A DNA stretch of 64,000 bases from an uncultured Tateyamaria sp. Its GTDB lineage: Bacteria; Pseudomonadota; Alphaproteobacteria; Rhodobacterales; Rhodobacteraceae. The stretch covers positions 124,001 through 188,000 of the forward strand of contig NZ_CANMEU010000005.1 of assembly GCF_947497045.1 (NCBI RefSeq). Reading direction: 5' to 3'. Position 1 is the stretch's first letter. Every line of letters begins with the position of its first letter. Below, one piece after another: positions 1 through 64,000 of this stretch. The notes under the pieces were generated by a model. That model was not told where the DNA came from, did not search any database, and saw only the letters and a program-made list of their open reading frames with translations. The position numbers and the translations under genes are program-made.

Positions 1-407
1 TCCTCCACAAAGCGCGATGTCTCGATCACATCCGCACGACCCGGTCTCAGGCACAGGATGCCGTTGGGCAGCAATCCAAAGTTGCCGGGGCCTGCGTTGG
101 GAACAACACGCATCTGTTCGGTGCCGTCTTCGACATAATAGCCGACCGGCGCGCGATCATCGTGATACATACCCGCGTTCATCGCAAAGCCAAGCTGTCG
201 CCCCTCGGCCTGCAAAGCGCGATCCACCGCGCTGAACTGGCCATAGATATTGCCGTCCTCATCGCGCAGGAACAGATCCAGCGTCTGGGTCGTCAGATTG
301 ACAGTGCAGACGGTATAGCTTGTGTCGTCAAAGCGGATGTCCTCGCAGGCGGCCGCCCAAACCGGGCTGACCCACACCAACAGAACCGCGAGAACGGCGC
401 GTATCAC
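1..407 (-). CDS. Phosphodiester glycosidase (DUF2233/NAGPA-like) family protein, 3' end missing
   Basis: This gene runs off the left edge, so only the first ~135 residues are visible. It begins with GTG, which overlaps the rbfA stop codon in a GTGA tetranucleotide, so it is probably translationally coupled to rbfA. The first ~19 residues ([18 protein letters not shown]) form a signal peptide, followed by a mature start with a Cys (AACEDIRF). A later stretch contains [20 protein letters not shown] and [10 protein letters not shown]. These are typical of the exported phosphodiester glycosidase family (DUF2233), related to the domain of the mannose 6-phosphate uncovering enzyme. The substrate in bacteria is generally unknown. 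The family call rests on motifs recognised by eye and the C-terminal half cannot be checked here. Confidence 0.75.
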
Positions 408-799
408 GCGTCCGTATCCCGGCGGACATCGTCCTGATTAAGCATCCGGCGGGTGTCATCCATCCGGTCGAATGTCTCGTCCAGTTGGAACCGCAGGTCA
501 GGCGCGAATTTCAGTGCGAGTTTCTTGGAGACCGCGCGGCGCAGCTCGCCCTTGTTGCGGGCCAGCAACTTGAGCACCTCGTCCTGACCTTGCCCGCCCA
601 GGGGCAAAACATAGGCCGTCGCGATGCGCAGGTCGGGGGATGTGCACACCTCGCCCACGGTGATGGACATGCGGTTGAGGTCGGGGTCATGTACGTCGCC
701 GCGCGCCAGCACCTCAGACAGGGACCGGCGGATCAATTCGCCCACCCGAAGCTGGCGCTGCGACGGGCCGGGGCCGTCGTGGAATTTGTTCTTTGCCAT
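404..799 (-). CDS. rbfA: 30S ribosome-binding factor A
   Basis: RbfA is a small cytoplasmic KH-like protein that binds the 30S subunit during late maturation of the 16S rRNA 5' end. The N-terminal stretch [21 protein letters not shown] and the later [23 protein letters not shown]-like segment are typical of alphaproteobacterial RbfA. I chose the ATG at 799 ([16 protein letters not shown]) because it matches the usual start of the family; an in-frame ATG at 808 would add three residues. The 131-residue length is normal. It diverges from dapB with ~88 bases between them and overlaps the downstream exported gene by 4 bases. Confidence 0.93.
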
Positions 800-887
800 A
801 TGTCCCATCTAAGACCAACCTGGCCCTTTGCCAACCATGCGCGGGCAGGGTAGGACAGCAAGAAATCGCCAAACAGAGGGTTAGCGC

Positions 888-1703
888 ATGTCAGAACTGC
901 CGGGGATCGTGATTGCGGGTGCATCTGGGCGCATGGGCCAGATGCTGATCCGGTCTGTGTTGGATGATAACAGGATGCGGCTGGTGGGCGCGTTGGAGCG
1001 TCCGGGTCACGATTGGGTGGGCCGTGATGTGGGTGAGGCGATGGGCGCTGCCCCCTTGGGCGTGCAGGTCTATGACGACGCGCTTGAGCCGATGGCCCGC
1101 GCGCAGGCGGTCATCGACTTCACGGCCCCCGAAGCCACCATTGCGTTGTCCCATGTGGCCGCCCAAGCCCGTGCGGCGCACATCATCGGCACGACTGGCA
1201 TGACGGAGGCGCAGATTGCGCAGCTTGAACCGGCCTCGCGCCACTGTGCCATTGTGCGGGCGGGCAACATGAGCCTTGGGGTCAACCTGCTGGTGCAGCT
1301 GACCAAACAGGTCGCCGCCGCACTGGATGAGGATTTCGACATCGAAGTGATCGAGGCGCATCATCACCACAAGGTCGATGCGCCCTCGGGCACCGCGCTG
1401 ATGCTGGGCGAGGCTGCCGCAGAAGGGCGCGGCGTGGATCTGAACACCGTCAAGGACGCGGCCCGTGACGGGATCACCGGCGCGCGCAGCCGTGGCCATA
1501 TCGGTTTCTCCAACATTCGCGGAGGGGACATTGTGGGTGAACATGATGTGCTTTTTGCCGGACAGGGTGAGCGGATCGTGCTGCGTCACATGGCCACCGA
1601 CCGCGCGCTGTTTGCCAAAGGTGCGCTCAAGGCGGCGCTGTGGGCGCGGGGGCAGGCTCCGGGCCAATATGACATGCTGGATGTGCTGGGCCTCAAACGC
1701 TGA
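888..1703 (+). CDS. dapB: 4-hydroxy-tetrahydrodipicolinate reductase
   Basis: DapB catalyses the NAD(P)H-dependent reduction of hydroxy-tetrahydrodipicolinate in the diaminopimelate/lysine pathway in the cytoplasm. The Rossmann motif GASGRMG is at residues 11-17. The substrate-binding and catalytic signature [13 protein letters not shown] begins at residue 158, including the catalytic His/Lys pair. At 271 residues it matches the family (about 270). The start is preceded by AGAGGG about 8 bases upstream. It is divergent from rbfA and followed by a 102-base gap, so it may be monocistronic. Nothing is unusual about it. Confidence 0.97.
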
Positions 1704-1805
1704 GCCAGGCCTGCGTGTTGAATTTTTCCCTACAGTGAGTGAACCAATCCGCAGGCTGGTACGTAACTCCTGATACCAACACCGCAACTCATCGGGAAAA
1801 ACACC

Positions 1806-2159
1806 ATGCGTTCACTTGCGATTGCCGCTCTCGCTGCCCTGCTTGCCGGGCCAGCCTTTGCCGAATTGGTCAAGGTCGATGATCAAAGTGAATTTGTCGA
1901 GTTGACGGCGGGCAAGACTCTGACTCGCCCCATGGTCAAGTTGACCGTGACGCCGGATGGGCAGATTGCAGGGCGCGGCTCCCTTTGGGATATCGAAGGC
2001 AGTTGGTCCTGGCAGGAAGGCTATTTCTGTCGTGATCTGTTCTGGGGCGGCGATGCGCTGGGCTACAATTGTCAGCAGGTTCAGGCCTCCGCTGATGGTC
2101 GCATCAAGTTCACATCCGATCGCGGCGCGGGCGACAGCGCGATGTTCACACTGCGCTAA
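1806..2159 (+). CDS. Small secreted protein of unknown function
   Basis: This is a 117-residue protein with a clear Sec signal peptide (MRSLAIAALAALLAGPAFA, cleavage after residue 19) and a short mature domain. The mature domain is rich in aromatic residues around GSWSWQEGYFCRDLFWGG and has two cysteines (YFCRD and YNCQQV) that could form a disulfide in the periplasm. I recognise no named domain; small proteins of this kind are common in Rhodobacterales. It is preceded by a GGGAAAA-type ribosome binding site. It stands alone between dapB and a nucleotidyltransferase gene. Function is unknown. Confidence 0.7.
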   Translation: MRSLAIAALAALLAGPAFAELVKVDDQSEFVELTAGKTLTRPMVKLTVTPDGQIAGRGSLWDIEGSWSWQEGYFCRDLFWGGDALGYNCQQVQASADGRIKFTSDRGAGDSAMFTLR

Positions 2160-2221
2160 GCGGTGTTTGCACGCGTTGGCGTGCACGCTACATTGCCCCA
2201 ACGCAGGTTTTGGGGATCAGC

Positions 2222-3019
2222 ATGACACATGATGACACTATCGCGACGATTGCCGATGCTTTGCGCGACGCGCCGGGTGTGCGCGCCCTGTTTCTGAGCG
2301 GCAGTTACGGCAACGGGATGGCGGATCAGTACAGCGACATCGACTTCGTGCTGGTTGCGGATGAGGGCGCAAGTGACGCCGTGGCCGCCCTGTGGCGATC
2401 CGCTGTGGAGCGGACGGGAGAGATCGTGCTGTGGTGGGATCGCACCACGGTGCCCGTCCTGATCAACGCGATCACCGCGGATTGGACGCGCACGGACGTC
2501 ATCATGCTCAAACCCGAACAGATGGGCCATCATACCCAAGCGGCGCTGAACCCGGTCTTTGACCATGACGACATCTATGCCGGGCTGAATGCAGCCGCCC
2601 CACCCGCCACACCGGACCTCAGGAAATTCCGCTATCAGGTCGAAGAGTTCATTCGCATCCTTGGGCTGCTCAATCTGGCGGCAGGGCGCAAGGAATACAT
2701 CAACGGGGTCCTTGGCGTCTTTCATCTGCGTAACTTGCTGGTGGAATTGATGATCGAGGAAACTGGCGCTCCCAATCGGGGCGGTGTTCTGCACCTCAAT
2801 CGGTTGATCACGGATGCGCAAAAGAAGGTTTTGACCGGCTTGCCCCCGGCGGTGCCCACCCGCGCGGCCATGATCGAGGCGCATATGGCCTACGCCGCTG
2901 CATATCTACCCCGCGCCCGCAAGCGGGCTGCTGCGTTGGGCATGGACTGGCCGGACCGGTTCGAAGAGGTGACGTGGGACAAGCTGGGCACCACGCTGGA
3001 CCTTGTTCGGCCCTACTGA
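2222..3019 (+). CDS. Nucleotidyltransferase-domain protein (aminoglycoside adenylyltransferase-like)
   Basis: Near the N-terminus the protein has the polymerase-beta-superfamily motif GSYGNGMADQYSDIDFVLV, that is GS followed about 11 residues later by DxD, which binds Mg-NTP. This is the fold of aminoglycoside 6-adenylyltransferases and related small nucleotidyltransferases. The remaining ~200 residues are helical and not diagnostic. An upstream TTG at 2210 is in frame, but the ATG at 2222 has GGGG at a suitable distance and is preferred (265 residues). Substrate is unknown; an antibiotic-modifying role should not be assumed. It lies convergent with the downstream SDHAF4-type gene. Confidence 0.75.
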   Translation: MTHDDTIATIADALRDAPGVRALFLSGSYGNGMADQYSDIDFVLVADEGASDAVAALWRSAVERTGEIVLWWDRTTVPVLINAITADWTRTDVIMLKPEQMGHHTQAALNPVFDHDDIYAGLNAAAPPATPDLRKFRYQVEEFIRILGLLNLAAGRKEYINGVLGVFHLRNLLVELMIEETGAPNRGGVLHLNRLITDAQKKVLTGLPPAVPTRAAMIEAHMAYAAAYLPRARKRAAALGMDWPDRFEEVTWDKLGTTLDLVRPY

Positions 3020-3028
3020 ACGCGTTCC

Positions 3029-3202
3029 TCAGAAATCGATTGCCAGCCCCTTCTTCTCCCAATCGCCATAGCGCACAGGCTCTGGCCCGTCCCGGCCACC
3101 CAGCTCGGTAGGCAGGTCAGGCGCCTTGTCGGCCTTGCGCCGTGCCTCTGCTTCGGCAAGGGCGCGTTTGGCGGCGGGTGGCAGGTCTGGATCATCTGAC
3201 AT
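3029..3202 (-). CDS. DUF1674 / SDHAF4-type succinate dehydrogenase assembly factor
   Basis: This 57-residue protein carries the DUF1674 signature: a charged helix (AKRALAEAEARRK) followed by the conserved C-terminus ELGGRDGPEPVRYGDWEKKG ending in AIDF. The eukaryotic homologue SDHAF4 helps load FAD and assemble succinate dehydrogenase subunit A; the bacterial proteins are presumed to act similarly. An in-frame upstream ATG at 3286 exists, but the ATG at 3202 has a strong AAGAGGAA ribosome binding site and gives the family's usual short length. It diverges from rsmB with ~86 bases between them. Confidence 0.85.
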   Translation of the reverse strand: MSDDPDLPPAAKRALAEAEARRKADKAPDLPTELGGRDGPEPVRYGDWEKKGLAIDF

Positions 3203-3288
3203 GGCGGGTTCCTCTTGGGGCTTGCCCTTGATATACGCCCGTTTCCGATCCCGGCAAGCGGGTACGACATCATCATTCGAGGACACCC

Positions 3289-4557
3289 ATGAGCGATATT
3301 GGCCTGCCTGCCCGGCGCAGCGCGATCTTTCTGCTGGATCAGATCATCGGCGAGGGCAAGCTGATGAGCGAGTTGATCGGATCGGGCGTGCTGGATCGTC
3401 TGGATCCTGCGGACCGCGCGCGGGCCCAACGGCTGGCGACCGAGACGCTGCGCAGCATGGAGCGCGCCGACCGCATCCTGCAACGCCACTTACAGAAATA
3501 TCCCCCCCTGACCGTGCGCAACGCGTTGCGGGTCGGCACGGTCGAGCTTTGTCAGGGCGAGGCCGCCCATGGGGTCGTGAATGCGATGGTCGGCCTGATT
3601 TCGAAACACAAACGCTATGGCCATCTCAAAGGGCTGGTGAATGCGGTGCTGCGCAAAGTTGCCGACAAAGGCCCCGAGCAGTGGCCTAATCTGCGCACCC
3701 CGCGCCTGCCCAAATGGCTGCGTGGCCCGCTGGTCGAGGCGTGGGGGCCTGAGGCGGTACTGGGGATTGAGGCGGGGCACTATGCATCGGTGCCCCTCGA
3801 TCTGTCCCCCAAAGCGGATGCCGAGGCTGTGGCCAAAGCGACCGGAGGGGCTGTGCTGTCCACCGGGTCGGTGCGGCTGGCCGATGCGGGGCAGGTTTCG
3901 AACCTGCCGGGTTTTACGGGCGGTGACTGGTGGGTGCAGGATGCGGCCGCGGCCATCCCTGCGCGCGTATTGGCGGCCAAACCGGGTGAGAAGATCCTTG
4001 ATCTATGCGCCGCACCGGGGGGCAAGACGATGCAACTGGCGGCGACGGGTGCGGATGTCACGGCGGTCGATATCTCAAAGGGGCGGATGGAGCGTGTGGC
4101 TCAGAACCTCGTGCGTACGCAGCTTCAGGCGACGACCCAAGTGGCGGATGTCTTTGACCTGACGGGTCAATACGACGCGATCCTGCTGGATGCGCCCTGT
4201 TCGGCCACGGGGACGATCCGCCGCCACCCCGACTTGCCATTCGCCAAGGATGGGTCTGAGTTTGGAATGCTGATCGAGTTGCAGGGGCGTATGCTCGATC
4301 ACGCGCTGACCCTGCTGAAACCGGGCGGGCGGATGGTGTTTTGCACCTGTTCCCTGCTGCCGGACGAGGGCGAAGTGCAGATCGAAGAGGCTTTGTCCCG
4401 CCATTCGGGCCTGTCTGTTGATCGCGCGGCGCTGGATGTGCCCGGCGTGGACCCCGCATGGGTCACCGAAGAGGGCGGCCTGCGCCTGCGTCCGGATCTA
4501 TGGGCGGAACTTGGCCACATGGACGGGTTTTACGTCGCGGCCCTGCAGAAATCCTGA
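3289..4557 (+). CDS. rsmB: 16S rRNA m5C methyltransferase, RsmB family (NusB domain plus methylase)
   Basis: RsmB-type enzymes methylate C967 of 16S rRNA. The N-terminal ~140 residues form a NusB-like RNA-binding domain (RSAIFLLDQIIGEG, GTVELCQGEAAHGVVNAMVGL). The C-terminal methylase has the SAM motif LDLCAAPGGKTMQLA near residue 236. The two catalytic cysteines lie in DAPCSATGT (near residue 300) and FCTCSL (near residue 350). The length of 422 residues is normal. It is followed after 78 bases by the heparinase-like gene and purH, an order I recall as common in Rhodobacterales. Confidence 0.94.
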   Translation: MSDIGLPARRSAIFLLDQIIGEGKLMSELIGSGVLDRLDPADRARAQRLATETLRSMERADRILQRHLQKYPPLTVRNALRVGTVELCQGEAAHGVVNAMVGLISKHKRYGHLKGLVNAVLRKVADKGPEQWPNLRTPRLPKWLRGPLVEAWGPEAVLGIEAGHYASVPLDLSPKADAEAVAKATGGAVLSTGSVRLADAGQVSNLPGFTGGDWWVQDAAAAIPARVLAAKPGEKILDLCAAPGGKTMQLAATGADVTAVDISKGRMERVAQNLVRTQLQATTQVADVFDLTGQYDAILLDAPCSATGTIRRHPDLPFAKDGSEFGMLIELQGRMLDHALTLLKPGGRMVFCTCSLLPDEGEVQIEEALSRHSGLSVDRAALDVPGVDPAWVTEEGGLRLRPDLWAELGHMDGFYVAALQKS

Positions 4558-4635
4558 CCAGATCGCGTGACTTGAAGGCTGCCCGAGGCTAGAGTGTGAC
4601 CAAACGGCGCTCAAAGACGCATCAAGGCAGGCAGT

Positions 4636-6381
4636 ATGACGATCCCGAATGGGTTTTCCGCACGAAAAGCCCGGTTTCTGAACCGTTGGCATGCGCGTCG
4701 CGCCACGCGGGCCAAAGCGGCGACCGCATTTGTGTCCTCGCCCGAGCCACGCACCATCGGCAGCTTTGCCAAGGGGCGGCAACTGGTGGCGGGCAACTAC
4801 CTGTTTGCAGGGGCCCTGATCGAAGCGCCCGGCGTAGGTTTATGGGACGTGATTGCGCCTGATCAGGCGTTTGAGGATGCGTTGCACGGATTTGCGTGGA
4901 TGGACGATCTGGCGGCGGTGGGCGATGCCTCGACCCGGCAGGCTGCACAACGCTGGCTTTGGGGGTGGATCGATCGCTATGGGCGTGGGCGGGGTCCGGG
5001 CTGGACGCCGGATCTGACGGGCCGCCGCCTGATCCGTTGGATCAACCATGCGCTGTTTGTCCTGCGTGGCCATGATGCCCCCGAAAGTGAGCTTTTTTTT
5101 CAATCTCTGGCGCAACAAACCCAATTCCTGTCCAAACGCTGGCACGCGGCCGCCCCCGGATTGCCCCGGTTCGAGGCATTGACGGGCCTCATCTATGCCG
5201 GTCTGTCGCTGGAAGGTATGGAGGGCCTGGCCCCGCCCGCCGTCGCCGCACTGGCGCGCGAATGCCGCCATCAGATTGACGATCAGGGGGGCTTGCCCAC
5301 GCGCAATCCCGAAGAGTTGCTTGAGGTCTTTACCTTGCTCACATGGGCCGCCGCTGCCCTGACCGAAGCCGGACAGTTCCCGCCCGAAGCACATCTGGCC
5401 GCGATTGAGCGGATTGCGCCCACATTGCGCACCTTGCGCCATTCCGATGGCAGTCTGGCACGCTTTCATGGCGGCGGGCGCGGGCAGGAAGGGTGGCTCG
5501 ATCACGCGCTGGCTGCCTCCGGGGTCAAGACGCGGCAGGCGGATGGGTTGTCCATGGGCTATGCCCGCCTCAGCGCGGGCCGCACGAGTGTCATCATCGA
5601 CGCGGCCAAACCGCCAGCCCCTGCGGCGAGCCACAATGCGCATGCCTCGACCCTTGCGTTCGAGCTGACGTCGGGCAGGCGTCCGTTGATCGTGAATTGT
5701 GGCTCGGGCGTCAGCTTTGGGTCGGAATGGCGCCGTGCGGGGCGGGCCACGCCATCGCACTCCGCCCTGTCGCTGGATGGGTATTCGAGCGCCCGGCTTG
5801 GGGACGCGGACCGCGCCACATCGCGCGAAGCCCTGATTGATGCGCCCACGCATGTGCCGATCGAGGTCAGCCACGCCTCGGACGGGTTGCGGTTCCAAGG
5901 CGGGCACAACGGCTATATCCGAACCCACGGCCTGACCCACGCGCGCCAGTTGGAACTGACCTTTGATGGGCGTGGCATGGCGGGCGAAGATATGCTGCTG
6001 GCCCTTGAGGACGTGGAAAAGCAGACCTTTGACAAGGTGATGGACGCCAAGCAACTGGCAGGCATTCCGTTCGACATCCGGTTCCATCTGCACCCGGAAG
6101 TGGATGCAGAGGTCGATATGGGCGGCTCTGCGATCTCAATGGCGCTCAAAAGCGGCGAGATCTGGGTGTTTCGCCATGACGGCACGCGCGATTTGTCTCT
6201 GGAGCCAAGCGTTTACCTGGAAAAGGGCCGTCTGAAACCCCGCGCCAGCCAGCAGATCGTGCTGAGCGGGCGGGCCATGGATCATGGCACGCGGGTGCGC
6301 TGGTCCTTGTCCAAAGCCCAAGAAACTGCCATGGGCATTCGCGATCTCAACCGGGATGAGCCGGGCGAAACATACGATTAA
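4636..6381 (+). CDS. Heparinase II/III-family protein
   Basis: The 581-residue protein has an N-terminal alpha/alpha-barrel-like region (~residues 1-290, many Trp/His/Arg-rich helices such as RRLIRWINHALFVLRG). The C-terminal beta-rich region resembles heparinase II/III (HNAHASTLAFELTSGRRP, VNCGSGVSFGSEWRR, ATPSHSALSLDG). Lyases of this family cleave uronate-containing polysaccharides by beta-elimination, but the alphaproteobacterial branch near rsmB/purH is uncharacterised. I see no signal peptide, which is odd for a polysaccharide lyase and argues for an unusual location or substrate. The start has AAGGCAGG a few bases upstream. It is followed by purH after 15 bases, so they are probably co-transcribed. 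Confidence 0.8.
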   Translation: MTIPNGFSARKARFLNRWHARRATRAKAATAFVSSPEPRTIGSFAKGRQLVAGNYLFAGALIEAPGVGLWDVIAPDQAFEDALHGFAWMDDLAAVGDASTRQAAQRWLWGWIDRYGRGRGPGWTPDLTGRRLIRWINHALFVLRGHDAPESELFFQSLAQQTQFLSKRWHAAAPGLPRFEALTGLIYAGLSLEGMEGLAPPAVAALARECRHQIDDQGGLPTRNPEELLEVFTLLTWAAAALTEAGQFPPEAHLAAIERIAPTLRTLRHSDGSLARFHGGGRGQEGWLDHALAASGVKTRQADGLSMGYARLSAGRTSVIIDAAKPPAPAASHNAHASTLAFELTSGRRPLIVNCGSGVSFGSEWRRAGRATPSHSALSLDGYSSARLGDADRATSREALIDAPTHVPIEVSHASDGLRFQGGHNGYIRTHGLTHARQLELTFDGRGMAGEDMLLALEDVEKQTFDKVMDAKQLAGIPFDIRFHLHPEVDAEVDMGGSAISMALKSGEIWVFRHDGTRDLSLEPSVYLEKGRLKPRASQQIVLSGRAMDHGTRVRWSLSKAQETAMGIRDLNRDEPGETYD

Positions 6382-6396
6382 AGGACTGCTGCCGAT

Positions 6397-7980
6397 ATGA
6401 CCGATCTGAGCCCCGTGCGCCGCGCGCTGATTTCCGTTTCTGACAAGACCGGGCTGGTCGAATTCGCCAGGGCACTGGCCGGGCATGGGGTCGTGTTGCT
6501 GAGTACCGGGGGTACGGCGGCCGCACTTCGCGCGGCAGGGCTCAGCGTGACGGATGTGAGCGAGGTCACCGGGTTCCCCGAGATGATGGATGGGCGGGTC
6601 AAGACGCTGCATCCGGTTGTTCACGGCGGTCTGCTGGCGCTGCGTGACAATGACGATCACGTGGCGGCCATGGGCCAGCACGGGATTGATCCGATCGATC
6701 TGGTCGTCGTGAACCTTTACCCTTTTGAGGAAACGGTGGCCAAGGGCGCCGCCTATGGTGACGTTATCGAGAATATCGACATTGGTGGGCCTGCGATGAT
6801 CCGCTCGGCGGCCAAGAACCATGGCTTTGTGAACGTGGTGGTCGATGTCGCCGACTACCAAGCCGTGATTGACGAGATGTCCGCTCATGCTGGTCAGACC
6901 AGCTATGCCCTGCGCCAGCGGCTTGCGCAGACCGCCTATGCACGCACTGCTGCTTATGACACCGCCGTCAGCACGTGGATGGCGGCCCAGGTGCCCGGTA
7001 CCCCGCGCCGCCGCGTTTTTGCAGGCACTTTGGCGCAGACCTTGCGCTATGGCGAGAACCCGCATCAGGCCGCCGCCTTCTATACGGACGGGTCGGCCAA
7101 GCCGGGGGTCGCAACCGCCAAACAGCATCAGGGCAAAGAGCTGTCCTATAACAACATCAACGACACCGACGCGGCATTCGAGCTGATCAGCGAATTTGCG
7201 GGTCAGGGGCCGGCCTGCGCGATCATCAAGCATGCCAATCCTTGCGGTGTGGCAACCGGGGCAACACTGGCCGAGGCCTACACCCGCGCCTTTGATTGCG
7301 ACCGCACCAGCGCTTTTGGGGGCATCATCGCGCTGAACCAACCGCTGGATGCAGAAACGGCGCAGGCCATCACCGGCATCTTTACAGAAGTGGTGATTGC
7401 GCCTGGCGCAGATGCCGAGGCTGTTGGTATTTTCAGCCGGAAAAAGAACCTGCGCCTGCTCACCACGGACATGCTGGGCGACCCGGCGCGGGCGGCTTTG
7501 GCGGTTAAGCAGGTCGCTGGCGGGTTTCTGGTGCAGGACAAGGATGTGGGCCGCATCACTGCGGATGATCTGAGGGTTGTGACCAAACGCCAGCCGTCCG
7601 AGCAGGAATTTGCGGATCTTCTGTTTGCATGGACCGTCGCCAAACACGTCAAATCCAACGCGATCATCTACGTCAAGGATGGCGCGACCGTCGGCGTTGG
7701 CGCGGGACAGATGAGCCGGGTGGACAGCACGCGCATTGCCGCGCGCAAGGCGCAGGATATGGCCGAAGCGATGGGCCTGCCCGCCCCGCTCACACAAGGG
7801 TCGGTCGTGGCCTCTGATGCGTTTTTCCCCTTTGCGGACGGGCTTGTGACGGCGGCCGAGGCGGGGGCGACAGCGCTTATCCAACCCGGCGGTTCCATGC
7901 GCGACGATGAGGTGATCGCAGCGGCGGATGAGGCGGGGCTTGCCATGGTCTTTACCGGCATGCGCCATTTCCGGCATTAA
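6397..7980 (+). CDS. purH: Bifunctional AICAR formyltransferase / IMP cyclohydrolase
   Basis: PurH performs the last two steps of IMP synthesis. The N-terminal MGS-like cyclohydrolase domain (about residues 1-150) begins [20 protein letters not shown] and contains [13 protein letters not shown] and [13 protein letters not shown]. The AICAR formyltransferase domain follows, with [14 protein letters not shown], the catalytic KHANPCGVA (near residue 278) and the C-terminal DAFFPFADG. At 527 residues it is full length. It sits 15 bases after the heparinase-like gene and 6 bases before lspA, suggesting one transcript. Confidence 0.97.
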
Positions 7981-7986
7981 GCGCAG

Positions 7987-8460
7987 ATGAAAGTGTTGTG
8001 GATATCGGCGTTCATCGCCTTGGTGCTGGATCAGGCGTCAAAGTATTACGTCATCCATGTGCTTGGCGTGTCGCAGTCTAACCCTGTGGACGTGCTGCCT
8101 CCGCTTCTTAACTTTCGCTATGGCGAAAACCGGGGCATCAACTTTGGGCTTGGGGATGGGGTGGGCGTTTGGGTGCTGATCGCGATCGCCATCGTCATTT
8201 GCGTCGGCGTGCTTTGGTGGATGTGGCGGCACCCGCAAGGGCGTTTGGCTAACGCCTCCGCTGGATTGCTGATCGGCGGAGCGCTCGCGAATGTGCTCGA
8301 CCGACGGCTTTATGGTTATGTACTCGATTTCCTGAACATGTCGTGCTGCGGGATCAACAACCCGTTTGTGTTCAATGTGGCGGATATCTTTATTTTCGCA
8401 GGAGCCATCGGCCTCGTGTTCTTTGCCAAAGAGGACAAACCCCGCAAAAAGGGCACGTGA
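7987..8460 (+). CDS. lspA: Lipoprotein signal peptidase (signal peptidase II)
   Basis: LspA is an inner-membrane aspartyl protease that cleaves prolipoprotein signal peptides. Four hydrophobic segments are visible. The conserved catalytic aspartates lie in NVLDRRLYG (about residue 105) and FNVADIFIF (about residue 132); the early LDQASKYY motif is also typical. Length (157 residues) is normal. It begins 6 bases after purH. The next gene encodes a lipoprotein, a likely substrate of this enzyme. Confidence 0.95.
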   Translation: MKVLWISAFIALVLDQASKYYVIHVLGVSQSNPVDVLPPLLNFRYGENRGINFGLGDGVGVWVLIAIAIVICVGVLWWMWRHPQGRLANASAGLLIGGALANVLDRRLYGYVLDFLNMSCCGINNPFVFNVADIFIFAGAIGLVFFAKEDKPRKKGT

Positions 8461-8511
8461 CAAGCCGGGCCAAGCTGCGATAATGAGCGCGGGGAAAAGA
8501 GGAGAGTGTGG

Positions 8512-9018
8512 ATGCGTTTGATCGCCGGGGCCCTGATTGCCGTCACCTGCCTTGCCGCCTGTGCGGACAAGGGTTTACGCCAAGTGACCTCGCGTGGGGA
8601 TGGCCCGGACGAGTTCATCGTGGTGCCCGCCAAACCCCTTGAACAGCCAGAGAGCTTTTCGGCGCTGCCACCCCCGACACCGGGCAGCTTTAACCGCGTT
8701 GATCAGCGCCCGCTCGAAGAGAGCGTGGCCCAATTGGGCGGGCAGCGGACATCGCCGAATGCGCCGATCCCGGGCAGCGATGCGGCCTTGGTCAACCACG
8801 CCAGCCGCTTTGGGCGCGAGGCCAATATCCGCGCCACGCTGGCCGAAGCGGATGCGAAGTTCCGCAAACGCTCTGCCCGGTTGACGCGGGTCCGGATCGT
8901 GCGCGAGGATTTCTACAATCAGGCCTATCGCCGCGAGGCCCTCAATGCCAGACGCATAGCCGAACAGTACCGCCGCGCTGGTGTGCCGACGCCCGCAGCA
9001 CCCCCGAACGGGCGCTAA
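8512..9018 (+). CDS. DUF3035 outer-membrane lipoprotein (BamF-like)
   Basis: The protein has a lipoprotein signal (RLIAGALIAVTCLAAC, lipobox LAAC). The start of the mature part (TSRGDGPDEFIVVPAKPLE) and the PPTPGS segment are typical of DUF3035, a family found in alphaproteobacteria and reported as a Bam-complex-associated lipoprotein (BamF) in that class. The ATG at 8512 is preceded by GAGGAGAG; an in-frame GTG at 8506 would add two residues. The C-terminal half is charged and helical. Its position between lspA and an M16 peptidase pair fits an envelope-biogenesis group. Confidence 0.8.
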   Translation: MRLIAGALIAVTCLAACADKGLRQVTSRGDGPDEFIVVPAKPLEQPESFSALPPPTPGSFNRVDQRPLEESVAQLGGQRTSPNAPIPGSDAALVNHASRFGREANIRATLAEADAKFRKRSARLTRVRIVREDFYNQAYRREALNARRIAEQYRRAGVPTPAAPPNGR

Positions 9019-9112
9019 GTCCGCTTCTATCTCACAAAGCCGCCAGCGCGGCTTGATCCTGTGCGAGGTTGGCGTATCTGTTATGCCAACCGACCATAAG
9101 TCAGGAACAGCC

Positions 9113-10474
9113 ATGCCTCGTTTGCGTGCAGCCCTTGCAGGGCTTGCTTTGACCACCACCCTGTCTGTTGCGCCGCCACTTGCCGCCCAGAAGCGGGACG
9201 ATCAGGTCACCAGTTTCGAGTTGGATAACGGGATGCAGGTGGTCGTTGTCGAGGACAACCGCGCGCCTGTGGTGCAGCATATGGTCTGGTATCGGGCCGG
9301 TTCAGCGGATGAACCTGTCGGCTCGTCCGGTGTGGCGCATTTTCTGGAACATTTGCTGTTCAAGGCGACCGACACCCTCGCGGATGGAGAGTTTTCGGCC
9401 ACTGTGGCGGCCAATGGGGGCCGGGACAACGCGTTCACCTCTTATGACTATACTGCCTATTTCCAGCGTGTTGCCGCAGACCGTCTTGAGCTGATGATGC
9501 GTATGGAAGCGGACCGGATGCGCAACATCAACTTCACCGATCAGAACGTCGCCACCGAGCGCGACGTGATCCTGGAAGAGCGCAACCAGCGCACCGACAG
9601 CAATCCGCGCGCCCTGTTTTCGGAACAGATGAACGCGGCCCAATACCTGAACCACCGTTACGGCGTGCCCATCATCGGCTGGCGCCACGAGATGGAAACG
9701 CTCGATAAGGCGGACGCGCTTGGGTTCTACGACACGTATTATTACCCCAATAACGCGATCCTTGTGGTGTCCGGCGACGTGGACCCGGACGAGGTCAAGG
9801 CGCTGGCCGAAACCTATTACGGGGTGATCCCCGCCAATCCCGATCTGCCCGAGCGGGTGCGATCCGCCGAGCCGCCCCAAACGGCCGAGCGTCGTCTGAT
9901 TTACCGCGATGCGCGGGTGGCCCAGTCCTATGTCAGCCGGTCCTACCTTGCGCCAGAACGTGATCCCGGTGACCAGACGGCGGCTGCAGCGCTGACATTG
10001 CTGGCCGAAGTTCTGGGCGGGGGGCAGACCAGTTATCTGACCGAAAAGTTGCAGTTCGAAGAACAGAAGGCCGTGTTTTCGGGCGCGTTCTATCGGGGCG
10101 CAACGCTGGATGACACGACCTTTGATGTGGTGATCGTGCCGGTGCCCGGCCTGTCGCTGGAAGAGGCAGAGGCCGCGATGGATGCCACACTGGCCAGCTT
10201 TCTTGAGGACGGCGTGGATGAAGAGGCGCTGGAGCGGATCAAATACCAGCTGCGGGCGAGTGAAATCTACGCCCGTGACAATGTCGACAATACCGCCCGC
10301 CGCTATGGGGCGGCGATGTCCGTCGGTTTGACGGTCGAGGATATTCAGAACTGGCCCGACGTTTTGCAGGCGGTCACCCCCCAAGACATCATGGATGCCG
10401 CCCGGATGGTGTTGAACCGGGATGCGTCGGTGACGGGATGGTTGACGCGGCCCGAAGGTGAGGTGACCCAATGA
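9113..10474 (+). CDS. M16-family zinc peptidase (catalytic subunit)
   Basis: This secreted or periplasmic pitrilysin-family protease has a signal peptide (MPRLRAALAGLALTTTL... ending SVAPPLAAQ). The inverted zinc-binding motif HFLEH is at residues 76-80, and the third ligand region is ATERDVILEE. At 453 residues it has the two-domain half-clamshell length. The open frame extends upstream to 8981, but the ATG at 9113 has AGGAACAG in front and gives the signal peptide, so I use it. It overlaps the next M16 gene by 4 bases (ATGA), so the two products probably form a heterodimer. Confidence 0.92.
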   Translation: MPRLRAALAGLALTTTLSVAPPLAAQKRDDQVTSFELDNGMQVVVVEDNRAPVVQHMVWYRAGSADEPVGSSGVAHFLEHLLFKATDTLADGEFSATVAANGGRDNAFTSYDYTAYFQRVAADRLELMMRMEADRMRNINFTDQNVATERDVILEERNQRTDSNPRALFSEQMNAAQYLNHRYGVPIIGWRHEMETLDKADALGFYDTYYYPNNAILVVSGDVDPDEVKALAETYYGVIPANPDLPERVRSAEPPQTAERRLIYRDARVAQSYVSRSYLAPERDPGDQTAAAALTLLAEVLGGGQTSYLTEKLQFEEQKAVFSGAFYRGATLDDTTFDVVIVPVPGLSLEEAEAAMDATLASFLEDGVDEEALERIKYQLRASEIYARDNVDNTARRYGAAMSVGLTVEDIQNWPDVLQAVTPQDIMDAARMVLNRDASVTGWLTRPEGEVTQ

Positions 10475-11805
10475 TCCGTTTCGCAATGACCCGCTTGATG
10501 GGTGCTTTGTTTGTTGCGCTGGTTGTGACTCTGCCTGCGCGGGCCGAGGTGAAGATCGAGGAAGTCGTCAGCCCCGGTGGGATTACCGCGTGGCTGGTGC
10601 AAGAACCCTCGATCCCTTTCATGGCGCTTGAGCTGCGGTTTCGCGGCGGGGCGTCGTTGGATGCACCTGGCAAGCGCGGTGCGATCAACCTTATGACTGG
10701 CCTGCTGGAAGAAGGGGCCGGTGATCTGGATGCGCGCGCCTTTGCGCGTGAATTGGAAGGGCTGGCAGCCTCGTTCGGATATGACATTGGCAATGATGCA
10801 TTATCTGTGTCGGCCAGTTTTCTGACGGAAAACCGGGCCGAGGCGGTCGAGTTGCTGCGCAAGTCGATCATAGAGCCGCGTTTTGATGAGGCTGCATTGG
10901 AGCGTGTGCGCGAGCAGGTCCTGACGGGTCTGCGCTCGGATGCAAAGGATCCCGCCAAGATCGCGCGCGCGACCTTTGATGCGATGGCTTATGGGGAGCA
11001 CCCCTACGGATCGCAGTATCGAGGCACGATTGACAGTGTGACCGCGTTGACCCGCGCTGACATGTTGGACGCGCATGGGGCTGTTTTTGCCAAGGATCGC
11101 CTGTATGTCGGCGTTGTGGGGGACATTACGCCTGCGGAATTGGGTCCATTGCTGGACACCCTCTTGGGGCCATTGCCCGATGCCGGCGCAGCCCAGCCCG
11201 GCCCGGCAGAAATCCAGATCAAAGGCGGCACAACCGTGGTGCCCTTTGACACACCCCAGTCGGTTGCTGTTTTTGGTCAGCGCGGGATCGAACAGGACGA
11301 TCCGGATTTCTTTGCGGCACGTGTGTTGAACCAGGTTCTTGGTGCGGGCGGTTTTGAAAGTCGTCTGATGACCGAGGTGCGTGAAAAGCGTGGCCTGACC
11401 TATGGCGTGTCGTCCTTCCTGATACCGCAGGATCATGCCGCGACCCTGCAGGGGCAGGTCGCATCTGCCAATGACCGCATTGCCGAAGCGGTGTCCGTCA
11501 TCCGGGACGAATGGGCCCGCGCCGCGGCCGAAGGCGTGACCCAGGCCGAGTTGGACGCGGCCAAGACCTTTGTGACCGGGGCCTATCCGCTGCGGTTCAA
11601 TGGCAACGCGCCCATTGCCCGGATCATGGTTGGCATGCAAATGCTCGGCTTGCCCATCGACTACATTGCCACGCGCAACGAAAAGGTAGAGGCGGTCACC
11701 TTGGCGGATGTCAAGCGCATAGCGGCGGAGCTGCTCGACCCTGAGGGATTGCATTTCGTGGTTGTCGGTCAGCCCGAGGACCTTGAGAATTCTGTTGCCA
11801 ATTGA
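10471..11805 (+). CDS. M16-family peptidase-like protein, non-catalytic partner
   Basis: The 444-residue protein has a signal peptide (about MTRLMGALFVALVVTLPARA) and the M16 fold (FMALELRFRGGASLDAPGKR; EVREKRGLTYGVSSFL in the C-terminal domain). Where the catalytic subunit has HFLEH, this protein reads NLMTGLLEEGAGD, so the zinc ligands are missing and it should be inactive alone. Paired active/inactive M16 subunits are known from mitochondrial processing peptidase and bacterial heterodimers; the ATGA overlap with the upstream gene supports a complex. The C-terminal R/Y motif typical of the partner (GLTYG) is retained. Confidence 0.9.
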   Translation: MIRFAMTRLMGALFVALVVTLPARAEVKIEEVVSPGGITAWLVQEPSIPFMALELRFRGGASLDAPGKRGAINLMTGLLEEGAGDLDARAFARELEGLAASFGYDIGNDALSVSASFLTENRAEAVELLRKSIIEPRFDEAALERVREQVLTGLRSDAKDPAKIARATFDAMAYGEHPYGSQYRGTIDSVTALTRADMLDAHGAVFAKDRLYVGVVGDITPAELGPLLDTLLGPLPDAGAAQPGPAEIQIKGGTTVVPFDTPQSVAVFGQRGIEQDDPDFFAARVLNQVLGAGGFESRLMTEVREKRGLTYGVSSFLIPQDHAATLQGQVASANDRIAEAVSVIRDEWARAAAEGVTQAELDAAKTFVTGAYPLRFNGNAPIARIMVGMQMLGLPIDYIATRNEKVEAVTLADVKRIAAELLDPEGLHFVVVGQPEDLENSVAN

Positions 11806-11829
11806 GCGCTGCGCGCACCCGATGTTTCA

Positions 11830-11855
11830 GGGGGCTCTGCCCCCGCCCTTCGGGC
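11830..11855. terminator. Double GC hairpin between convergent genes
   Basis: A hairpin GGGGGC-TCT-GCCCCC (11830-11844) is immediately followed by a second, GCCC-TTC-GGGC (11845-11855). They lie between the 3' ends of the M16 partner gene and the convergent aldehyde dehydrogenase gene. There is no strong T tract on either side. It is most likely a bidirectional terminator or a REP-like 3' element of a kind I recall near gene ends in Rhodobacterales; that recollection was not checked here. Confidence 0.5.
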
Positions 11856-11887
11856 TCTCCCGCGGTATTTCTGGTCAAAAGAAGAGG

Positions 11888-14230
11888 CTATTCGCCGTAG
11901 GGCACCCAGATGGTTTTGATGTCTGTTGCAGCCTGGAGGAAAGGTTTGCCTTGGCCTGCATCCCCTGACCAGTCGCGCGCATGCCCGTGGTTGACCCATG
12001 TGCGTTTGAGATTGCCTGCCGCGCCATGTTCGATCGTTTTGGACAGGTCGCTGCCGGAAAAACACCAGACCGCATCGATATTGAGGTGCTTGGCCATGTG
12101 GGATGCCACGTCACTGTGATCGCCGGTCAGGATGTTGACCACGCCGACAGGCACGTCAGAAGTTTCAAGCACTTGATAGAAATCCGTTGCGGCCAGCGGG
12201 AAGGGTTGAGATGCGCTGAGGATGCAGCGGTTGCCCATTGCGATGGCAGGAGCCATGCAGGAGATCAGCCCGAGCAGCGGGGCTTCGTCCGGGCAGAGTG
12301 CTGCGATGATGCCGGTTGGTTCGTTCATCGCCAATGCAACGCCGCGCAATGGTACGCCCTTGACCGCGCCGTCAAATTTGTCCGCCCATGCGGCGTAAGT
12401 GAACAGCCGTTCGATGCTGGTTTGCACCTCTTTTTCCCCCGAGCGTCCGCCTGTTAGCGTGTTGATTCGCGTCGCGAATTCATCGCCGCGCGCCGACAGG
12501 TTTTCCGCGATGTAGTAGAGGATTTGCGCCCGCAGGTGTCCGGTGGTCTTGCCCCAGCCTTTGGCCGCTTGTGCGGCTTCGACTGCGTTGCGCAGATCCT
12601 TGCGGTTGGCAAGGCTGGCCTGGCCCAGAAGTGCGCCGTTCTTGCTATAGACGTTGCGCGAGTAGCCCCCGTCGGGCCGCGCCTGCTTGCCGCCGATATA
12701 AAGTTTTGCCGTGCGGTCCAGCGGATCAGCTGGTGTATCGTCCCCGCTAAATGCGGCAATGGCTTTGGCGGGTTTGGATGTCGCTTTGGGTTTGGTGTAG
12801 GCATTGAGCCCTTCCCATCCGCCTTCGCGCCCGAAGCCGCTTTCGCGTACGCCGCCAAAGCCTGCGGCGGCGTCCATAAGGTTTGTTGCGTTGACCCACA
12901 CGATCCCGGCGGCGAGTTGCGGCGCGATGTCGAGCGCCAGATTGACGTTCTCGCTCCAGACTGTTGCGGCCAGCCCGTAGCGGGTGTTGTTGGCCAGTTC
13001 GACCGCCTCGGCGGGGGTGCGGAATGTGGTCGAGACGAGCACGGGGCCAAAGATTTCCTCCTGCATCAGCGTGTCGGCGCTGTGCAGCCCTGTGATCAGG
13101 GTGGGGGGATAGAAGCTGCCTCGCGCGGGCAGGTCGGCCTGTGCCTGATAGGTGTCGCCTGCGTTGTTGTCGCTGACCAGTCTGGTGATTGCGTCGAGTT
13201 GGACGGGGTCCACAATCGCGCCGATGTCGATGCTTTTATCGAGTGGGTCGCCAATGCGCAGTTTGTCCATGCGCGCGCGCAGTTTGCTATAGAACGCATC
13301 GGCCACGGGTTCATGCACCAGCAGTCGCGAACCTGCGCAACAGACTTGCCCTTGGTTGAACCAGATCGCGTCCACCAGCCCTTCGACAGCGGAATCGAGA
13401 TCAGCATCGTCAAACACGATGTAGGGGGATTTGCCGCCCAGCTCCAAGGTCAGGGCCTTGCCGGTACCCGCGGTCGCTTCGCGGATGCGCCGCCCCACCG
13501 CTGTGGAGCCGGTGAAGGCGATCTTGTCCATGTCTGCGTTCACGATCATCTCGCCCACGGCCCCGTCGCCCGTTACGATGTTGACGACCCCCTTGGGCAC
13601 CCCTGCCTGGCGGCAGATATCGGCAAATAGCAATGCGGTGAGCGAGGTGTATTCGGCAGGTTTCAGGACCACGGTGTTGCCCATAGCCAACGCGGGCGCG
13701 ATTTTCCACCCGAGCATGAGCAGCGGGAAATTCCATGGGATGATCTGCCCACACACACCCATCGCCGTGCGGTCGGGCAGTTCGGCCTCCATCAGTTGCG
13801 CCATGCCTGCGTGATAGTAGAAATGGCGTTGGGCGAGGGGGACGTCGATGTCGCGGCTTTCGCGGATCGGCTTGCCGTTGTCGAGCGTTTCGAGGACCGC
13901 AAAGAGGCGGCTGTGCTTCTGCAGGAGGCGGGCGATGGCATAGAGGACGCGCGCGCGCGCATGACCACCCGATTTGGCCCATTTGGGTTGGGCCGCACGG
14001 GCCGCTTTGACGGCAGTGTCCACATCCGATTGCGTGGCCTGGCTGAGGGTGGCGAGCGTTTCGCCTGTTGCGGGATTGCGGCTGTCAAAGTCTTTCGTTG
14101 GCTTTGTAAAGGCCCCGTTGATGAAGTGCCCGAAGTTCGCGCCCTGATCCACGATCCATGCCAATGCGTCGCCTGCGGCCTCGGGGGCGGGGCCATATTC
14201 CATCGTCTCAAAGATGTCTTTGACGGTCAT
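11888..14230 (-). CDS. Aldehyde dehydrogenase with a second, truncated ALDH domain
   Basis: The 780-residue protein has one complete aldehyde dehydrogenase domain (about residues 30-500) containing IIPWNFPLLM, the catalytic Glu in LELGGKSP and the catalytic Cys in FNQGQVCCAGSR. A second ALDH-like segment follows (about 530-780: RDLRNAVEAAQAAKGW, MNEPTGIIAALCPDEAPLLG). This copy ends after the NAD-binding part and shows no catalytic Cys motif. The ATG at 14230 is preceded by CAGGAGA and overlaps the stop of the DUF1272 gene. Linkage to deoC suggests oxidation of the acetaldehyde released from deoxyribose 5-phosphate; that is inference. The open frame extends upstream without a good start. Confidence 0.85.
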   Translation of the reverse strand: MTVKDIFETMEYGPAPEAAGDALAWIVDQGANFGHFINGAFTKPTKDFDSRNPATGETLATLSQATQSDVDTAVKAARAAQPKWAKSGGHARARVLYAIARLLQKHSRLFAVLETLDNGKPIRESRDIDVPLAQRHFYYHAGMAQLMEAELPDRTAMGVCGQIIPWNFPLLMLGWKIAPALAMGNTVVLKPAEYTSLTALLFADICRQAGVPKGVVNIVTGDGAVGEMIVNADMDKIAFTGSTAVGRRIREATAGTGKALTLELGGKSPYIVFDDADLDSAVEGLVDAIWFNQGQVCCAGSRLLVHEPVADAFYSKLRARMDKLRIGDPLDKSIDIGAIVDPVQLDAITRLVSDNNAGDTYQAQADLPARGSFYPPTLITGLHSADTLMQEEIFGPVLVSTTFRTPAEAVELANNTRYGLAATVWSENVNLALDIAPQLAAGIVWVNATNLMDAAAGFGGVRESGFGREGGWEGLNAYTKPKATSKPAKAIAAFSGDDTPADPLDRTAKLYIGGKQARPDGGYSRNVYSKNGALLGQASLANRKDLRNAVEAAQAAKGWGKTTGHLRAQILYYIAENLSARGDEFATRINTLTGGRSGEKEVQTSIERLFTYAAWADKFDGAVKGVPLRGVALAMNEPTGIIAALCPDEAPLLGLISCMAPAIAMGNRCILSASQPFPLAATDFYQVLETSDVPVGVVNILTGDHSDVASHMAKHLNIDAVWCFSGSDLSKTIEHGAAGNLKRTWVNHGHARDWSGDAGQGKPFLQAATDIKTIWVPYGE

Positions 14231-14484
14231 GTCGGGTCTCCTGATGGGGCGCAGCCTGCGGGGTTGAACACCCGCTTGGTCGAGGCCGGGAATTTGGTGA
14301 GCGCAGCGGCAGGTCGGATGGGACGGGACGCAAAGCCGCCGTCGCAGTTGGGGCACATGCTGTTTAACCTGTCCGCAACGCAAGGTGCGCAGAACGTGCA
14401 TTCAAAAGTGCAGATCATCGCGATCTCGCTGTCGGGTGGCAGGTCGCGGTCACAGCATTCGCAATTGGGGCGCAGATCCAGCAT
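14227..14484 (-). CDS. DUF1272 zinc-ribbon-like small protein
   Basis: This 85-residue protein begins MLDLRPNCECCDRDLPPDS and has paired cysteines (CECC, CTFEC, CAPC, CPNC) that should bind zinc, as in the DUF1272 family. It follows the deoC stop by 4 bases and overlaps the aldehyde dehydrogenase start by 4 bases, so it is the middle gene of a deoC-DUF1272-ALDH operon. An in-frame ATG at 14526 would lie inside deoC; the start at 14484 matches the family. Function is unknown; the name comes from the cysteine pattern and the N-terminal sequence. Confidence 0.8.
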   Translation of the reverse strand: MLDLRPNCECCDRDLPPDSEIAMICTFECTFCAPCVADRLNSMCPNCDGGFASRPIRPAAALTKFPASTKRVFNPAGCAPSGDPT

Positions 14485-14488
14485 CGCC

Positions 14489-15490
14489 CTATCCGATCGG
14501 ATGCCGATACCCGGCGGAATAGGCATCGGTCAGGTGGTGTTCAAGCTGGCGTTCGATATCGCCAAGCAGTGACGAGGCTCCAAATCGGAACAGGTCGGGC
14601 ATCAGCCAACGATCCCCCAGCTCTTCCTTGATCAGCGACAGGTAAACCAGCGCGTCCTTGGCCTTGGAAATCCCGCCAGCGGGTTTGTAGCCCACCCGGT
14701 ATCCTGTGGCTTCAAAATAGTCGCGGATCGCGCGGATCATCACGAGGCTGACGGGCAGGGTTGCGTTCACGCTTTCCTTGCCGGTCGAGGTTTTGATGAA
14801 GTCCGCGCCCGCCATCATGCACACAAGTGAGGCGCGCGCGACATTGCGCAAACTGCCAAGCTCGCCCGTGGCGAGGATCGCCTTGACGTGCGCGTGCCCG
14901 CAGGCCTCGCGCATTTCGGCCATTTCATCATAAAGCGCCTGCCAGTTCCCTTCGAGAACGTGACGGCGCGAGATGACGATGTCGATTTCTTCCGCTCCTG
15001 CGGCCACGCTTTCGCGGACCTCTTGAATGCGGAGGTGAAAGGGGGTCAGCCCGGCTGGAAACCCGGTCGAGACGGCAGCCACCGGAATGCCCGAGCCCTT
15101 CAGGGCGGTGACCGCGGCCGGGATCATCTCGTGATAGACGCAGACCGCGCCGGTCGTCAGATCGGGCATCTCGAGAGCCTCAAGTATCTGTGCATTCACA
15201 GGCTGGCGTGCCTTGGCGCAGAGCCGCCCGACGCGGCGCACGGTGTCATCGCCCGACAGGGTTGTCAGATCGATCAGGCTGACGGCTTTCAGCAACCATG
15301 CGGCCTGATAATCCTTCTTGATCGACCGCCGGCCAGGCAGCGTCGCGCAGCGGCGTTCGATGGCGGATGTGTTCGCCTGCACCCGTCGCACCCAATCCAT
15401 ATCCAGCGCCATGCCGGGATTGTGCGGCTCGGTCACTTGCGGCAACTGGGCGGTGCCCGTTTGCGTTGTATCGGTTGGTATCTTGTGCAT
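14489..15490 (-). CDS. deoC: Deoxyribose-phosphate aldolase
   Basis: DeoC cleaves 2-deoxyribose 5-phosphate into glyceraldehyde 3-phosphate and acetaldehyde. The Schiff-base lysine lies in DFIKTSTGKE; other class I features are SLIDLTTLSGDDT near the N-terminus, STGFPAGLT and the phosphate-binding VGYKPAGGISKAKDAL. The ATG at 15490 has AGAGGA upstream; it gives 333 residues, the long DeoC form. It is first in the deoC-DUF1272-ALDH operon and diverges from sitA, with ~186 bases between them. Confidence 0.93.
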   Translation of the reverse strand: MHKIPTDTTQTGTAQLPQVTEPHNPGMALDMDWVRRVQANTSAIERRCATLPGRRSIKKDYQAAWLLKAVSLIDLTTLSGDDTVRRVGRLCAKARQPVNAQILEALEMPDLTTGAVCVYHEMIPAAVTALKGSGIPVAAVSTGFPAGLTPFHLRIQEVRESVAAGAEEIDIVISRRHVLEGNWQALYDEMAEMREACGHAHVKAILATGELGSLRNVARASLVCMMAGADFIKTSTGKESVNATLPVSLVMIRAIRDYFEATGYRVGYKPAGGISKAKDALVYLSLIKEELGDRWLMPDLFRFGASSLLGDIERQLEHHLTDAYSAGYRHPIG

Positions 15491-15620
15491 GGGAAGGATC
15501 CTCTCGGACGATGCAGGTATCCGAAGTGGCATGGCCTGCGTCATTTGGCAAGCGGTGCCGCAGCGGAGGGTGATGTGCCCGGCCCACATCCGGGATCAGG
15601 CTGGTACACCGTAGTGTGAT

Positions 15621-15665
15621 TGCGAGTCATTCGCATTCTCATTGACTTTCTGCGAATGACTCTCA
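15621..15665 (+). promoter_or_regulatory. Paired Fur/Mur-type operators and promoter of the sit operon
   Basis: Two 15-base boxes face each other: TGCGAGTCATTCGCA at 15621-15635 and TGCGAATGACTCTCA at 15651-15665. The second, read on the other strand, differs from the first at one base. Each is itself a near-palindrome resembling the Fur-family manganese (Mur) box of alphaproteobacteria (TGCAAAT-n-ATTTGCA type). A possible -35 TTGACT (15642-15647) and -10 CATATT (15664-15669) straddle the second box, the position expected for metal-dependent repression. Start of transcription would be close to the sitA ATG. Confidence 0.6.
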
Positions 15666-15676
15666 TATTCATTCCC

Positions 15677-16648
15677 ATGACGCACAACTTACCCCTTTAC
15701 CCGTCTCGGCGCGCCGTCTTGGCCGGGCTATCGGCCTTTGCGGCAACGCCAGCCTTTGCGGCCTCCAGAATCAACATTGTTGCCACGACCGGTATGATTG
15801 CAGACCTCGTGCGCAGCATCGGGGGCACGGGCGTTAAGGTCGAAGGGCTGATGGGCGCGGGCGTTGACCCGCACGCCTATCGGCAAACCCGCAGCGATAT
15901 TGTGGCGATGACCCGCGCGGATGTGGTGATGTGGCATGGCCTGTATCTTGAGGCGCAGATGGAGGCGTTCTTTGAAGATCTGGGCCGCCAGCGCCCGGTT
16001 CGCGCCATAGCAGAGACGCTAGACAAGGATCGCCTGCGCGCCCACGAGGACTATGAGGGCCGTTACGACCCGCATATCTGGATGGCCCCTGACCTTTGGA
16101 TTGAATGTGTCCCGGCTGTGGTTCAGGCGCTGAGCGCGTTGCGCCCCAAGGGCAAGGCGATGTTCGAAGACAATGCGGCGCAATTTGTGGCCGAGGCACA
16201 GGCGTTGCAGGGATACGCGCGGGACACGCTGGCGCAGGTTCCGGCCGAGCGGCGCATGCTGCTGACGGCCCATGACGCGTTCGGCTATTTCGGAGCGGCT
16301 TACGATTTCGAAGTGCTGGGCATCCAAGGCATTTCGACCGAAAGCGAAGCGGGCCTGAACCGCATCAGCACATTGGTGGACACACTTGTTGAGCGCCAGT
16401 TGCCCGCAGTGTTCGTCGAAACCTCGGTCTCGGATCGTAATATTCGTGCCCTTGTCGAAGGGGCTGCGGCACGGGGCCACACGGTCACCATTGGCGGGTC
16501 GTTGTTTTCGGACGCGATGGGGCCGGACGGAACCTATGAAGGCACATGGCTGGGCATGATCGACCATAACGTCACTACAATCGCCCGCGCGCTGGGCGCT
16601 GATGTGCCCGCAACGGGTCGGTTGGGCAAACTCAAGGGGGCGGTATGA
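15677..16648 (+). CDS. sitA: Metal ABC transporter substrate-binding protein (Mn/Zn, TroA/SitA type)
   Basis: This is a cluster A-I periplasmic metal-binding protein of 323 residues with a twin-Arg-containing signal peptide (PSRRAVLAGLSAFAATPAFA). Metal-ligand positions are visible as GVDPHAYRQT, YDPHIWMAP, and the C-terminal FVETSVSDR and GSLFSDAMGP motifs. It lacks the His-rich loop of typical ZnuA, which favours manganese. The ATG at 15677 has no recognisable ribosome binding site; upstream in-frame codons are inside the operator. It is the first gene of a four-gene operon with overlapping or closely spaced members. Confidence 0.88.
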   Translation: MTHNLPLYPSRRAVLAGLSAFAATPAFAASRINIVATTGMIADLVRSIGGTGVKVEGLMGAGVDPHAYRQTRSDIVAMTRADVVMWHGLYLEAQMEAFFEDLGRQRPVRAIAETLDKDRLRAHEDYEGRYDPHIWMAPDLWIECVPAVVQALSALRPKGKAMFEDNAAQFVAEAQALQGYARDTLAQVPAERRMLLTAHDAFGYFGAAYDFEVLGIQGISTESEAGLNRISTLVDTLVERQLPAVFVETSVSDRNIRALVEGAAARGHTVTIGGSLFSDAMGPDGTYEGTWLGMIDHNVTTIARALGADVPATGRLGKLKGAV

Positions 16649-17445
16649 ACATTTCGCTGGTAACAGATCGGACCGCGTCAAATGAAAGCGCGCGGATGGC
16701 CAGCCCTCTGGCAATCCGTGGCATGACTGTATCCTACGGGCAAAACCCGGCAGTGTTTTCGGTTGATGTGACCGTGCGCGCCGGTGCGATGACCGCGATT
16801 GTCGGTCCGAACGGTGCGGGCAAATCTACCTTGCTCAAGGCGACGTTGCAGGTGATCAAGCCGCTTGCGGGCACTGTGAGCGTCTTTGGCAAACCCTTGG
16901 CGCAGATGCGCGACCGCATTGCCTATGTACCACAGCGCGCCAGCGTGGATTGGGATTTTCCCACCCGCGTGATCGATGTGGTCCTGATGGGGATGTATCG
17001 CCAGCTTGGCTTGCTTGGCCGGGTGCGCCGCCATCACCACGAAGCCGCTATGGCAAGCCTGACCCGTGTGGGAATGGCCGACTTCGCAACCCGTCAGATC
17101 GGGCAATTGTCGGGTGGGCAGCAACAGCGTGTCTTCCTCGCGCGCGCACTTGCGCAAGAGGCGGATATCTACGTGCTGGATGAACCTTTTGCCGGGGTCG
17201 ATGCGGCCACTGAAAAGGCGATCATCGCTGTGCTGAAAGAGCTGCGCGATGCGGGCCGCACCGTGCTGGCCGTGCACCACGACCTTGTCACCGTGCCCGA
17301 GTATTTTGACGACGTTGTGCTGCTTAACACTCAGGTGGTTGCCGCGGGGCCTGTTGCAGAGGTGTTCACGGACGCCAACCTGCAAGCGACCTATGGCGGG
17401 CGCCTGACCACGGCGCGTATCGATCCTGAAAGCGTGGCGGGCTAG
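16645..17445 (+). CDS. sitB: Metal ABC transporter ATP-binding protein
   Basis: The ATPase subunit has Walker A GPNGAGKST, the signature LSGGQQQR, Walker B ADIYVLDEPFAGVD and the switch His in AVHHD. At 266 residues it is normal for the Mn/Zn family. It overlaps sitA by 4 bases (ATGA) and should energise import through the SitC/SitD membrane pair. An internal ATG at 16696 (MASPLAIRGM) is another possible start, because the first 17 residues look non-conserved. Confidence 0.92.
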   Translation: MNISLVTDRTASNESARMASPLAIRGMTVSYGQNPAVFSVDVTVRAGAMTAIVGPNGAGKSTLLKATLQVIKPLAGTVSVFGKPLAQMRDRIAYVPQRASVDWDFPTRVIDVVLMGMYRQLGLLGRVRRHHHEAAMASLTRVGMADFATRQIGQLSGGQQQRVFLARALAQEADIYVLDEPFAGVDAATEKAIIAVLKELRDAGRTVLAVHHDLVTVPEYFDDVVLLNTQVVAAGPVAEVFTDANLQATYGGRLTTARIDPESVAG

Positions 17446-17448
17446 CCC

Positions 17449-18651
17449 ATGTTGGCCGATGCGCTGCTATTGCAGCTTGGCTACAACGCGACCCTTGTGA
17501 CGATTGGGGCATGTCTGTTGGGCATTGCCGCCGGGGTCGCTGGCACCTTTCTGTTCCTGCGAAAACGTGCGTTGGTCAGTGACGCGATCAGCCATGCGAC
17601 CTTGCCGGGCGTTGGCTTGGCCTTCATCCTTATGGTGGGGATGGGCGGCGACGGACGGTCGTTGTTCGGACTGCTTGTGGGCGCGGGGTTCTCGGCGGCG
17701 ATCGGGTTGCTGTGCGTGCATTGGCTGACCACCCGGACCCGATTGGGCGAGGACGCGGCCATCGGTGCGGTGTTGTCGGTGTTCTTCGGTTTCGGGATCG
17801 TCATCCTGACCGTCATCCAGACGATGAACGCAGGCCGCCAAGCGGGACTGGAAGGATTCTTGCTCGGCTCGACCGCAGGCATGTTGCGGGGCGATGCGAT
17901 CCTGCTGGCGGTGTCGGCGACACTGGTGTTGCTGCTGGTGTTGATCCTGCGCCGACCGCTTGAACTGGCCGCGTTTGATCCCGGCTATGCCCAGGCAACC
18001 GGCTGGTCCATGGGTCGGATTGATCTGGCGATGATGGGGATTGTGTTGGTGGTGACGGTCGTGGGCCTCAAGGTGGTGGGCCTGATCCTGATCGTTGCGC
18101 TGTTGATCGTGCCGGCGGTCACGGCGCGGTTCTGGACCGAACGGGCGGGCCACGTGGTGATCATTGCCGGGTTTGTCGGGGGTGTCTCGGGATATGTGGG
18201 TGCGGCGATCTCGGCGATTGCCCCGGCCTTGCCCACCGGGCCAATTGTTGTGCTGGTGGGATTTACGATGTTTTTGGTGTCACTTTTGCTGTCGCCCGGG
18301 CGTGGGGTTTTGGCCTCGGTCCTGATGCATTGGCGGTATCAGCGGCGGGTGCATATGCGCCAGGGATTGCTGGCGCTGGCCCAAGGACAACCCATCTTTG
18401 AAACGCTGACCCACCGCCTGTTGCGGCGTGCCGGGTTGATCCTGCCGGACGGTGTGCCCACAAGCGACGGGCAGGCAGCGGCCGCCAAGGCGCTGCTGGA
18501 TGAAACCCGCTGGTCCATCGTGCGCGCCGATCAAAGCTTTGCCGCCGCCGCGACCCGCTATGACGGGCTGACTGCGATTGAAACTGTCCTCACCCCCGAT
18601 CAACTGAACGAGGTCGATGCGCGCATCAAAGCCCCCGAGGTGGTCACATGA
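17449..18651 (+). CDS. sitC: Metal ABC transporter permease with C-terminal extension
   Basis: This is an ABC-3-type inner-membrane permease with about 8-9 hydrophobic segments; the motif RKRALVSDAISHATLPGVGLAF is characteristic of the Zn/Mn family. The membrane domain ends near residue 285 (LVSLLLSPGRG). A soluble tail of ~115 residues (HWRYQRRVHMRQGLLAL to the end) follows, so the protein (400 residues) is longer than the usual ~280. The tail has a helix-turn-helix-like feel (ETLTHRLLRRAGLI) as seen in some MntC/TroC-type permeases, possibly a regulatory domain. It starts 3 bases after sitB. Confidence 0.88.
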   Translation: MLADALLLQLGYNATLVTIGACLLGIAAGVAGTFLFLRKRALVSDAISHATLPGVGLAFILMVGMGGDGRSLFGLLVGAGFSAAIGLLCVHWLTTRTRLGEDAAIGAVLSVFFGFGIVILTVIQTMNAGRQAGLEGFLLGSTAGMLRGDAILLAVSATLVLLLVLILRRPLELAAFDPGYAQATGWSMGRIDLAMMGIVLVVTVVGLKVVGLILIVALLIVPAVTARFWTERAGHVVIIAGFVGGVSGYVGAAISAIAPALPTGPIVVLVGFTMFLVSLLLSPGRGVLASVLMHWRYQRRVHMRQGLLALAQGQPIFETLTHRLLRRAGLILPDGVPTSDGQAAAAKALLDETRWSIVRADQSFAAAATRYDGLTAIETVLTPDQLNEVDARIKAPEVVT

Positions 18652-19562
18652 TGGGTGTGGAGTTTGTTGCCCTGTCGCTGACTCCCATTCTGATCGGGGT
18701 TTGTGTGGCGGTGGCCTGTGCGCTGCCGGGCAACTTCTTGCTGTTGCGCCGTCAGGCGTTGATTGGGGATGCGATCAGCCACGTGGTTCTGCCCGGTATC
18801 GTGGTGGCGTTTTTGCTGACGGGTGTGGTTGCTACGGGTTCGATGTTGCTGGGGGCTGCGGGTGCAGCAGTGCTATCGGTGATTGCCATTGATCTCATTC
18901 GCAGGCTTGGGCGGATTGAGGCGGGCGCGGCGATGGGCGTGGTCTTTACCGCGATGTTTGCGGGTGGGGTTTTGCTGCTCGAACGCTCGGACACCTCAAG
19001 CGTCCATCTGGATGTGGAACACGCACTGTTTGGCAACCTTGAAAGCCTGATCTGGCTGGATGCGCGGGGGTGGTCATCCCTGCTGGACCCCGCAGCGCTG
19101 TCCGGCTTGCCGGTCGAGCTGCCGCGCATGGCCGTTGCATTGGTGGTGGTGACTGCGTTCCTGTGGTTGTTCTGGCGACCGCTTGCCTTGTCCACCTTCG
19201 ACGAAGGCTTTGCGCGCGGCCTTGGTATGCCAACGGGGCCGTTGGGTCTGGCACTGGTGGTGGTGTCGGCCATCGCGGCTGTGGCAGCGTTCGATGCGGT
19301 GGGGTCGATCATCGTGATCGCGATGTTCATCTGCCCACCCGCAGCGGCGCGGATGATGACGAACCGGCTTGGACATCAAATGGTATGGTCTGCAGCGTTT
19401 GCGGCCTTCTCAGCAATCATTGGCTATGTGCTGGCAGGCTATGGGCCGATCTGGATCGGAGCCTCAGCCTCCGTCAGCGCGGCGGGGATGATTGCCACGG
19501 TGTCTGGCGTGATCCTTGGGGTCGCAGCCGTTGCAGGACCGCACAGGGCGAAAGCCAGCTAG
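18648..19562 (+). CDS. sitD: Metal ABC transporter permease
   Basis: This is the second ABC-3-type permease (304 residues), with the family motif RRQALIGDAISHVVLPGIVVAF and 8 or so membrane segments; no soluble tail. It overlaps sitC by 4 bases (ATGA). Two different permeases, one ATPase and one binding protein match the SitABCD/TroABCD layout used mainly for manganese. It ends at a hairpin shared with convergent map. Confidence 0.92.
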   Translation: MMGVEFVALSLTPILIGVCVAVACALPGNFLLLRRQALIGDAISHVVLPGIVVAFLLTGVVATGSMLLGAAGAAVLSVIAIDLIRRLGRIEAGAAMGVVFTAMFAGGVLLLERSDTSSVHLDVEHALFGNLESLIWLDARGWSSLLDPAALSGLPVELPRMAVALVVVTAFLWLFWRPLALSTFDEGFARGLGMPTGPLGLALVVVSAIAAVAAFDAVGSIIVIAMFICPPAAARMMTNRLGHQMVWSAAFAAFSAIIGYVLAGYGPIWIGASASVSAAGMIATVSGVILGVAAVAGPHRAKAS

Positions 19563-19566
19563 GTAA

Positions 19567-19585
19567 GGCGGAGGTGTCCTCCGCC
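19567..19585. terminator. Hairpin between sitD and map
   Basis: A perfect 8-base stem GGCGGAGG / CCTCCGCC with loop TGT lies 4 bases after the sitD stop and 10 bases before the end of convergent map. There is no long T run on either side, so termination efficiency is uncertain. The position suits a shared bidirectional terminator. Confidence 0.5.
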
Positions 19586-19595
19586 CTGCTCAGCC

Positions 19596-20414
19596 CTATG
19601 TCGGGTGAAACGTGCCTGCGGGGGACAGCGTGAAAATCTCGCACCCATCCTCGGTCACTCCGACCGAGTGTTCAAATTGCGCCGACAGCGATTTGTCACG
19701 CGTCACAGCCGTCCAGTCATCCGAAAGGGTCTTGGTTTCGGGGCGGCCCAGATTGACCATGGGTTCGATGGTAAAGAACATGCCGGGTTCCAGCACAGCG
19801 CCCGTGTTCGGGCGACCATAATGCAGCACGTTGGGGGGGGCATGGAACACCCGGCCCAGCCCGTGCCCGCAAAAATCGCGCACAACCGACATGCGATGGG
19901 ATTCGACGAAACTCTGAATGGCGTGGCCGATATCGCCAAAAGTGTTGCCGGGCTTGACCGCCTCGATGCCGCGCATCAACGCGTCATGGGTCACCTCGAT
20001 CAGACGCTCGGCCTTGCGGGGCAGTTTGCCAGCCACATACATCCGGCTCGTGTCACCGAACCAGCCATCCACAATGACGGTGACGTCGATATTCAGGATA
20101 TCGCCATCCTTCAGGACCTTGTCCCCCGGAATGCCGTGGCACACCACATGGTTCACGCTGATGCAGCTGGCGTGCTTGTACCCCTTATAGCCGATGGTCG
20201 CTGATTTGGCACCCGCCGCATCCACCATGTCGGTGATCAGCTTGTCGATGGTACCGGTGGTCTGGCCGGGAAACACATGTGCGCTCATCCCATCCAGAAT
20301 TTCCGCCGCCAGCTTGCCAGCGGCGTGCATTCCGCCAAAGTCGGCGGTGTCATAAATGCGGATGCCATCCTTTGTCAGACGGCCACGGCTTTCTCGGTCC
20401 AATTTCGGCTCCAT
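19596..20414 (-). CDS. map: Methionine aminopeptidase, type I
   Basis: MetAP removes the initiator methionine from nascent proteins in the cytoplasm. The five metal ligands are recognisable: Asp in NIDVTVIVDGWFGDTSR (two), His in GHGLG, Glu in FFTIEPM and Glu near the C-terminus in QFEHSVGV. At 272 residues it is the short type Ia form without N-terminal zinc finger. It lies 55 bases downstream of sfsA on the same strand, so the two may be co-transcribed. No strong Shine-Dalgarno sequence precedes the ATG. Confidence 0.96.
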   Translation of the reverse strand: MEPKLDRESRGRLTKDGIRIYDTADFGGMHAAGKLAAEILDGMSAHVFPGQTTGTIDKLITDMVDAAGAKSATIGYKGYKHASCISVNHVVCHGIPGDKVLKDGDILNIDVTVIVDGWFGDTSRMYVAGKLPRKAERLIEVTHDALMRGIEAVKPGNTFGDIGHAIQSFVESHRMSVVRDFCGHGLGRVFHAPPNVLHYGRPNTGAVLEPGMFFTIEPMVNLGRPETKTLSDDWTAVTRDKSLSAQFEHSVGVTEDGCEIFTLSPAGTFHPT

Positions 20415-20469
20415 CGGCGAAAAATTTGATTACAGCATACTGCACTGCGGCAAAAAGGGCCAGTCCGTG

Positions 20470-21174
20470 TCAGATGCAGACCGAAACCGGACCCGCGACG
20501 CAGACACCTTTGGGGTCTATATGGGTCCCGAGGCACAGGGTTTCCACCCCCGCCCCCGACGCCTGCGCATAGCGGGTTGCGTAGGTGGGGTCGATATCGG
20601 CTGCAAGCGCAAAGCGATCACAATCTGTGCGTTGTACAAGATACAGCATGACAGCCCTGTGCCCGGCGCGCACCATGTCCGCCAGTGCGTCAAGATGCTT
20701 GGCCCCGCGCGCGGTTACACTGTCGGGAAATTCGGCCAGACCGGGCGTGCGCGACAGGGTCACAGACTTCACCTCGACATAGGCATCGGGCAGGCCCGTG
20801 CCTTGCAGCAAGAAATCGACCCGGCTGTTTTCGCCGTATTTCTGTTCGGGACGCACGGTGGTGTACCCCCCAAAACCCGGCACCACGCCTGCTTCGAAGG
20901 CTGCTTTTAGCGCGCGGTTGGGCACCGATGTGTCAACGCCCGTGAAATGCCCGTTTTCATGTTCGACCAGCCGCCAGCCGAATTTCAGTTTTTTCCTGGG
21001 ATCGTCATTGGGTTCAAGCCAGATTTTGGCCCCCGGCACCGCCAACCCCATCATGGATCCGGGGTTGGCACAATGAGCCACAACCTCGCGCCCATCCGCC
21101 AGCGTGCAATCCGCCAGAAACCGTTTGTAGCGACGGATCAGGGTGGCGGGTACAAGTTCGGTTTGAAAGCGCAT
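20470..21174 (-). CDS. sfsA: SfsA family protein (sugar fermentation stimulation protein)
   Basis: The 234-residue sequence shows the SfsA family hallmarks: FLADCTLADGREVVAHCANPGSM-like N-terminus, a nuclease-like core VDFLLQGTGLPDAYVEVKSVTL (D...E-x-K pattern of a PD-(D/E)XK fold) and FPDSVTARGAKHLDAL. The molecular role of SfsA is poorly defined; nucleic-acid binding has been reported. I take the ATG at 21174 (MRFQTELVP); an upstream in-frame TTG at 21210 is unlikely. It diverges from the cinA-like gene, whose start is 47 bases away. Confidence 0.92.
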   Translation of the reverse strand: MRFQTELVPATLIRRYKRFLADCTLADGREVVAHCANPGSMMGLAVPGAKIWLEPNDDPRKKLKFGWRLVEHENGHFTGVDTSVPNRALKAAFEAGVVPGFGGYTTVRPEQKYGENSRVDFLLQGTGLPDAYVEVKSVTLSRTPGLAEFPDSVTARGAKHLDALADMVRAGHRAVMLYLVQRTDCDRFALAADIDPTYATRYAQASGAGVETLCLGTHIDPKGVCVAGPVSVCI

Positions 21175-21221
21175 GGGGGCAGGCCTATACCGTGTTTCAT
21201 CGATGCTCAAGGAGGCCCATC

Positions 21222-21944
21222 ATGCCCAACCCCACCGCCGCCATGCTGGTGATCGGAGACGAGATTTTGTCGGGCCGCACGCGCGATGCCAACATGCACC
21301 ATCTGGCCGGTCAACTGACCAATCACGGCATCAGCCTGCGCGAAGTGCGCATTGTCAGCGATGACCGCGATGCGATTGTTGATGCCGTGCGGGCCTTGTC
21401 CGCGAGCCATGACAGCGTGTTCACCTCCGGCGGCATCGGGCCGACCCATGACGACATCACCGCCGATTGCATCGCAGCGGCCTTTGAGGCCCATATCGAC
21501 GTGCGCGATGATGCCCGCGCGATTTTGGCAGCGCATTACGCCAAATCCGGCACCGAATTGAACACTGCGCGCTTGCGCATGGCGCGCATTCCCGATGGGG
21601 CCGCGCTCATCGACAATCCGGTCTCTGCCGCGCCCGGCTTTATCCTTGGCAATGTGCATGTGATGGCCGGTGTCCCGTCGGTGTTTCAAGCAATGGTTGC
21701 CTCGGTGCTGCCGACCTTGACGGGCGGTGCGCCGTTGATTTCGAAAACCCTGCGGATTGAGCGGGGGGAGGGCGATATCGCAGGCCCGTTGGGTGAGCTG
21801 GCGTCGCAGTACCCCGAGCTCAGTATCGGGTCCTACCCCTATCAGAAAGACGGAAAATACGGCGCAAATATCGTGATCCGTGGCACGGACGGGGCCGAAG
21901 TTGATACAGCCATTGACGCCTTGGCGCAGCACTTTCCCGCATGA
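21222..21944 (+). CDS. CinA/MoaB-type molybdopterin-binding domain protein
   Basis: The 240-residue protein starts MPNPTAAMLVIGDEILSGRT and has the MoCF-biosynthesis motifs FTSGGIGPTHDDITADCIAA and GFILGNVHVMAGVP, characteristic of the N-terminal domain of CinA (competence/damage-inducible protein A). There is no C-terminal PncC nicotinamide-nucleotide amidase domain, so it is a stand-alone COG1058 protein. The ribosome binding site AAGGAGG decides the start. It overlaps the downstream acetyltransferase by 4 bases. Confidence 0.88.
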   Translation: MPNPTAAMLVIGDEILSGRTRDANMHHLAGQLTNHGISLREVRIVSDDRDAIVDAVRALSASHDSVFTSGGIGPTHDDITADCIAAAFEAHIDVRDDARAILAAHYAKSGTELNTARLRMARIPDGAALIDNPVSAAPGFILGNVHVMAGVPSVFQAMVASVLPTLTGGAPLISKTLRIERGEGDIAGPLGELASQYPELSIGSYPYQKDGKYGANIVIRGTDGAEVDTAIDALAQHFPA

Positions 21945-22663
21945 TCGAACCAAACCCCTTTTATGACGCTATCGAGGGCACATGGCCGCCCGCCCGAACC
22001 AAGGCGGTTGGTCCATGGTTGATCCGCGATGGACGGGGGGGTGGTAAACGGGTGTCTGCGGCAATTGCAACGTGCGCGATCACGGACGGGGATGTGCCAG
22101 AGGCCGAGGCCGCAATGCGTGGGCTTGGGCAGGTCCCGCTGTTTATGATCCGCTGTGACGATATCGCCCTTGATGCCATGCTGGCCAGGCGGGGTTACAC
22201 CATGGTCGATCCGACAAACGGGTATTGCATTGCGCCTGGGCAACTCACCGACATCCCCATCCCGCGCGTCACCACATTCGCGATCTGGGAACCGCTGGCG
22301 ATCATGGGCGAAATCTGGGCCAAGGGCGGTATCAGACCTGCCCGCCTTGATGTCATGGCGCGGGCCAAGATCAAGACTGGCATTCTTGCCCGTTGGAATG
22401 AAAAACCTGCCGGTGCCGCCTTTGTTGCGCTGCACGATGGAATTGCAATGGTGCACGCGGTCGAAGTCCTGCCGCATCAGCGCCGTCAAGGCGTTGCGCA
22501 GTGGATTATGCGCCAGGCCGCCTTTTGGGCGCAGGATCAGGGTGCGGCCACGCTGGCGGTTTTGACCACGGCGTCAAATGACGCGGCCAATGGGCTTTAT
22601 CAGCGGTTGGGTTTTCAGCCATTGCCGGGCTATCATTACCGCACCGCTCCGGAGGACACATGA
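21941..22663 (+). CDS. GNAT-family N-acetyltransferase
   Basis: The C-terminal ~90 residues hold the GNAT acetyl-CoA fold: MVHAVEVLPHQRRQGVAQWIMRQAA (Q/R-x-x-G-x-A pyrophosphate loop) followed by NDAANGLYQRLGFQP. The N-terminal ~120 residues are less conserved. It starts inside the end of the cinA-like gene (ATGA overlap) and its own stop overlaps the next gene, so the three form an operon. Substrate is unknown. Confidence 0.82.
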   Translation: MIEPNPFYDAIEGTWPPARTKAVGPWLIRDGRGGGKRVSAAIATCAITDGDVPEAEAAMRGLGQVPLFMIRCDDIALDAMLARRGYTMVDPTNGYCIAPGQLTDIPIPRVTTFAIWEPLAIMGEIWAKGGIRPARLDVMARAKIKTGILARWNEKPAGAAFVALHDGIAMVHAVEVLPHQRRQGVAQWIMRQAAFWAQDQGAATLAVLTTASNDAANGLYQRLGFQPLPGYHYRTAPEDT

Positions 22664-23226
22664 CAGACCGCCCCACCGCCCTCGACCTGCCGATGGTCGA
22701 CCCGCTGCCCGATACGACCCAAAAGTACTTCGATATTTGCCAGGACAAGCTGGGGATGGTCCCGAATGTACTGCGCGCCCATGCGTTTGATATCGACAAG
22801 CTGAACGCGTTTACCGCGCTTTATAATGATCTGATGCTGGCCGGTAGCGGGCTGAGCAAGCTGGAACGCGAGATGATCGCGGTGGTCGTGAGTGCGACAA
22901 ACCGCTGTTATTACTGCCTGACAGCCCATGGGGCTGCGGTGCGCGAGTTATCGGGCAACCCGATATTGGGCGAGCAGTTGGTGATGAATTGGCGGGTCGC
23001 CGATGTGACCCCGCGCCATCGCGCGATGCTGGGGTTTGCCGAGAAAGTGACGCTTGCCTCGGCCCAGATCAGCGAGGGGGATCGTCAGGGGCTGCGCGAT
23101 GTCGGGCTCAGTGATCGCGACATCTGGGATGTGATCAACGTGGCGGCATTTTTCAACATGTCCAACCGGGTGGCCAGTGCGACGGCGATGCAGCCCAATG
23201 GCTCCTATCACGGGCAGGCCCGATAG
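22660..23226 (+). CDS. AhpD-like peroxidase-related enzyme
   Basis: The 188-residue protein belongs to the carboxymuconolactone decarboxylase/AhpD superfamily. It contains the redox-active pair CYYC in VSATNRCYYCLTAHGAAV with the following His, the proton-relay pattern of AhpD-type proteins. Members annotated as peroxidase-related enzyme have this length and the start LDLPMVDPLPDTTQKYF. It overlaps the GNAT gene by 4 bases and precedes the OmpA-like gene by 2 bases. A role in peroxide detoxification is inferred from the family. Confidence 0.85.
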   Translation: MTDRPTALDLPMVDPLPDTTQKYFDICQDKLGMVPNVLRAHAFDIDKLNAFTALYNDLMLAGSGLSKLEREMIAVVVSATNRCYYCLTAHGAAVRELSGNPILGEQLVMNWRVADVTPRHRAMLGFAEKVTLASAQISEGDRQGLRDVGLSDRDIWDVINVAAFFNMSNRVASATAMQPNGSYHGQAR

Positions 23227-23228
23227 AC

Positions 23229-24176
23229 GTGGATTGGGTGCGCAACAGTCTTGCGGCTGCGCTGTGCTGCGTTGCGGTCCAGACGCAGGCCTTGCAGTTG
23301 ACCTTGCCCACAACCGCGCGCCAGACGGCATCGCGTGACAGTGCCCTTGATCAGGTTGCCGTGCCGGTCGCGCCCTTTTACAACGGGGCCTTGAAAACCG
23401 AACGCAGCGAAGGGGCCGTGACCCGGCGCGCCTATCGCATACCGGCTTCTGGCATGACGCCGTTGCAACTCGTGGCCCCGATGCGGGCACAGATTGCTGC
23501 GGCGGGCTATGATATTCTGCTTGATTGCGATGATGACATTTGCGGCGGTTTTGATTTCCGGTTCGCGATTGAGGTGCTGCCGGCCCCAAACATGTACGTC
23601 AATATCCGCGACTATCAGTTTATCAGCGCGCGCCATCCCGAGACGAAGGCGATCATCACCCTGCTGGCAAGTGCGGCGGCAGGGGCCGGATATTTGCAGA
23701 TCACCCAAGTGGCCAAAGGCTTGGCTGGGGCGGTGCAGCCTACGGCCGTGGTGCCCACCGCCTCCGCTCCCGAGGTACGTGCGCCGGGGCCTGCGGGTGA
23801 TCTTGAAACCCAACTGCTCAACACCGGGTCAATCGTGCTGCGTACCCTCGACTTTGCGGTTGGCACGACGACGCTGAGCGAGGGATCAAGTGCTGAGCTG
23901 TCAGCCCTTGCTACTTTGTTGCAGGCGCGTCCTGGCCTGCAGGTTGCTGTTGTCGGGCACACGGATACAGTAGGCGGGTTAGAGACCAATATCTCCGTCT
24001 CGCGCGCCCGTGCGCGAGCGGTGCGCAGTGCGCTCATCAACACCTATGGCGCGGACGGGGATCAGATCGAAGCGGAGGGCATGGGCTATCTGTCGCCGCT
24101 CGCATCCAATCTGACAGCCGAGGGGCGTGAGGCCAACCGCCGGGTCGAAGTGATCGTGGTGCGCGAAGACAAGTAG
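23229..24176 (+). CDS. OmpA-family protein with C-terminal peptidoglycan-binding domain
   Basis: The protein (315 residues) starts with GTG two bases after the upstream stop and has a signal peptide (RNSLAAALCCVAVQTQA). The middle region (~30-190) is unfamiliar. The C-terminal ~110 residues form an OmpA-like domain: VVGHTDTVGGLETNISVSRARA and EGREANRRVEVIV. This domain binds diaminopimelate in peptidoglycan, so the protein likely tethers the envelope. The tail of a four-gene + strand operon. Confidence 0.85.
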   Translation: MDWVRNSLAAALCCVAVQTQALQLTLPTTARQTASRDSALDQVAVPVAPFYNGALKTERSEGAVTRRAYRIPASGMTPLQLVAPMRAQIAAAGYDILLDCDDDICGGFDFRFAIEVLPAPNMYVNIRDYQFISARHPETKAIITLLASAAAGAGYLQITQVAKGLAGAVQPTAVVPTASAPEVRAPGPAGDLETQLLNTGSIVLRTLDFAVGTTTLSEGSSAELSALATLLQARPGLQVAVVGHTDTVGGLETNISVSRARARAVRSALINTYGADGDQIEAEGMGYLSPLASNLTAEGREANRRVEVIVVREDK

Positions 24177-24192
24177 GCTGCACTCGCTTGTC

Positions 24193-24939
24193 CTAGTTCT
24201 GCGACCATGCGGCATGCAGGTCTTCGAGGTGGGGAATGAATTCGGTACAGAACGTGACCGATATCTCTTGAGGGTCGTAAAACGCGTTTGGTTCGCCGCA
24301 AGACGAGACGGTCACGACCACTTCCTGCGGCAGTCTGATATCCCCGTTCATGCTGGCGACCTCGGCTGCCAATACCTCGTTCAACAGGGTTGCCCCGTCG
24401 CCTGAGCCTGCGCGAAAGATCATGGGCACGCCCGCGCGTTGGTCATCCATTTCGTCAAAAATAATACCCCAACTGTAGGCTGCCTGCTCGTATTCTTCCA
24501 CACAGGTCTCGGCACGACCCTCGGGCAACCCCAGATCGACCGCCAGATCGTCGCGCGCGTCGGGGTTGGCCCCGTAAAACAGGCAGACGTGATTATAGTA
24601 TCGCTGTTCGTCCGGGCCATGCAGATCCCAGTAGGGCACCTCCTCGGTCTGGTCGGGGTCGTTGATAAAACCAAAGGCGCTGTCATAGGCGATGGCCTGC
24701 GCCGTGTCCTCGTCAAACAGCCAGTCGATCATCAGCACCGACATTACGTCGGCGGCGTCCTCTTCCTGACCAAAGATCGGCACCTCCATCAGATCGATCA
24801 CAGCATGCCCAAGTTCGTGATAAAAGATCGACAGGATATTCGCCTCGATAAAGGCCTGCCGTTCGTCAAGATCCTGCGCCTGCGCGGGTGTTGCAGATGT
24901 GATTGTCAGGACGGCAATCAGGTGGGGGAAGATGCGCAT
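24193..24939 (-). CDS. DUF4344-type putative zinc metallopeptidase, secreted
   Basis: The 248-residue protein has a signal peptide (PHLIAVLTITSATPAQA) and the zinc-protease motif HELGH in LSIFYHELGHAVIDLMEVP, followed by an acidic sequence (GQEEDAADVMSVLM) that could supply the third ligand. These are features of the DUF4344 family of putative metallopeptidases. Two cysteines near CLFYG and the C-terminal VSSCGEPNAFYDPQEISVTFC region may form disulfides in the periplasm. It is convergent with the OmpA gene. Substrate is unknown. Confidence 0.8.
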   Translation of the reverse strand: MRIFPHLIAVLTITSATPAQAQDLDERQAFIEANILSIFYHELGHAVIDLMEVPIFGQEEDAADVMSVLMIDWLFDEDTAQAIAYDSAFGFINDPDQTEEVPYWDLHGPDEQRYYNHVCLFYGANPDARDDLAVDLGLPEGRAETCVEEYEQAAYSWGIIFDEMDDQRAGVPMIFRAGSGDGATLLNEVLAAEVASMNGDIRLPQEVVVTVSSCGEPNAFYDPQEISVTFCTEFIPHLEDLHAAWSQN

Positions 24940-24972
24940 GGTGGTCTCGATATGTGGTGGTGATGTCGTGTC

Positions 24973-25000
24973 GTGGTTTCTGGTGATCTATGGAAACCAC
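24973..25000. repeat. 8-base inverted repeat upstream of the metallopeptidase gene
   Basis: GTGGTTTC (24973-24980) and GAAACCAC (24993-25000) form a perfect inverted repeat with a 12-base spacer. It lies about 34-61 bases upstream of the DUF4344 gene start and 52 bases before the LysR terminator hairpin. It could be an operator for the metallopeptidase gene or a leader hairpin; the sequence does not decide. Confidence 0.35.
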
Positions 25001-25051
25001 GGACATGTCAAATTCGACACCTTGGCGTGCTTGCGGTCGGTCTGCAAAGAC

Positions 25052-25081
25052 AAAAAAACCCCGGCGCATGCACGCCGGGGT
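25052..25081 (-). terminator. Intrinsic terminator of the LysR gene
   Basis: Read on the minus strand, a 9-base perfect stem (ACCCCGGCG / CGCCGGGGT, loop TGCATG) is followed directly by seven T residues. It stands 32 bases after the stop of the minus-strand LysR-type gene. This is a textbook Rho-independent terminator for that gene. Confidence 0.88.
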
Positions 25082-25113
25082 CAGGTCACCTCGCATGAGG
25101 TCAGGGGAAAACC

Positions 25114-26019
25114 TTACCAGTCGGATGGGCCCTTGTCAGCAAAGGCGTGGGCCAGAAAGTCGATGAACGCACGCACTTTGGGCTGGGTGAAGCGGCCGGG
25201 CGGGTACACTGCATAGATGCCTTGGGTTTCCATCGGCAGCTCTGGAATGGCGTCTTCGATCAGGCCTTGTTCCATCGCATCCGCGTACAAAAAGCTGGGC
25301 AGGTACGCGATGCCAAGACCCGAGATCGCAGCGTTCAACAAGGATTGCCCGTCATTGACCGACAACCAGCCCGCGGTACGCACTTGCCGCTTTTCGCCCG
25401 AGGGGGCGGTCAGTTTCCAGACATTGCCCGAAGATTGGTTGGAGTAATGCAGCAGCTTGTGCTCGTTCAGATCGTCGATCTTTTCGGGACGGCCGTATTT
25501 CTCGAAATAGTCGGGGCTGGCGATCATCCGTTTGGTGGTCTCGGTCAGCTTGCGGGCGCGCAGGGTGCTGTCTTCCAGCTCACCGATGCGGATCGCCATG
25601 TCGAACCCTTCCGATATCAGCTCAACATAGCGGTTGTTCAGAACCATGTTGACGGTGATATCCGGGAAGTCTTCGAGGAACTCGGACAGGCGGGGGGACA
25701 GGTGGTTGACCCCAAAATCCGTCGCCACGGAAATCCGCAGCAGGCCCGAGGGGGCCGATTGCATGGACGTCACCAGCGAGTCCGCTTCGCCTGCGTCATT
25801 CAGAACGCGGCGGGCGCGGTCGTAATAGGCAAGGCCAATCTCGGTGGGGCTGACCCGGCGTGTGGTCCGGTTCAGCAGGCGGGCCCCAAGGCGTGCCTCA
25901 AGCGATGAGACGTGTTTGGAGACGGCGGACTTCGAAATCCCCATCTTTTTGGCAGCGTCCGTAAATCCGCCCTGGTCCACGACCATGGCGAAAGCTTCCA
26001 TTTCAGTGAGTCGGTCCAT
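25114..26019 (-). CDS. LysR-family transcriptional regulator
   Basis: The 301-residue protein has an N-terminal winged helix-turn-helix (MDRLTEMEAFAMVVDQGGFTDAAKKMGISKSAVSKHVSSLEARLGARLLNR in outline, helix at TDAAKKMGISKSAVSKHV). A LysR substrate-binding domain follows. The start MDRLTEM is chosen because of GAAAGGG upstream and family alignment; an upstream TTG at 26034 is in frame. No neighbouring divergent operon clearly identifies its target. It ends at a strong terminator. Confidence 0.92.
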   Translation of the reverse strand: MDRLTEMEAFAMVVDQGGFTDAAKKMGISKSAVSKHVSSLEARLGARLLNRTTRRVSPTEIGLAYYDRARRVLNDAGEADSLVTSMQSAPSGLLRISVATDFGVNHLSPRLSEFLEDFPDITVNMVLNNRYVELISEGFDMAIRIGELEDSTLRARKLTETTKRMIASPDYFEKYGRPEKIDDLNEHKLLHYSNQSSGNVWKLTAPSGEKRQVRTAGWLSVNDGQSLLNAAISGLGIAYLPSFLYADAMEQGLIEDAIPELPMETQGIYAVYPPGRFTQPKVRAFIDFLAHAFADKGPSDW

Positions 26020-26140
26020 GCCCGGCCCTTTCAATCTTTGTGCGTCGAGGATCAGGTATCAACGCCAAAGAGGGCACAATCAGGGCAGGGGTGGGATAAT
26101 ATCAGGGTGATAACTGGGATCGTTGAAGGCACGGAAACGA

Positions 26141-26908
26141 TCAGGTCGCGATATCCGTGCTCCAGTTCTGGAAGGTTTCGGCCTCTTCGGCCAGAGGGGC
26201 GGTATCGGTTCCTCCGATCAGAAGGAACCCGAAACCGGGCGTGTTCCAGCGCGCGATGTCCAACCCTTCGGCCTGGGCCATGTTGATCGGTTGGGAGTCC
26301 GGTCCTGCCGGCAGGATGCACAGGGCCACAGGCGTCCCGTCATCGCGCAGATAGGCGATCTGGATCAGCGGCTTGCCTTTGAAGCCCAGCACCTGTGCAC
26401 GTTTGAACGTCAGTCCTTCGGTCTGTGGAATGGCGGTCAGATCAAGGCCAAGTGCGTCCGACACTGTCGCAAGCTGTAGTGTGGCTTCCTCTGCACTGGG
26501 GTCCGCCACGTTGAGCGTCGCCGTGGTATAAAGCGCCTGATAGCTGGCAACGAAGGACACCCACCCGCGTTGGGCGGGTTCGGGTGTGCCAAAGCCGGTG
26601 AACATAGCGACGGCAAAACCTGCCGCAATACCGGTGCCGAATGTGCTTACACCCCAGCCCCAGCCAAAACGGGATTTTGGAGCGTTCGCAACAGGTGTTT
26701 CGAACACAGGCGGTTCAGGGACCGTGTTCAGCAATCTGGCATAGGCATCCGTGATCGCACCCATTGGGATGTCGAGCTCGGCCAGGCGTTCGCCCAACGC
26801 CTCGTCTGTTTCCAGCGCTGCATCAATGGCAGCGTGCAAGACATCTTCCGCCTCTCCGTCAAGATAGGCGGTCAGATCCTCGTCACTGAAGTGGGTTCTG
26901 TCAGTCAT
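26141..26908 (-). CDS. Anti-sigma factor, membrane-bound
   Basis: The 255-residue protein begins with a short cytoplasmic domain (FSDEDLTAYLDGEAEDVLHAAIDAAL, resembling anti-sigma factor N-termini). One membrane segment follows near residues 88-107 (STFGTGIAAGFAVAMFTGFG) and then a periplasmic domain. There is no HxxxCxxC zinc motif, so it is not a ZAS type. It overlaps the ECF sigma gene by 4 bases (ATGA), the usual layout for a sigma/anti-sigma pair. The signal sensed is unknown. Confidence 0.82.
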   Translation of the reverse strand: MTDRTHFSDEDLTAYLDGEAEDVLHAAIDAALETDEALGERLAELDIPMGAITDAYARLLNTVPEPPVFETPVANAPKSRFGWGWGVSTFGTGIAAGFAVAMFTGFGTPEPAQRGWVSFVASYQALYTTATLNVADPSAEEATLQLATVSDALGLDLTAIPQTEGLTFKRAQVLGFKGKPLIQIAYLRDDGTPVALCILPAGPDSQPINMAQAEGLDIARWNTPGFGFLLIGGTDTAPLAEEAETFQNWSTDIAT

Positions 26909-27435
26909 TTTGCATCTACCTGCACATCTGCCAGTTGGGCACTCAGACGCTTGCGCGCCCCTGCCAGCCGACTCATCACTGTGCCTATCGGTATCTCCAT
27001 AATCTCAGCGGCTTCTTTATAGCTGAACCCCTCGACATAGACGAGAACCACGGACTGGCGCTGCGCTTCAGGCAAGGCATTCACCTTGTTCAACACGTCA
27101 CGGGCCAGAATATTCGTTTCTGCACCAGGAGTTTTATCCGGCAGGTCAATTTCTTCGACGGGGACAAGGCCGCCGCCGGTGCGCACCTTGCGCGATCGCA
27201 GCTCGTTCAGCCAAATCCGTTGGGTCATTCGAAACAGCCAGCGGTCCAGATGTGTGCCGGGTTCGAACTGATCCGACTTGTCCAGCGCGCGCATACATGC
27301 GGTCTGCACCAGATCATCGGCCCAGTCGCGCCGTCCCGTCAATGACAGCGCATAACGCCACAGCCGCGGGTAGACCGCCGACATACCATCGCGTACTTCG
27401 TTTGAGGCAATTTGTGCAAAGCTGGAAATTGGCAT
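26905..27435 (-). CDS. ECF-type RNA polymerase sigma factor
   Basis: This is a 176-residue sigma-70 family factor with only regions 2 and 4. Region 2 contains LWRYALSLTGRRDWADDLVQTACMRAL; region 4 contains LPEAQRQSVVLVYVEGFSYKEAAEIMEIPIGTVMSRLAGARKRL with the helix-turn-helix. The ATG at 27435 has CAGGA upstream; a GTG ten codons earlier is possible. It is transcribed with the membrane anti-sigma gene. A candidate ECF-type promoter is seen upstream, which would allow autoregulation. Confidence 0.92.
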   Translation of the reverse strand: MPISSFAQIASNEVRDGMSAVYPRLWRYALSLTGRRDWADDLVQTACMRALDKSDQFEPGTHLDRWLFRMTQRIWLNELRSRKVRTGGGLVPVEEIDLPDKTPGAETNILARDVLNKVNALPEAQRQSVVLVYVEGFSYKEAAEIMEIPIGTVMSRLAGARKRLSAQLADVQVDAK

Positions 27436-27486
27436 CGTCCTGACCGTCAAAAATAATGTTTGCACAAGATCACGAACTGCGCCGGA

Positions 27487-27513
27487 CAGACAATGAAATA
27501 TTCTGACATTCCC
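27487..27513 (-). promoter_or_regulatory. Candidate ECF-type promoter of the sigma gene
   Basis: On the minus strand, GGAAT (in GGGAATGTC) is separated by 16 bases from GTCTG, about 52 bases before the sigma-factor ATG. GGAA-n16-GTC/TCT elements are typical of ECF sigma autoregulated promoters. It is a short motif and could occur by chance. Confidence 0.35.
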
Positions 27514-27544
27514 TTGAGGAGTGCCAGGTTTAACCTGATCCGAT

Positions 27545-28483
27545 CTAAATCCAACGCATCCGGCGCAAAACCCAGATCGCGGTGGCGGTCAAGATAACCA
27601 ACCCGGCGCAAAGGGCTGCAAAGGCCCATGGCACGTCCACACCCGGCATGCCCGCCACGTTCACCCCGAACAGGCCCGTCAAAAAGCCCAACGGCAGAAA
27701 TACCGCCGCGACAATGGACAGGACATAGCCGTTACGCCCCTGTGCCAGAGCGGCCTGGGCGGTGTGATGGTCCTGCACTGCCGTCATCCGCGCGATCAGG
27801 GCCTCCAGTTCTTCAACCGCCAGCTTGGCAAGGTTCGTGTGTTCCCTCAGCCGCGCCCTCTGACCCTGGGACATCATCGCAGTGTCCGTTGCAAGCAACG
27901 CCATCAGTGCATCGCGTTGCGGCCCAAGATAGCGGCGCAGCCGGATCGCCATGCGCCGTTCCTCGACCAGTTCGGCGGGCAGGGGGGCAGCATCGTCGTG
28001 CATCGTATCCTCAAGCGCGTCGATCCGTTCGGCCAGATCAAACACGGTGTCACGCACCCGCCCCATCAGCCCTGCGGTCAGCGCGCCGACAAATCCCATC
28101 GGCGTCGTGGGGGCCTGGCCCGCCTCGGCCCGTTCCCGGATTTCGTTCAGTGCAAAGATGCGTCGCATCCGCACCGTCACTACCATTGAACGTGTCACCC
28201 ATATGCGCACTGCCACCATCCGGTCGGCAGGCCCATCCGAGTTCAGGTTCACGCCCCGCAGGTTCAGGATCAGCCCGTCGCCGTACATATCCGCGCGGGG
28301 CCGTGTTTCAGGGGCCGTCAGGGCGGCAGCTGGAATATCAGGCACGTGATCTGCCAGAAATTCAGGCAGGTCCGGGTCACTCAGGTCAAAGTGCCACCAA
28401 CGATACCCATCGCCCAAGGGGCGGTCCGCAACAGGTGGTAGGGCGGTGCCATCGGGTGTAATATCAAAGACGCATATCGGCAT
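27545..28483 (-). CDS. zntB: CorA/ZntB-family divalent cation transporter
   Basis: The 312-residue protein has a long cytoplasmic N-terminal domain with coiled helices (about residues 110-250). Two C-terminal membrane helices follow (NGYVLSIVAAVFLPLGFLTGLFG and WAFAALCAGLVILTATAIWVL). The pore signature between them is GVN (LFGVNVAGMPG) instead of the usual GMN of CorA; variation at that place is known for ZntB-like members. ZntB moves zinc across the inner membrane. The first residues MPICVFDITPDG also fit. It precedes the FadH-like gene's 3' end by 30 bases in tandem. Confidence 0.85.
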   Translation of the reverse strand: MPICVFDITPDGTALPPVADRPLGDGYRWWHFDLSDPDLPEFLADHVPDIPAAALTAPETRPRADMYGDGLILNLRGVNLNSDGPADRMVAVRIWVTRSMVVTVRMRRIFALNEIRERAEAGQAPTTPMGFVGALTAGLMGRVRDTVFDLAERIDALEDTMHDDAAPLPAELVEERRMAIRLRRYLGPQRDALMALLATDTAMMSQGQRARLREHTNLAKLAVEELEALIARMTAVQDHHTAQAALAQGRNGYVLSIVAAVFLPLGFLTGLFGVNVAGMPGVDVPWAFAALCAGLVILTATAIWVLRRMRWI

Positions 28484-28512
28484 GGTGCGACGCTAGCGCC
28501 CGTGCGCGACCT

Positions 28513-30549
<2,037 letters not shown>

Positions 30550-30602
30550 CTAACAGAATGGGTCGAACACATTTGCACTTGGTTTCGAGCATAGGGCAGG
30601 TG

Positions 30603-31106
30603 ATGTCACGTGCAACGCGGCGTCATGGGAAAGGTCTGAAATTGATCAAAGTGCGCGAGATGACTGAGGGGGAGGCGGACACCCTGGGGGCGATCCTGTT
30701 CGAGGCGATCCATCATGGGCCCCCCGAATATTCCCAAGCGCAGCGCATGGCGTGGGCACCAAAGCCCCCCACAGGACCGGCATGGGTGGCGCGTCTGGCC
30801 GCGCAACACGTGTGGGTCGCAGCCCGAAGGTCAGATGCGTTGGGGTTCCTCACGCTGGATGAGGCCGGATATATCGACCTTGCCTTTGTGCGATCTGATG
30901 CGCAGCGTCAGGGTATTTTCGCAGCATTGTATCGTCAGGCGGAGGATGTCGCCCGCGCTTTGGGCATGGCGTCGCTGCACACCCATGCCAGCCTGACCGC
31001 ACAGCCTGCATTTGCGCGTCAGGGCTTTCATGTTACCCAACACGAAACAGTTGAACGGTCGGGGCAGTCCCTGCGCCGTGCCGAGATGGAAAAGGCTCTC
31101 ACATGA
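30603..31106 (+). CDS. GNAT-family N-acetyltransferase
   Basis: This is a small acetyltransferase (167 residues). The acetyl-CoA binding region is [27 protein letters not shown], followed by [19 protein letters not shown] as in other GNATs. The start is uncertain: ATG at 30603 has AGGG six bases upstream, while a TTG at 30642 ([13 protein letters not shown]) would give the more typical N-terminus and has AAAGG. The stop overlaps rppH by 4 bases. Substrate is unknown. Confidence 0.8.
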
Positions 31107-31591
31107 CCGCTGACGAGATTGCAAAGCTGCCGTATCGCAAGAATGTGGGCGTGATGGTGCTAAACGCGGATGGGCACGTATGGGTCGGGCAGCGCCTTGA
31201 CCGCCGCGCCAGTCAGGACGCCTGGCAAATGCCGCAAGGGGGTATCGACAAGGGCGAACAACCGCGTGATGCGGCCCTGCGCGAGTTGGAAGAAGAGACG
31301 GGGATCACCCCGGATCTGATCGAGATCGTGGCCGAGACGGATGGTTGGATCAAATACGATCTGCCCACCGATTTGATTTCCAAGCTGTGGAAGGGCCGAT
31401 TTCGCGGTCAAAAGCAAAAGTGGTTTCTGATGCGCTATGCCGGGACGGATGCACAAGTGAACATCGCAACGGATGAGCCCGAATTTTCCAGCTGGAAATG
31501 GCTGGCACCCGACGCGCTGCCCGATGCCATCGTCCCGTTCAAACGCGATGTCTATGTCCGCGTTCTGGCGGCATTCGAGGCGCATCTGTGA
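31103..31591 (+). CDS. rppH: RNA pyrophosphohydrolase
   Basis: RppH removes pyrophosphate from the 5' end of mRNA and so triggers RNase E decay. The Nudix box [20 protein letters not shown] is at about residues 46-65 and continues TGI. The segments [20 protein letters not shown] and KWFLMRYAG fit the RppH family. At 162 residues it is full length. It overlaps the GNAT gene upstream and the next gene downstream, each by 4 bases. Confidence 0.95.
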
Positions 31592-32076
31592 TCCGGCTGC
31601 TGTTCGCCTGTTTCGCAGCGCTCGCCCCTGTGTCCGCAGTGGCGCTGTCCTGCGTGCCATATGGGGTCAGTGACGCCTATCTTGCAGCGGCCCAATCCGA
31701 CGCAGGCTATGTGCCGGTGATCGGAACGCTGACCTTTGATGCGACGCTGCTGCCCGAGGTCGATTGGGAGTCCCGGCAAGAGGCACCGCAGGAGACTTTA
31801 TTGCCCGCACGGTTTAGTGGCGAGGCGCTCAGCGTGCGGGGTATTCGCACAGCCTTCGAGACGGATGTAGTGTTGAAGGTGCAGTGTATCGGTCCCTGGT
31901 GCCCATCGGCAATACCGGGGCGCATGCTTGGCTTCCTGCGCAAGGCAACGCAGTCTTATGTGCTCAGCATCAATGCGTGTGACGGTTTTTGGTTCGGTGA
32001 TCCGACCAAAGAACAGGTCACGGAGCTATCCGACTGTATGGCCGGACTTACCTGCACAGGCTGGCAGGATCGTTAG
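31588..32076 (+). CDS. Secreted protein of unknown function
   Basis: A 162-residue protein begins with GTG overlapping the rppH stop (GTGA). It has a signal peptide ([21 protein letters not shown]) and several cysteines ([35 protein letters not shown]) that should form disulfides in the periplasm. I recognise no domain. The end converges with a minus-strand acetyltransferase gene with a 4-base overlap. Coupling to rppH may be incidental. Confidence 0.72.
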
Positions 32077-32663
32077 GGATCAAAGATCGGGATGTGCGGT
32101 CCAAGGGTGCGGTCATACTCATGGGCAATGCGCGGATCATCTGCAATCTCGACCCGCTGGCGTGTGGGCTTGAACCCCGAGCGGCGATAGAACCCCAAGG
32201 CCTGCGGGCTGTCGAGGGTGCAGGTATGCAGGTGAAACCGCTTGGCCCCGCCCTCAAAGGCAAGCGCAATGGCGCGGTCCATCAGATATGCACCCGCCCC
32301 GGCCCCGATCAGTGTCGAGGTCAGCCCGAAATAGGTCAATTCACACTCCCCCTCGACACGGAAATCCAGTTCGAGCAAGGCTTCGGCCTGACCGTCCCTT
32401 TCCAAAGCGTAAATATGCACATCCGGGTCACGCAGGATGGTATCCAGTGCCTTGTCACTGAGCAAGGTGCGCCCGAACCACAGCCAATCCTGCCCCACCC
32501 GTTTGAACAGATCACGGTAGGTGGGCACGTCAGGGTCAAGGCGGATGAACGCAAGACCCTCGGGCCGTGTTGCACCCCGTAGTTGGGGTGCGTGCATCTC
32601 CAGATCGGTGACAATCGTCGCGATCTTGCCGTGCGGCACATCGTGAAATCCGTCACTCAGCAT
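32073..32663 (-). CDS. GNAT-family N-acetyltransferase
   Basis: The 196-residue protein is a GNAT: the region ELTYFGLTSTLIGAGAGAYLMDRAIALAFEGG gives the acetyl-CoA loop and is followed by RFHLHTCTLDSPQALGFYRRSGFKP, typical of the C-terminal part. It is downstream of the adenosine-kinase gene on the same strand with a 57-base gap. Substrate is unknown. Confidence 0.82.
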   Translation of the reverse strand: MLSDGFHDVPHGKIATIVTDLEMHAPQLRGATRPEGLAFIRLDPDVPTYRDLFKRVGQDWLWFGRTLLSDKALDTILRDPDVHIYALERDGQAEALLELDFRVEGECELTYFGLTSTLIGAGAGAYLMDRAIALAFEGGAKRFHLHTCTLDSPQALGFYRRSGFKPTRQRVEIADDPRIAHEYDRTLGPHIPIFDP

Positions 32664-32720
32664 GGCTTCATTGTTCCCAAGATGCTCAAAATCGGACCGT
32701 GCAGCACATGCAGGGCCGGA

Positions 32721-33710
32721 TCATTCCAATCCGGCCTGGGCAAATTGCTGTTTCATGTCCGCCTCGGGGCGCGGGCCGATATGGCTGATGACCTCGGCCG
32801 CACACAGGTTGCCCATGCGCCCACAGGTTTCCAGATCACGGCCTGTGGACAGCCCGTAAATGAAGCCGGCCGCAAACTGATCGCCCGCCCCTGTCGCATC
32901 CACCGGAGTGACCTTGTTGACTGCAATGTCATGGCGCTGACCGTTCCCGATGATCGTGACCCCATCGCCTGACCGGGTACAGACCATCAGATCAATCATA
33001 TCTGCGGTCCTGGCCATGGCGGCCTCAAGGTCGTCGGTTTCAAACAGGGATTTGATCTCGTGTTCGTTGCCGATCACGTAGTCCAATTCGTTCTCGATCA
33101 TGTCGAGGAAATCGGCACGGTGGCGATCTACGCAGAACGGGTCGGAAATTGCGATGCCCGCCTTGCCGCCCGCGGCGCGGGTCAGGCGCGATGCCTGGCG
33201 GAACGCTTCTTTGCCATGGTCTTTGTCAAACAGATAGCCCTCAAGGAACATCATCTCGGCACCGGAGGCGACGTCATCCGGTACATCACCCGGCCCAAGT
33301 TCGGTCGAAATGCCCAGATAGGTATTCAGCGAACGTTCCCCATCCGGGGTCACAAAGATCATACAACGCGAGGTCGGCAACTCGCCACCTGACACCGGCA
33401 CATTCACAAAGTCCGTGCCGCTGTCCTGCATGGATTTCGCATAAAATGACCCCAGGCTGTCATCGCGCACCCGGCCAATGAACGCCGTGGGCAGCCCAAG
33501 TGCACCCACGCCCGCGATGGTGTTGGCCACAGCCCCACCCGGCGTCTGCAGCCGGTCTTTCATCGCGCCATACAGGACCTCACCCCGGTCCCGTTCGATC
33601 AGTTGCATGATCCCTTTTTCAATTCCCATTAGGTCCAGAAAGGAGTCGTCGGCATGCGAAATCACGTCAACAACGGCGTTGCCGATGCCGACCAGCTTGT
33701 ACTTGGTCAT
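32721..33710 (-). CDS. Adenosine kinase-like PfkB-family carbohydrate kinase
   Basis: The 329-residue protein belongs to the ribokinase/PfkB family. It begins KYKLVGIGNAVVDVISHADD, has the substrate motif TPGGAVANTIAGVGALGLP and the catalytic anion-hole signature DATGAGDQFAAGFIYGL. This branch in alphaproteobacteria is annotated as adenosine kinase, phosphorylating adenosine to AMP in purine salvage. It overlaps the end of nth by 4 bases (ATGA), so both are probably transcribed together. Exact substrate is inferred from the family. Confidence 0.88.
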   Translation of the reverse strand: MTKYKLVGIGNAVVDVISHADDSFLDLMGIEKGIMQLIERDRGEVLYGAMKDRLQTPGGAVANTIAGVGALGLPTAFIGRVRDDSLGSFYAKSMQDSGTDFVNVPVSGGELPTSRCMIFVTPDGERSLNTYLGISTELGPGDVPDDVASGAEMMFLEGYLFDKDHGKEAFRQASRLTRAAGGKAGIAISDPFCVDRHRADFLDMIENELDYVIGNEHEIKSLFETDDLEAAMARTADMIDLMVCTRSGDGVTIIGNGQRHDIAVNKVTPVDATGAGDQFAAGFIYGLSTGRDLETCGRMGNLCAAEVISHIGPRPEADMKQQFAQAGLE

Positions 33711-34351
33711 TCAGTTTTATCCTCAAATGGGCAGAGATCGCGGATGATGCAGGTGGGGCACTGCGGCTTGCGCGCCTTGCAGTGATAGCGCCCGTGCAGG
33801 ATCATCCAGTGATGGGCGTGCAGCTGAAAATCAGCCGGAATGTGGTCTTCAATGGCGCGCTCGACCGCCTCGACGGTTTTGCCCGGTGCGATACCGGTGC
33901 GATTACCAAGCCGGAAGATATGGGTGTCCACGGCCTGCGCGGGGTACTGCCACCACATGTTCAGCACCACATTGGCCGTTTTCCGCCCCACACCGGGCAA
34001 TGATTGCAGGGCCGCGCGCGAGTTGGGAACGACGCCATCGAAATCATCGACGAGGATCTGCGACAGCTTGATCACGTTCTTGGCCTTTTGGCGGAACAGG
34101 CCGATGGTCTTGATATGCTCGGTCAGCCCGTCGATCCCGAGATCGAGCATTTTTTGCGGCGTGTCCGCAATCGCGAACAGCGCCCGCGTGGCCTTGTTCA
34201 CCCCTGCGTCAGTGGCTTGGGCCGACAGGGCGACCGCAACAACAAGGGTGTAGACATTCACATGCTCCAGCTCCCCTTTGGGTTCGGGGTCTGCGTCCTG
34301 AAAGCGGGTAAAGATCGCGCGGATCGTGTGATAGTCGAGTTGCCTGGCCAT
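33707..34351 (-). CDS. nth: Endonuclease III (DNA glycosylase/AP lyase)
   Basis: Nth removes oxidised pyrimidines in base-excision repair. It has the helix-hairpin-helix LPGVGRKTANVVL with the catalytic Lys, the catalytic Asp in AVDTHIFRLGNRTG, and the C-terminal 4Fe-4S cysteines in the pattern C-x6-C-x2-C-x5-C (CKARKPQC PTC IIRDLC). The ATG at 34351 (MARQLDYH) gives 214 residues, the usual size; the open frame extends upstream to 34438 but that part is not conserved-looking. The 5' ~200 bases and upstream DNA are repeated at 56532-56796. Confidence 0.95.
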   Translation of the reverse strand: MARQLDYHTIRAIFTRFQDADPEPKGELEHVNVYTLVVAVALSAQATDAGVNKATRALFAIADTPQKMLDLGIDGLTEHIKTIGLFRQKAKNVIKLSQILVDDFDGVVPNSRAALQSLPGVGRKTANVVLNMWWQYPAQAVDTHIFRLGNRTGIAPGKTVEAVERAIEDHIPADFQLHAHHWMILHGRYHCKARKPQCPTCIIRDLCPFEDKTE

Positions 34352-34424
34352 GGAAGGGAGGTATGGGGGAAGTTGATGTGGGGGGCAAGGTGTGGGGTGC
34401 CATGACGCGGAGGCGGCGAAGGGT
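34153..34424. repeat. Direct repeat copy A: nth 5' end plus upstream DNA
   Basis: This 272-base stretch contains the first ~66 codons of nth and ~73 bases beyond its start. It recurs in the same orientation at 56532-56796 with about 9 substitutions and one 7-base gap, so about 96% identity over the aligned part. The two copies flank about 22.1 kb. This copy belongs to the intact gene. Confidence 0.93.
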
Positions 34425-34541
34425 TGGGAATAGTCCAAGCTGCGTACTTGAATTTCCTGCTACATGTGCTCACAGCACGAAAACCAGCCTTTCGTGATAT
34501 CGCAGCGGGACTTTTTTGCCCGAATGCACCGGGGGGCGGGC

Positions 34542-35345
34542 CTAAGTGATGCGGGCAGAGTGCCAGACGTTTTTGATGTTCAGATAATTGTCGAGCCCCT
34601 CTGTCCCACCTTCACGACCGTAACCGCTGGATTCCACGCCTCCGAACGGGGTTTTGGGCATGGACGCCTCCAAGGTATTGATCGCCAGGTTCTCCACTTC
34701 AACTTCATCGACCATACGATCAATGCAATCTGCCCGATTGGTAAATGCGTAGCCAGCAGGGCCGTAAGGCACGGAATTGGCCTGTGAAATAGCGTGATCC
34801 AGGGAACTGACAGGAAAAAGGTTCTTCTTGCATGATCCGCGCGGTGTCCGGGACGCTCAATAGAACTGTTGGCTGGAAAAAGTACCCCTTGTCGCCATGG
34901 CCCGCCCCGCCCGTTACGACGGTGGCCCCTTTCGCGCGCGCATCTTCAACCAGTTCAGTTAAGATGGACACTCGCCGATCACTGGAGGTCGGGCCCATTT
35001 CCACGCCGTCGTCCATACCATTTCCAACCACGGTTGCTTTGGCATGTTCAATGAAGCCCGCAGCATAGTCGTCAAAATGCTCTCTTGCGCAAAGAACCGG
35101 GTGGGCGACATGCAGACCTGTCCGGCATTGCGCATTTTACGGACGGCACCGGAGATAGCGGCGGTTTGCACGCCCGCGTCCCATTCAAAGAATTCCGCAC
35201 CGCGAATGACTTCCAGCCGCGCCTGAGCAATGGGCTTGCCTTGTTCCAGCGTGATGGAGGTCGCGATTTCCTCCTGCCGGTTACGTATCAATCGGGCGGC
35301 ACGCAGGATTGTATCGGAACGCTCGCGTGGCGATGTCCTGCCCCT
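34542..35345 (-). pseudogene. Decayed aldehyde dehydrogenase (succinate-semialdehyde dehydrogenase type)
   Basis: Three minus-strand frames together spell parts of an aldehyde dehydrogenase. A fragment containing ILRAARLIRNRQEEIATSIT and EQGKPIAQARLEVIRGAEFF is followed directly by VRKMRNAGQVCMSPTRFF, with the middle NAD-binding part missing. A second frame gives DDGVEMGPTSSDRRV through YFFQPTVL. A third frame gives the C-terminus ASMPKTPFGGVESSGYGREG ending at a TAG. At least two frameshifts, an internal deletion and a lost N-terminus mean it cannot make an enzyme. The catalytic Cys (AGQVC) is preserved in the remnant. It lies at the left edge of the nth-flanked island. Confidence 0.85.
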
Positions 35346-35411
35346 AGATCACCCGCCACCGCATCGTGCTTCAAACGAATTGGATGAACATTGGCATCAG
35401 TTTGAGGAATA

Positions 35412-36362
35412 TCAGACGTGTCGGGTCTGCGCCGCGATGTGTAACGCGGCCTTAAACGCGCGCCCGGCAGGCGAAAGATCATCGTTGCCCCTTAGCGAGA
35501 CACCAATCGGGCCATGGCCAAACGGGACCTGCCAATCAAGCTGTGCCAGATGGCCGTTCTGAACGTCGTGTGACACCACCTCTGCCGGCATCAATCCAAT
35601 CAGATCGCGCGATTGCAACAGCGCGCGATTGCTGAGGTACGAGACGCTTTCGATGGACACCGCCGGCACGTATTGCTGCTGCGCCACAAAGAAGTGATCA
35701 ATCTGCCGCCTAAGGGTGGTTTCCAATGGGGGCAATATCCAACCGAACGGCTTGGCCTGAGGAAAGCTGATCCCGGTTTTCCCAGCCAGGGGATGGTCAG
35801 GCCCGACAACGGCGAGAATGTGATCCTCAAACAGTTTTTCCTGACGCAGCTTGTTGCGATGGCGATGTGAGGGAAGCCGCCCGACCACCATGTCGATCTC
35901 GCCCGATAGAAGGCCCGGCATCAGCACTTCATTGGTTCCTTCGCTGATCTTGATTGCGACGTTCGGGCGTTCCGCCAACACGAGCTCAATCGCCTTTGGC
36001 AACAGGCTCGTCGAGGCGGCCAGCAACGTGCCCACCACCACGCGACCTGCGTTACCTTCGCTCAGGTCATCGAGTTCCTGTGCGGCATTCGAAATTTGCG
36101 CGAATATCAATTTGCCATGCCGGATCAGCGTTTCCCCAAAGACCGTCGGCACGACGCCGCGGTTGGTCCGCTCAAACAGCTTCACCTCAAAATCCAGTTC
36201 GAGGTCCTGTATCATCTTGGTCGCCGCTGGTTGCGAGATGCCCAAAGACCGGGCCGCATTCTGTATGCTGCCATGGGCACCGACCGCGACCAGCAAACGC
36301 AACTGCCTCAGCTTTAGTCGGGTCAGAGCGCGGTCGACAATGCGGCTGTGACGATCGATCAT
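35412..36362 (-). CDS. LysR-family transcriptional regulator
   Basis: The 316-residue regulator has an N-terminal helix-turn-helix (LRQLRLLVAVGAHGSIQNAA; SQPAATKMIQDLE) and a LysR ligand-binding domain (VVVGTLLAASTSLLPKAI; ISEGTNEVLMPGLLSGEIDM). It overlaps the aspartate-dehydrogenase-like gene by 4 bases (ATGA), so they are one transcript. An inverted repeat in the divergent promoter (37152-37171) is a likely binding site, giving control of both arms. The effector is unknown but should be the compound handled by the dioxygenase-like/TRAP arm. Confidence 0.92.
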   Translation of the reverse strand: MIDRHSRIVDRALTRLKLRQLRLLVAVGAHGSIQNAARSLGISQPAATKMIQDLELDFEVKLFERTNRGVVPTVFGETLIRHGKLIFAQISNAAQELDDLSEGNAGRVVVGTLLAASTSLLPKAIELVLAERPNVAIKISEGTNEVLMPGLLSGEIDMVVGRLPSHRHRNKLRQEKLFEDHILAVVGPDHPLAGKTGISFPQAKPFGWILPPLETTLRRQIDHFFVAQQQYVPAVSIESVSYLSNRALLQSRDLIGLMPAEVVSHDVQNGHLAQLDWQVPFGHGPIGVSLRGNDDLSPAGRAFKAALHIAAQTRHV

Positions 36363-37135
36363 AGGACGATGCTTTGCTCAAGTTGGTTGACCTTGCTGAC
36401 CACGCTCATCGCGGCAAGCGCGGACGAGCGTGGGTTATCGGGAAGAGAATGGCCGCTGATCTGGAAGCTGAACTGGCCAAAGTCGCCTTGCGCCGTCACC
36501 TCGTGGATGTTTTGCCCAATGCTTGCATCTGCGATCAACCGAACTTGTGTGTCATCAAATCCAAGTCCCGCTAATGCAACAGCCGCCGCGACATTGGCAT
36601 TTTTAGGGTATTCCAGCGCAGCAGCCCGCGCGGATCCTTCAAAATGCACCGCTGCGCCCTCAATCATGCCGTCCAGATCCAGCTTTACCTCTGCGGGTGA
36701 TCCTTTCCATCCCCTGGGTGGCTTGCGGCCTGTATATGTCACCGAGGTCAGCTTTCCTGCGCGCGCGGCACTGAGACAATCCAATGCGCCGATGGCGCCA
36801 CTGGCCAAATGCAACTTTGACCCGCCATCCCTGGCTGCCTGTGCCAGAGCGGTTTCGATCTTTGTGTCAGCCAGTGCACCAAGCGATACGGTGATCAGGT
36901 TCAGGCCCCGCGCCAGGATCTGCGGGCCGTAGGTCGCCAGTGCCTCATGCCCGGCGCAATCAATCACTATGTCCAGATCCGTAGGAAGCGCCGAAACTGA
37001 CCCGACCTCCAAACTGGTGCCTGATGACACATGGTCAGGACGCAGCAACACCGCCCCTATTTCATGCCCGTGGGCCTTAAGGGCCGCCCAAGCATAGCGC
37101 GCGATGGCACCTTTTCCGATAAATCCAATTTTCAT
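36359..37135 (-). CDS. nadX: L-aspartate dehydrogenase-like protein
   Basis: The 258-residue protein starts with a Rossmann motif (MKIGFIGKGAIARYAWAAL) and has the DUF108/aspartate dehydrogenase catalytic segment SGAIGALDCLSAARAG, the strand YTGRKPPRGW and the conserved YPKNANVAAAVALAGLGFD. The family oxidises L-aspartate to iminoaspartate with NAD(P), either for NAD synthesis or amino acid breakdown. No nadA or nadC is near, so a catabolic role, perhaps on another amine, is more likely here. It diverges from the DapA-family gene, with 144 bases between them. Confidence 0.85.
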   Translation of the reverse strand: MKIGFIGKGAIARYAWAALKAHGHEIGAVLLRPDHVSSGTSLEVGSVSALPTDLDIVIDCAGHEALATYGPQILARGLNLITVSLGALADTKIETALAQAARDGGSKLHLASGAIGALDCLSAARAGKLTSVTYTGRKPPRGWKGSPAEVKLDLDGMIEGAAVHFEGSARAAALEYPKNANVAAAVALAGLGFDDTQVRLIADASIGQNIHEVTAQGDFGQFSFQISGHSLPDNPRSSALAAMSVVSKVNQLEQSIVL

Positions 37136-37151
37136 TCGGGAATTCTAGGTC

Positions 37152-37171
37152 ATTCCACCCATCTCTGGAAT
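37152..37171. promoter_or_regulatory. Candidate LysR operator in the divergent promoter
   Basis: ATTCCA (37152-37157) and TGGAAT (37166-37171) form a perfect inverted repeat with an 8-base spacer, containing a T-N11-A type LysR core. It lies 17-36 bases upstream of the aspartate-dehydrogenase-like gene and ~109 bases upstream of the DapA-family gene. The AT-rich run that follows (37190-37205) may be the promoter for the right arm. Confidence 0.45.
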
Positions 37172-37279
37172 TAGAAAGCTGTTGGTATTCATTTTTTATA
37201 TATCCACATGCCCGCTTCGCCTTGGACGATGCCGCTGTGATAAGGTCTTCTATGGTCGAAATCCAAAGGGGCCTGCCGC

Positions 37280-38233
37280 ATGCACTACACCAGACACGAA
37301 GCGAAAGACTATGCGCGTGAGAATATGCGTGGCATTTGGGCTGCTGCGCTGAACCCGTTCAACGATGACCTCACCTTGGACGAAGCGGGTCTGCGCGCCA
37401 ATATCCGCCATTGGATAGACGATCTGGGCATTCAGGGTCTGTTTGTTGCGGGTAAGCAAGGCGAATTCTGGGCGATGTCTCTGGAAGAACGCAAGCGCAA
37501 CATGGCCATTGCTGTTGACGAATGCGCAGGCAAGGCCGGGACAATCATGTCGATTTCGGATCAGAACCTGAACACGGCGCTCGAGCTTGGCCGCCATGCC
37601 CAAGCATGTGGTGCGGATTATGTCGTGGTGCATGCCCCGATGCTGAGCTTCTGTCAGGATCGCGGGGAGCTGCTGTATCAGTATTACAAGCGCTTTTGCG
37701 ATGAGCTGGATATTGGGATCGCGATGTGGAGCCACCCGGACGCCGGTTATCTGATGCAGCCCGAGGAATGCGCGCGGATTGCGGAACTGCCCAATATCGT
37801 GGCGATCAAATACTCGGTTCCGCGCGAAATGTATGTACGCCTATCCCATATGGTCGGTGACATGATCCACGTCTCGACCTCGGCCGAACATGAATGGCTC
37901 GACAATATTCTTGAACTGGACTGGAAGCTCTACCTCTGTTCATCGCCGCCTTACCAGTTGCAGACCAGAAACGACCAGCGGATGAACGAATACACCCGCC
38001 TCGCCTTTGAAGGCAAAGCGGATGAGGCGCGGCGTGTCTTTGACAGTCTCAACCCGGTGCGCGATGCAATGAAGCGCACAAAACCTGTTGGAAAGCCGAC
38101 GGCCTTTGGCAAATATTGGCAGGATCTGCTGGGTCAGTGTGGAGGCCGCGTGCGTGCGCCAATGCTGGAGCTGACCGAGGCTGAGAAAGAGATCATTCGC
38201 AAAGGGTTTGCAGAATGCGGGCTAAAGCTCTGA
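37280..38233 (+). CDS. DapA-family aldolase/hydratase of unknown substrate
   Basis: This is a 317-residue TIM-barrel protein of the dihydrodipicolinate synthase/N-acetylneuraminate lyase superfamily. It shows the N-terminal GIWAAALNPFNDDLTLDEAGL, the substrate loop GKQGEFWAMSLEERK (where DapA has GTTGE) and the Schiff-base Lys in NIVAIKYSVPREMY. The usual YNxP-type tyrosine segment reads MWSHPDAGYLM, so it is not true DapA. The loop GxxGEFxxxxxEE is closer to hydratase-aldolases acting on aromatic ring-cleavage products. It is first in an apparent operon with a dioxygenase-like cupin and a TRAP transporter. Confidence 0.8.
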   Translation: MHYTRHEAKDYARENMRGIWAAALNPFNDDLTLDEAGLRANIRHWIDDLGIQGLFVAGKQGEFWAMSLEERKRNMAIAVDECAGKAGTIMSISDQNLNTALELGRHAQACGADYVVVHAPMLSFCQDRGELLYQYYKRFCDELDIGIAMWSHPDAGYLMQPEECARIAELPNIVAIKYSVPREMYVRLSHMVGDMIHVSTSAEHEWLDNILELDWKLYLCSSPPYQLQTRNDQRMNEYTRLAFEGKADEARRVFDSLNPVRDAMKRTKPVGKPTAFGKYWQDLLGQCGGRVRAPMLELTEAEKEIIRKGFAECGLKL

Positions 38234-38238
38234 TATAA

Positions 38239-39865
<1,627 letters not shown>

Positions 39866-39886
39866 GGTAACCAAAGCATCAAGACG

Positions 39887-39912
39887 GGGCGCGGGCAGGC
39901 TCGCGCCCTTTT
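39887..39912 (+). terminator. Hairpin between the TRAP binding-protein and membrane genes
   Basis: GGGCGCG (39887-39893) and CGCGCCC (39902-39908) form a perfect 7-base stem with an 8-base loop, followed by TTTT. It sits 21 bases after the binding-protein stop and before the small membrane subunit. It probably stabilises the 3' end of the binding-protein mRNA or partly terminates transcription, giving more binding protein than membrane subunits. Confidence 0.7.
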
Positions 39913-39926
39913 GCTTGGAGATGAGC

Positions 39927-40460
39927 ATGTTATTCAAGGCATCCGCCTTTTGGGCGCGGATTGAAATGTTTGGGGCGGCAGCCTTTGCGGTTTGTGTGAC
40001 GTTGCTCATCCTGCTCAATGTTGTGACGCGGAATGTCGGACAGGCTCTCTTCTGGGTCGACGAACTGGCCATCTATGCCATGGTCTGGATGACCTTTCTG
40101 GGCGCATCTGCCGCCTTGCATCACCGCAGCTCGGTTTCGATTTCACTGATCTCGGACTCGGTTTCGCCTGCCCTGCGCCGGATGATCGGTAAATTCGTGG
40201 ATACGATCGTTTTTGCCTTTTCCGTGATGATGCTGTGGTTTTGCTGGCGCTGGTTTCTGCCGCTCGATCTGATCCGGTCCGGGTTTGATGTGATGGAATT
40301 TCAAGGCAGTACGTTCAATTTCATCTATGCGGAACCCACGCTGACCGTTGGGTTGCCAAAATACCTGTTCTGGCTTGTGATGTGGCTGTTCTCGCTTGGT
40401 GCGACGCTACACTCCGTCGCGCATCTGGTTTCAGGACCGAAACCGGAGGATGCCGCATGA
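39927..40460 (+). CDS. TRAP transporter small membrane subunit (DctQ family)
   Basis: The 177-residue protein has four membrane helices (for example AAAFAVCVTLLILLNVVTRN and KYLFWLVMWLFSLGATLHSV) and the family motif LFWVDELAIYAMVWMTFLGASAALH. DctQ joins the binding protein to the large subunit. I start at the ATG at 39927 because GGAG lies six bases before it; an ATG at 39921 and a TTG at 39915 are in frame. It overlaps the large subunit gene by 4 bases. Confidence 0.9.
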   Translation: MLFKASAFWARIEMFGAAAFAVCVTLLILLNVVTRNVGQALFWVDELAIYAMVWMTFLGASAALHHRSSVSISLISDSVSPALRRMIGKFVDTIVFAFSVMMLWFCWRWFLPLDLIRSGFDVMEFQGSTFNFIYAEPTLTVGLPKYLFWLVMWLFSLGATLHSVAHLVSGPKPEDAA

Positions 40461-41716
40461 GCCCCGTGGTCTTCCTTGTCACCCTGCTGTTGTCTGTTCC
40501 GATTGCCATTGTGCTTGGCGTCACGGCGATCTGGTACATCTGGGAAAGTGGCAACACCATTCTGTTCGACAGCTTTGCCCAAAAGATGTTCGCGGGTCTT
40601 GAGAATTACGGGCTGCTCGCCATTCCCCTCTTTATGCTGACTGGTGAGTTGATGAACGAGGGGGGCATGACCCGCCGTCTTGTCGCCTTGGCGCGGGTGT
40701 TTGTTGGCGGGTTCAGAGGTGGGTTGGCTTATATCAACCTGCTGGCGAACATGTTCATGGCCGCGATCATTGGTTCGGCCACCGCGCAGATTGCCGTCAT
40801 GTCGCGCGCCATGGTGCCTGCGATGAAAGACGAAGGCTATGACGAAGGATTCGCTGCGGCAACGACTGCGGCAGGAGGGTTACTTGCCCCTGTCATTCCA
40901 CCGTCGATGATGTTCGTGATTTTTGGCGTGCTGGCACAGGTCCCTATCGGCGAGATGTTCATCGCGGGGATTATTCCGGGCCTCCTTCTCGCTGTATCCT
41001 TTGCTTTGGTGATTACCCTCATTGGCTGGGTGCAGCAGTTTCCCAAAGGCGAATGGTTGTCGCGGAGAGAAGCGTTCAGCGCTCTGATCTCTGCACTGCC
41101 CGCCATGCTGGTGCCTGTCGCGATCATTGGGGGTATCCTGTTTGGTGTTGCAACGCCGACGGAATCCGCCGCCATCGCATCGCTCATTGCCTTTCTCGTG
41201 GGCTGGCTGATGTACCGTGACCTTGATCCGCGCAAACTGGGTGAGATGTTCTTTCGAACGGCGGCGAACGCCTCAATGATCCTGTTTATGATTGCAGCGG
41301 CCAGCGTCTTTGGCTGGGTCATCATCTATGAAGAATTGCCCCAAAGGCTTGCTGGTCTCATCACCGCAATCACCTCTGATCCGTTCATGTTCCTGCTGAT
41401 CGTGAATTTATCGCTTCTTCTCGTCGGTATGGTGATTGACGGGATCGCGGCCATTATCTTGATCACGCCGATCCTGCTGCCTATTGCGACCGGTTCATAC
41501 GATATCAGCCCCTATCAATTTGGTGTCGTTATCTGCCTGAACCTGGTTTTGGGTCTCCTGACACCACCTGTTGGCATTGGTCTTTATATCGCCTCATCGA
41601 TGAGTGGTGCCAAACCCGGCGCTATCCTGAAATCGCTCTGGCCGTTTTTGCTCGCAGTGGCCGCAGTATTGGGTTTGCTGAGCTATTTCCCGATACTATC
41701 GACGTTTCTGATCTGA
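40457..41716 (+). CDS. TRAP transporter large membrane subunit (DctM family)
   Basis: The 419-residue protein has about 12 membrane helices and the DctM motifs GLLAIPLFMLTGELMNEGGMTRRLV, GSATAQIAVMSRAMVPAMKDEGY and AATTAAGGLLAPVIPPSMMFVIFG, which build the sodium-driven transport path. It starts inside the DctQ stop codon (ATGA overlap). It is the last gene of the DapA-family/3-HAO/TRAP operon. The following ~175 bases to the SorC gene hold only a weak inverted repeat. Confidence 0.94.
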   Translation: MSPVVFLVTLLLSVPIAIVLGVTAIWYIWESGNTILFDSFAQKMFAGLENYGLLAIPLFMLTGELMNEGGMTRRLVALARVFVGGFRGGLAYINLLANMFMAAIIGSATAQIAVMSRAMVPAMKDEGYDEGFAAATTAAGGLLAPVIPPSMMFVIFGVLAQVPIGEMFIAGIIPGLLLAVSFALVITLIGWVQQFPKGEWLSRREAFSALISALPAMLVPVAIIGGILFGVATPTESAAIASLIAFLVGWLMYRDLDPRKLGEMFFRTAANASMILFMIAAASVFGWVIIYEELPQRLAGLITAITSDPFMFLLIVNLSLLLVGMVIDGIAAIILITPILLPIATGSYDISPYQFGVVICLNLVLGLLTPPVGIGLYIASSMSGAKPGAILKSLWPFLLAVAAVLGLLSYFPILSTFLI

Positions 41717-41891
41717 TGCGGGGCCCACTGCGGGGAATCTGAAATCGTCAGATGTTTCGCCTGAAGCAGGCTCATATCCACAATTTGGCAGGCATTTTCG
41801 ATTGATGTGCACACTATGTGTGGCGGTCAAACTGGCGACCCCTTGCAAGGCAGGACAAACGGGTCTTGTCAGAAAAAAGTACTGCCGCCGG

Positions 41892-42872
41892 TCACTCGGC
41901 TTGTCTCAGTAACGCATTTGCAAGCTGTCGGTCGGCACATAGATGGCTCACGTATCCGCCTGCAATAGCGGCGCGGGTTGCGGTGGCCCGGTCTTCTCCG
42001 CAGACGACCAATAGGCGCTTCCGTGCTGCGCGGATGTTGTTAAGGCTCGTCGATACCAAACGCTCGGACGGGGGCAAGGCAAGTTCATTGCCCTGCGCAT
42101 TGATATAGCGGCAACACATAATACCGACGACACCGGCCTTTTGTGCAGCAGTCAATTCATCCACACCGGCCATACCGGCGGCAACAAGATGCGTGTCTTG
42201 TGACATATTCCCGATGGAATAGATCACCAGATCAAGGGATCTCAGCCGGTCCATCTGGGCTGCAATCGTCGGCTCTTGCCGCAGGGCTACGGCGAGCTCC
42301 GCCGTCGAGACAATCGCGGGGGCGTGCAACGTATAGCATTGCGCGCCGATTTGATTGGCGATCTGAATGGCGCAGGTCTCGGATGCAGGCACGCGGCCTG
42401 AAATCATCGATCCGATCAACTGGCTGACTTCGGCACCCTCGACACGCGCGCGCGGCAATGCGCTTGAAAGGGCATGAACCGTCTCACCCCATGCCACGCC
42501 AACTTTGTCGCCTGGTTCGATGATATTCAGAAAGGCGGTCGCAGACACACGCCCAAGCTGTCGCAACGTTGCGGCGCGATCGACCTCGGTTCCGGTAAAC
42601 GCATCGGAAATATAGACGTCGTCTAACCCGAATTTTTCACACAACTCGCGCGACAGAGTGCTTTCGGCCAGATGTTGGCCGCCCACATGAATTTCGACGA
42701 TGCCCTCTTCGCGCGCGTCGCGCAGCAGATTGACGACCGTAACCCGCGACACCTGAAGGCGCTTGGCAATCTCCGACTGGGTCATCCCCTCGCCGTAATA
42801 AAGCAGCGCGACGTTCGACAATTGCGTCGTCCGGTTGCCGTCTTTTGAAAAGGTGCCGCCTGTTTTGTTCAT
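41892..42872 (-). CDS. SorC-family transcriptional regulator
   Basis: The 326-residue protein has an N-terminal helix-turn-helix (GEGMTQSEIAKRLQVSRVTVVNLLRDA) and a SorC sugar-phosphate-sensing domain (GRVSATAFLNIIEPGDKVGVAWGETVHAL; ICAIQIANQIGA-type segment; LLVVCGEDRATATRAAIAGGYVSHL). SorC regulators such as EryD and SorC bind phosphorylated sugars. It is the last gene of the kinase-dehydrogenase-aldolase operon, 3 bases after the aldolase, and probably controls this operon and the divergent ABC transporter. Confidence 0.92.
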   Translation of the reverse strand: MNKTGGTFSKDGNRTTQLSNVALLYYGEGMTQSEIAKRLQVSRVTVVNLLRDAREEGIVEIHVGGQHLAESTLSRELCEKFGLDDVYISDAFTGTEVDRAATLRQLGRVSATAFLNIIEPGDKVGVAWGETVHALSSALPRARVEGAEVSQLIGSMISGRVPASETCAIQIANQIGAQCYTLHAPAIVSTAELAVALRQEPTIAAQMDRLRSLDLVIYSIGNMSQDTHLVAAGMAGVDELTAAQKAGVVGIMCCRYINAQGNELALPPSERLVSTSLNNIRAARKRLLVVCGEDRATATRAAIAGGYVSHLCADRQLANALLRQAE

Positions 42873-42875
42873 AGG

Positions 42876-43541
42876 TCAGCTGTTGATCTTCTTTTGCCCG
42901 GTCTGTCCATAGTTTTCCCTAAACCAGCTATAGCAACGGTCGATTTCTTCCTGAGGCAGTTCTTTGATGGGTCCGCGCGTCAGGGCCAAATGCGTCGTCA
43001 TGGCCGCTTCTTCGAGGTACATTGCGATACTGGTCGCTTCGCTTGCGGATTTGCCCATTGTAAAGACGCCGTGTGCTTTCACCAGAACCGCCCACCCACC
43101 ATCAGCGGCGTCGATGATAGCCTGGCCGGTGTCCACCTCGCCGGGGGTGGCATAGCGCGAACATGGCACGTCACGGCCCAGAATGTGGGTAATGGGCGTC
43201 AGCACGGCCGGGATACGTTCGCCCCGTGCGGCAAAGCTGCTGGCATAGGGCGAGTGGGTGTGGGTAATGCCAAGGACATCCGCCCGGTGTCGATAGACAA
43301 ACAGATGGATGCCCGTGTCGACGGAGGGCTTCATCTTGCCCTCAACGACATTCCCGTCGAGGTCCACGACCACCATCGTCTCAGGCGTCAGTTTGGCAAA
43401 CTTGACGCCCGAGGGTTTGATAACGACCAGTCCGGTTGCTGCATCACGACCCGACACATTGCCACCCGACCCCACCACCAGCCCATTGGCGGGCAATTCG
43501 TGGTTCTGGGCGCAGACTTCTTCCTTGAGGGCTTCAAGCAT
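42876..43541 (-). CDS. Class II aldolase / L-ribulose-5-phosphate 4-epimerase family protein
   Basis: The 221-residue protein shows the AraD/FucA fold: phosphate-binding GLVVGSGGNVSGRD, zinc ligands in ITHTHSPYASSFAARGE (HTH) and a later His in VLVKAHGVFTMGKSASEA. It could be an epimerase or a sugar-phosphate aldolase; the sequence cannot separate these. I use the ATG at 43541 because GGAG lies six bases before it; ATG at 43553 is in frame but lacks a ribosome binding site. It overlaps the upstream dehydrogenase gene by 8 bases. Confidence 0.88.
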   Translation of the reverse strand: MLEALKEEVCAQNHELPANGLVVGSGGNVSGRDAATGLVVIKPSGVKFAKLTPETMVVVDLDGNVVEGKMKPSVDTGIHLFVYRHRADVLGITHTHSPYASSFAARGERIPAVLTPITHILGRDVPCSRYATPGEVDTGQAIIDAADGGWAVLVKAHGVFTMGKSASEATSIAMYLEEAAMTTHLALTRGPIKELPQEEIDRCYSWFRENYGQTGQKKINS

Positions 43542-44580
43542 CGGGAACTCCATGCGGGTAAACAACGATCTTCAAAGACTTCTCGGCCTCCACAAGCATA
43601 CGGAACGCCTTGGCGCTGTCTGCGATATCAAAGCGGTGCGAAATCGCATCCCGCGCGTTTATCCTGCCTGCCTCAAGCAGCCGGATGTAGCTGTAGGTGT
43701 CGGTGTGGTCTGACGAATAGCGCGAGGTGATCGTGATCTGGTCAAAATAGGCCTTGTGGCCGTTCTGGACCCAATCGGTTTCAGGCGGCATCGGCGCGCC
43801 CAGATGCAGGCAGCCGCCGACCTCAACAAGCGCGAGCGCCTGATCCCACGCGGCCGGGAAGGGCGCAATGACAATCACCGTATCTGCAAGACGCCCATTG
43901 TTGAGCGCGCGCATGGCCGCTACGGCGTCCTCCGACTTCGGGTTGATCGTATGGGTCGCACCAAAGTGGCGCGCCTTGCCCAGCCGCCAATCGGAGAAAT
44001 CCAGTGCCACGACTTTGCCAGCCCCAAACAAGGGTGACATATGGACGAAACCCTGGCCCATAAACCCTGCGCCGACCACAGCCACGGTATCGCCGGGCTG
44101 GATATTGCAGACCTTGAGGCCGGACAGCACGCAGGACCACGGTTCGATCGTTACGGCCTCTTCGTCAGTGATGCCGTCAGGCAGTTTATGGGTATCCATC
44201 GCCAAATGCTGGGCTGTGACGCGGAAATAGTCACAGACCCCGCCGGGGTCGAGCCGCATGGTCTTGTAAAAGGGATCGCGCGTGAAATGGCCGCGGCGCG
44301 ACAGATGGCTGTTCACGCGGCCCACGTGGTGGTTCACGAACACCCGGTCACCGACCTTGTAATCCGTGACGCCCGCGCCGATCTCGACCACCTCACCGGA
44401 GGGCTCATGGCCAAGAACCTTGGGTTCGGTCTTGTACCACGCCATTGTCTCGCCTCCGCACAGGCCGCAGGCGCGGGTTTTGAGGAGAAGCTCACCGGGG
44501 CCGATTTCCGGCACCGGCACGTCTTCCACACGGATATCGTCGATGGCGTATTGAACGGCAGCGCGCATCATGTTGGACAT
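43534..44580 (-). CDS. Zinc-type alcohol/polyol dehydrogenase lacking the structural zinc cysteines
   Basis: This is a 348-residue medium-chain dehydrogenase. It has the catalytic Cys in CGLCGGETM, the GHEPSGEVVEIG motif and the NAD(P) motif VVGAGFMGQGFVHM. Where classical enzymes have four closely spaced cysteines for structural zinc, this one reads VNHHVGRVNSHLSRRGHF. Neighbours (FGGY kinase 2 bases upstream and class II aldolase downstream) suggest it oxidises a polyol or sugar acid before phosphorylation. The AAAGGGGCC box fixes the start. Confidence 0.88.
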   Translation of the reverse strand: MSNMMRAAVQYAIDDIRVEDVPVPEIGPGELLLKTRACGLCGGETMAWYKTEPKVLGHEPSGEVVEIGAGVTDYKVGDRVFVNHHVGRVNSHLSRRGHFTRDPFYKTMRLDPGGVCDYFRVTAQHLAMDTHKLPDGITDEEAVTIEPWSCVLSGLKVCNIQPGDTVAVVGAGFMGQGFVHMSPLFGAGKVVALDFSDWRLGKARHFGATHTINPKSEDAVAAMRALNNGRLADTVIVIAPFPAAWDQALALVEVGGCLHLGAPMPPETDWVQNGHKAYFDQITITSRYSSDHTDTYSYIRLLEAGRINARDAISHRFDIADSAKAFRMLVEAEKSLKIVVYPHGVPDA

Positions 44581-44582
44581 GG

Positions 44583-46082
44583 TCAGGCCCCTTTCGAGTA
44601 GTTGATGTTTTGCATCGCGTCAGACAACACGACGAAGCGATGGTATGGGTCTTGATGCGCGGCATGTGCGGCTGGATCGCAAACATAACGCGTGATTTCA
44701 CTGGGTCGTCGGGTCAGAGTGAAAACGTCTTTGCCGTTGATCGCTGCACGCCCAAGACACGCCGCGCCCCACAGACCCAGATCTGACGCCGGGTTGACGA
44801 GTACGTCTTGTCCGATGACATCGGCGATGATCTGGCACCAGACGTCATTGCGCGCGCCCCCGCCGGTCAGATGCACCGGGGCTCGGGGCAATCCGCCTTC
44901 GGCCTCGAAACAGTGGCGCAAGCTGTAGGCCGTGCCTTCCATGACGGCCCGTCCCAGCTCGCCTTTGGTGGTTGACTGGGACATGCCGATAAAGGACGAC
45001 CGGATGGATGGATTGACGAACGGTGCGCGTTCCCCGTTCAGATAGGGCAAAAACGTCACGCCGTTTGCGCCGATGGGAACGTCCTGCACCAGCGCGTTCA
45101 GCTTTGCCGCGATATCGCCCGCACATTCGCCACCAAGGCTTTGGGGATGTAGGCTGGAAAACCAGTCAAAGGCCGCAGCCCCGGTGGAGGGGGCCAGAAT
45201 GCGCAGGATCGCAGGGCCAGCGGCATGCAGTGTCGCGGCGGCAATTGGCGGGGTGCGGAGTGCCACCGCATCGCGCAACAGGGTGACGACAGCAGTCGTA
45301 CCCAAGATCATCATGGCATCGCCGGGTTCTGACAGGCCAAGCCCTGCGACCATTGCTGCGATATCAAGTGTTGCCACGGAAACGGGCGTGCCTTCGCGCA
45401 ACCCGGTTTGCGCCGCCACATTCGCTGTGAGAGTCCCCAACAGGGTTGTCGCAGATCGGGGATCGGGGAGCTTGTCCTCCAAATCCTCGCACTCAAGGGC
45501 ATTGAGCGCTGCACCGTAGCTGCGGGCCTTCAGGTCAAGAAACGGGATTGACGCATTGGCAAAATCGGTACTCACAACGCCTGTCAGTTGCGCCCCGATC
45601 CAGTCACCGCAGGTGACCACATGGGCAACTTTTGCGGCGGCCTCGGGTTCACAGGTGCGCAACCAGCGCCAGCCTAAGGCCGACGTGCCGGGCCAAAGCG
45701 CCGTGTGGCAGCCGTGACTGACCGCATCAAGGGCCCCAACCGCACCGAGTGTCGCAAGATCAGCTATCAAGGCGGGTCGTGTGTCGGACCAAAGGATCGC
45801 ATTGCGCACTGGCTGTGCCATATCATCAAGCGGCCAAAACCCGTCACCCTGTGCGCAGACCCCGATTGAGCTTACATCATTGGTGTCAATCTGTCGGCTC
45901 AGATCCGTCAAACACAGCGCAACAGTATTCCACACATCTGTTGGATCCTGTTCATTGATGCCATCGGCCAGGCGGATCACTTTTGCCGCATGATCTGATT
46001 GCGCCACAAGGGCGCCATCCGCGCGATATGCCGCTGCCTTAATGCTTGTTGTTCCAACATCCAGACCGATTGTCAGTGGCAT
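44583..46082 (-). CDS. FGGY-family carbohydrate kinase
   Basis: This is a 499-residue sugar or polyol kinase. The N-terminus is LTIGLDVGTTSIKAAAYRADG, and the C-terminal part holds FLPYLNGERAPFVNPSIRSSF and LTGGGARNDVWCQIIADVIGQ with the ATP-binding GGG. The similarity is to xylulokinase-like members; the actual sugar is not evident. It is the first gene of the operon FGGY-ADH-aldolase-SorC and diverges from the ABC transporter binding-protein gene. A GAAGGAG ribosome binding site precedes the ATG. Confidence 0.92.
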   Translation of the reverse strand: MPLTIGLDVGTTSIKAAAYRADGALVAQSDHAAKVIRLADGINEQDPTDVWNTVALCLTDLSRQIDTNDVSSIGVCAQGDGFWPLDDMAQPVRNAILWSDTRPALIADLATLGAVGALDAVSHGCHTALWPGTSALGWRWLRTCEPEAAAKVAHVVTCGDWIGAQLTGVVSTDFANASIPFLDLKARSYGAALNALECEDLEDKLPDPRSATTLLGTLTANVAAQTGLREGTPVSVATLDIAAMVAGLGLSEPGDAMMILGTTAVVTLLRDAVALRTPPIAAATLHAAGPAILRILAPSTGAAAFDWFSSLHPQSLGGECAGDIAAKLNALVQDVPIGANGVTFLPYLNGERAPFVNPSIRSSFIGMSQSTTKGELGRAVMEGTAYSLRHCFEAEGGLPRAPVHLTGGGARNDVWCQIIADVIGQDVLVNPASDLGLWGAACLGRAAINGKDVFTLTRRPSEITRYVCDPAAHAAHQDPYHRFVVLSDAMQNINYSKGA

Positions 46083-46107
46083 TCCGTACTCCTTCGCGCC
46101 TTAAACA

Positions 46108-46140
46108 TGTGAAATAAAAATTGACATTTGTAAACAACTT
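46108..46140. promoter_or_regulatory. Divergent kinase/ABC transporter promoter region with repeated motif
   Basis: The AT-rich spacer between the divergent operons holds a possible -35 (TTGACA at 46121-46126) and two similar motifs, ACATGTGAAA and ACATTTGTAAA, the latter within TTTGTAAACAA, a near-palindrome (TTGT-n2-ACAA). This is the likely binding region for the SorC regulator. ACATTTG also occurs upstream of the split transketolase genes (54084). Assignment is by position and short similarity only. Confidence 0.3.
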
Positions 46141-46198
46141 TGGTTTCCCTTTTGCAGTAGGTGACGAAAAAGGCACCTGGAATCCAAGGGAGGAATTC

Positions 46199-47170
46199 AT
46201 GACAAATTTTGGAAAGGCTATTATTGCCAGTGTCGTGGTCAGCTTTGCCGCGCCGGCCTGGGCGGATGAACACGTGAGTCTTGAAGGCAAAACAATCGGA
46301 GTGGCTGTTGTTGGCACCCAGCACTTCTGGGACCGTGAGGCGTTTAACGGCGCCACCAGCACCATCGAAGAATTGGGCGGCACGGTTGTTCCGGTCGATG
46401 GCGGTCGCGACAATCAGGTGCACGCAGACAACCATGACATTCTGTTGAATAACGAAGTTGATGCTGTGATCTCGATCCTTGGCGACGGCGCGGTGGAGCC
46501 CAAGTTCGAGGCTCTGAAAGGTGCGGGTATTCCGGTATTTACTGTTGATCACCCAAGCCCCCACGCAGTGAATAACACGACTTCCGACAACTACTATATG
46601 GGCACCACAATCGGTCGCTATATGGCGGATGCGATTGGTGGTGAGGGCAAGGTCGCTGTCTTCAATGCGTTCGAAGGGGCGCTGCGTATCTGCGGCATCC
46701 GCACCGGACTTTGGAAATACGTTCTGCAAGACTATCCTGGGATTGAAATCATCCAGCCGGAGCTGGCAGAGGAATTCGCCAATGCGCCGGAAAATGCCCG
46801 CATCCAGACGCTCGACCTGCTGAGCCAGTATCCCGAAGGTGAGCTTGATGCGATCCACGTCGGTTGCTGGGACCAGCCGGCCATTGGTGTGGTGCAGGCG
46901 CTTGAAGAAGCAGGCCGCACAGACGTTCTGGTTACCGCCCTTGATGGTGGTCCGGATACGCTTGAGATCATGGCGGAAGACGGATCACCCTTTGTGGCGA
47001 ACGTTGCACAGCAGCCAAACCTGATCGGGTCCACCGCCGCCATGAACGTGGCGCGCCACTTTGCTGGCGAAACGCTGTTGCCGCAGACATATGTCGAGGT
47101 GGTCCCGGTGAACGGGCAGGCCGAGGCCAAAGCCGCCTATGAGCAACTGGGGTACGGCACGCTCGAATAA
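46199..47170 (+). CDS. Sugar ABC transporter substrate-binding protein (ribose type)
   Basis: This is a 323-residue periplasmic protein of the RbsB/type I group, with signal peptide (FGKAIIASVVVSFAAPAWA). It has the repeats typical of pentose binders: IGVAVVGTQHFWDREAFNGA, LLNNEVDAVISILGDGAVEP, PVFTVDHPSPHA and VGCWDQPAIGVVQALEEAG. AAGGGAGGA precedes the ATG. It diverges from the FGGY kinase operon and is followed by an intercistronic hairpin. The ligand is presumably a sugar or polyol used by the nearby kinase. Confidence 0.93.
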   Translation: MTNFGKAIIASVVVSFAAPAWADEHVSLEGKTIGVAVVGTQHFWDREAFNGATSTIEELGGTVVPVDGGRDNQVHADNHDILLNNEVDAVISILGDGAVEPKFEALKGAGIPVFTVDHPSPHAVNNTTSDNYYMGTTIGRYMADAIGGEGKVAVFNAFEGALRICGIRTGLWKYVLQDYPGIEIIQPELAEEFANAPENARIQTLDLLSQYPEGELDAIHVGCWDQPAIGVVQALEEAGRTDVLVTALDGGPDTLEIMAEDGSPFVANVAQQPNLIGSTAAMNVARHFAGETLLPQTYVEVVPVNGQAEAKAAYEQLGYGTLE

Positions 47171-47188
47171 CGACTGGATTTGACGAAT

Positions 47189-47216
47189 AAGGGCGGCGGG
47201 GCAACTCGCCGCCCTT
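47189..47216 (+). terminator. Intercistronic hairpin after the sugar-binding-protein gene
   Basis: AAGGGCGGCG (47189-47198) and CGCCGCCCTT (47207-47216) form a perfect 10-base stem with an 8-base loop, 18 bases after the stop and 20 bases before the ATPase gene. Such hairpins after binding-protein genes usually protect the 3' end or attenuate transcription, so that the binding protein is made in excess. Confidence 0.75.
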
Positions 47217-47235
47217 TGATCTAAGGAACTGTTTC

Positions 47236-48759
47236 ATGGGGCAATCTGCATTCCGCCTGTCTGGTATCACCAAAGAATTTCCAGGGGTGCGGGCGCTGGA
47301 CGACGCATCACTTGAGGTGTTGGCCGGGGAGGTCCACGGGTTGGTTGGTGAAAACGGTGCCGGCAAGTCGACGGTGATCAAGGTTCTCGCGGGGGTCTAT
47401 CAGCCCGAGGCCGGCAAGGTCGAGGTAGACGGCCAGCTCTTGTCCCCCGCCACCCCCGCAAATGTTCATGCCGCCGGTGTCCGTTTCATTCATCAGGAAT
47501 TGCATCTGGTCCCGCATTTCACGGTGACCGAGTCTGTCTTTATGGGGCAGGAACGGCGCGGCCCATTCGGGTTGGCCAAGCGTGAGATGCGCAAAGCGGC
47601 AGAGACCTTTCTGCGTGATACCCTCGGCCTTGACGTTTCGGGCAACCGGCTCATCCGTGATCTTGGAACAGCCGAACGCAAATTGGTGCAAGTTGCGCGT
47701 GCGCTGATTGATGGGGACGCCAAAGTTGTGGTGTTTGATGAACCCACAGCGCCGCTTGCCTCCAACGAGGTTGATATTGTGATGGGTGCCATTGCCCGGC
47801 TCAAGGCACAGGGTATCGCGATCCTGTATGTCTCCCATTATCTGTCCGAGATCACCGACATCTGCGACCGCGTGACCGTGTTTCGGCAAGGTCAGACCGT
47901 GGGCGTCTTTGACAACATCACCGCCGACAGCGCGGGCGATCTGGTGTTTGCCATGGTGGGGCGCAACATCACCGATATGTTCCCGCCCAAGGGTGACCGC
48001 GTCGTCAGCGACGGACTGCAGATCACCGATTTCACAGATGGGCAAAAGTTTGCACCCCTGACCATGTCGGTCGGCAAGGGAGAGATTGTTGGCATTGCTG
48101 GCCTGATCGGGTCCGGTCGCGAGGAATTTGTCGACACGCTGTATGGGTTGCGCCGCCGCAAGATGGGTGCCGTATCATTCGAGGGCGCGGATTTGACCAT
48201 AACCACCGCCGCGCAGGCCGTTCGATCGGGGCTTGTGCTTGTCCCGCGCGACCGGCGCCATGACGGCTTGGTCCTGTCGATGAGCGTGGCTGAAAATGTC
48301 ACGCTGGCCACCTTGGAAGATAATGCCGTGATGGGGCTGGAAAACCGCAACGCGGCGCGTAAGGCCACGCTAGCGCAGGTGCAATCGCTTGATATCCGCC
48401 CCCCCAACCCGGATGCTATCACCCGCCTGCTGAGCGGTGGAAATCAGCAAAAGGTCGTCCTGGCCCGATGGTTGTCTACATCGGCACGCATTTTCATTTT
48501 CGATGAACCGACCGTGGGCGTCGATGTGGGGGCCAAGGCGGAGATCTATCAACTGATCGAAGAACTTGCCGGAGAGGGGGCCTGTGTGATCGTGTCCTCC
48601 TCGGACCCAGTCGAATTGCAGGGTGTCTGTGACCGCATCGTCGTAATGACCCGTGGTGCATTGGTGGGTGAAATGCAGGCGGATGCGATCAGCGTGGATG
48701 ATCTTGTTGCGGCCACCACAGGGGCCAGTTCGGTTGAGGAGATCCGCAATGCAAGCTGA
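47236..48759 (+). CDS. Sugar ABC transporter ATP-binding protein (double ATPase, ribose type)
   Basis: This is a 507-residue protein with two fused ABC domains. The first has Walker A GLVGENGAGKSTVIK and Walker B AKVVVFDEPTAPL; its signature is degenerate (LGTAERKLVQVARAL), as usual for this family. The second has LSGGNQQKVVLARWLS and IFIFDEPTVGVDVGAK. It energises the two permeases encoded next. It overlaps the first permease gene by 11 bases. Confidence 0.94.
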   Translation: MGQSAFRLSGITKEFPGVRALDDASLEVLAGEVHGLVGENGAGKSTVIKVLAGVYQPEAGKVEVDGQLLSPATPANVHAAGVRFIHQELHLVPHFTVTESVFMGQERRGPFGLAKREMRKAAETFLRDTLGLDVSGNRLIRDLGTAERKLVQVARALIDGDAKVVVFDEPTAPLASNEVDIVMGAIARLKAQGIAILYVSHYLSEITDICDRVTVFRQGQTVGVFDNITADSAGDLVFAMVGRNITDMFPPKGDRVVSDGLQITDFTDGQKFAPLTMSVGKGEIVGIAGLIGSGREEFVDTLYGLRRRKMGAVSFEGADLTITTAAQAVRSGLVLVPRDRRHDGLVLSMSVAENVTLATLEDNAVMGLENRNAARKATLAQVQSLDIRPPNPDAITRLLSGGNQQKVVLARWLSTSARIFIFDEPTVGVDVGAKAEIYQLIEELAGEGACVIVSSSDPVELQGVCDRIVVMTRGALVGEMQADAISVDDLVAATTGASSVEEIRNAS

Positions 48760-49723
48760 GGCCCAAGGTCGGCGTATTGTCCTCGAGATTTTCGGCTTCT
48801 TGCCTGTGATCATCTTTGTGGCTGTTCTGATTTATATCAGCTTCAACGCGCCGAATTTCCTGACACTGCGCAACCTCGAACTTGTCCTGATGCAAAGCCT
48901 GCCTGTCGTGCTGGTCTGCGCTGGTCTGGCCGCGGTGGTGATGGCGGGTGGGGACGACGTTGTCTCGGGGGGGATTGATCTGTCGATCCCGGCGACGGCT
49001 GTACTGGCTGCGGGGATTACAGCGCAAATGCTGAGCCTTGGCTATCCCCTGGCTCTATGTGCGGCGGTGGCATTCGCGGCGTCGATGATTGTCGGGGGGC
49101 TCAATGCTGTTCTGGTGACACGTATCCAGATGACACCGCTTTTGACCACGCTTGCCATGTTCGTTGCGGTTGTTGGCGTCAATAATGTCGTTACAGCCAG
49201 CCGCAGGATCAACGTGGACCATCCGTGGATCACCGTTTTGCGTGCCCAGGAGGTCGGCGGCGTGCCGCTTGGCATTCTAGTTGTTGCATTGCTTGTGGCC
49301 GTGATCTTTTTCGCGCTGCACCAGACCCGGTGGGGGCTGAACCTTCAGGCGGTGGGCGGCAGTCGGGACGCCGCGGAAATTTCCGGCCTCAACGTGAACA
49401 GGTTTATCGCCCAAAGCTTTATCCTTGCGGCCTTCAGCGGCTTTGTCTGCGGGTTCTTCATTCTCGCGCGCGGCTCCGGCAGTTCGCCCGGGGTCGAAGA
49501 CAACCTGATGCTGGAGATGGTGCTGGCGACATTCCTGGGGGCTGCGTTCTCGCCTCGACGGGTTGTGACCATGTGGGGGGCGATATTGGGCGCGATTCTG
49601 GTTGCCGCCATTTCGATCGGCTTCAAGTCCATGGGTGTCAATGTGTTCTGGACTGGTCTGATCAAGGGATCGCTGATCGTTCTTGTCGTCGCATTTTCCG
49701 CCATTTCGCAAAGGGTTCGCTAA
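48749..49723 (+). CDS. Sugar ABC transporter permease (ribose type, first)
   Basis: This is a 324-residue BPD_transp_2 permease with about 8-10 membrane helices. Motifs are GGIDLSIPATAVLAAGITA, the EAA-like loop GGSRDAAEISGLNVNRF and LARGSGSSPGVEDNLMLEMV. The ATG at 48749 lies inside the end of the ATPase gene and has GAGGAGA upstream. It pairs with the next permease to form a heterodimeric channel. Confidence 0.92.
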   Translation: MQAEAQGRRIVLEIFGFLPVIIFVAVLIYISFNAPNFLTLRNLELVLMQSLPVVLVCAGLAAVVMAGGDDVVSGGIDLSIPATAVLAAGITAQMLSLGYPLALCAAVAFAASMIVGGLNAVLVTRIQMTPLLTTLAMFVAVVGVNNVVTASRRINVDHPWITVLRAQEVGGVPLGILVVALLVAVIFFALHQTRWGLNLQAVGGSRDAAEISGLNVNRFIAQSFILAAFSGFVCGFFILARGSGSSPGVEDNLMLEMVLATFLGAAFSPRRVVTMWGAILGAILVAAISIGFKSMGVNVFWTGLIKGSLIVLVVAFSAISQRVR

Positions 49724-49726
49724 GCC

Positions 49727-50701
49727 ATGTCCGACGCGTCTGCCCCGACAAATCTGCTTATCAATATCATCCTGCGTTTCGGCTTTCTGATCGTCTTTGC
49801 GGCGTTCTTTGCGCTCTTTGCATTTTGGAACCCTGTTTTTGTGCAGGGCGGGAACCTGATGAATATCGTCGAAGGTTCGGCGGTATTGATGATCCTGGCC
49901 CTGGGAATGACATTGATCGTGGCGACCGGCGGCATTGATCTGAGCATCGGGATCGCGCTTGATTTCGGAGCAGCTTTTGCCGTTGTCGCGATGAAGTCCT
50001 ACGGCCTTGACTGGTTCGGTGCGGCCTGCGCGGGGGTTATCGGTGGCTCGATTGTGGGGCTGTTTAATGCGTTGCTGGTCGTTGGGCTGAAGATCAGCCC
50101 GTTTCTGGCGACGCTGAGCACGTTTTTCATCGGCTCCTCGGTGCAGCGGATCTTTACCAACGGAGGCGGCCCGATCTCGCACCGCCGCATGCCCGAAGAA
50201 TTTCGCAACCTCGCACTTGGCGATGTATTCGGGGTCCCGACCGAGGCCGTGATCGCCTTTGTGCTGGTGGTCATCTACTTTATCGTGCTTGAGCGGTCGA
50301 TCTGGGGGCGGCGCATCCATGCGATGGGGATGCAGCGATCGGCTGCCGTGGTCGCAGGCATCCGTGTGAACCGCATCCTGATCCTGTGCTTTGTCGCAGC
50401 CGCGGCCACCTGCGCGATTGCGGGTCTGATCGCCGCAGCCAACATTCGGATGTTCACGCCGCTGTCCGGGTTTTCCTATCTGCTGGACGCCATCGCGGCC
50501 GTGTTTATCGGTGCGGCACTGCATTCACGCGGGCGTCCCAATATTCCGGGGACGGTGATGGGGGTACTGTTTCTTGGGATGGTGGCCAACGGGCTGAACC
50601 TGATGGGATTGAACTTCAACACCAAGGATGCGTTGCAGGGGATTATCCTTGTTTCGGCACTCGCGCTGGCGGTGGCCCAACGCAAGGCGCGCAACGGTTA
50701 G
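49727..50701 (+). CDS. Sugar ABC transporter permease (ribose type, second)
   Basis: This is a second 324-residue permease with the same fold. Motifs are LGMTLIVATGGIDLSIGIALDF and the loop MQRSAAVVAGIRVNRI. It starts 3 bases after the first permease. It is the last gene of the SBP-ATPase-permease-permease operon, and its stop overlaps the stop of the convergent molybdoenzyme gene by 4 bases. Confidence 0.92.
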   Translation: MSDASAPTNLLINIILRFGFLIVFAAFFALFAFWNPVFVQGGNLMNIVEGSAVLMILALGMTLIVATGGIDLSIGIALDFGAAFAVVAMKSYGLDWFGAACAGVIGGSIVGLFNALLVVGLKISPFLATLSTFFIGSSVQRIFTNGGGPISHRRMPEEFRNLALGDVFGVPTEAVIAFVLVVIYFIVLERSIWGRRIHAMGMQRSAAVVAGIRVNRILILCFVAAAATCAIAGLIAAANIRMFTPLSGFSYLLDAIAAVFIGAALHSRGRPNIPGTVMGVLFLGMVANGLNLMGLNFNTKDALQGIILVSALALAVAQRKARNG

Positions 50702-52959
50702 GTTTCTATCGTTGGGGGCCGCGTGACCCGCATGGCGGGGACCGGGCCATCCCATTTTTCGGCCCTTACAACACAGGTATGTGCGATATTCCCCTGGCTT
50801 AAGGATGAACATCCCTGATCAATCGTCAGCACGTTCGGATTGCCATGTACATCGATTGTCTCACCGTTGATGGTCTGGGGGTCAAACCACGCGCCGGTCG
50901 GCAGGGAAAGGCAATCCGCACGAAGATCATCGCGAAGTTCAGCCGCGCATAGGCACGCACCGCGCGGGCTGGTCAGTTTTATCAGATCGCCGTCCCGTAC
51001 CCCCAACGTCGCCGCGGCCTCGGGATGCAGCGCGCACACCTCGCGCCCCTGTCTCTTGGCGGCCTGCGCCTCGCGTCCCATATCGTTTTGTGAGTGCAGA
51101 CGCGTCGCGGGTTGGCCAGAAATCAGATGGAATTCACCCGGTTTCAGGTGCGCGCCTTCAACGGGGGCCAACCACGCCGGATGGCCGGGGCAGTCAGGCA
51201 GACCCATGGCTGCGATCGTTTCGTTGAACAGGGTGATCTTGCCACTTTCGGTGGCCAGTTTATGAGCGTCAGGGGCCCCCACGAAACGCTTGAACGCGAT
51301 CCGTTCTTCGACCGCATCGGGCAAATCAAACCGACCCGTATTCCGGAAGGTTTCAAAATCGGGCAAGGCAAAGCCGTGCGCCTGTGCCACCTCTTGGGAT
51401 TGCGCCCAAATGTGGCGCAGCCAACCATCGGTGTCGCGTCCTTCGGTGAAGGCTTCTTGCAGGCCCAGCCGTTCTGCCACGCCGACGAAAATCGTATGAT
51501 CATCGCGGGCCTTGCCCAAGGGTTCGAACATTGCGCTCATATACAGCAGCGTTGGATCGCGGCGGTTCATCATAATGTCGTCGCGTTCCAGAGGTGTCGT
51601 GGCTGGCAGTACAAGATCGGCCCGGCGCGCCGTAGCCGTCCAGCTGTGCTCGTTTACGATCACCGTTTCAGGCCGGCACCATGCCCGTTCAAGCCGAAAC
51701 AGATCCTGATGGTGATGAAACGGATTGCCACCTGTCCACCAGACCAGACGCAGGTCAGGGTAGTGGCGGGTTTCGCCGTTGTAGACATATGGCGCGCCCG
51801 GGTTCAGCAATGCGTCCGCGATCCGCGCCACCGGGATGAAATCCGGGACGGCGTTTTGTACCCCGGGCAGCGATGGCCAGGGGATCAGCTTTGCTGCGCG
51901 ACCCACGGGCGTGGTCGACCCATAGCCAAACGCATACCCCGTGCCGGGCTGACCGATCTGGCCCAATACACAGGCCAGCGCGAGCCCGGCCCAGATCGGT
52001 TGCTCTCCGTGATCAGCGCGCTGCATGCCCCAGGCCATTGAAACCATGACGTTTTTACGTGCCAGCTCTGCGGCCAATGTGGTAATGATAGTCGCATCCA
52101 GATCACAAATCGCCGCCGCCCATTCTGGCGTCTTGGGCGTGCCATCCGATTGCCCGCGCACATAGCGTTCCAATTCCGCCCAACCGCTCGTGTATGTTTC
52201 CAGGAACTTGCGGTCCTCACGTCCCAAGCGCAAGATTTCGTGAATGAGGGCGAGGATCAGCGCGCTGTCTGTTCCGGGTCTGATCGCCATCCAGTCATCG
52301 CGCGCTTCACCCCGTTCGGGCGCAATAGTCACCACCCGCACGCCGCTGTCCTTGAGTGCGTCAATCCATGGTCCGACCTCGTGGGTGGACGTGCCAGCCG
52401 CAGTGATCTGCGCTGTGCGCGCGGAAATACCGCCAAATGCGAGTACGATGTCACAGTGTTGGGTGACCAGTGGCATTGCCGTCATCTGATCCTGAAAGGC
52501 GCGGTTCGAAAGGCCGATGATATGGGGGAACAACACTTCGGCGGTGGCGTGGGAATAGGTTTCGCGGGACGATGTGAAGCCACCCGCAAGTGCCAGAAGC
52601 CGCCTCATCTGGCTTTGGGCGTGATGGAAACGCCCGGCGCTTGACCAGCCGTAGGACCCGCCGAAAATTGCCGCATTGCCATAGGTTTGCCGAACACGGT
52701 CCAATTCTGATGCGGCCAGATCAAGCGCATGATCCCAGCCAATTTCAACAAAGCTATCGTCGCAACGCCCCGCACCTTTGTCCCCGTTCAGCCAGCCCTT
52801 GCGGGCGACCGGGGACATGACACGTGCATTGCTGTTGCGTGCCGCACTGACCCAGCCCCGCCCAATCCGTGATGGTGCAGGATCACCCGACAGCGGGGTC
52901 AGTTCCGTATCACCGACTTCAAACTGGTAGCTGCCCCAGTGGGCTGCGGTATACTTCAT
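50698..52959 (-). CDS. Molybdopterin oxidoreductase of the biotin/DMSO sulfoxide reductase type (BisC-like)
   Basis: The 753-residue protein belongs to the DMSO reductase family without an N-terminal 4Fe-4S motif. It begins YTAAHWGSYQFEV, has the molybdenum-ligand segment GGSYGWSSAGRFHHAQSQMR (Ser ligand) and the cofactor-binding LVWWTGGNPFHHHQDL and HSWTATARRADLVLPATTPLERDD. Length and motifs match BisC/TorZ-type sulfoxide or N-oxide reductases. There is no Tat signal, so it should be cytoplasmic like BisC. The ATG at 52959 has GAGAG upstream; a GTG at 52971 would overlap the upstream dehydrogenase gene in a GTGA. Confidence 0.9.
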   Translation of the reverse strand: MKYTAAHWGSYQFEVGDTELTPLSGDPAPSRIGRGWVSAARNSNARVMSPVARKGWLNGDKGAGRCDDSFVEIGWDHALDLAASELDRVRQTYGNAAIFGGSYGWSSAGRFHHAQSQMRRLLALAGGFTSSRETYSHATAEVLFPHIIGLSNRAFQDQMTAMPLVTQHCDIVLAFGGISARTAQITAAGTSTHEVGPWIDALKDSGVRVVTIAPERGEARDDWMAIRPGTDSALILALIHEILRLGREDRKFLETYTSGWAELERYVRGQSDGTPKTPEWAAAICDLDATIITTLAAELARKNVMVSMAWGMQRADHGEQPIWAGLALACVLGQIGQPGTGYAFGYGSTTPVGRAAKLIPWPSLPGVQNAVPDFIPVARIADALLNPGAPYVYNGETRHYPDLRLVWWTGGNPFHHHQDLFRLERAWCRPETVIVNEHSWTATARRADLVLPATTPLERDDIMMNRRDPTLLYMSAMFEPLGKARDDHTIFVGVAERLGLQEAFTEGRDTDGWLRHIWAQSQEVAQAHGFALPDFETFRNTGRFDLPDAVEERIAFKRFVGAPDAHKLATESGKITLFNETIAAMGLPDCPGHPAWLAPVEGAHLKPGEFHLISGQPATRLHSQNDMGREAQAAKRQGREVCALHPEAAATLGVRDGDLIKLTSPRGACLCAAELRDDLRADCLSLPTGAWFDPQTINGETIDVHGNPNVLTIDQGCSSLSQGNIAHTCVVRAEKWDGPVPAMRVTRPPTIET

Positions 52960-52967
52960 CGAAACTC

Positions 52968-54026
52968 TCACAAAGTTGGGTCGAGCATCACTTTGATCTG
53001 AAGCTCGCCTGGTTCCGGTTTGTGCGTCAAGGCGGCCTCGAAATCCTCCAAAGGATATACATGCGTCACGCTGGCGTCGCCATCAATCTTGCCCCGCGCC
53101 ATCAAATCCAGCGCTGTTTCATAGGTGAATGGCGCAAGATGCCCGCCGCGAATGTCCAGTTCCTTGAATTCACCAAAGATGTTCAGATCAATGCTGGCGG
53201 GGGATTTGTAAACGCCGAAAACCACCAGCCGCGCGCCTTTGCGCACAATCTGCAAACCCTGTTCGAAGGCCGATGTCTGGCCCGACGCCTCAAGGAAAAC
53301 ATCCGCCCCGCGCCCCTGCGTCAGGTCACCAAGGGCTTCGGCCAATTGCGGATCGTCGGGTGCAAAGGCCAGATCGGCACCAAGGGTCAAAGCCGCGGCG
53401 CGTTTGGCTGCACCGGGGTTGATCAGGATCACCTTGCGCGGGGTTTTCAGGGCGGCGGCCTGCACCATACCCATCCCGATGGGGCCGGCACCTGAGATCA
53501 CGACCACATCATCAAACTGAATATCAGCCCGCTGCACCCCGTGGATCGCATTGGCCAAAGGTTCGGTGTAACAAGCCGCCTTGTTGCTCAGCCCATCGGG
53601 CACCTTATGGATCACAGCACCTGCGGGATAAATCATGTATTCCGCCCATCCGCCGTCCAGCGTGGCCCCCAGAACCTGCATATGATCGGTAAGATGATAC
53701 GCCCCACGCTGGCGATAGAAATCGTCGCCCGTGGTGACGTTCAGTTCCGCAATGGCGCGGTCACCGGGTTTTAATCCAGTGGCCTGCGCCGCTTGTGCAT
53801 CAAGCTCAACGACGGTGCCTGTAAATTCATGGCCGGGCGTGAAGGGAAAGTTCAGCGCCCAAGGCCCTGTTGCATCCCACATGGCGCGATCGGCGGCGCA
53901 TATCCCGGAGGCGTCCACGCGCACAAGAACCTCGCCGGGACCCGGCTGAGGAAAGGGTTGGTCGGACACCAACCGATGCCGTCCACCAAAGCCCTCACAT
54001 CGCACGGCTTTCATGGTGCCTTTCAT
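52968..54026 (-). CDS. Zinc-type alcohol dehydrogenase without structural zinc cysteines
   Basis: This is a 352-residue medium-chain dehydrogenase. It begins MKGTMKAVRCEGFGGRH, has the catalytic Cys in DASGICAADRAMW, GHEFTGTVVELD and the NAD motif ISGAGPIGMGMVQAAAL. The region that normally holds four structural-zinc cysteines reads LNVTTGDDFYRQRGAYHL. The ATG at 54026 has GGAGGA eight bases upstream; an open frame extends far upstream but overlaps the divergent transketolase promoter. It precedes the BisC-like gene (their ends nearly overlap), so the two are co-transcribed. Substrate is probably a polyol or sugar derivative. Confidence 0.88.
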   Translation of the reverse strand: MKGTMKAVRCEGFGGRHRLVSDQPFPQPGPGEVLVRVDASGICAADRAMWDATGPWALNFPFTPGHEFTGTVVELDAQAAQATGLKPGDRAIAELNVTTGDDFYRQRGAYHLTDHMQVLGATLDGGWAEYMIYPAGAVIHKVPDGLSNKAACYTEPLANAIHGVQRADIQFDDVVVISGAGPIGMGMVQAAALKTPRKVILINPGAAKRAAALTLGADLAFAPDDPQLAEALGDLTQGRGADVFLEASGQTSAFEQGLQIVRKGARLVVFGVYKSPASIDLNIFGEFKELDIRGGHLAPFTYETALDLMARGKIDGDASVTHVYPLEDFEAALTHKPEPGELQIKVMLDPTL

Positions 54027-54083
54027 GGTCACAGTCCTCCACAGCATAAATTCCGGCCTGTCGGCCCAATGGTCTTGCTCTAT

Positions 54084-54110
54084 ACATTTGATCAGTATAT
54101 TGACTAATGT
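54084..54110. promoter_or_regulatory. Imperfect palindrome in the divergent ADH/transketolase promoter
   Basis: A 27-base AT-rich element runs from ACATTTGATC (54084) to TGACTAATGT (54110). Its ends ACATT and AATGT form an inverted repeat about an AT-rich centre. The transketolase start (AAAAAGGAGACGAGCG before the ATG at 54131) and the alcohol dehydrogenase start at 54026 flank it. It is a plausible operator; it shares ACATTTG with the kinase/ABC promoter at 46126. Confidence 0.35.
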
Positions 54111-54130
54111 AAAGAAAAAGGAGACGAGCG

Positions 54131-55057
54131 ATGCGCAATGAACGACAGACGGACAAGGTCGCCCTGGGCATTCGACGCCGCGTCTTCGAACATGCCATTC
54201 GCAACAATGGCGGCTACCTGAGCCAAGCCTGTTCGGCTGCCGAACAGCTTGCATGGCTTTACAACGAAGAGCTGAACCTTGGTGCGCCAACGCTGCCCTT
54301 GATCCCCAAACCCTTCGAAGGCGTGCCGTCCCCAGGCAACCCGGATTACCATACCGGTGCCGGATACAATGGCCCCTCGACGCCTGAGTTTGACCGTTTA
54401 TTCATCGCGCCCGCACATTACGCTCTGGTCGCATATGCAACGTTGATCGAGGTGGGCCGCATGGCACCTGAAGGGCTTGAGATGTTCAATCAGGACGGCT
54501 CTTCGGTTGAGATGATCGGCGCGGAACACAGCCCCGGTATGGAGGTGCACAACGGCACGCTTGGCATTGGTTTGTCGACCGCCTCTGGCCTTGCCTACGG
54601 GCGGCGGCTGCGCGGAGACACCGGACGGACATGGGTGTTCATGTCCGATGGCGAGGTCCAGGAGGGCCAGACATGGGAAGCCGTGCAGGCCTGTGCGCAT
54701 CACGGCATCGACAATGTGCTGGCAATGATGGATGTGAACGACCAGCAATGTGATGGCGCGATGTCATCAGTGATGGAAGTGGGCGACATCCGCACGAAAT
54801 TCCTGAATTTTGGCGCGGCCTGTGTCGAAATCGATGGCCATGACCTGAACGCGATGCGCGACGCGGTGCACGAGCCCCACGATGGCAAGCCGCTGATCAT
54901 TCTGGCGCGGACCAACCCGTTCCACACCATGTCCATTCTTGAAGAACGCTTTCCACGGCTGCATTACGTGCGCTTCAAGTCCGAGGTTGAGCGCGCACGC
55001 TTCAACACATCCATTGCGGCCGACCTTGGCGTCGATCCCGTTGACTACACCCATTAA
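54131..55057 (+). CDS. Transketolase, N-terminal (thiamine diphosphate) subunit
   Basis: This 308-residue protein is the N-terminal half of a split transketolase. It has RNNGGYLSQACSAAEQLAW and, further on, the thiamine-diphosphate motif SDGEVQEGQTWEAVQACAHHGIDNVLAMMDVNDQQ (GDGE-x-NN-type). The HSPGMEVHNGTLGIGLSTASGLAYG segment matches substrate-binding His and Gly residues. It has AAGGAGA upstream of the ATG. The C-terminal half is encoded 13 bases downstream. Split transketolases of this kind often sit in specialised sugar catabolic clusters. Confidence 0.93.
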   Translation: MRNERQTDKVALGIRRRVFEHAIRNNGGYLSQACSAAEQLAWLYNEELNLGAPTLPLIPKPFEGVPSPGNPDYHTGAGYNGPSTPEFDRLFIAPAHYALVAYATLIEVGRMAPEGLEMFNQDGSSVEMIGAEHSPGMEVHNGTLGIGLSTASGLAYGRRLRGDTGRTWVFMSDGEVQEGQTWEAVQACAHHGIDNVLAMMDVNDQQCDGAMSSVMEVGDIRTKFLNFGAACVEIDGHDLNAMRDAVHEPHDGKPLIILARTNPFHTMSILEERFPRLHYVRFKSEVERARFNTSIAADLGVDPVDYTH

Positions 55058-55070
55058 GGAGGCCCGAGAC

Positions 55071-56075
55071 ATGGTAGAAATGGTAAACCGCCCCTACGCA
55101 TCGGCCTTTGAAAGTTTTGCTGCGGGTAACCCGGATATTTTATGCCTCAGCGCGGATCTGACATCGTCGTGTGAGATTGACGGGTTTCGCGACAGACATC
55201 CCCATCAGTTTCTGTCTCTTGGCATGGCCGAGCAAAATATGATGAGCTTCGCCGGTGGTCTTGGCCTTGCCGGGTTTCGCCCTTTCATTCACACCTTTGG
55301 CGTCTTTATGTATCGCCGTCCCTATGACCAATTGATGGCTTCCATCGCATATCCTCGGCGTAAGGTGCGTATGATGGGCTTTCTGCCGGGTGTCACCACA
55401 CCGGGCGGCATGACGCACCAGTCCATTGAGGACATCTCGGTCATGCGATCGATCCCCAATATGACCATTCTTGAGACTGGCGACGCCACGGAAGTTGAAA
55501 GCATCTGCGAGGCGGCCGACAGCATCGATGGCCCCGTGTGGTGCCGCGTCTTGCGCGGATCGGTGCCCCGCCTGTTTCACACGCCGATCAAAGTGGGTGA
55601 GATGAGGGAGTTGTCGTCAGGGGATGATATCCTTGTGGTGACATCCGGTATCTGCACCGAGGAAGCCATGCGCGCCTGCGCCGCTTTTGCGAATGCGGGG
55701 CTATCGATCCGTCACCTGCACCTGCACACCATCAAGCCGTTCAATACCGAAGCGCTGCTGGATCAGATCGGCAGCGTCAAGCATGGGGTTGTGACGCTGG
55801 AAAATCACGTGACAGAAGGTGGGATCGGCTCGCTTGTAGCGGAAACCATGGCCGATGCGGGCGTGGGTAAGAAACTGGTGAGGCTGGGACTGCAAGATAC
55901 CTATGCACACGGTGGATCGCGCCCATACCTGATGCGCTATTATGGTCTGGACGCCCTTGCGTTGGTCAAGGGTATCGAAGGGTTGATGGGACAGGAATTC
56001 GGTATCACGGAAGACGATCTTGCGACCGCGCGTGTCGATGATGTGCACTCATTGGTCAAGGCGGAGGCGCTGTGA
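55071..56075 (+). CDS. Transketolase, C-terminal subunit
   Basis: This is a 334-residue protein of the pyrimidine-binding/C-terminal transketolase domains. It contains LSADLTSSCEIDGFRDRHPHQF, the catalytic Glu region FLSLGMAEQNMMSFAGGLGLAG, and the C-terminal VTLENHVTEGGIGSLVAE. AAGGAGG before the ATG gives a strong start. It pairs with the N-terminal subunit and so should form the active heteromeric enzyme moving a two-carbon unit between sugar phosphates. It is the last intact gene of the island. Confidence 0.93.
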   Translation: MVEMVNRPYASAFESFAAGNPDILCLSADLTSSCEIDGFRDRHPHQFLSLGMAEQNMMSFAGGLGLAGFRPFIHTFGVFMYRRPYDQLMASIAYPRRKVRMMGFLPGVTTPGGMTHQSIEDISVMRSIPNMTILETGDATEVESICEAADSIDGPVWCRVLRGSVPRLFHTPIKVGEMRELSSGDDILVVTSGICTEEAMRACAAFANAGLSIRHLHLHTIKPFNTEALLDQIGSVKHGVVTLENHVTEGGIGSLVAETMADAGVGKKLVRLGLQDTYAHGGSRPYLMRYYGLDALALVKGIEGLMGQEFGITEDDLATARVDDVHSLVKAEAL

Positions 56076-56531
56076 CGGAACCGCAAACTGCAAAAGGGTC
56101 ATAGAACCCGGATGCCGACCCAAAACCGCTCCAGAGTGACGAGGTCTGCGTCTGGTCTGCCAATGTGGGTTAATGCGAACCTACCTTGATGAAGCTCCGT
56201 TGATTTCGGCCGTTCTGCGTTCATCACCGCCCCCGAGTCAAGCGGTGAAGATGTCTGATCTAGTGTGATTGGTGACGCGTACTGGGCGCGGTGAAGCGAT
56301 AAGGGCGTCTTCGTTCCGATGCCGGTGAAATCGGTGGCGGTTCACGGTGAGGAGAAGACGGTGATGACCCTCCCCCGGTGGTCCCTCACGAAGTGGTGCT
56401 GGAACCCAACGGATCTGAAAGCCTATCGTAGGGGCATCCACTGAACCCCTTTGTTACTGTGGGTTCTGCGCATCCATCGCTGGCGCTGGCTTTTGATCTC
56501 TGATCCGGCAACCGAACGCATCATCATTGCG
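56076..56531. other. 456-base gene-free stretch at the right side of the island
   Basis: No credible coding region, RNA or intact insertion sequence was found here. Short frames exist on both strands, but none resembles a known protein. It lies between the transketolase C-subunit gene and the truncated copy of nth, so it may hold remnants of a mobile element or of genes lost at the junction. I could not identify any terminal inverted repeat. Confidence 0.5.
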
Positions 56532-56730
56532 TTTGCGGCGTGTCCGCAATCGCGAACAGCGCCCGCGTGGCCTTGTTCACCCCTGCATCAGTGGCTTGGG
56601 CCGACAGGGCGACCGCAACAACGAGAGTATAGACATTCACATGCTACAGCTCCCCTTTGGGTTCGGGGTCTGCGGCCTGAAAGCGGGTAAAGATCGCGCG
56701 GATCGTGTGATAGTCGAGTTGCCTGGCCAT
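56532..56730 (-). pseudogene. Truncated nth 5' remnant
   Basis: This matches codons 1 to ~66 of nth on the same strand (start codon equivalent at 56730-56728). It lacks the rest of the gene and has an in-frame TAG at 56644-56646, where the intact gene has a Glu codon. It is therefore a nonfunctional partial copy. It is part of the direct repeat that brackets the island. Confidence 0.92.
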
Positions 56731-56796
56731 GGATGGAAGGTAGGGGGGAAGTTGATGTGGGGGGCAAGGTGTGGTGGCGCGGAGGCGGCGAAGGGT
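56532..56796. repeat. Direct repeat copy B: nth 5' end plus upstream DNA
   Basis: This 265-base segment matches 34153-34424 in the same orientation with ~9 substitutions and a 7-base deletion (near 56775). It includes the broken nth start and ~66 bases upstream of it. Homology ends at the sequence GCGGCGAAGGGT in both copies. Confidence 0.93.
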
Positions 56797-56878
56797 GAAG
56801 AAGCCGACAGTTACAACCGTTCGGCAATGCGTTGAATTTCTGATATTGGTTTAGTGACCTCAAGATGGATAGCTTAGC

Positions 56879-57550
56879 ATGTCTGCGAAAAAACCTCTGG
56901 TACGAGTTGAGGACTTCATCGGTGATTGGCAAAAGTCTCCATTTGCCAGTGCGTCGGAATTTCCCTGGGACGTCACCACACGTGCAAGCGAACTCATCTC
57001 CCGGCAGATCAAGTGTCTCGGTGACGATTATCTTATTGACGGGGATATCGCGATCCACCGCTCCGCGACGGTCGAGCCAAACGCCACTCTCAAGGGGCCA
57101 ATTATTATCAGTGAAAGCTGTTTCGTGGCAAATGGGGCGTACCTTCGAGGCGGCGTGTTCCTTGATCGAAATTGCATAATCGGCCCTTCGTGCGAGGCCA
57201 AAACCGTGTTCATGTTTGAAGGTTCAAAAATCGCCCATCTTAGTTTCGTAGGAGATAGTATTATTGGCAGCCACGCAAATATCGAAGCTGGTGCCATGGT
57301 CGCCAACTATCGCAATGAGATGCGTTTGAAAGGGATACTCATCCAATGGGGGGATCATATCATCGATACAGGCCATGACAAATTCGGAGCGTTGATCTCT
57401 GATGATGTACGGCTTGGTGCCAACTCGGTCGTTGCGCCCGGTGCAATTCTGTCGCCTGGATTCAGGTTGAAACGCCTTGGTTCGATCGACATGCATCCGG
57501 ATGCTGTCCAAACTGATCCGCCAGCACATCATGGCAGAAGCGGATATTGA
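56879..57550 (+). CDS. Left-handed beta-helix (LpxA/GlmU C-terminal-like) protein
   Basis: The 223-residue protein is made largely of hexapeptide-type repeats (IDGDIAIHRSATVEPNATL; KGPIIISESCFVANGAYLRGG; VGDSIIGSHANIEAGAMVA; DVRLGANSVVAPGAILSPG), the left-handed beta-helix of GlmU, LpxA and sugar acetyltransferases. The N-terminal ~50 residues (VRVEDFIGDWQKSPF) are unlike GlmU's pyrophosphorylase, so it is a stand-alone helix protein. It could acylate a nucleotide sugar, but no partner is near. It begins 82 bases after repeat copy B, probably the first gene beyond the island. Confidence 0.8.
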   Translation: MSAKKPLVRVEDFIGDWQKSPFASASEFPWDVTTRASELISRQIKCLGDDYLIDGDIAIHRSATVEPNATLKGPIIISESCFVANGAYLRGGVFLDRNCIIGPSCEAKTVFMFEGSKIAHLSFVGDSIIGSHANIEAGAMVANYRNEMRLKGILIQWGDHIIDTGHDKFGALISDDVRLGANSVVAPGAILSPGFRLKRLGSIDMHPDAVQTDPPAHHGRSGY

Positions 57551-57673
57551 AACCTCCGCTTGCGCACAGCAACAAAGTTCCGCAAACCTGACGGACGCCA
57601 ACCGTGGTTCAGCCCCAATACTATCCGCACGAAACGGGTCGCGTCTGGTCGTAACACACCCTACCTTCTCGAT

Positions 57674-58522
57674 ATGCAACACACACCCGATACCGCCTAC
57701 CACTACAACGTCATGCGTCGCGCCATTGATCTGATCGATGCTGCGGGCGATCCCCTCAGCCTTGATGCACTGGCTGGCGAAATGGGCATGAGCCCGGCGC
57801 ATTTTCAGCGTGTCTTTTCCCGGTGGGTTGGTGTGTCCCCCAAGCGCTATCAACAATATCTCACCCTCGGACATGCCAAGGCGTTGCTTGCGGATCGCTT
57901 TACCACCCTTGAGGCGGCGCATGAGGCCGGGTTGAGCGGGTCGGGTCGCTTGCATGACCTGTTCCTGCGATGGGAGGCGATGAGCCCCGGGGAATTTGCC
58001 AAGGGAGGCGCGGGCCTCACGATCTATTGGGGATGGTTTGACAGTCCTTTTGGGTTGGCCCTCGTCATGGGCACAGACAAGGGTATCTGCGGCTTGGGCT
58101 TTGCCGCCGAAATGGGCGAGGACTGGGCGATGGAGGACCTTGTCACGCGCTGGCCCAAGGCGGATTTCATTGAGGACCCGCTGCGTTTGCGCCCGTGGGT
58201 GCTGGCGGCGTTCGGGGCGGAAGAGGCAGAGTTGAGCCACGCGCCCCTTTACCTGATCGGCGCGCCATTCCAGATCAAGGTGTGGGAGGCATTGCTGCGC
58301 ATTCCATCGGGTCATGTCACCACCTATTCCGAAATCGCGGGCAGCATCGGCAATCCACGGGCGGTGCGCGCCGTGGGCACAGCCGTTGGGCGCAATCCGG
58401 TCAGTTGGCTGATCCCGTGTCATCGGGCGTTGCGCAAATCGGGTGGCTTGGGCGGCTACCATTGGGGTTTACCAGTCAAACGGGCGCTGCTGGCCTATGA
58501 ATCCGCGCGGATTGAGGCCTGA
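57674..58522 (+). CDS. AraC-type domain fused to methylated-DNA-cysteine methyltransferase (Ada-like, no N-terminal zinc domain)
   Basis: The protein has an AraC-like helix-turn-helix (DLIDAAGDPLSLDALAGEMG; SPAHFQRVFSRWVGVSPKRY) followed by the alkyltransferase domain with the active site PCHR at Cys249 (in WLIPCHRALR). Ada of E. coli also has an N-terminal zinc/phosphotriester domain; that part is absent here. It would therefore repair O6-methylguanine but not be activated by phosphotriester methylation. The ATG at 57674 is the most likely start (282 residues); there is no clear ribosome binding site, and an in-frame ATG at 57713 is possible. Confidence 0.88.
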   Translation: MQHTPDTAYHYNVMRRAIDLIDAAGDPLSLDALAGEMGMSPAHFQRVFSRWVGVSPKRYQQYLTLGHAKALLADRFTTLEAAHEAGLSGSGRLHDLFLRWEAMSPGEFAKGGAGLTIYWGWFDSPFGLALVMGTDKGICGLGFAAEMGEDWAMEDLVTRWPKADFIEDPLRLRPWVLAAFGAEEAELSHAPLYLIGAPFQIKVWEALLRIPSGHVTTYSEIAGSIGNPRAVRAVGTAVGRNPVSWLIPCHRALRKSGGLGGYHWGLPVKRALLAYESARIEA

Positions 58523-58661
58523 TCTTTATGAAATAATATGCGCGGGATGCCGCTTATGTGATTTTCCCCCTATTTTGTCGGAACCGTGCAGGACTATCTT
58601 GTGGTGGAATGAGGTGCTCTGCCCGAACAGGGCCCGTTTTCGAAGGCAGTAGGATAAATTG

Positions 58662-59303
58662 ATGACCAAACTTACACTTTCCATCGCCATGAGTGCCGTG
58701 ATTGCACTGGGCGCATGCACCGAACCAGACGGCAGCGGTGTGAACCCTAACCAAAAACGCAACACCGGTGCTGCGATCGGCGCGGCCTCCGGTGCGGTGA
58801 TCGGTGCCATTGCGGGTGATCGCAATACAGCCATCGCGGGTGCCCTCGTGGGTGGCGCAGTGGGGGCCGGAATCGGCTATAACCTCGACCAGCAAGAGGC
58901 CGAACTGCGGGCGAGTCTGAACAACAATGTCACCATCACCAACACAGGTGATCGGTTGATCGTATCCTTCCCCGAGGCGATCCTGTTTGCAGTCAACAGC
59001 TTTACCGTACGCCCAAGCCTTGGTGCGGACATGGCTGCACTGGCTGACAGCTTGCAGCAATACCCGGACTCGACAGTGCAGATCGTGGGTCACACGGACT
59101 CTGATGGCGATGCCGCCTTTAACCAGCAACTCAGCGAACGCCGGGCCAATGCAGTTGCGGACGTGTTGCTGAATCAGGGCGTCCCGTTCAACCGCGTGCG
59201 CACCTTTGGGCGCGGTGAAAGCCAGCCCATCGCGACGAATGCGACGGCCGAGGGCAAGGCGCAGAACCGCCGCGTTGAAATTGTGATCCTGCCCAACGCA
59301 TAA
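58662..59303 (+). CDS. OmpA-family lipoprotein with glycine-zipper segment
   Basis: This 213-residue protein has a lipoprotein signal ending ALGAC and a glycine-zipper region (AAIGAASGAVIGAIAG; GALVGGAVGAGIGYNLDQQ). The OmpA-like C-terminus has VQIVGHTDSDGDAAFNQQLS and AEGKAQNRRVEIVI, which bind peptidoglycan. The architecture is that of YiaD-like outer-membrane lipoproteins. The ATG at 58662 has AGGA at a suitable distance (TTG at 58659 is adjacent and in frame). An intrinsic terminator follows. Confidence 0.9.
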   Translation: MTKLTLSIAMSAVIALGACTEPDGSGVNPNQKRNTGAAIGAASGAVIGAIAGDRNTAIAGALVGGAVGAGIGYNLDQQEAELRASLNNNVTITNTGDRLIVSFPEAILFAVNSFTVRPSLGADMAALADSLQQYPDSTVQIVGHTDSDGDAAFNQQLSERRANAVADVLLNQGVPFNRVRTFGRGESQPIATNATAEGKAQNRRVEIVILPNA

Positions 59304-59332
59304 ATACCCAAAATCTTGGTAACTTGACGCTA

Positions 59333-59366
59333 AGGCCCGTGATGTGATCGCGGGCCTCTTGTTTTG
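59333..59366 (+). terminator. Intrinsic terminator of the OmpA-lipoprotein gene
   Basis: AGGCCCG (59333-59339) and CGGGCCT (59351-59357) form a perfect 7-base stem, followed by CTTGTTTTG. The position 30 bases after the stop and the T-rich tail suggest a Rho-independent terminator. Confidence 0.75.
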
Positions 59367-59415
59367 TGGGGCTTCAGCGCGGATTGTGGATCTGGAAACA
59401 AGCAGGACTTAACAT

Positions 59416-59958
59416 ATGAGCACGCCAACCCTTTTGGGCATTTCAGGTTCTTTGCGGGCCGGTGCGACCAACCGAAAGCTTTTGCGCGAGGCGGCGCGGC
59501 TGTTTGGTGACTGCACCTATGTTGAGGCCGATATTCTGATGCCGCTCTATGATGGTGACAGTGAGGAGGCCGATGGCCCGCCTGAAGCTGCGGAAACCCT
59601 TGCGGGCCAGATTGTCGAAGCGGATGCGGTGCTGATTTCGACGCCGGAATACAACAAGGGCCCCTCTGGCGCGCTCAAGAATGCGCTTGATTGGGTCAGC
59701 CGCATACCGGGTAATCCGTGGGCAGACAAACCCCTCGCCGTGATGTCGGCTGCCGCGGGTCGCGCGGGCGGAGAGCGCGCGCAGATGATCCTGCGCGGTT
59801 ACATGGTCCCTTTCCATCCGCGCATCCTGCAAGGCCCCGAGGTGCATCTGGCTGAATGCCACACCCAGTTCGATGCGAACAACACCTTGACCAGCGAGAT
59901 TTATGCCCGGACGCTCGGCGACTTGATGCAAAAACTGCGGGCCGAGCTGCGCCGTTAG
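59416..59958 (+). CDS. NADPH-dependent FMN reductase-like protein
   Basis: The 180-residue flavodoxin-like protein has GISGSLRAGATNRKLLREAA (FMN phosphate loop) and STPEYNKGPSGALKNALDWVSR, the hallmark of the NADPH-dependent FMN/chromate reductase family (ChrR/YieF type). These soluble flavoproteins reduce quinones, FMN or azo dyes. Its 3' end overlaps the convergent VOC gene by 4 bases. It follows a terminator, so it is transcribed separately from the OmpA gene. Confidence 0.9.
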   Translation: MSTPTLLGISGSLRAGATNRKLLREAARLFGDCTYVEADILMPLYDGDSEEADGPPEAAETLAGQIVEADAVLISTPEYNKGPSGALKNALDWVSRIPGNPWADKPLAVMSAAAGRAGGERAQMILRGYMVPFHPRILQGPEVHLAECHTQFDANNTLTSEIYARTLGDLMQKLRAELRR

Positions 59959-60356
59959 AGGGATGTGCTGATCTCGATCAGATTGCCATCCGGGTCGCGA
60001 ATATAGAGCGAGCGTATCGGGCCGGTTGCGCCTGTGCGCATCACAGGTCCTTCAACGATCCGGGTCTTTGTTGCGCTGAGATGTGCCGTCCAGTCGCTGA
60101 GGGGCACCTCGGTCCGAAAACACAGATCGGCACTGCCCGGTGTCGGTGTTACGGCCTTGGGCTCAAATTCGGCCCCTGCCTGGTGTAAATTGATCTTGTG
60201 CCGGCCAAATTGCAGAGCGTGGCGGGTGCTGCCATCTGCGATAGTAAAGGGCGCATGTGCCATCCCCAACACATCCGTGTAAAAGGTCAAGGTCGCGTCA
60301 AGATCGCGGACCGTCAGCACCAAATGGTCGAGTGTGTGGACTGTGGGTTGTTCCAA
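59955..60356 (-). CDS. VOC-superfamily (glyoxalase-fold) protein
   Basis: This is a 133-residue single-domain protein of the vicinal oxygen chelate fold: HTLDHLVLTVRDLDATLTFYTDVLGM with the first metal His, HALQFGRHKINLHQAG and the C-terminal SLYIRDPDGNLIEIS with the final Glu. The family includes fosfomycin resistance and extradiol dioxygenase relatives; no substrate can be assigned. I start at the TTG at 60356, since no ATG is in frame; a TTG at 60386 would add ten residues but would meet the divergent gene. Confidence 0.8.
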   Translation of the reverse strand: MEQPTVHTLDHLVLTVRDLDATLTFYTDVLGMAHAPFTIADGSTRHALQFGRHKINLHQAGAEFEPKAVTPTPGSADLCFRTEVPLSDWTAHLSATKTRIVEGPVMRTGATGPIRSLYIRDPDGNLIEISTSL

Positions 60357-60385
60357 TTTCCGGCGGCCTCGCGCATGGTTTCTCA

Positions 60386-61174
60386 ATGCAGGATGCCCGA
60401 CCTATCATATATCGTCAAAGTGACGTTCTGGACCCCGCCCGTGCGTGCGCGATGTATACCGCGTTGGGGATGCCGTGTGATGTGCAAACGGGTGATCCCT
60501 TGCCCCCGTTTTTCCATCAGCTTTATTTCTGGACACCTCAACTGCCTGGTACTCTGGGCCGCGACGGACATCCCAAAGTCGGGGGGCTGATCCCGGATAT
60601 GGGCCTGCCCCGCCGCATGTGGGCCGGTGGTCGGCTGCAATTTGATGCGCCGCTGCGTGCGGGTGTGCCAGCTGAACGGCGCTCGGTGTGTGAGGCTGCT
60701 ACCCGGAAGGAGGGGCGCAGCGGCCCGCTCGCGGTTGTGACCCTACGCCATGAGATTTGGCAGGATGGCGCGGTGTGCCTGCTGGAATGGCAGGATTTGG
60801 TTTATCGCGCAGATGCTGGCCTGACACCGGGTTCCCCGATGGCCGACACCAATGAGGATGAGGCGCGCGATGTGCCTTTCGATCCGACATTGCTGTTTCG
60901 CTATTCCGCGCTCACCTTCAATGGGCACCGTATTCACTATGATGTGCCTTATGCCCGCGACGTCGAAGGCTATGCGGGTTTGGTCGTGCACGGCCCGTTA
61001 TTGGCGCAATATCTGATGCTGATGGCTGAAGAGGCGTTCGGGCCTTTGACGCAGTTCTCATTCCGTGCAACTGCCCCTTTGATGGACTTTGAAACAGCGA
61101 CCCTGTGCCGACGAGGCCGGACGCTATGGGTGCGTGGCCCGGATGGGCGGCAGTGCATGGTAGCCGAGGCCTAG
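60386..61174 (+). CDS. MaoC/FAS1-like dehydratase family protein
   Basis: The 262-residue protein resembles the two-hotdog MaoC-like hydratases used on mesaconyl-C4-CoA or itaconyl-CoA. The N-terminal half has PPFFHQLYFWTP and GGRLQFDAPLRAGVPAERR. The C-terminal half has FRYSALTFNGHRIHYDVPYARDVEGYAGLVVHGPL, with the catalytic His/Asp-type HxxYD motif. Neighbours do not include a CoA pathway. The ATG at 60386 begins 30 bases from the divergent VOC gene. The stop overlaps the convergent FAD oxidoreductase stop in CTAG. Confidence 0.82.
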   Translation: MQDARPIIYRQSDVLDPARACAMYTALGMPCDVQTGDPLPPFFHQLYFWTPQLPGTLGRDGHPKVGGLIPDMGLPRRMWAGGRLQFDAPLRAGVPAERRSVCEAATRKEGRSGPLAVVTLRHEIWQDGAVCLLEWQDLVYRADAGLTPGSPMADTNEDEARDVPFDPTLLFRYSALTFNGHRIHYDVPYARDVEGYAGLVVHGPLLAQYLMLMAEEAFGPLTQFSFRATAPLMDFETATLCRRGRTLWVRGPDGRQCMVAEA

Positions 61175-62208
61175 AACGAGGCTGCGACCTCGAACCCCCT
61201 AGGAATGGTGTTGCGCCCCTCGATGATCAGGTCCGCCATCGTTTGGGCGACTTTGGGGGCCATGCCAAATCCGATCTTGAACCCCCCATTGGCGATGAAA
61301 TGCCCCGGCCTGTCCGGCCAGGGGCCCATCATAGGCGCCCGGCTGCGACTGCGGGGGCGCAGCCCGGCCCATCGCCTGAGCTCTGGTGCGTCGCGCAGCG
61401 CAGGCACGGCGTTGCGGGCGCGGCTCAGGATTGCGTCAAGTTGTGCGTCTGTGGCGGTCGGATCGTCATACTCTCGCTCGGTGGTGGAGCCGATGGCCGT
61501 GGTCCCGTCGCTGTGTGGAATGATGTGCAGCGTATCCGCAAAAAGCTGCGGCGCGTTCGGCATGGCATAATCCAGCAGAACCGCTTGCCCTTTGATCCCT
61601 GCACCCACCATGCGGCTATGATTGGCGTTGAGTTCATTGAGACCCGCAACCCCGGTGGTGTGGATAGTGAGCGCGGTATCGGGCCCATCGGGTCGTACGG
61701 TGACCCTCTTTGTCGCCAGTGCCGCGACAAGGGTGAGACAGGCCTGATGCGGATGAATGCGCGCGCTGAGTGTGTCGTGAATTTCGTATCCTGTCGGGCT
61801 GTGCGCGCCCCAATTTGTGTCGGTGACAGGTCGCACGATCCACTGCGCCGTGTCCCCCCAAAGCGTTGCGGCGGTTTCAGCGCGTTGATGAGCCAATGCG
61901 AGGGCTGCGTCATCGGCGATGGGTTGGGTGCGCCCCAGGCGGCCATAGCCTGCGCTTTGACCACCCGTCCGTTCAACATTGGCCCAGAACTCCGCGGCCA
62001 TCAGCAGGCTTTCAAGCTGAAACTGCTTTTTCGGGTTCCAGTTTTCGGGCACATGCGGTGCCAATGCACCGACGATGCCCCCGCTTGCCCCTGCGGCGGC
62101 CCCATTCGGGTCGATGACCTGCACGGATGCGCCGCGCTGCGTCAATTCCCATGCGATCGATAGCCCGAAAATACCCGCACCGCGCACTGTGATCTTGTCG
62201 ATTGCCAA
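61171..62208 (-). CDS. FAD-dependent oxidoreductase (DAO family, possible MnmC C-terminal-like)
   Basis: This is a 345-residue protein with the FAD motif VRGAGIFGLSIAWELTQRGA, ASGGIVGALAPHVPENW and the C-terminal NGGFKIGFGMAPKVAQTMADL. These fit D-amino-acid/glycine oxidase family enzymes. The oxidoreductase half of MnmC (which removes the carboxymethyl group in tRNA wobble uridine modification) belongs to the same family. Its head-to-head neighbour here is mnmD. It starts with TTG, supported by GAAAGGG 8 bases upstream; no ATG is available near the N-terminus. Confidence 0.8.
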   Translation of the reverse strand: MAIDKITVRGAGIFGLSIAWELTQRGASVQVIDPNGAAAGASGGIVGALAPHVPENWNPKKQFQLESLLMAAEFWANVERTGGQSAGYGRLGRTQPIADDAALALAHQRAETAATLWGDTAQWIVRPVTDTNWGAHSPTGYEIHDTLSARIHPHQACLTLVAALATKRVTVRPDGPDTALTIHTTGVAGLNELNANHSRMVGAGIKGQAVLLDYAMPNAPQLFADTLHIIPHSDGTTAIGSTTEREYDDPTATDAQLDAILSRARNAVPALRDAPELRRWAGLRPRSRSRAPMMGPWPDRPGHFIANGGFKIGFGMAPKVAQTMADLIIEGRNTIPRGFEVAASF

Positions 62209-62265
62209 GGTGGTGCCCTTTCGGTCAATGTCTGCCTCGTCAGGAGCGTCTTACAGGGGCAGGCA

Positions 62266-62916
62266 ATGCAGGACCAGCGCGCGGAACTGGACTGGCGGGA
62301 TGGTGGTGTGCCAGTGTCGCGCCGCTTTGATGATCCGTATTTCAGTCTCGACAATGGGCTGGCTGAAACGCGGCACGTGTTTCTGGAGGGCAACGGCTTG
62401 CCGGGACGGTTTGTGGACGGGTTCCACGTTGCCGAGTTGGGGTTTGGCACGGGCCTGAATTTCCTGACCACTTGGGCTGCATGGCGCGCGGCTGGCGTGA
62501 AAGGTACGCTGCGTTTCACGAGTTTTGAGGCCTTTCCGATGACCCCCAAAGATATGGGCACCGCGCTGGCTGCGTTTCCAGAGGTGACAGAGCTGGCCCA
62601 CGCGATGTTGAGCGGTACACCTTTGGAGGGGGTCGAGTTGCGCGTCATCAAAGGCGATGCACGCATCACACTGCCTGCATGGGACGGCATGGCCGATGCG
62701 TGGTTTCTGGACGGGTTCTCACCCGCCAAGAACCCCGAATTGTGGGGTGCGGATCTGATGGCATCTGTTGCAGCGCATACGGCTTTCGACGGCACCGCCG
62801 CGACGTACACTGCCGCGGGGTTTGTGCGCCGGGGGCTGGAGGCCGCAGGCTTTGACGTCACCCGCGTTCCCGGTTTTGGGCGCAAGCGTCACATGACGGT
62901 CGCGACCTTGCGATGA
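62266..62916 (+). CDS. mnmD: tRNA 5-methylaminomethyl-2-thiouridine methyltransferase (MnmD)
   Basis: MnmD is the SAM-dependent methyltransferase half of MnmC; it makes mnm5s2U34 in tRNAs for Lys, Glu and Gln. The 216-residue protein begins LDWRDGGVPVSRRFDDPYFS and has the SAM motif VAELGFGTGLNFLTTW and DAWFLDGFSPAKNPELW with the catalytic Asp region. It has no fused oxidase domain. It diverges from the FAD oxidoreductase with 57 bases between the starts and overlaps the transporter gene downstream (ATGA). Confidence 0.93.
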   Translation: MQDQRAELDWRDGGVPVSRRFDDPYFSLDNGLAETRHVFLEGNGLPGRFVDGFHVAELGFGTGLNFLTTWAAWRAAGVKGTLRFTSFEAFPMTPKDMGTALAAFPEVTELAHAMLSGTPLEGVELRVIKGDARITLPAWDGMADAWFLDGFSPAKNPELWGADLMASVAAHTAFDGTAATYTAAGFVRRGLEAAGFDVTRVPGFGRKRHMTVATLR

Positions 62917-63782
62917 GTGCGGGCAACAACACACGCCTTGGGATTGCGCTGATGATCGCCGTGTCGGTGGTGTTTGCAGGTCAAGACGGCATCTCGCGCC
63001 ATCTGGCGAGCGAATATAACGTCTATATGGTCGTGATGATCCGATACTGGTTTTTCGCCGCCTTCGTTATCACCATTGCGGCGCGTAAGGCCGGAGGCGT
63101 CGCTGCCGCTGCCAGCACCAAGCGGCCCGTGGTTCAGGGGTTTCGAGGGCTGCTGCTGGCCGCTGAGATTTGCGTGATGGTCAGTGCCTTCACGATCCTT
63201 GGGCTCGTGGAAAGCCATGCGGTCTTTGCCGCCTATCCGTTGCTCGTGGCCGCCCTGTCTGGGCCTGTACTGGGCGAGCATGTGGGCTGGCGGCGATGGG
63301 CCGCGATTGGGGTTGGGTTTGTCGGTGTGCTGTTTATTCTCAAGCCCGGACTGGGCGTGTTTAACCCGGCGGCGGTGATCCCGCTGATCTCGGCGGTGAT
63401 GTTTGCGATGTACGGATTGCTGACCCGGTACGTCGCCCGTGATGACAGCACGGCCACCAGCTTTTTCTGGACAGGCACGACGGGCGCGGTGGCGATGACC
63501 TGCGTCGGTCTGTGGTTCTGGGAGCCGATGAGCGGTGTTGACTGGGCGTGGATGGGGGCACTTTGTATGACCGGATCGCTTGGGCACTGGCTGCTGATCC
63601 GCTGTTATGAGGTGGCAGAGGCAAGTGCCGTGCAGCCGTTCGCCTATTTTCAGATGGTGTTTGCCGCTGGGGTCGGGATCGTGCTTTTCGGCGAGGCGTT
63701 GCAGATCAACGTGTTGATCGGTGCCGCGATCATTGTGGCTGCGGGCCTGTTCACCCTATGGCGCGAACGGCAGCAGGGTTGA
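62913..63782 (+). CDS. EamA/DMT-family transporter
   Basis: This is a 289-residue inner-membrane protein with 10 predicted helices in two EamA repeats (VSVVFAGQDGISRHLASEYNV; ISAVMFAMYGLLTRYVARDD). The C-terminal repeat ends EASAVQPFAYFQMVFAAGVG, the family's typical feature. DMT exporters move metabolites such as amino acids; no substrate is evident. It overlaps mnmD by 4 bases at the start, and its stop overlaps the convergent transglycosylase gene by ~27 bases. Confidence 0.9.
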   Translation: MSAGNNTRLGIALMIAVSVVFAGQDGISRHLASEYNVYMVVMIRYWFFAAFVITIAARKAGGVAAAASTKRPVVQGFRGLLLAAEICVMVSAFTILGLVESHAVFAAYPLLVAALSGPVLGEHVGWRRWAAIGVGFVGVLFILKPGLGVFNPAAVIPLISAVMFAMYGLLTRYVARDDSTATSFFWTGTTGAVAMTCVGLWFWEPMSGVDWAWMGALCMTGSLGHWLLIRCYEVAEASAVQPFAYFQMVFAAGVGIVLFGEALQINVLIGAAIIVAAGLFTLWRERQQG

Positions 63783-64000
63783 GCCTGTGAGTTCTTCGCT
63801 GAACGGGATCGGCAGAGCGTCTTTGCCGAGTCGTGCACGATAGACAGGCAGGCTTTCGGTGACCCGCATCACGTAGTTGCGCGTTTCGCGGAAAGGGATG
63901 TGCTCAATCCAGTCAATAACGTCGAACTCCGGACCAAGGCGGCGTGGATCTCCATAGAGACCCATCCAACGGATCGGACGGCTGGGGCCTGCGTTATAGG
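63756..64000 (-). CDS. Lytic transglycosylase, Slt-type, C-terminal part
   Basis: The visible minus-strand frame runs off the right edge. It includes the pattern YNAGPSRPIRWMG, and downstream FDVIDWIEHIPFRETRNYVMRV, the conserved C-terminal part of soluble lytic murein transglycosylase (Slt70-like) enzymes. The catalytic Glu lies upstream, outside the window. It ends with TAG at 63756 and overlaps the convergent EamA gene by 27 bases. Confidence 0.9.
   Translation of the reverse strand, partial: YNAGPSRPIRWMGLYGDPRRLGPEFDVIDWIEHIPFRETRNYVMRVTESLPVYRARLGKDALPIPFSEELTGSTLLPFAP

Follow-up and report, generated by a model that had tools for sequence, protein, structure and literature searches.

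A repeated nth 5' end as a recombination scar within the nth-ada insertion hotspot of an uncultured Tateyamaria

The repeated 5' end of nth

In the 64-kb window analysed here (the whole stretch of 64,000 nucleotides from an uncultured Tateyamaria sp.), the 5' end of nth, the gene for endonuclease III, is present twice, and the two copies are separated by some 22 kb of catabolic genes. A preliminary description of the locus regarded the intervening DNA as an accessory island bounded by the two copies, and the question that the locus raises is how a fragment of a core repair gene came to lie on the far side of such a cargo.

The intact gene (33710-34351, minus strand, with its 5' end at the right) encodes the Pfam domains HhH-GPD, HHH and EndIII_4Fe-2S, and its product displays 97% protein identity to that of G017, the nearest relative and the reference used for the nth region. 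Codons 1 to ~66 of that gene, together with ~73 bp of upstream DNA, form the left copy of the repeat (34153-34424, minus strand), and the right copy (56532-56796, minus strand) consists of a truncated nth 5' end that contains a stop codon and is again accompanied by upstream DNA. Alignment of the two confirmed that they are repeated in the same orientation at about 96% identity, as had been proposed: 255 of 265 aligned bases are identical, in addition to a 7-base gap (E = 2e-116), with an overall identity of 96.2%, an ungapped core of 243 nt at 96%, and 193 of 199 bases identical within the coding part. No other direct repeat with a length of 60 bases or above was reported in the window. The earlier description of the left gene as intact and of the right one as truncated was likewise upheld, in that the right copy carries a change of E29 to a stop (codon 29), as well as a D19A substitution, and departs from the nth frame after ~66 codons.

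A search for the nth 5' end across 290 genomes of the family produced matches in 275, only the present genome being matched twice (the remaining 15 gave no match), and a second copy was absent from 19 of 19 genus-mate genomes (labelled up to G019, with one genome per species). Relatives that share both copies, which the preliminary description had named as evidence against an insertion, are therefore absent among the other genomes of both sets. The nth 5' end was also considered as a recurrent integrase target, and that candidate was rejected because no second copy exists elsewhere in the same family search, with its 15 unmatched genomes.

The nth-ada interval as an insertion hotspot

To its left, nth is adjoined by a pfkB-family kinase gene (32721-33710, minus strand; Pfam PF00294), a conserved neighbour that occupies the same position in 5 of 5 family genomes examined from other genera. 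To the right, the conserved frame is formed by a gene for an ada-type regulator/methyltransferase (57674-58522, plus strand), which was identified by Pfam and NCBIfam assignments and by its position in relatives, where ada adjoins nth across the nth 5' side and the two genes are divergent. In a survey of 40 genomes from other genera, which were drawn from the best-scoring rows of the family nth search and are therefore biased towards near relatives, ada was found in 39, of which 37 carry it and nth on one contig; the spacing (for which nth start positions are accurate to a few bases) was below 300 bp in 24 of the 37 linked genomes, 0.7-2.1 kb in 12, and 17 kb in one. A second sample from other genera of the family contained a tight nth-ada pair in 4 of 5 genomes, the fifth displaying no ada within the 1.5 kb examined.

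Within the genus, nth and ada share a contig in 17 of the 19 genus-mates (they are on different contigs in G002 and G011), and the distance between them ranges from 265 bp in G019, through 0.9-3.9 kb in 13 genomes, 9.4 kb in G014 and 26.8 kb in G018, to 1.15 Mb in G010. The intervening genes also vary by lineage: a phytochrome-type kinase is found in G017, a glycosyltransferase in G014, and in G018 a tricarboxylate-type transporter accompanied by genes for aconitase and dehydrogenases, among others; small frames that were judged by eye to be alike are shared by G001, G003, G005 and G008, and others by G004 and G012. Because the core neighbours remain the same and both spacing and contents (the latter inspected in part of the genus-mates) vary, the genus has an insertion hotspot between nth and ada. 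Its empty state, as represented by G019 and by the 24 linked genomes from other genera with spacings below 300 bp, consists of nth next to ada; the empty site that had been predicted earlier, in which nth would be joined to the hexapeptide gene described below, was seen in no genome.

In the present genome, the island extends from approximately 34425 to 57605 (23 kb), and the right nth copy is located within that variable interval. Beyond the copy is a gene encoding a hexapeptide (left-handed beta-helix) protein (56879-57550, plus strand; Pfam Hexapep), for which no close relative was detected in the other 294 of 295 family genomes sampled (E 1e-25) or in the 19 genus-mates, which contain only partial matches at 33-38%, none of them at nth. 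The nearest relatives found, at 53-54%, are those of Phenylobacterium, Caulobacteraceae, Hyphomonadaceae and another alphaproteobacterial MAG. Judged by that distribution, the hexapeptide gene is itself accessory cargo of the hotspot, and the island reaches beyond the right nth copy. The distance from the right copy (hereafter the stub) to ada is 0.94 kb, similar to that observed in small alleles of the hotspot (0.90 kb in G016 and G013).

Cargo between the two copies

The 22 kb between the nth copies is made up of two modules, which genus-mates carry separately. Module 1 (34546-41716) comprises a decayed aldehyde dehydrogenase gene (34546-35336, with an internal loss of ~440 bp relative to G009 and G016), a LysR regulator, an aspartate dehydrogenase, a DHDPS-like lyase, a 3-hydroxyanthranilate dioxygenase and a DctPQM TRAP transporter; the dioxygenase and the aspartate dehydrogenase passed NCBIfam cut-offs, and the family names suggest a putative pathway of the 3-hydroxyanthranilate type, or a related one, with uptake through the TRAP transporter. 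Module 2 (41892-56075) harbors genes for a SorC-type regulator, a class II aldolase, two zinc dehydrogenases, an FGGY kinase, a sugar ABC transporter, a BisC/TorA-like molybdoenzyme and a split transketolase, and by the same kind of assignment may specify a sugar or polyol pathway in which the split transketolase is included. These family searches bore out the gene content first described for the region (a decayed dehydrogenase, regulators, transporters and catabolic enzymes).

Scoring of up to 15 candidates per genus-mate genome located Module 1 as collinear blocks in G009, G016 and G006, in each case away from nth, and located Module 2 as a single 14-kb collinear match in G002 (42171-56071) and as partial copies in two blocks in G007. 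A counter-check, in which every candidate was scored for one protein per module, returned the Module 1 lyase at 75-86% in G016, G009 and G006 only (the next best match being at 33%) and the C part of the Module 2 transketolase in G002 and G007 only, and identified no genus-mate (n = 19) with both modules. The modules were seen next to nth in no genus-mate in which the nth neighbour is visible (the contig of G002 breaks off at nth). The region that had been described as a 22-kb accessory island is thus accessory in its content, and was not seen at nth in these genus-mates, but consists of two modules rather than a single unit. Plasmids carry parts of both: of 169 records matching Module 1, two (from Ruegeria) cover at least 80% of its length, those of Tritonibacter mobilis cover 76-80% and those of Phaeobacter about half, and parts of Module 2 are found on plasmids of Marinovum and Paracoccus.

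A Pfam-type family scan of the 22 kb identified no integrase, replication or mobility family among its main reading frames, which fill positions 34546-56075 almost wholly, the small frames being covered in part. An examination of composition, as recommended in the preliminary description, gave GC values (55.9% for Module 1, 59.0% for Module 2 and 50.9% for the hexapeptide gene region) that are below those of the local flanks (61.4% on the left, 60.8% on the right), but that carry no foreign signal: relative to 80 windows (400 kb) of the same genome, 5-kb island windows displayed z-scores of -1.3 to +0.4 for GC and of at most +0.4 for tetranucleotide usage. Composition was therefore rejected as a marker of foreign origin, since the island windows do not stand out from the genome at large.

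Edges and age of the repeat

Directly to the left of the right nth copy are the remnants of two transposase genes. The first, of the IS4/5 family (DUF4096; 56197-56369, plus strand), has undergone an internal deletion and was recognized by two collinear matches (56197-56290 and 56282-56369) to sites in G003, G005 and G009, where the frames of G003 and G009 are assigned to Pfam DUF4096. The second (56464-56539, minus strand) is a probable IS110-family transposase gene remnant, which matches a G008 frame with Transposase_20 at 72% over a short stretch of 76 nt (genome-wide E of 1.1e-5), and which runs into the stub. The joint between stub and IS110-like remnant is abrupt, with 2 bases shared exactly (6 of 8 when mismatches are included), and a joint without extended homology is thereby present. 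The earlier statement that neither an integrase nor an IS lies near the edges was accurate for integrases, no such family having been found in the scanned frames, but overlooked the two remnants that adjoin the right copy. Both match within transposase genes and not at IS ends; no remnant was detected at the left edge, so that they occupy one side only; no further copy of either was found by DNA in the genome itself; and matching IS copies on both sides, as in a composite transposon, are lacking. At the left edge, homology between the two nth copies stops at 34424, and that between the left copy and G017 at 34428, which indicates that the copies part where the cargo begins. A search for the origin of the left joint (34425-34545) returned only matches with E values of 0.003 and 0.07.

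The two copies are equally distant from G017 (86.2% identity for the left and 86.0% for the right), and the 96.2% identity between them, as compared with those values of ~86%, indicates that their fork is not recent, yet postdates by far the separation from G017. When polarised by G017 alone, the 10 substitutions that separate the copies are divided into 4 derived in the left, 5 derived in the right and 1 that is unclear. The 3 coding changes derived in the left copy are all at silent third positions, and those derived in the right copy include the stop and D19A, the base of the latter being found also in G014 and G009. Identity to G017 is 87-88% to the left of nth and 83.9% to the right of ada, a contrast that says little, given that the drop on the right flank is also found in G014 and G006. 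Mapping of a crossover by identity to G017 was also tried, and showed no step on the left flank.

Origin of the repeat

The nth repeat points to recombination at nth. The account that we favor, and that we judge about equally apt to prove right or wrong, starts from two hotspot alleles, ~4% diverged, that would have been stacked head to tail by an event combining homologous recombination at one end with an illegitimate joint at the other. One allele would have consisted of nth followed by Module 1, Module 2 and the transposase remnants, and the other of nth, the hexapeptide gene and ada. DNA from a close relative (~96% identical) would have paired by homology on the pfkB-nth side (or, mirror-wise, on the ada side), and its opposite end would have been joined illegitimately, at the transposase remnant and at approximately codon 66 of nth; the outcome would be one nth that is whole, another reduced to a 5' stub, and both cargoes between nth and ada, with the stub decaying afterwards. 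The observed structure shows the repeat, its truncation against the remnant, the separate occurrence of the modules, the hotspot and the accessory nature of the hexapeptide gene; the route, the vector and the choice of resident allele are inferred.

Several observations argue for such stacking: the hotspot itself, its lineage-specific cargo, a distance from stub to ada that resembles that of a small allele, the abrupt joint at the stub, the end of the left-copy homologies at the start of the cargo, the equal distance of both copies to G017, and the division of derived changes between the two. Against it, two alleles that had long been functional would be expected to have left derived silent changes in the right copy, and 0-1 such changes are found there versus 3-4 in the left, although these numbers are tiny. 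Neither unstacked allele was found in any genome examined (one genome per species). Further points against are the brevity of the match behind the IS110 assignment and the lack of a crossover step in identity to G017 on the left flank. Recombination of this kind is reported to be very rare during conjugation in E. coli, where circularised DNA may instead undergo a single crossover (PMC3240628).

An event of the latter type, reported there in E. coli, corresponds to the Campbell-type integration that the preliminary description had suggested, in which a circle bearing an nth 5' fragment in addition to both modules and the transposase remnants would have undergone one crossover with the chromosomal nth gene. 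The same final structure would result, with a directly repeated homologous segment flanking the insert, and both modules are found, at least in part, on the plasmids named above. However, such a circle would already have had to acquire nth and upstream DNA that ends at the usual cargo joint, and the route is longer than one with homology on a single side; a plasmid bearing an nth fragment of this kind was not found among the best 15 of 19 PLSDB matches (67-87% query coverage, records of at least 0.85 Mb); and the main frames of the 22 kb are devoid of replication, mobility and integrase families, although such genes may have been lost. Recombination at nth is thus retained from that suggestion, and a circle as its vehicle is conceivable but unlikely.

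Somewhat less probable again is a scenario in which the nth 5' end was first duplicated in place, the modules then entering between the copies, with decay. The equal divergence of the copies from G017 agrees with that sequence of events, the changes derived in the right copy resemble neutral decay and those in the left the silent changes expected of a gene still at work, and the fact that the right copy has so few derived silent changes leans mildly towards duplication; it nevertheless requires a duplication plus later insertions between the copies, and no second nth 5' end was found in other genomes, whether among those matched in the family or among the genus-mates.

Site-specific elements of a comparable kind, such as SXT in prfC and e14 in icd, can leave one end of a gene duplicated, with the functional copy bearing silent changes. 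An element that targeted nth, supplied a new 5' end and displaced the old one might have left the present repeat in that way, but is very improbable, in view of the lack of an integrase family in frames that fill the two modules almost wholly and of a further nth 5' copy in any other genome that was searched. An IS-mediated insertion or an assembly artefact is scarcely credible, even with transposase remnants adjoining the stub, since those remnants match within transposase genes, have no detected counterpart at the left edge and no further DNA copy in the genome, and since the 4% divergence and the 7-base gap speak against an assembly duplication.

If the stacking of hotspot alleles is extended to the genus, the nth-ada gap may be envisioned as a gene-gain ratchet, in which a conserved divergent promoter region and core neighbours that serve as a homology anchor would allow one-sided recombination between unlike alleles to stack cargo, so that intervals would grow stepwise without an integrase and would sometimes retain an nth stub as a datable scar. 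The interval sizes cited for that proposal (0.3, 0.9-3.9, 9, 23 and 27 kb) are those found in the genus, and we regard it as tentative and on balance doubtful.

Comparison with known systems

The nth repeat is a real, well preserved recombination scar in a genuine hotspot, and the mechanism proposed for it is known in kind. The nth-ada frame is not named in the literature searched on hotspots and islands, which is no proof that it is unreported, and nothing on point was found there on nth or on a roseobacter island of similar kind. The significance of the locus is threefold: (i) the stub provides a concrete, polarised fossil of how genomic islands that lack an integrase can form; (ii) the core-gene frame formed by nth and ada is named as a site of concentrated gene exchange in one genus; and (iii) if unstacked alleles exist in sister strains, the one-sided recombination model for hotspots is directly testable in nature.

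Homology-facilitated illegitimate recombination is known from competent bacteria and from conjugation in E. coli (PMC3240628), and the same process has been proposed for the T6SS effector-immunity arrays of Vibrio cholerae, where leftovers of displaced alleles remain (PMC5361080). It resembles the event proposed here in combining one homologous side with one non-homologous joint, and in adding DNA that lacks homology in the recipient (PMC3240628, PMC5361080); the nth-ada case differs in being reconstructed from a decayed natural locus, at which the homologous side is unprovable. The hotspots between core genes of the E. coli chromosome similarly display a conserved core frame and lineage-specific cargo (PMC2617782). 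The V. cholerae arrays, built by stepwise displacement, offer a parallel in layout, with a new module situated beside a conserved anchor and the leftover of a displaced allele downstream (PMC5361080); at nth-ada, by contrast, what is left over is a defunct fragment of a core repair gene, and the genes carried are catabolic.

Arrangement of the nth-ada frame and its flanks

In the genus-mate G010, the core genes nth and ada are separated by 1.15 Mb, and the nth-ada frame itself is therefore disrupted by rearrangement in that genome. The corresponding interval in G198, a genome from another genus, spans 17 kb (C9:326061-343207). To the left of nth, window positions 23926-28408 match positions 16101-19748 of L033, a locus in the genus-mate G006, where that counterpart is inverted and is located to the right of ada rather than to the left of nth, as it is in the window. 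Approximately 0.9 kb of the left flank (24170-25052) is unmatched in a further genus-mate, G017, which is otherwise collinear.

Copies and decay of cargo genes

Within Module 1, the cargo segment that adjoins nth, the gene for aldehyde dehydrogenase occupies window positions 34546-35336 and is missing an internal portion of approximately 440 bp relative to the genus-mates G016 and G009; a related stretch is also present in its own genome (G000:C4:270809-271434). Module 2, which harbors the split transketolase, is represented in the genus-mate G007 by two partial copies (L151 and L152), one residing on a 1.68-Mb contig and the other on a 33-kb contig, the latter displaying one stop within the transketolase frame.
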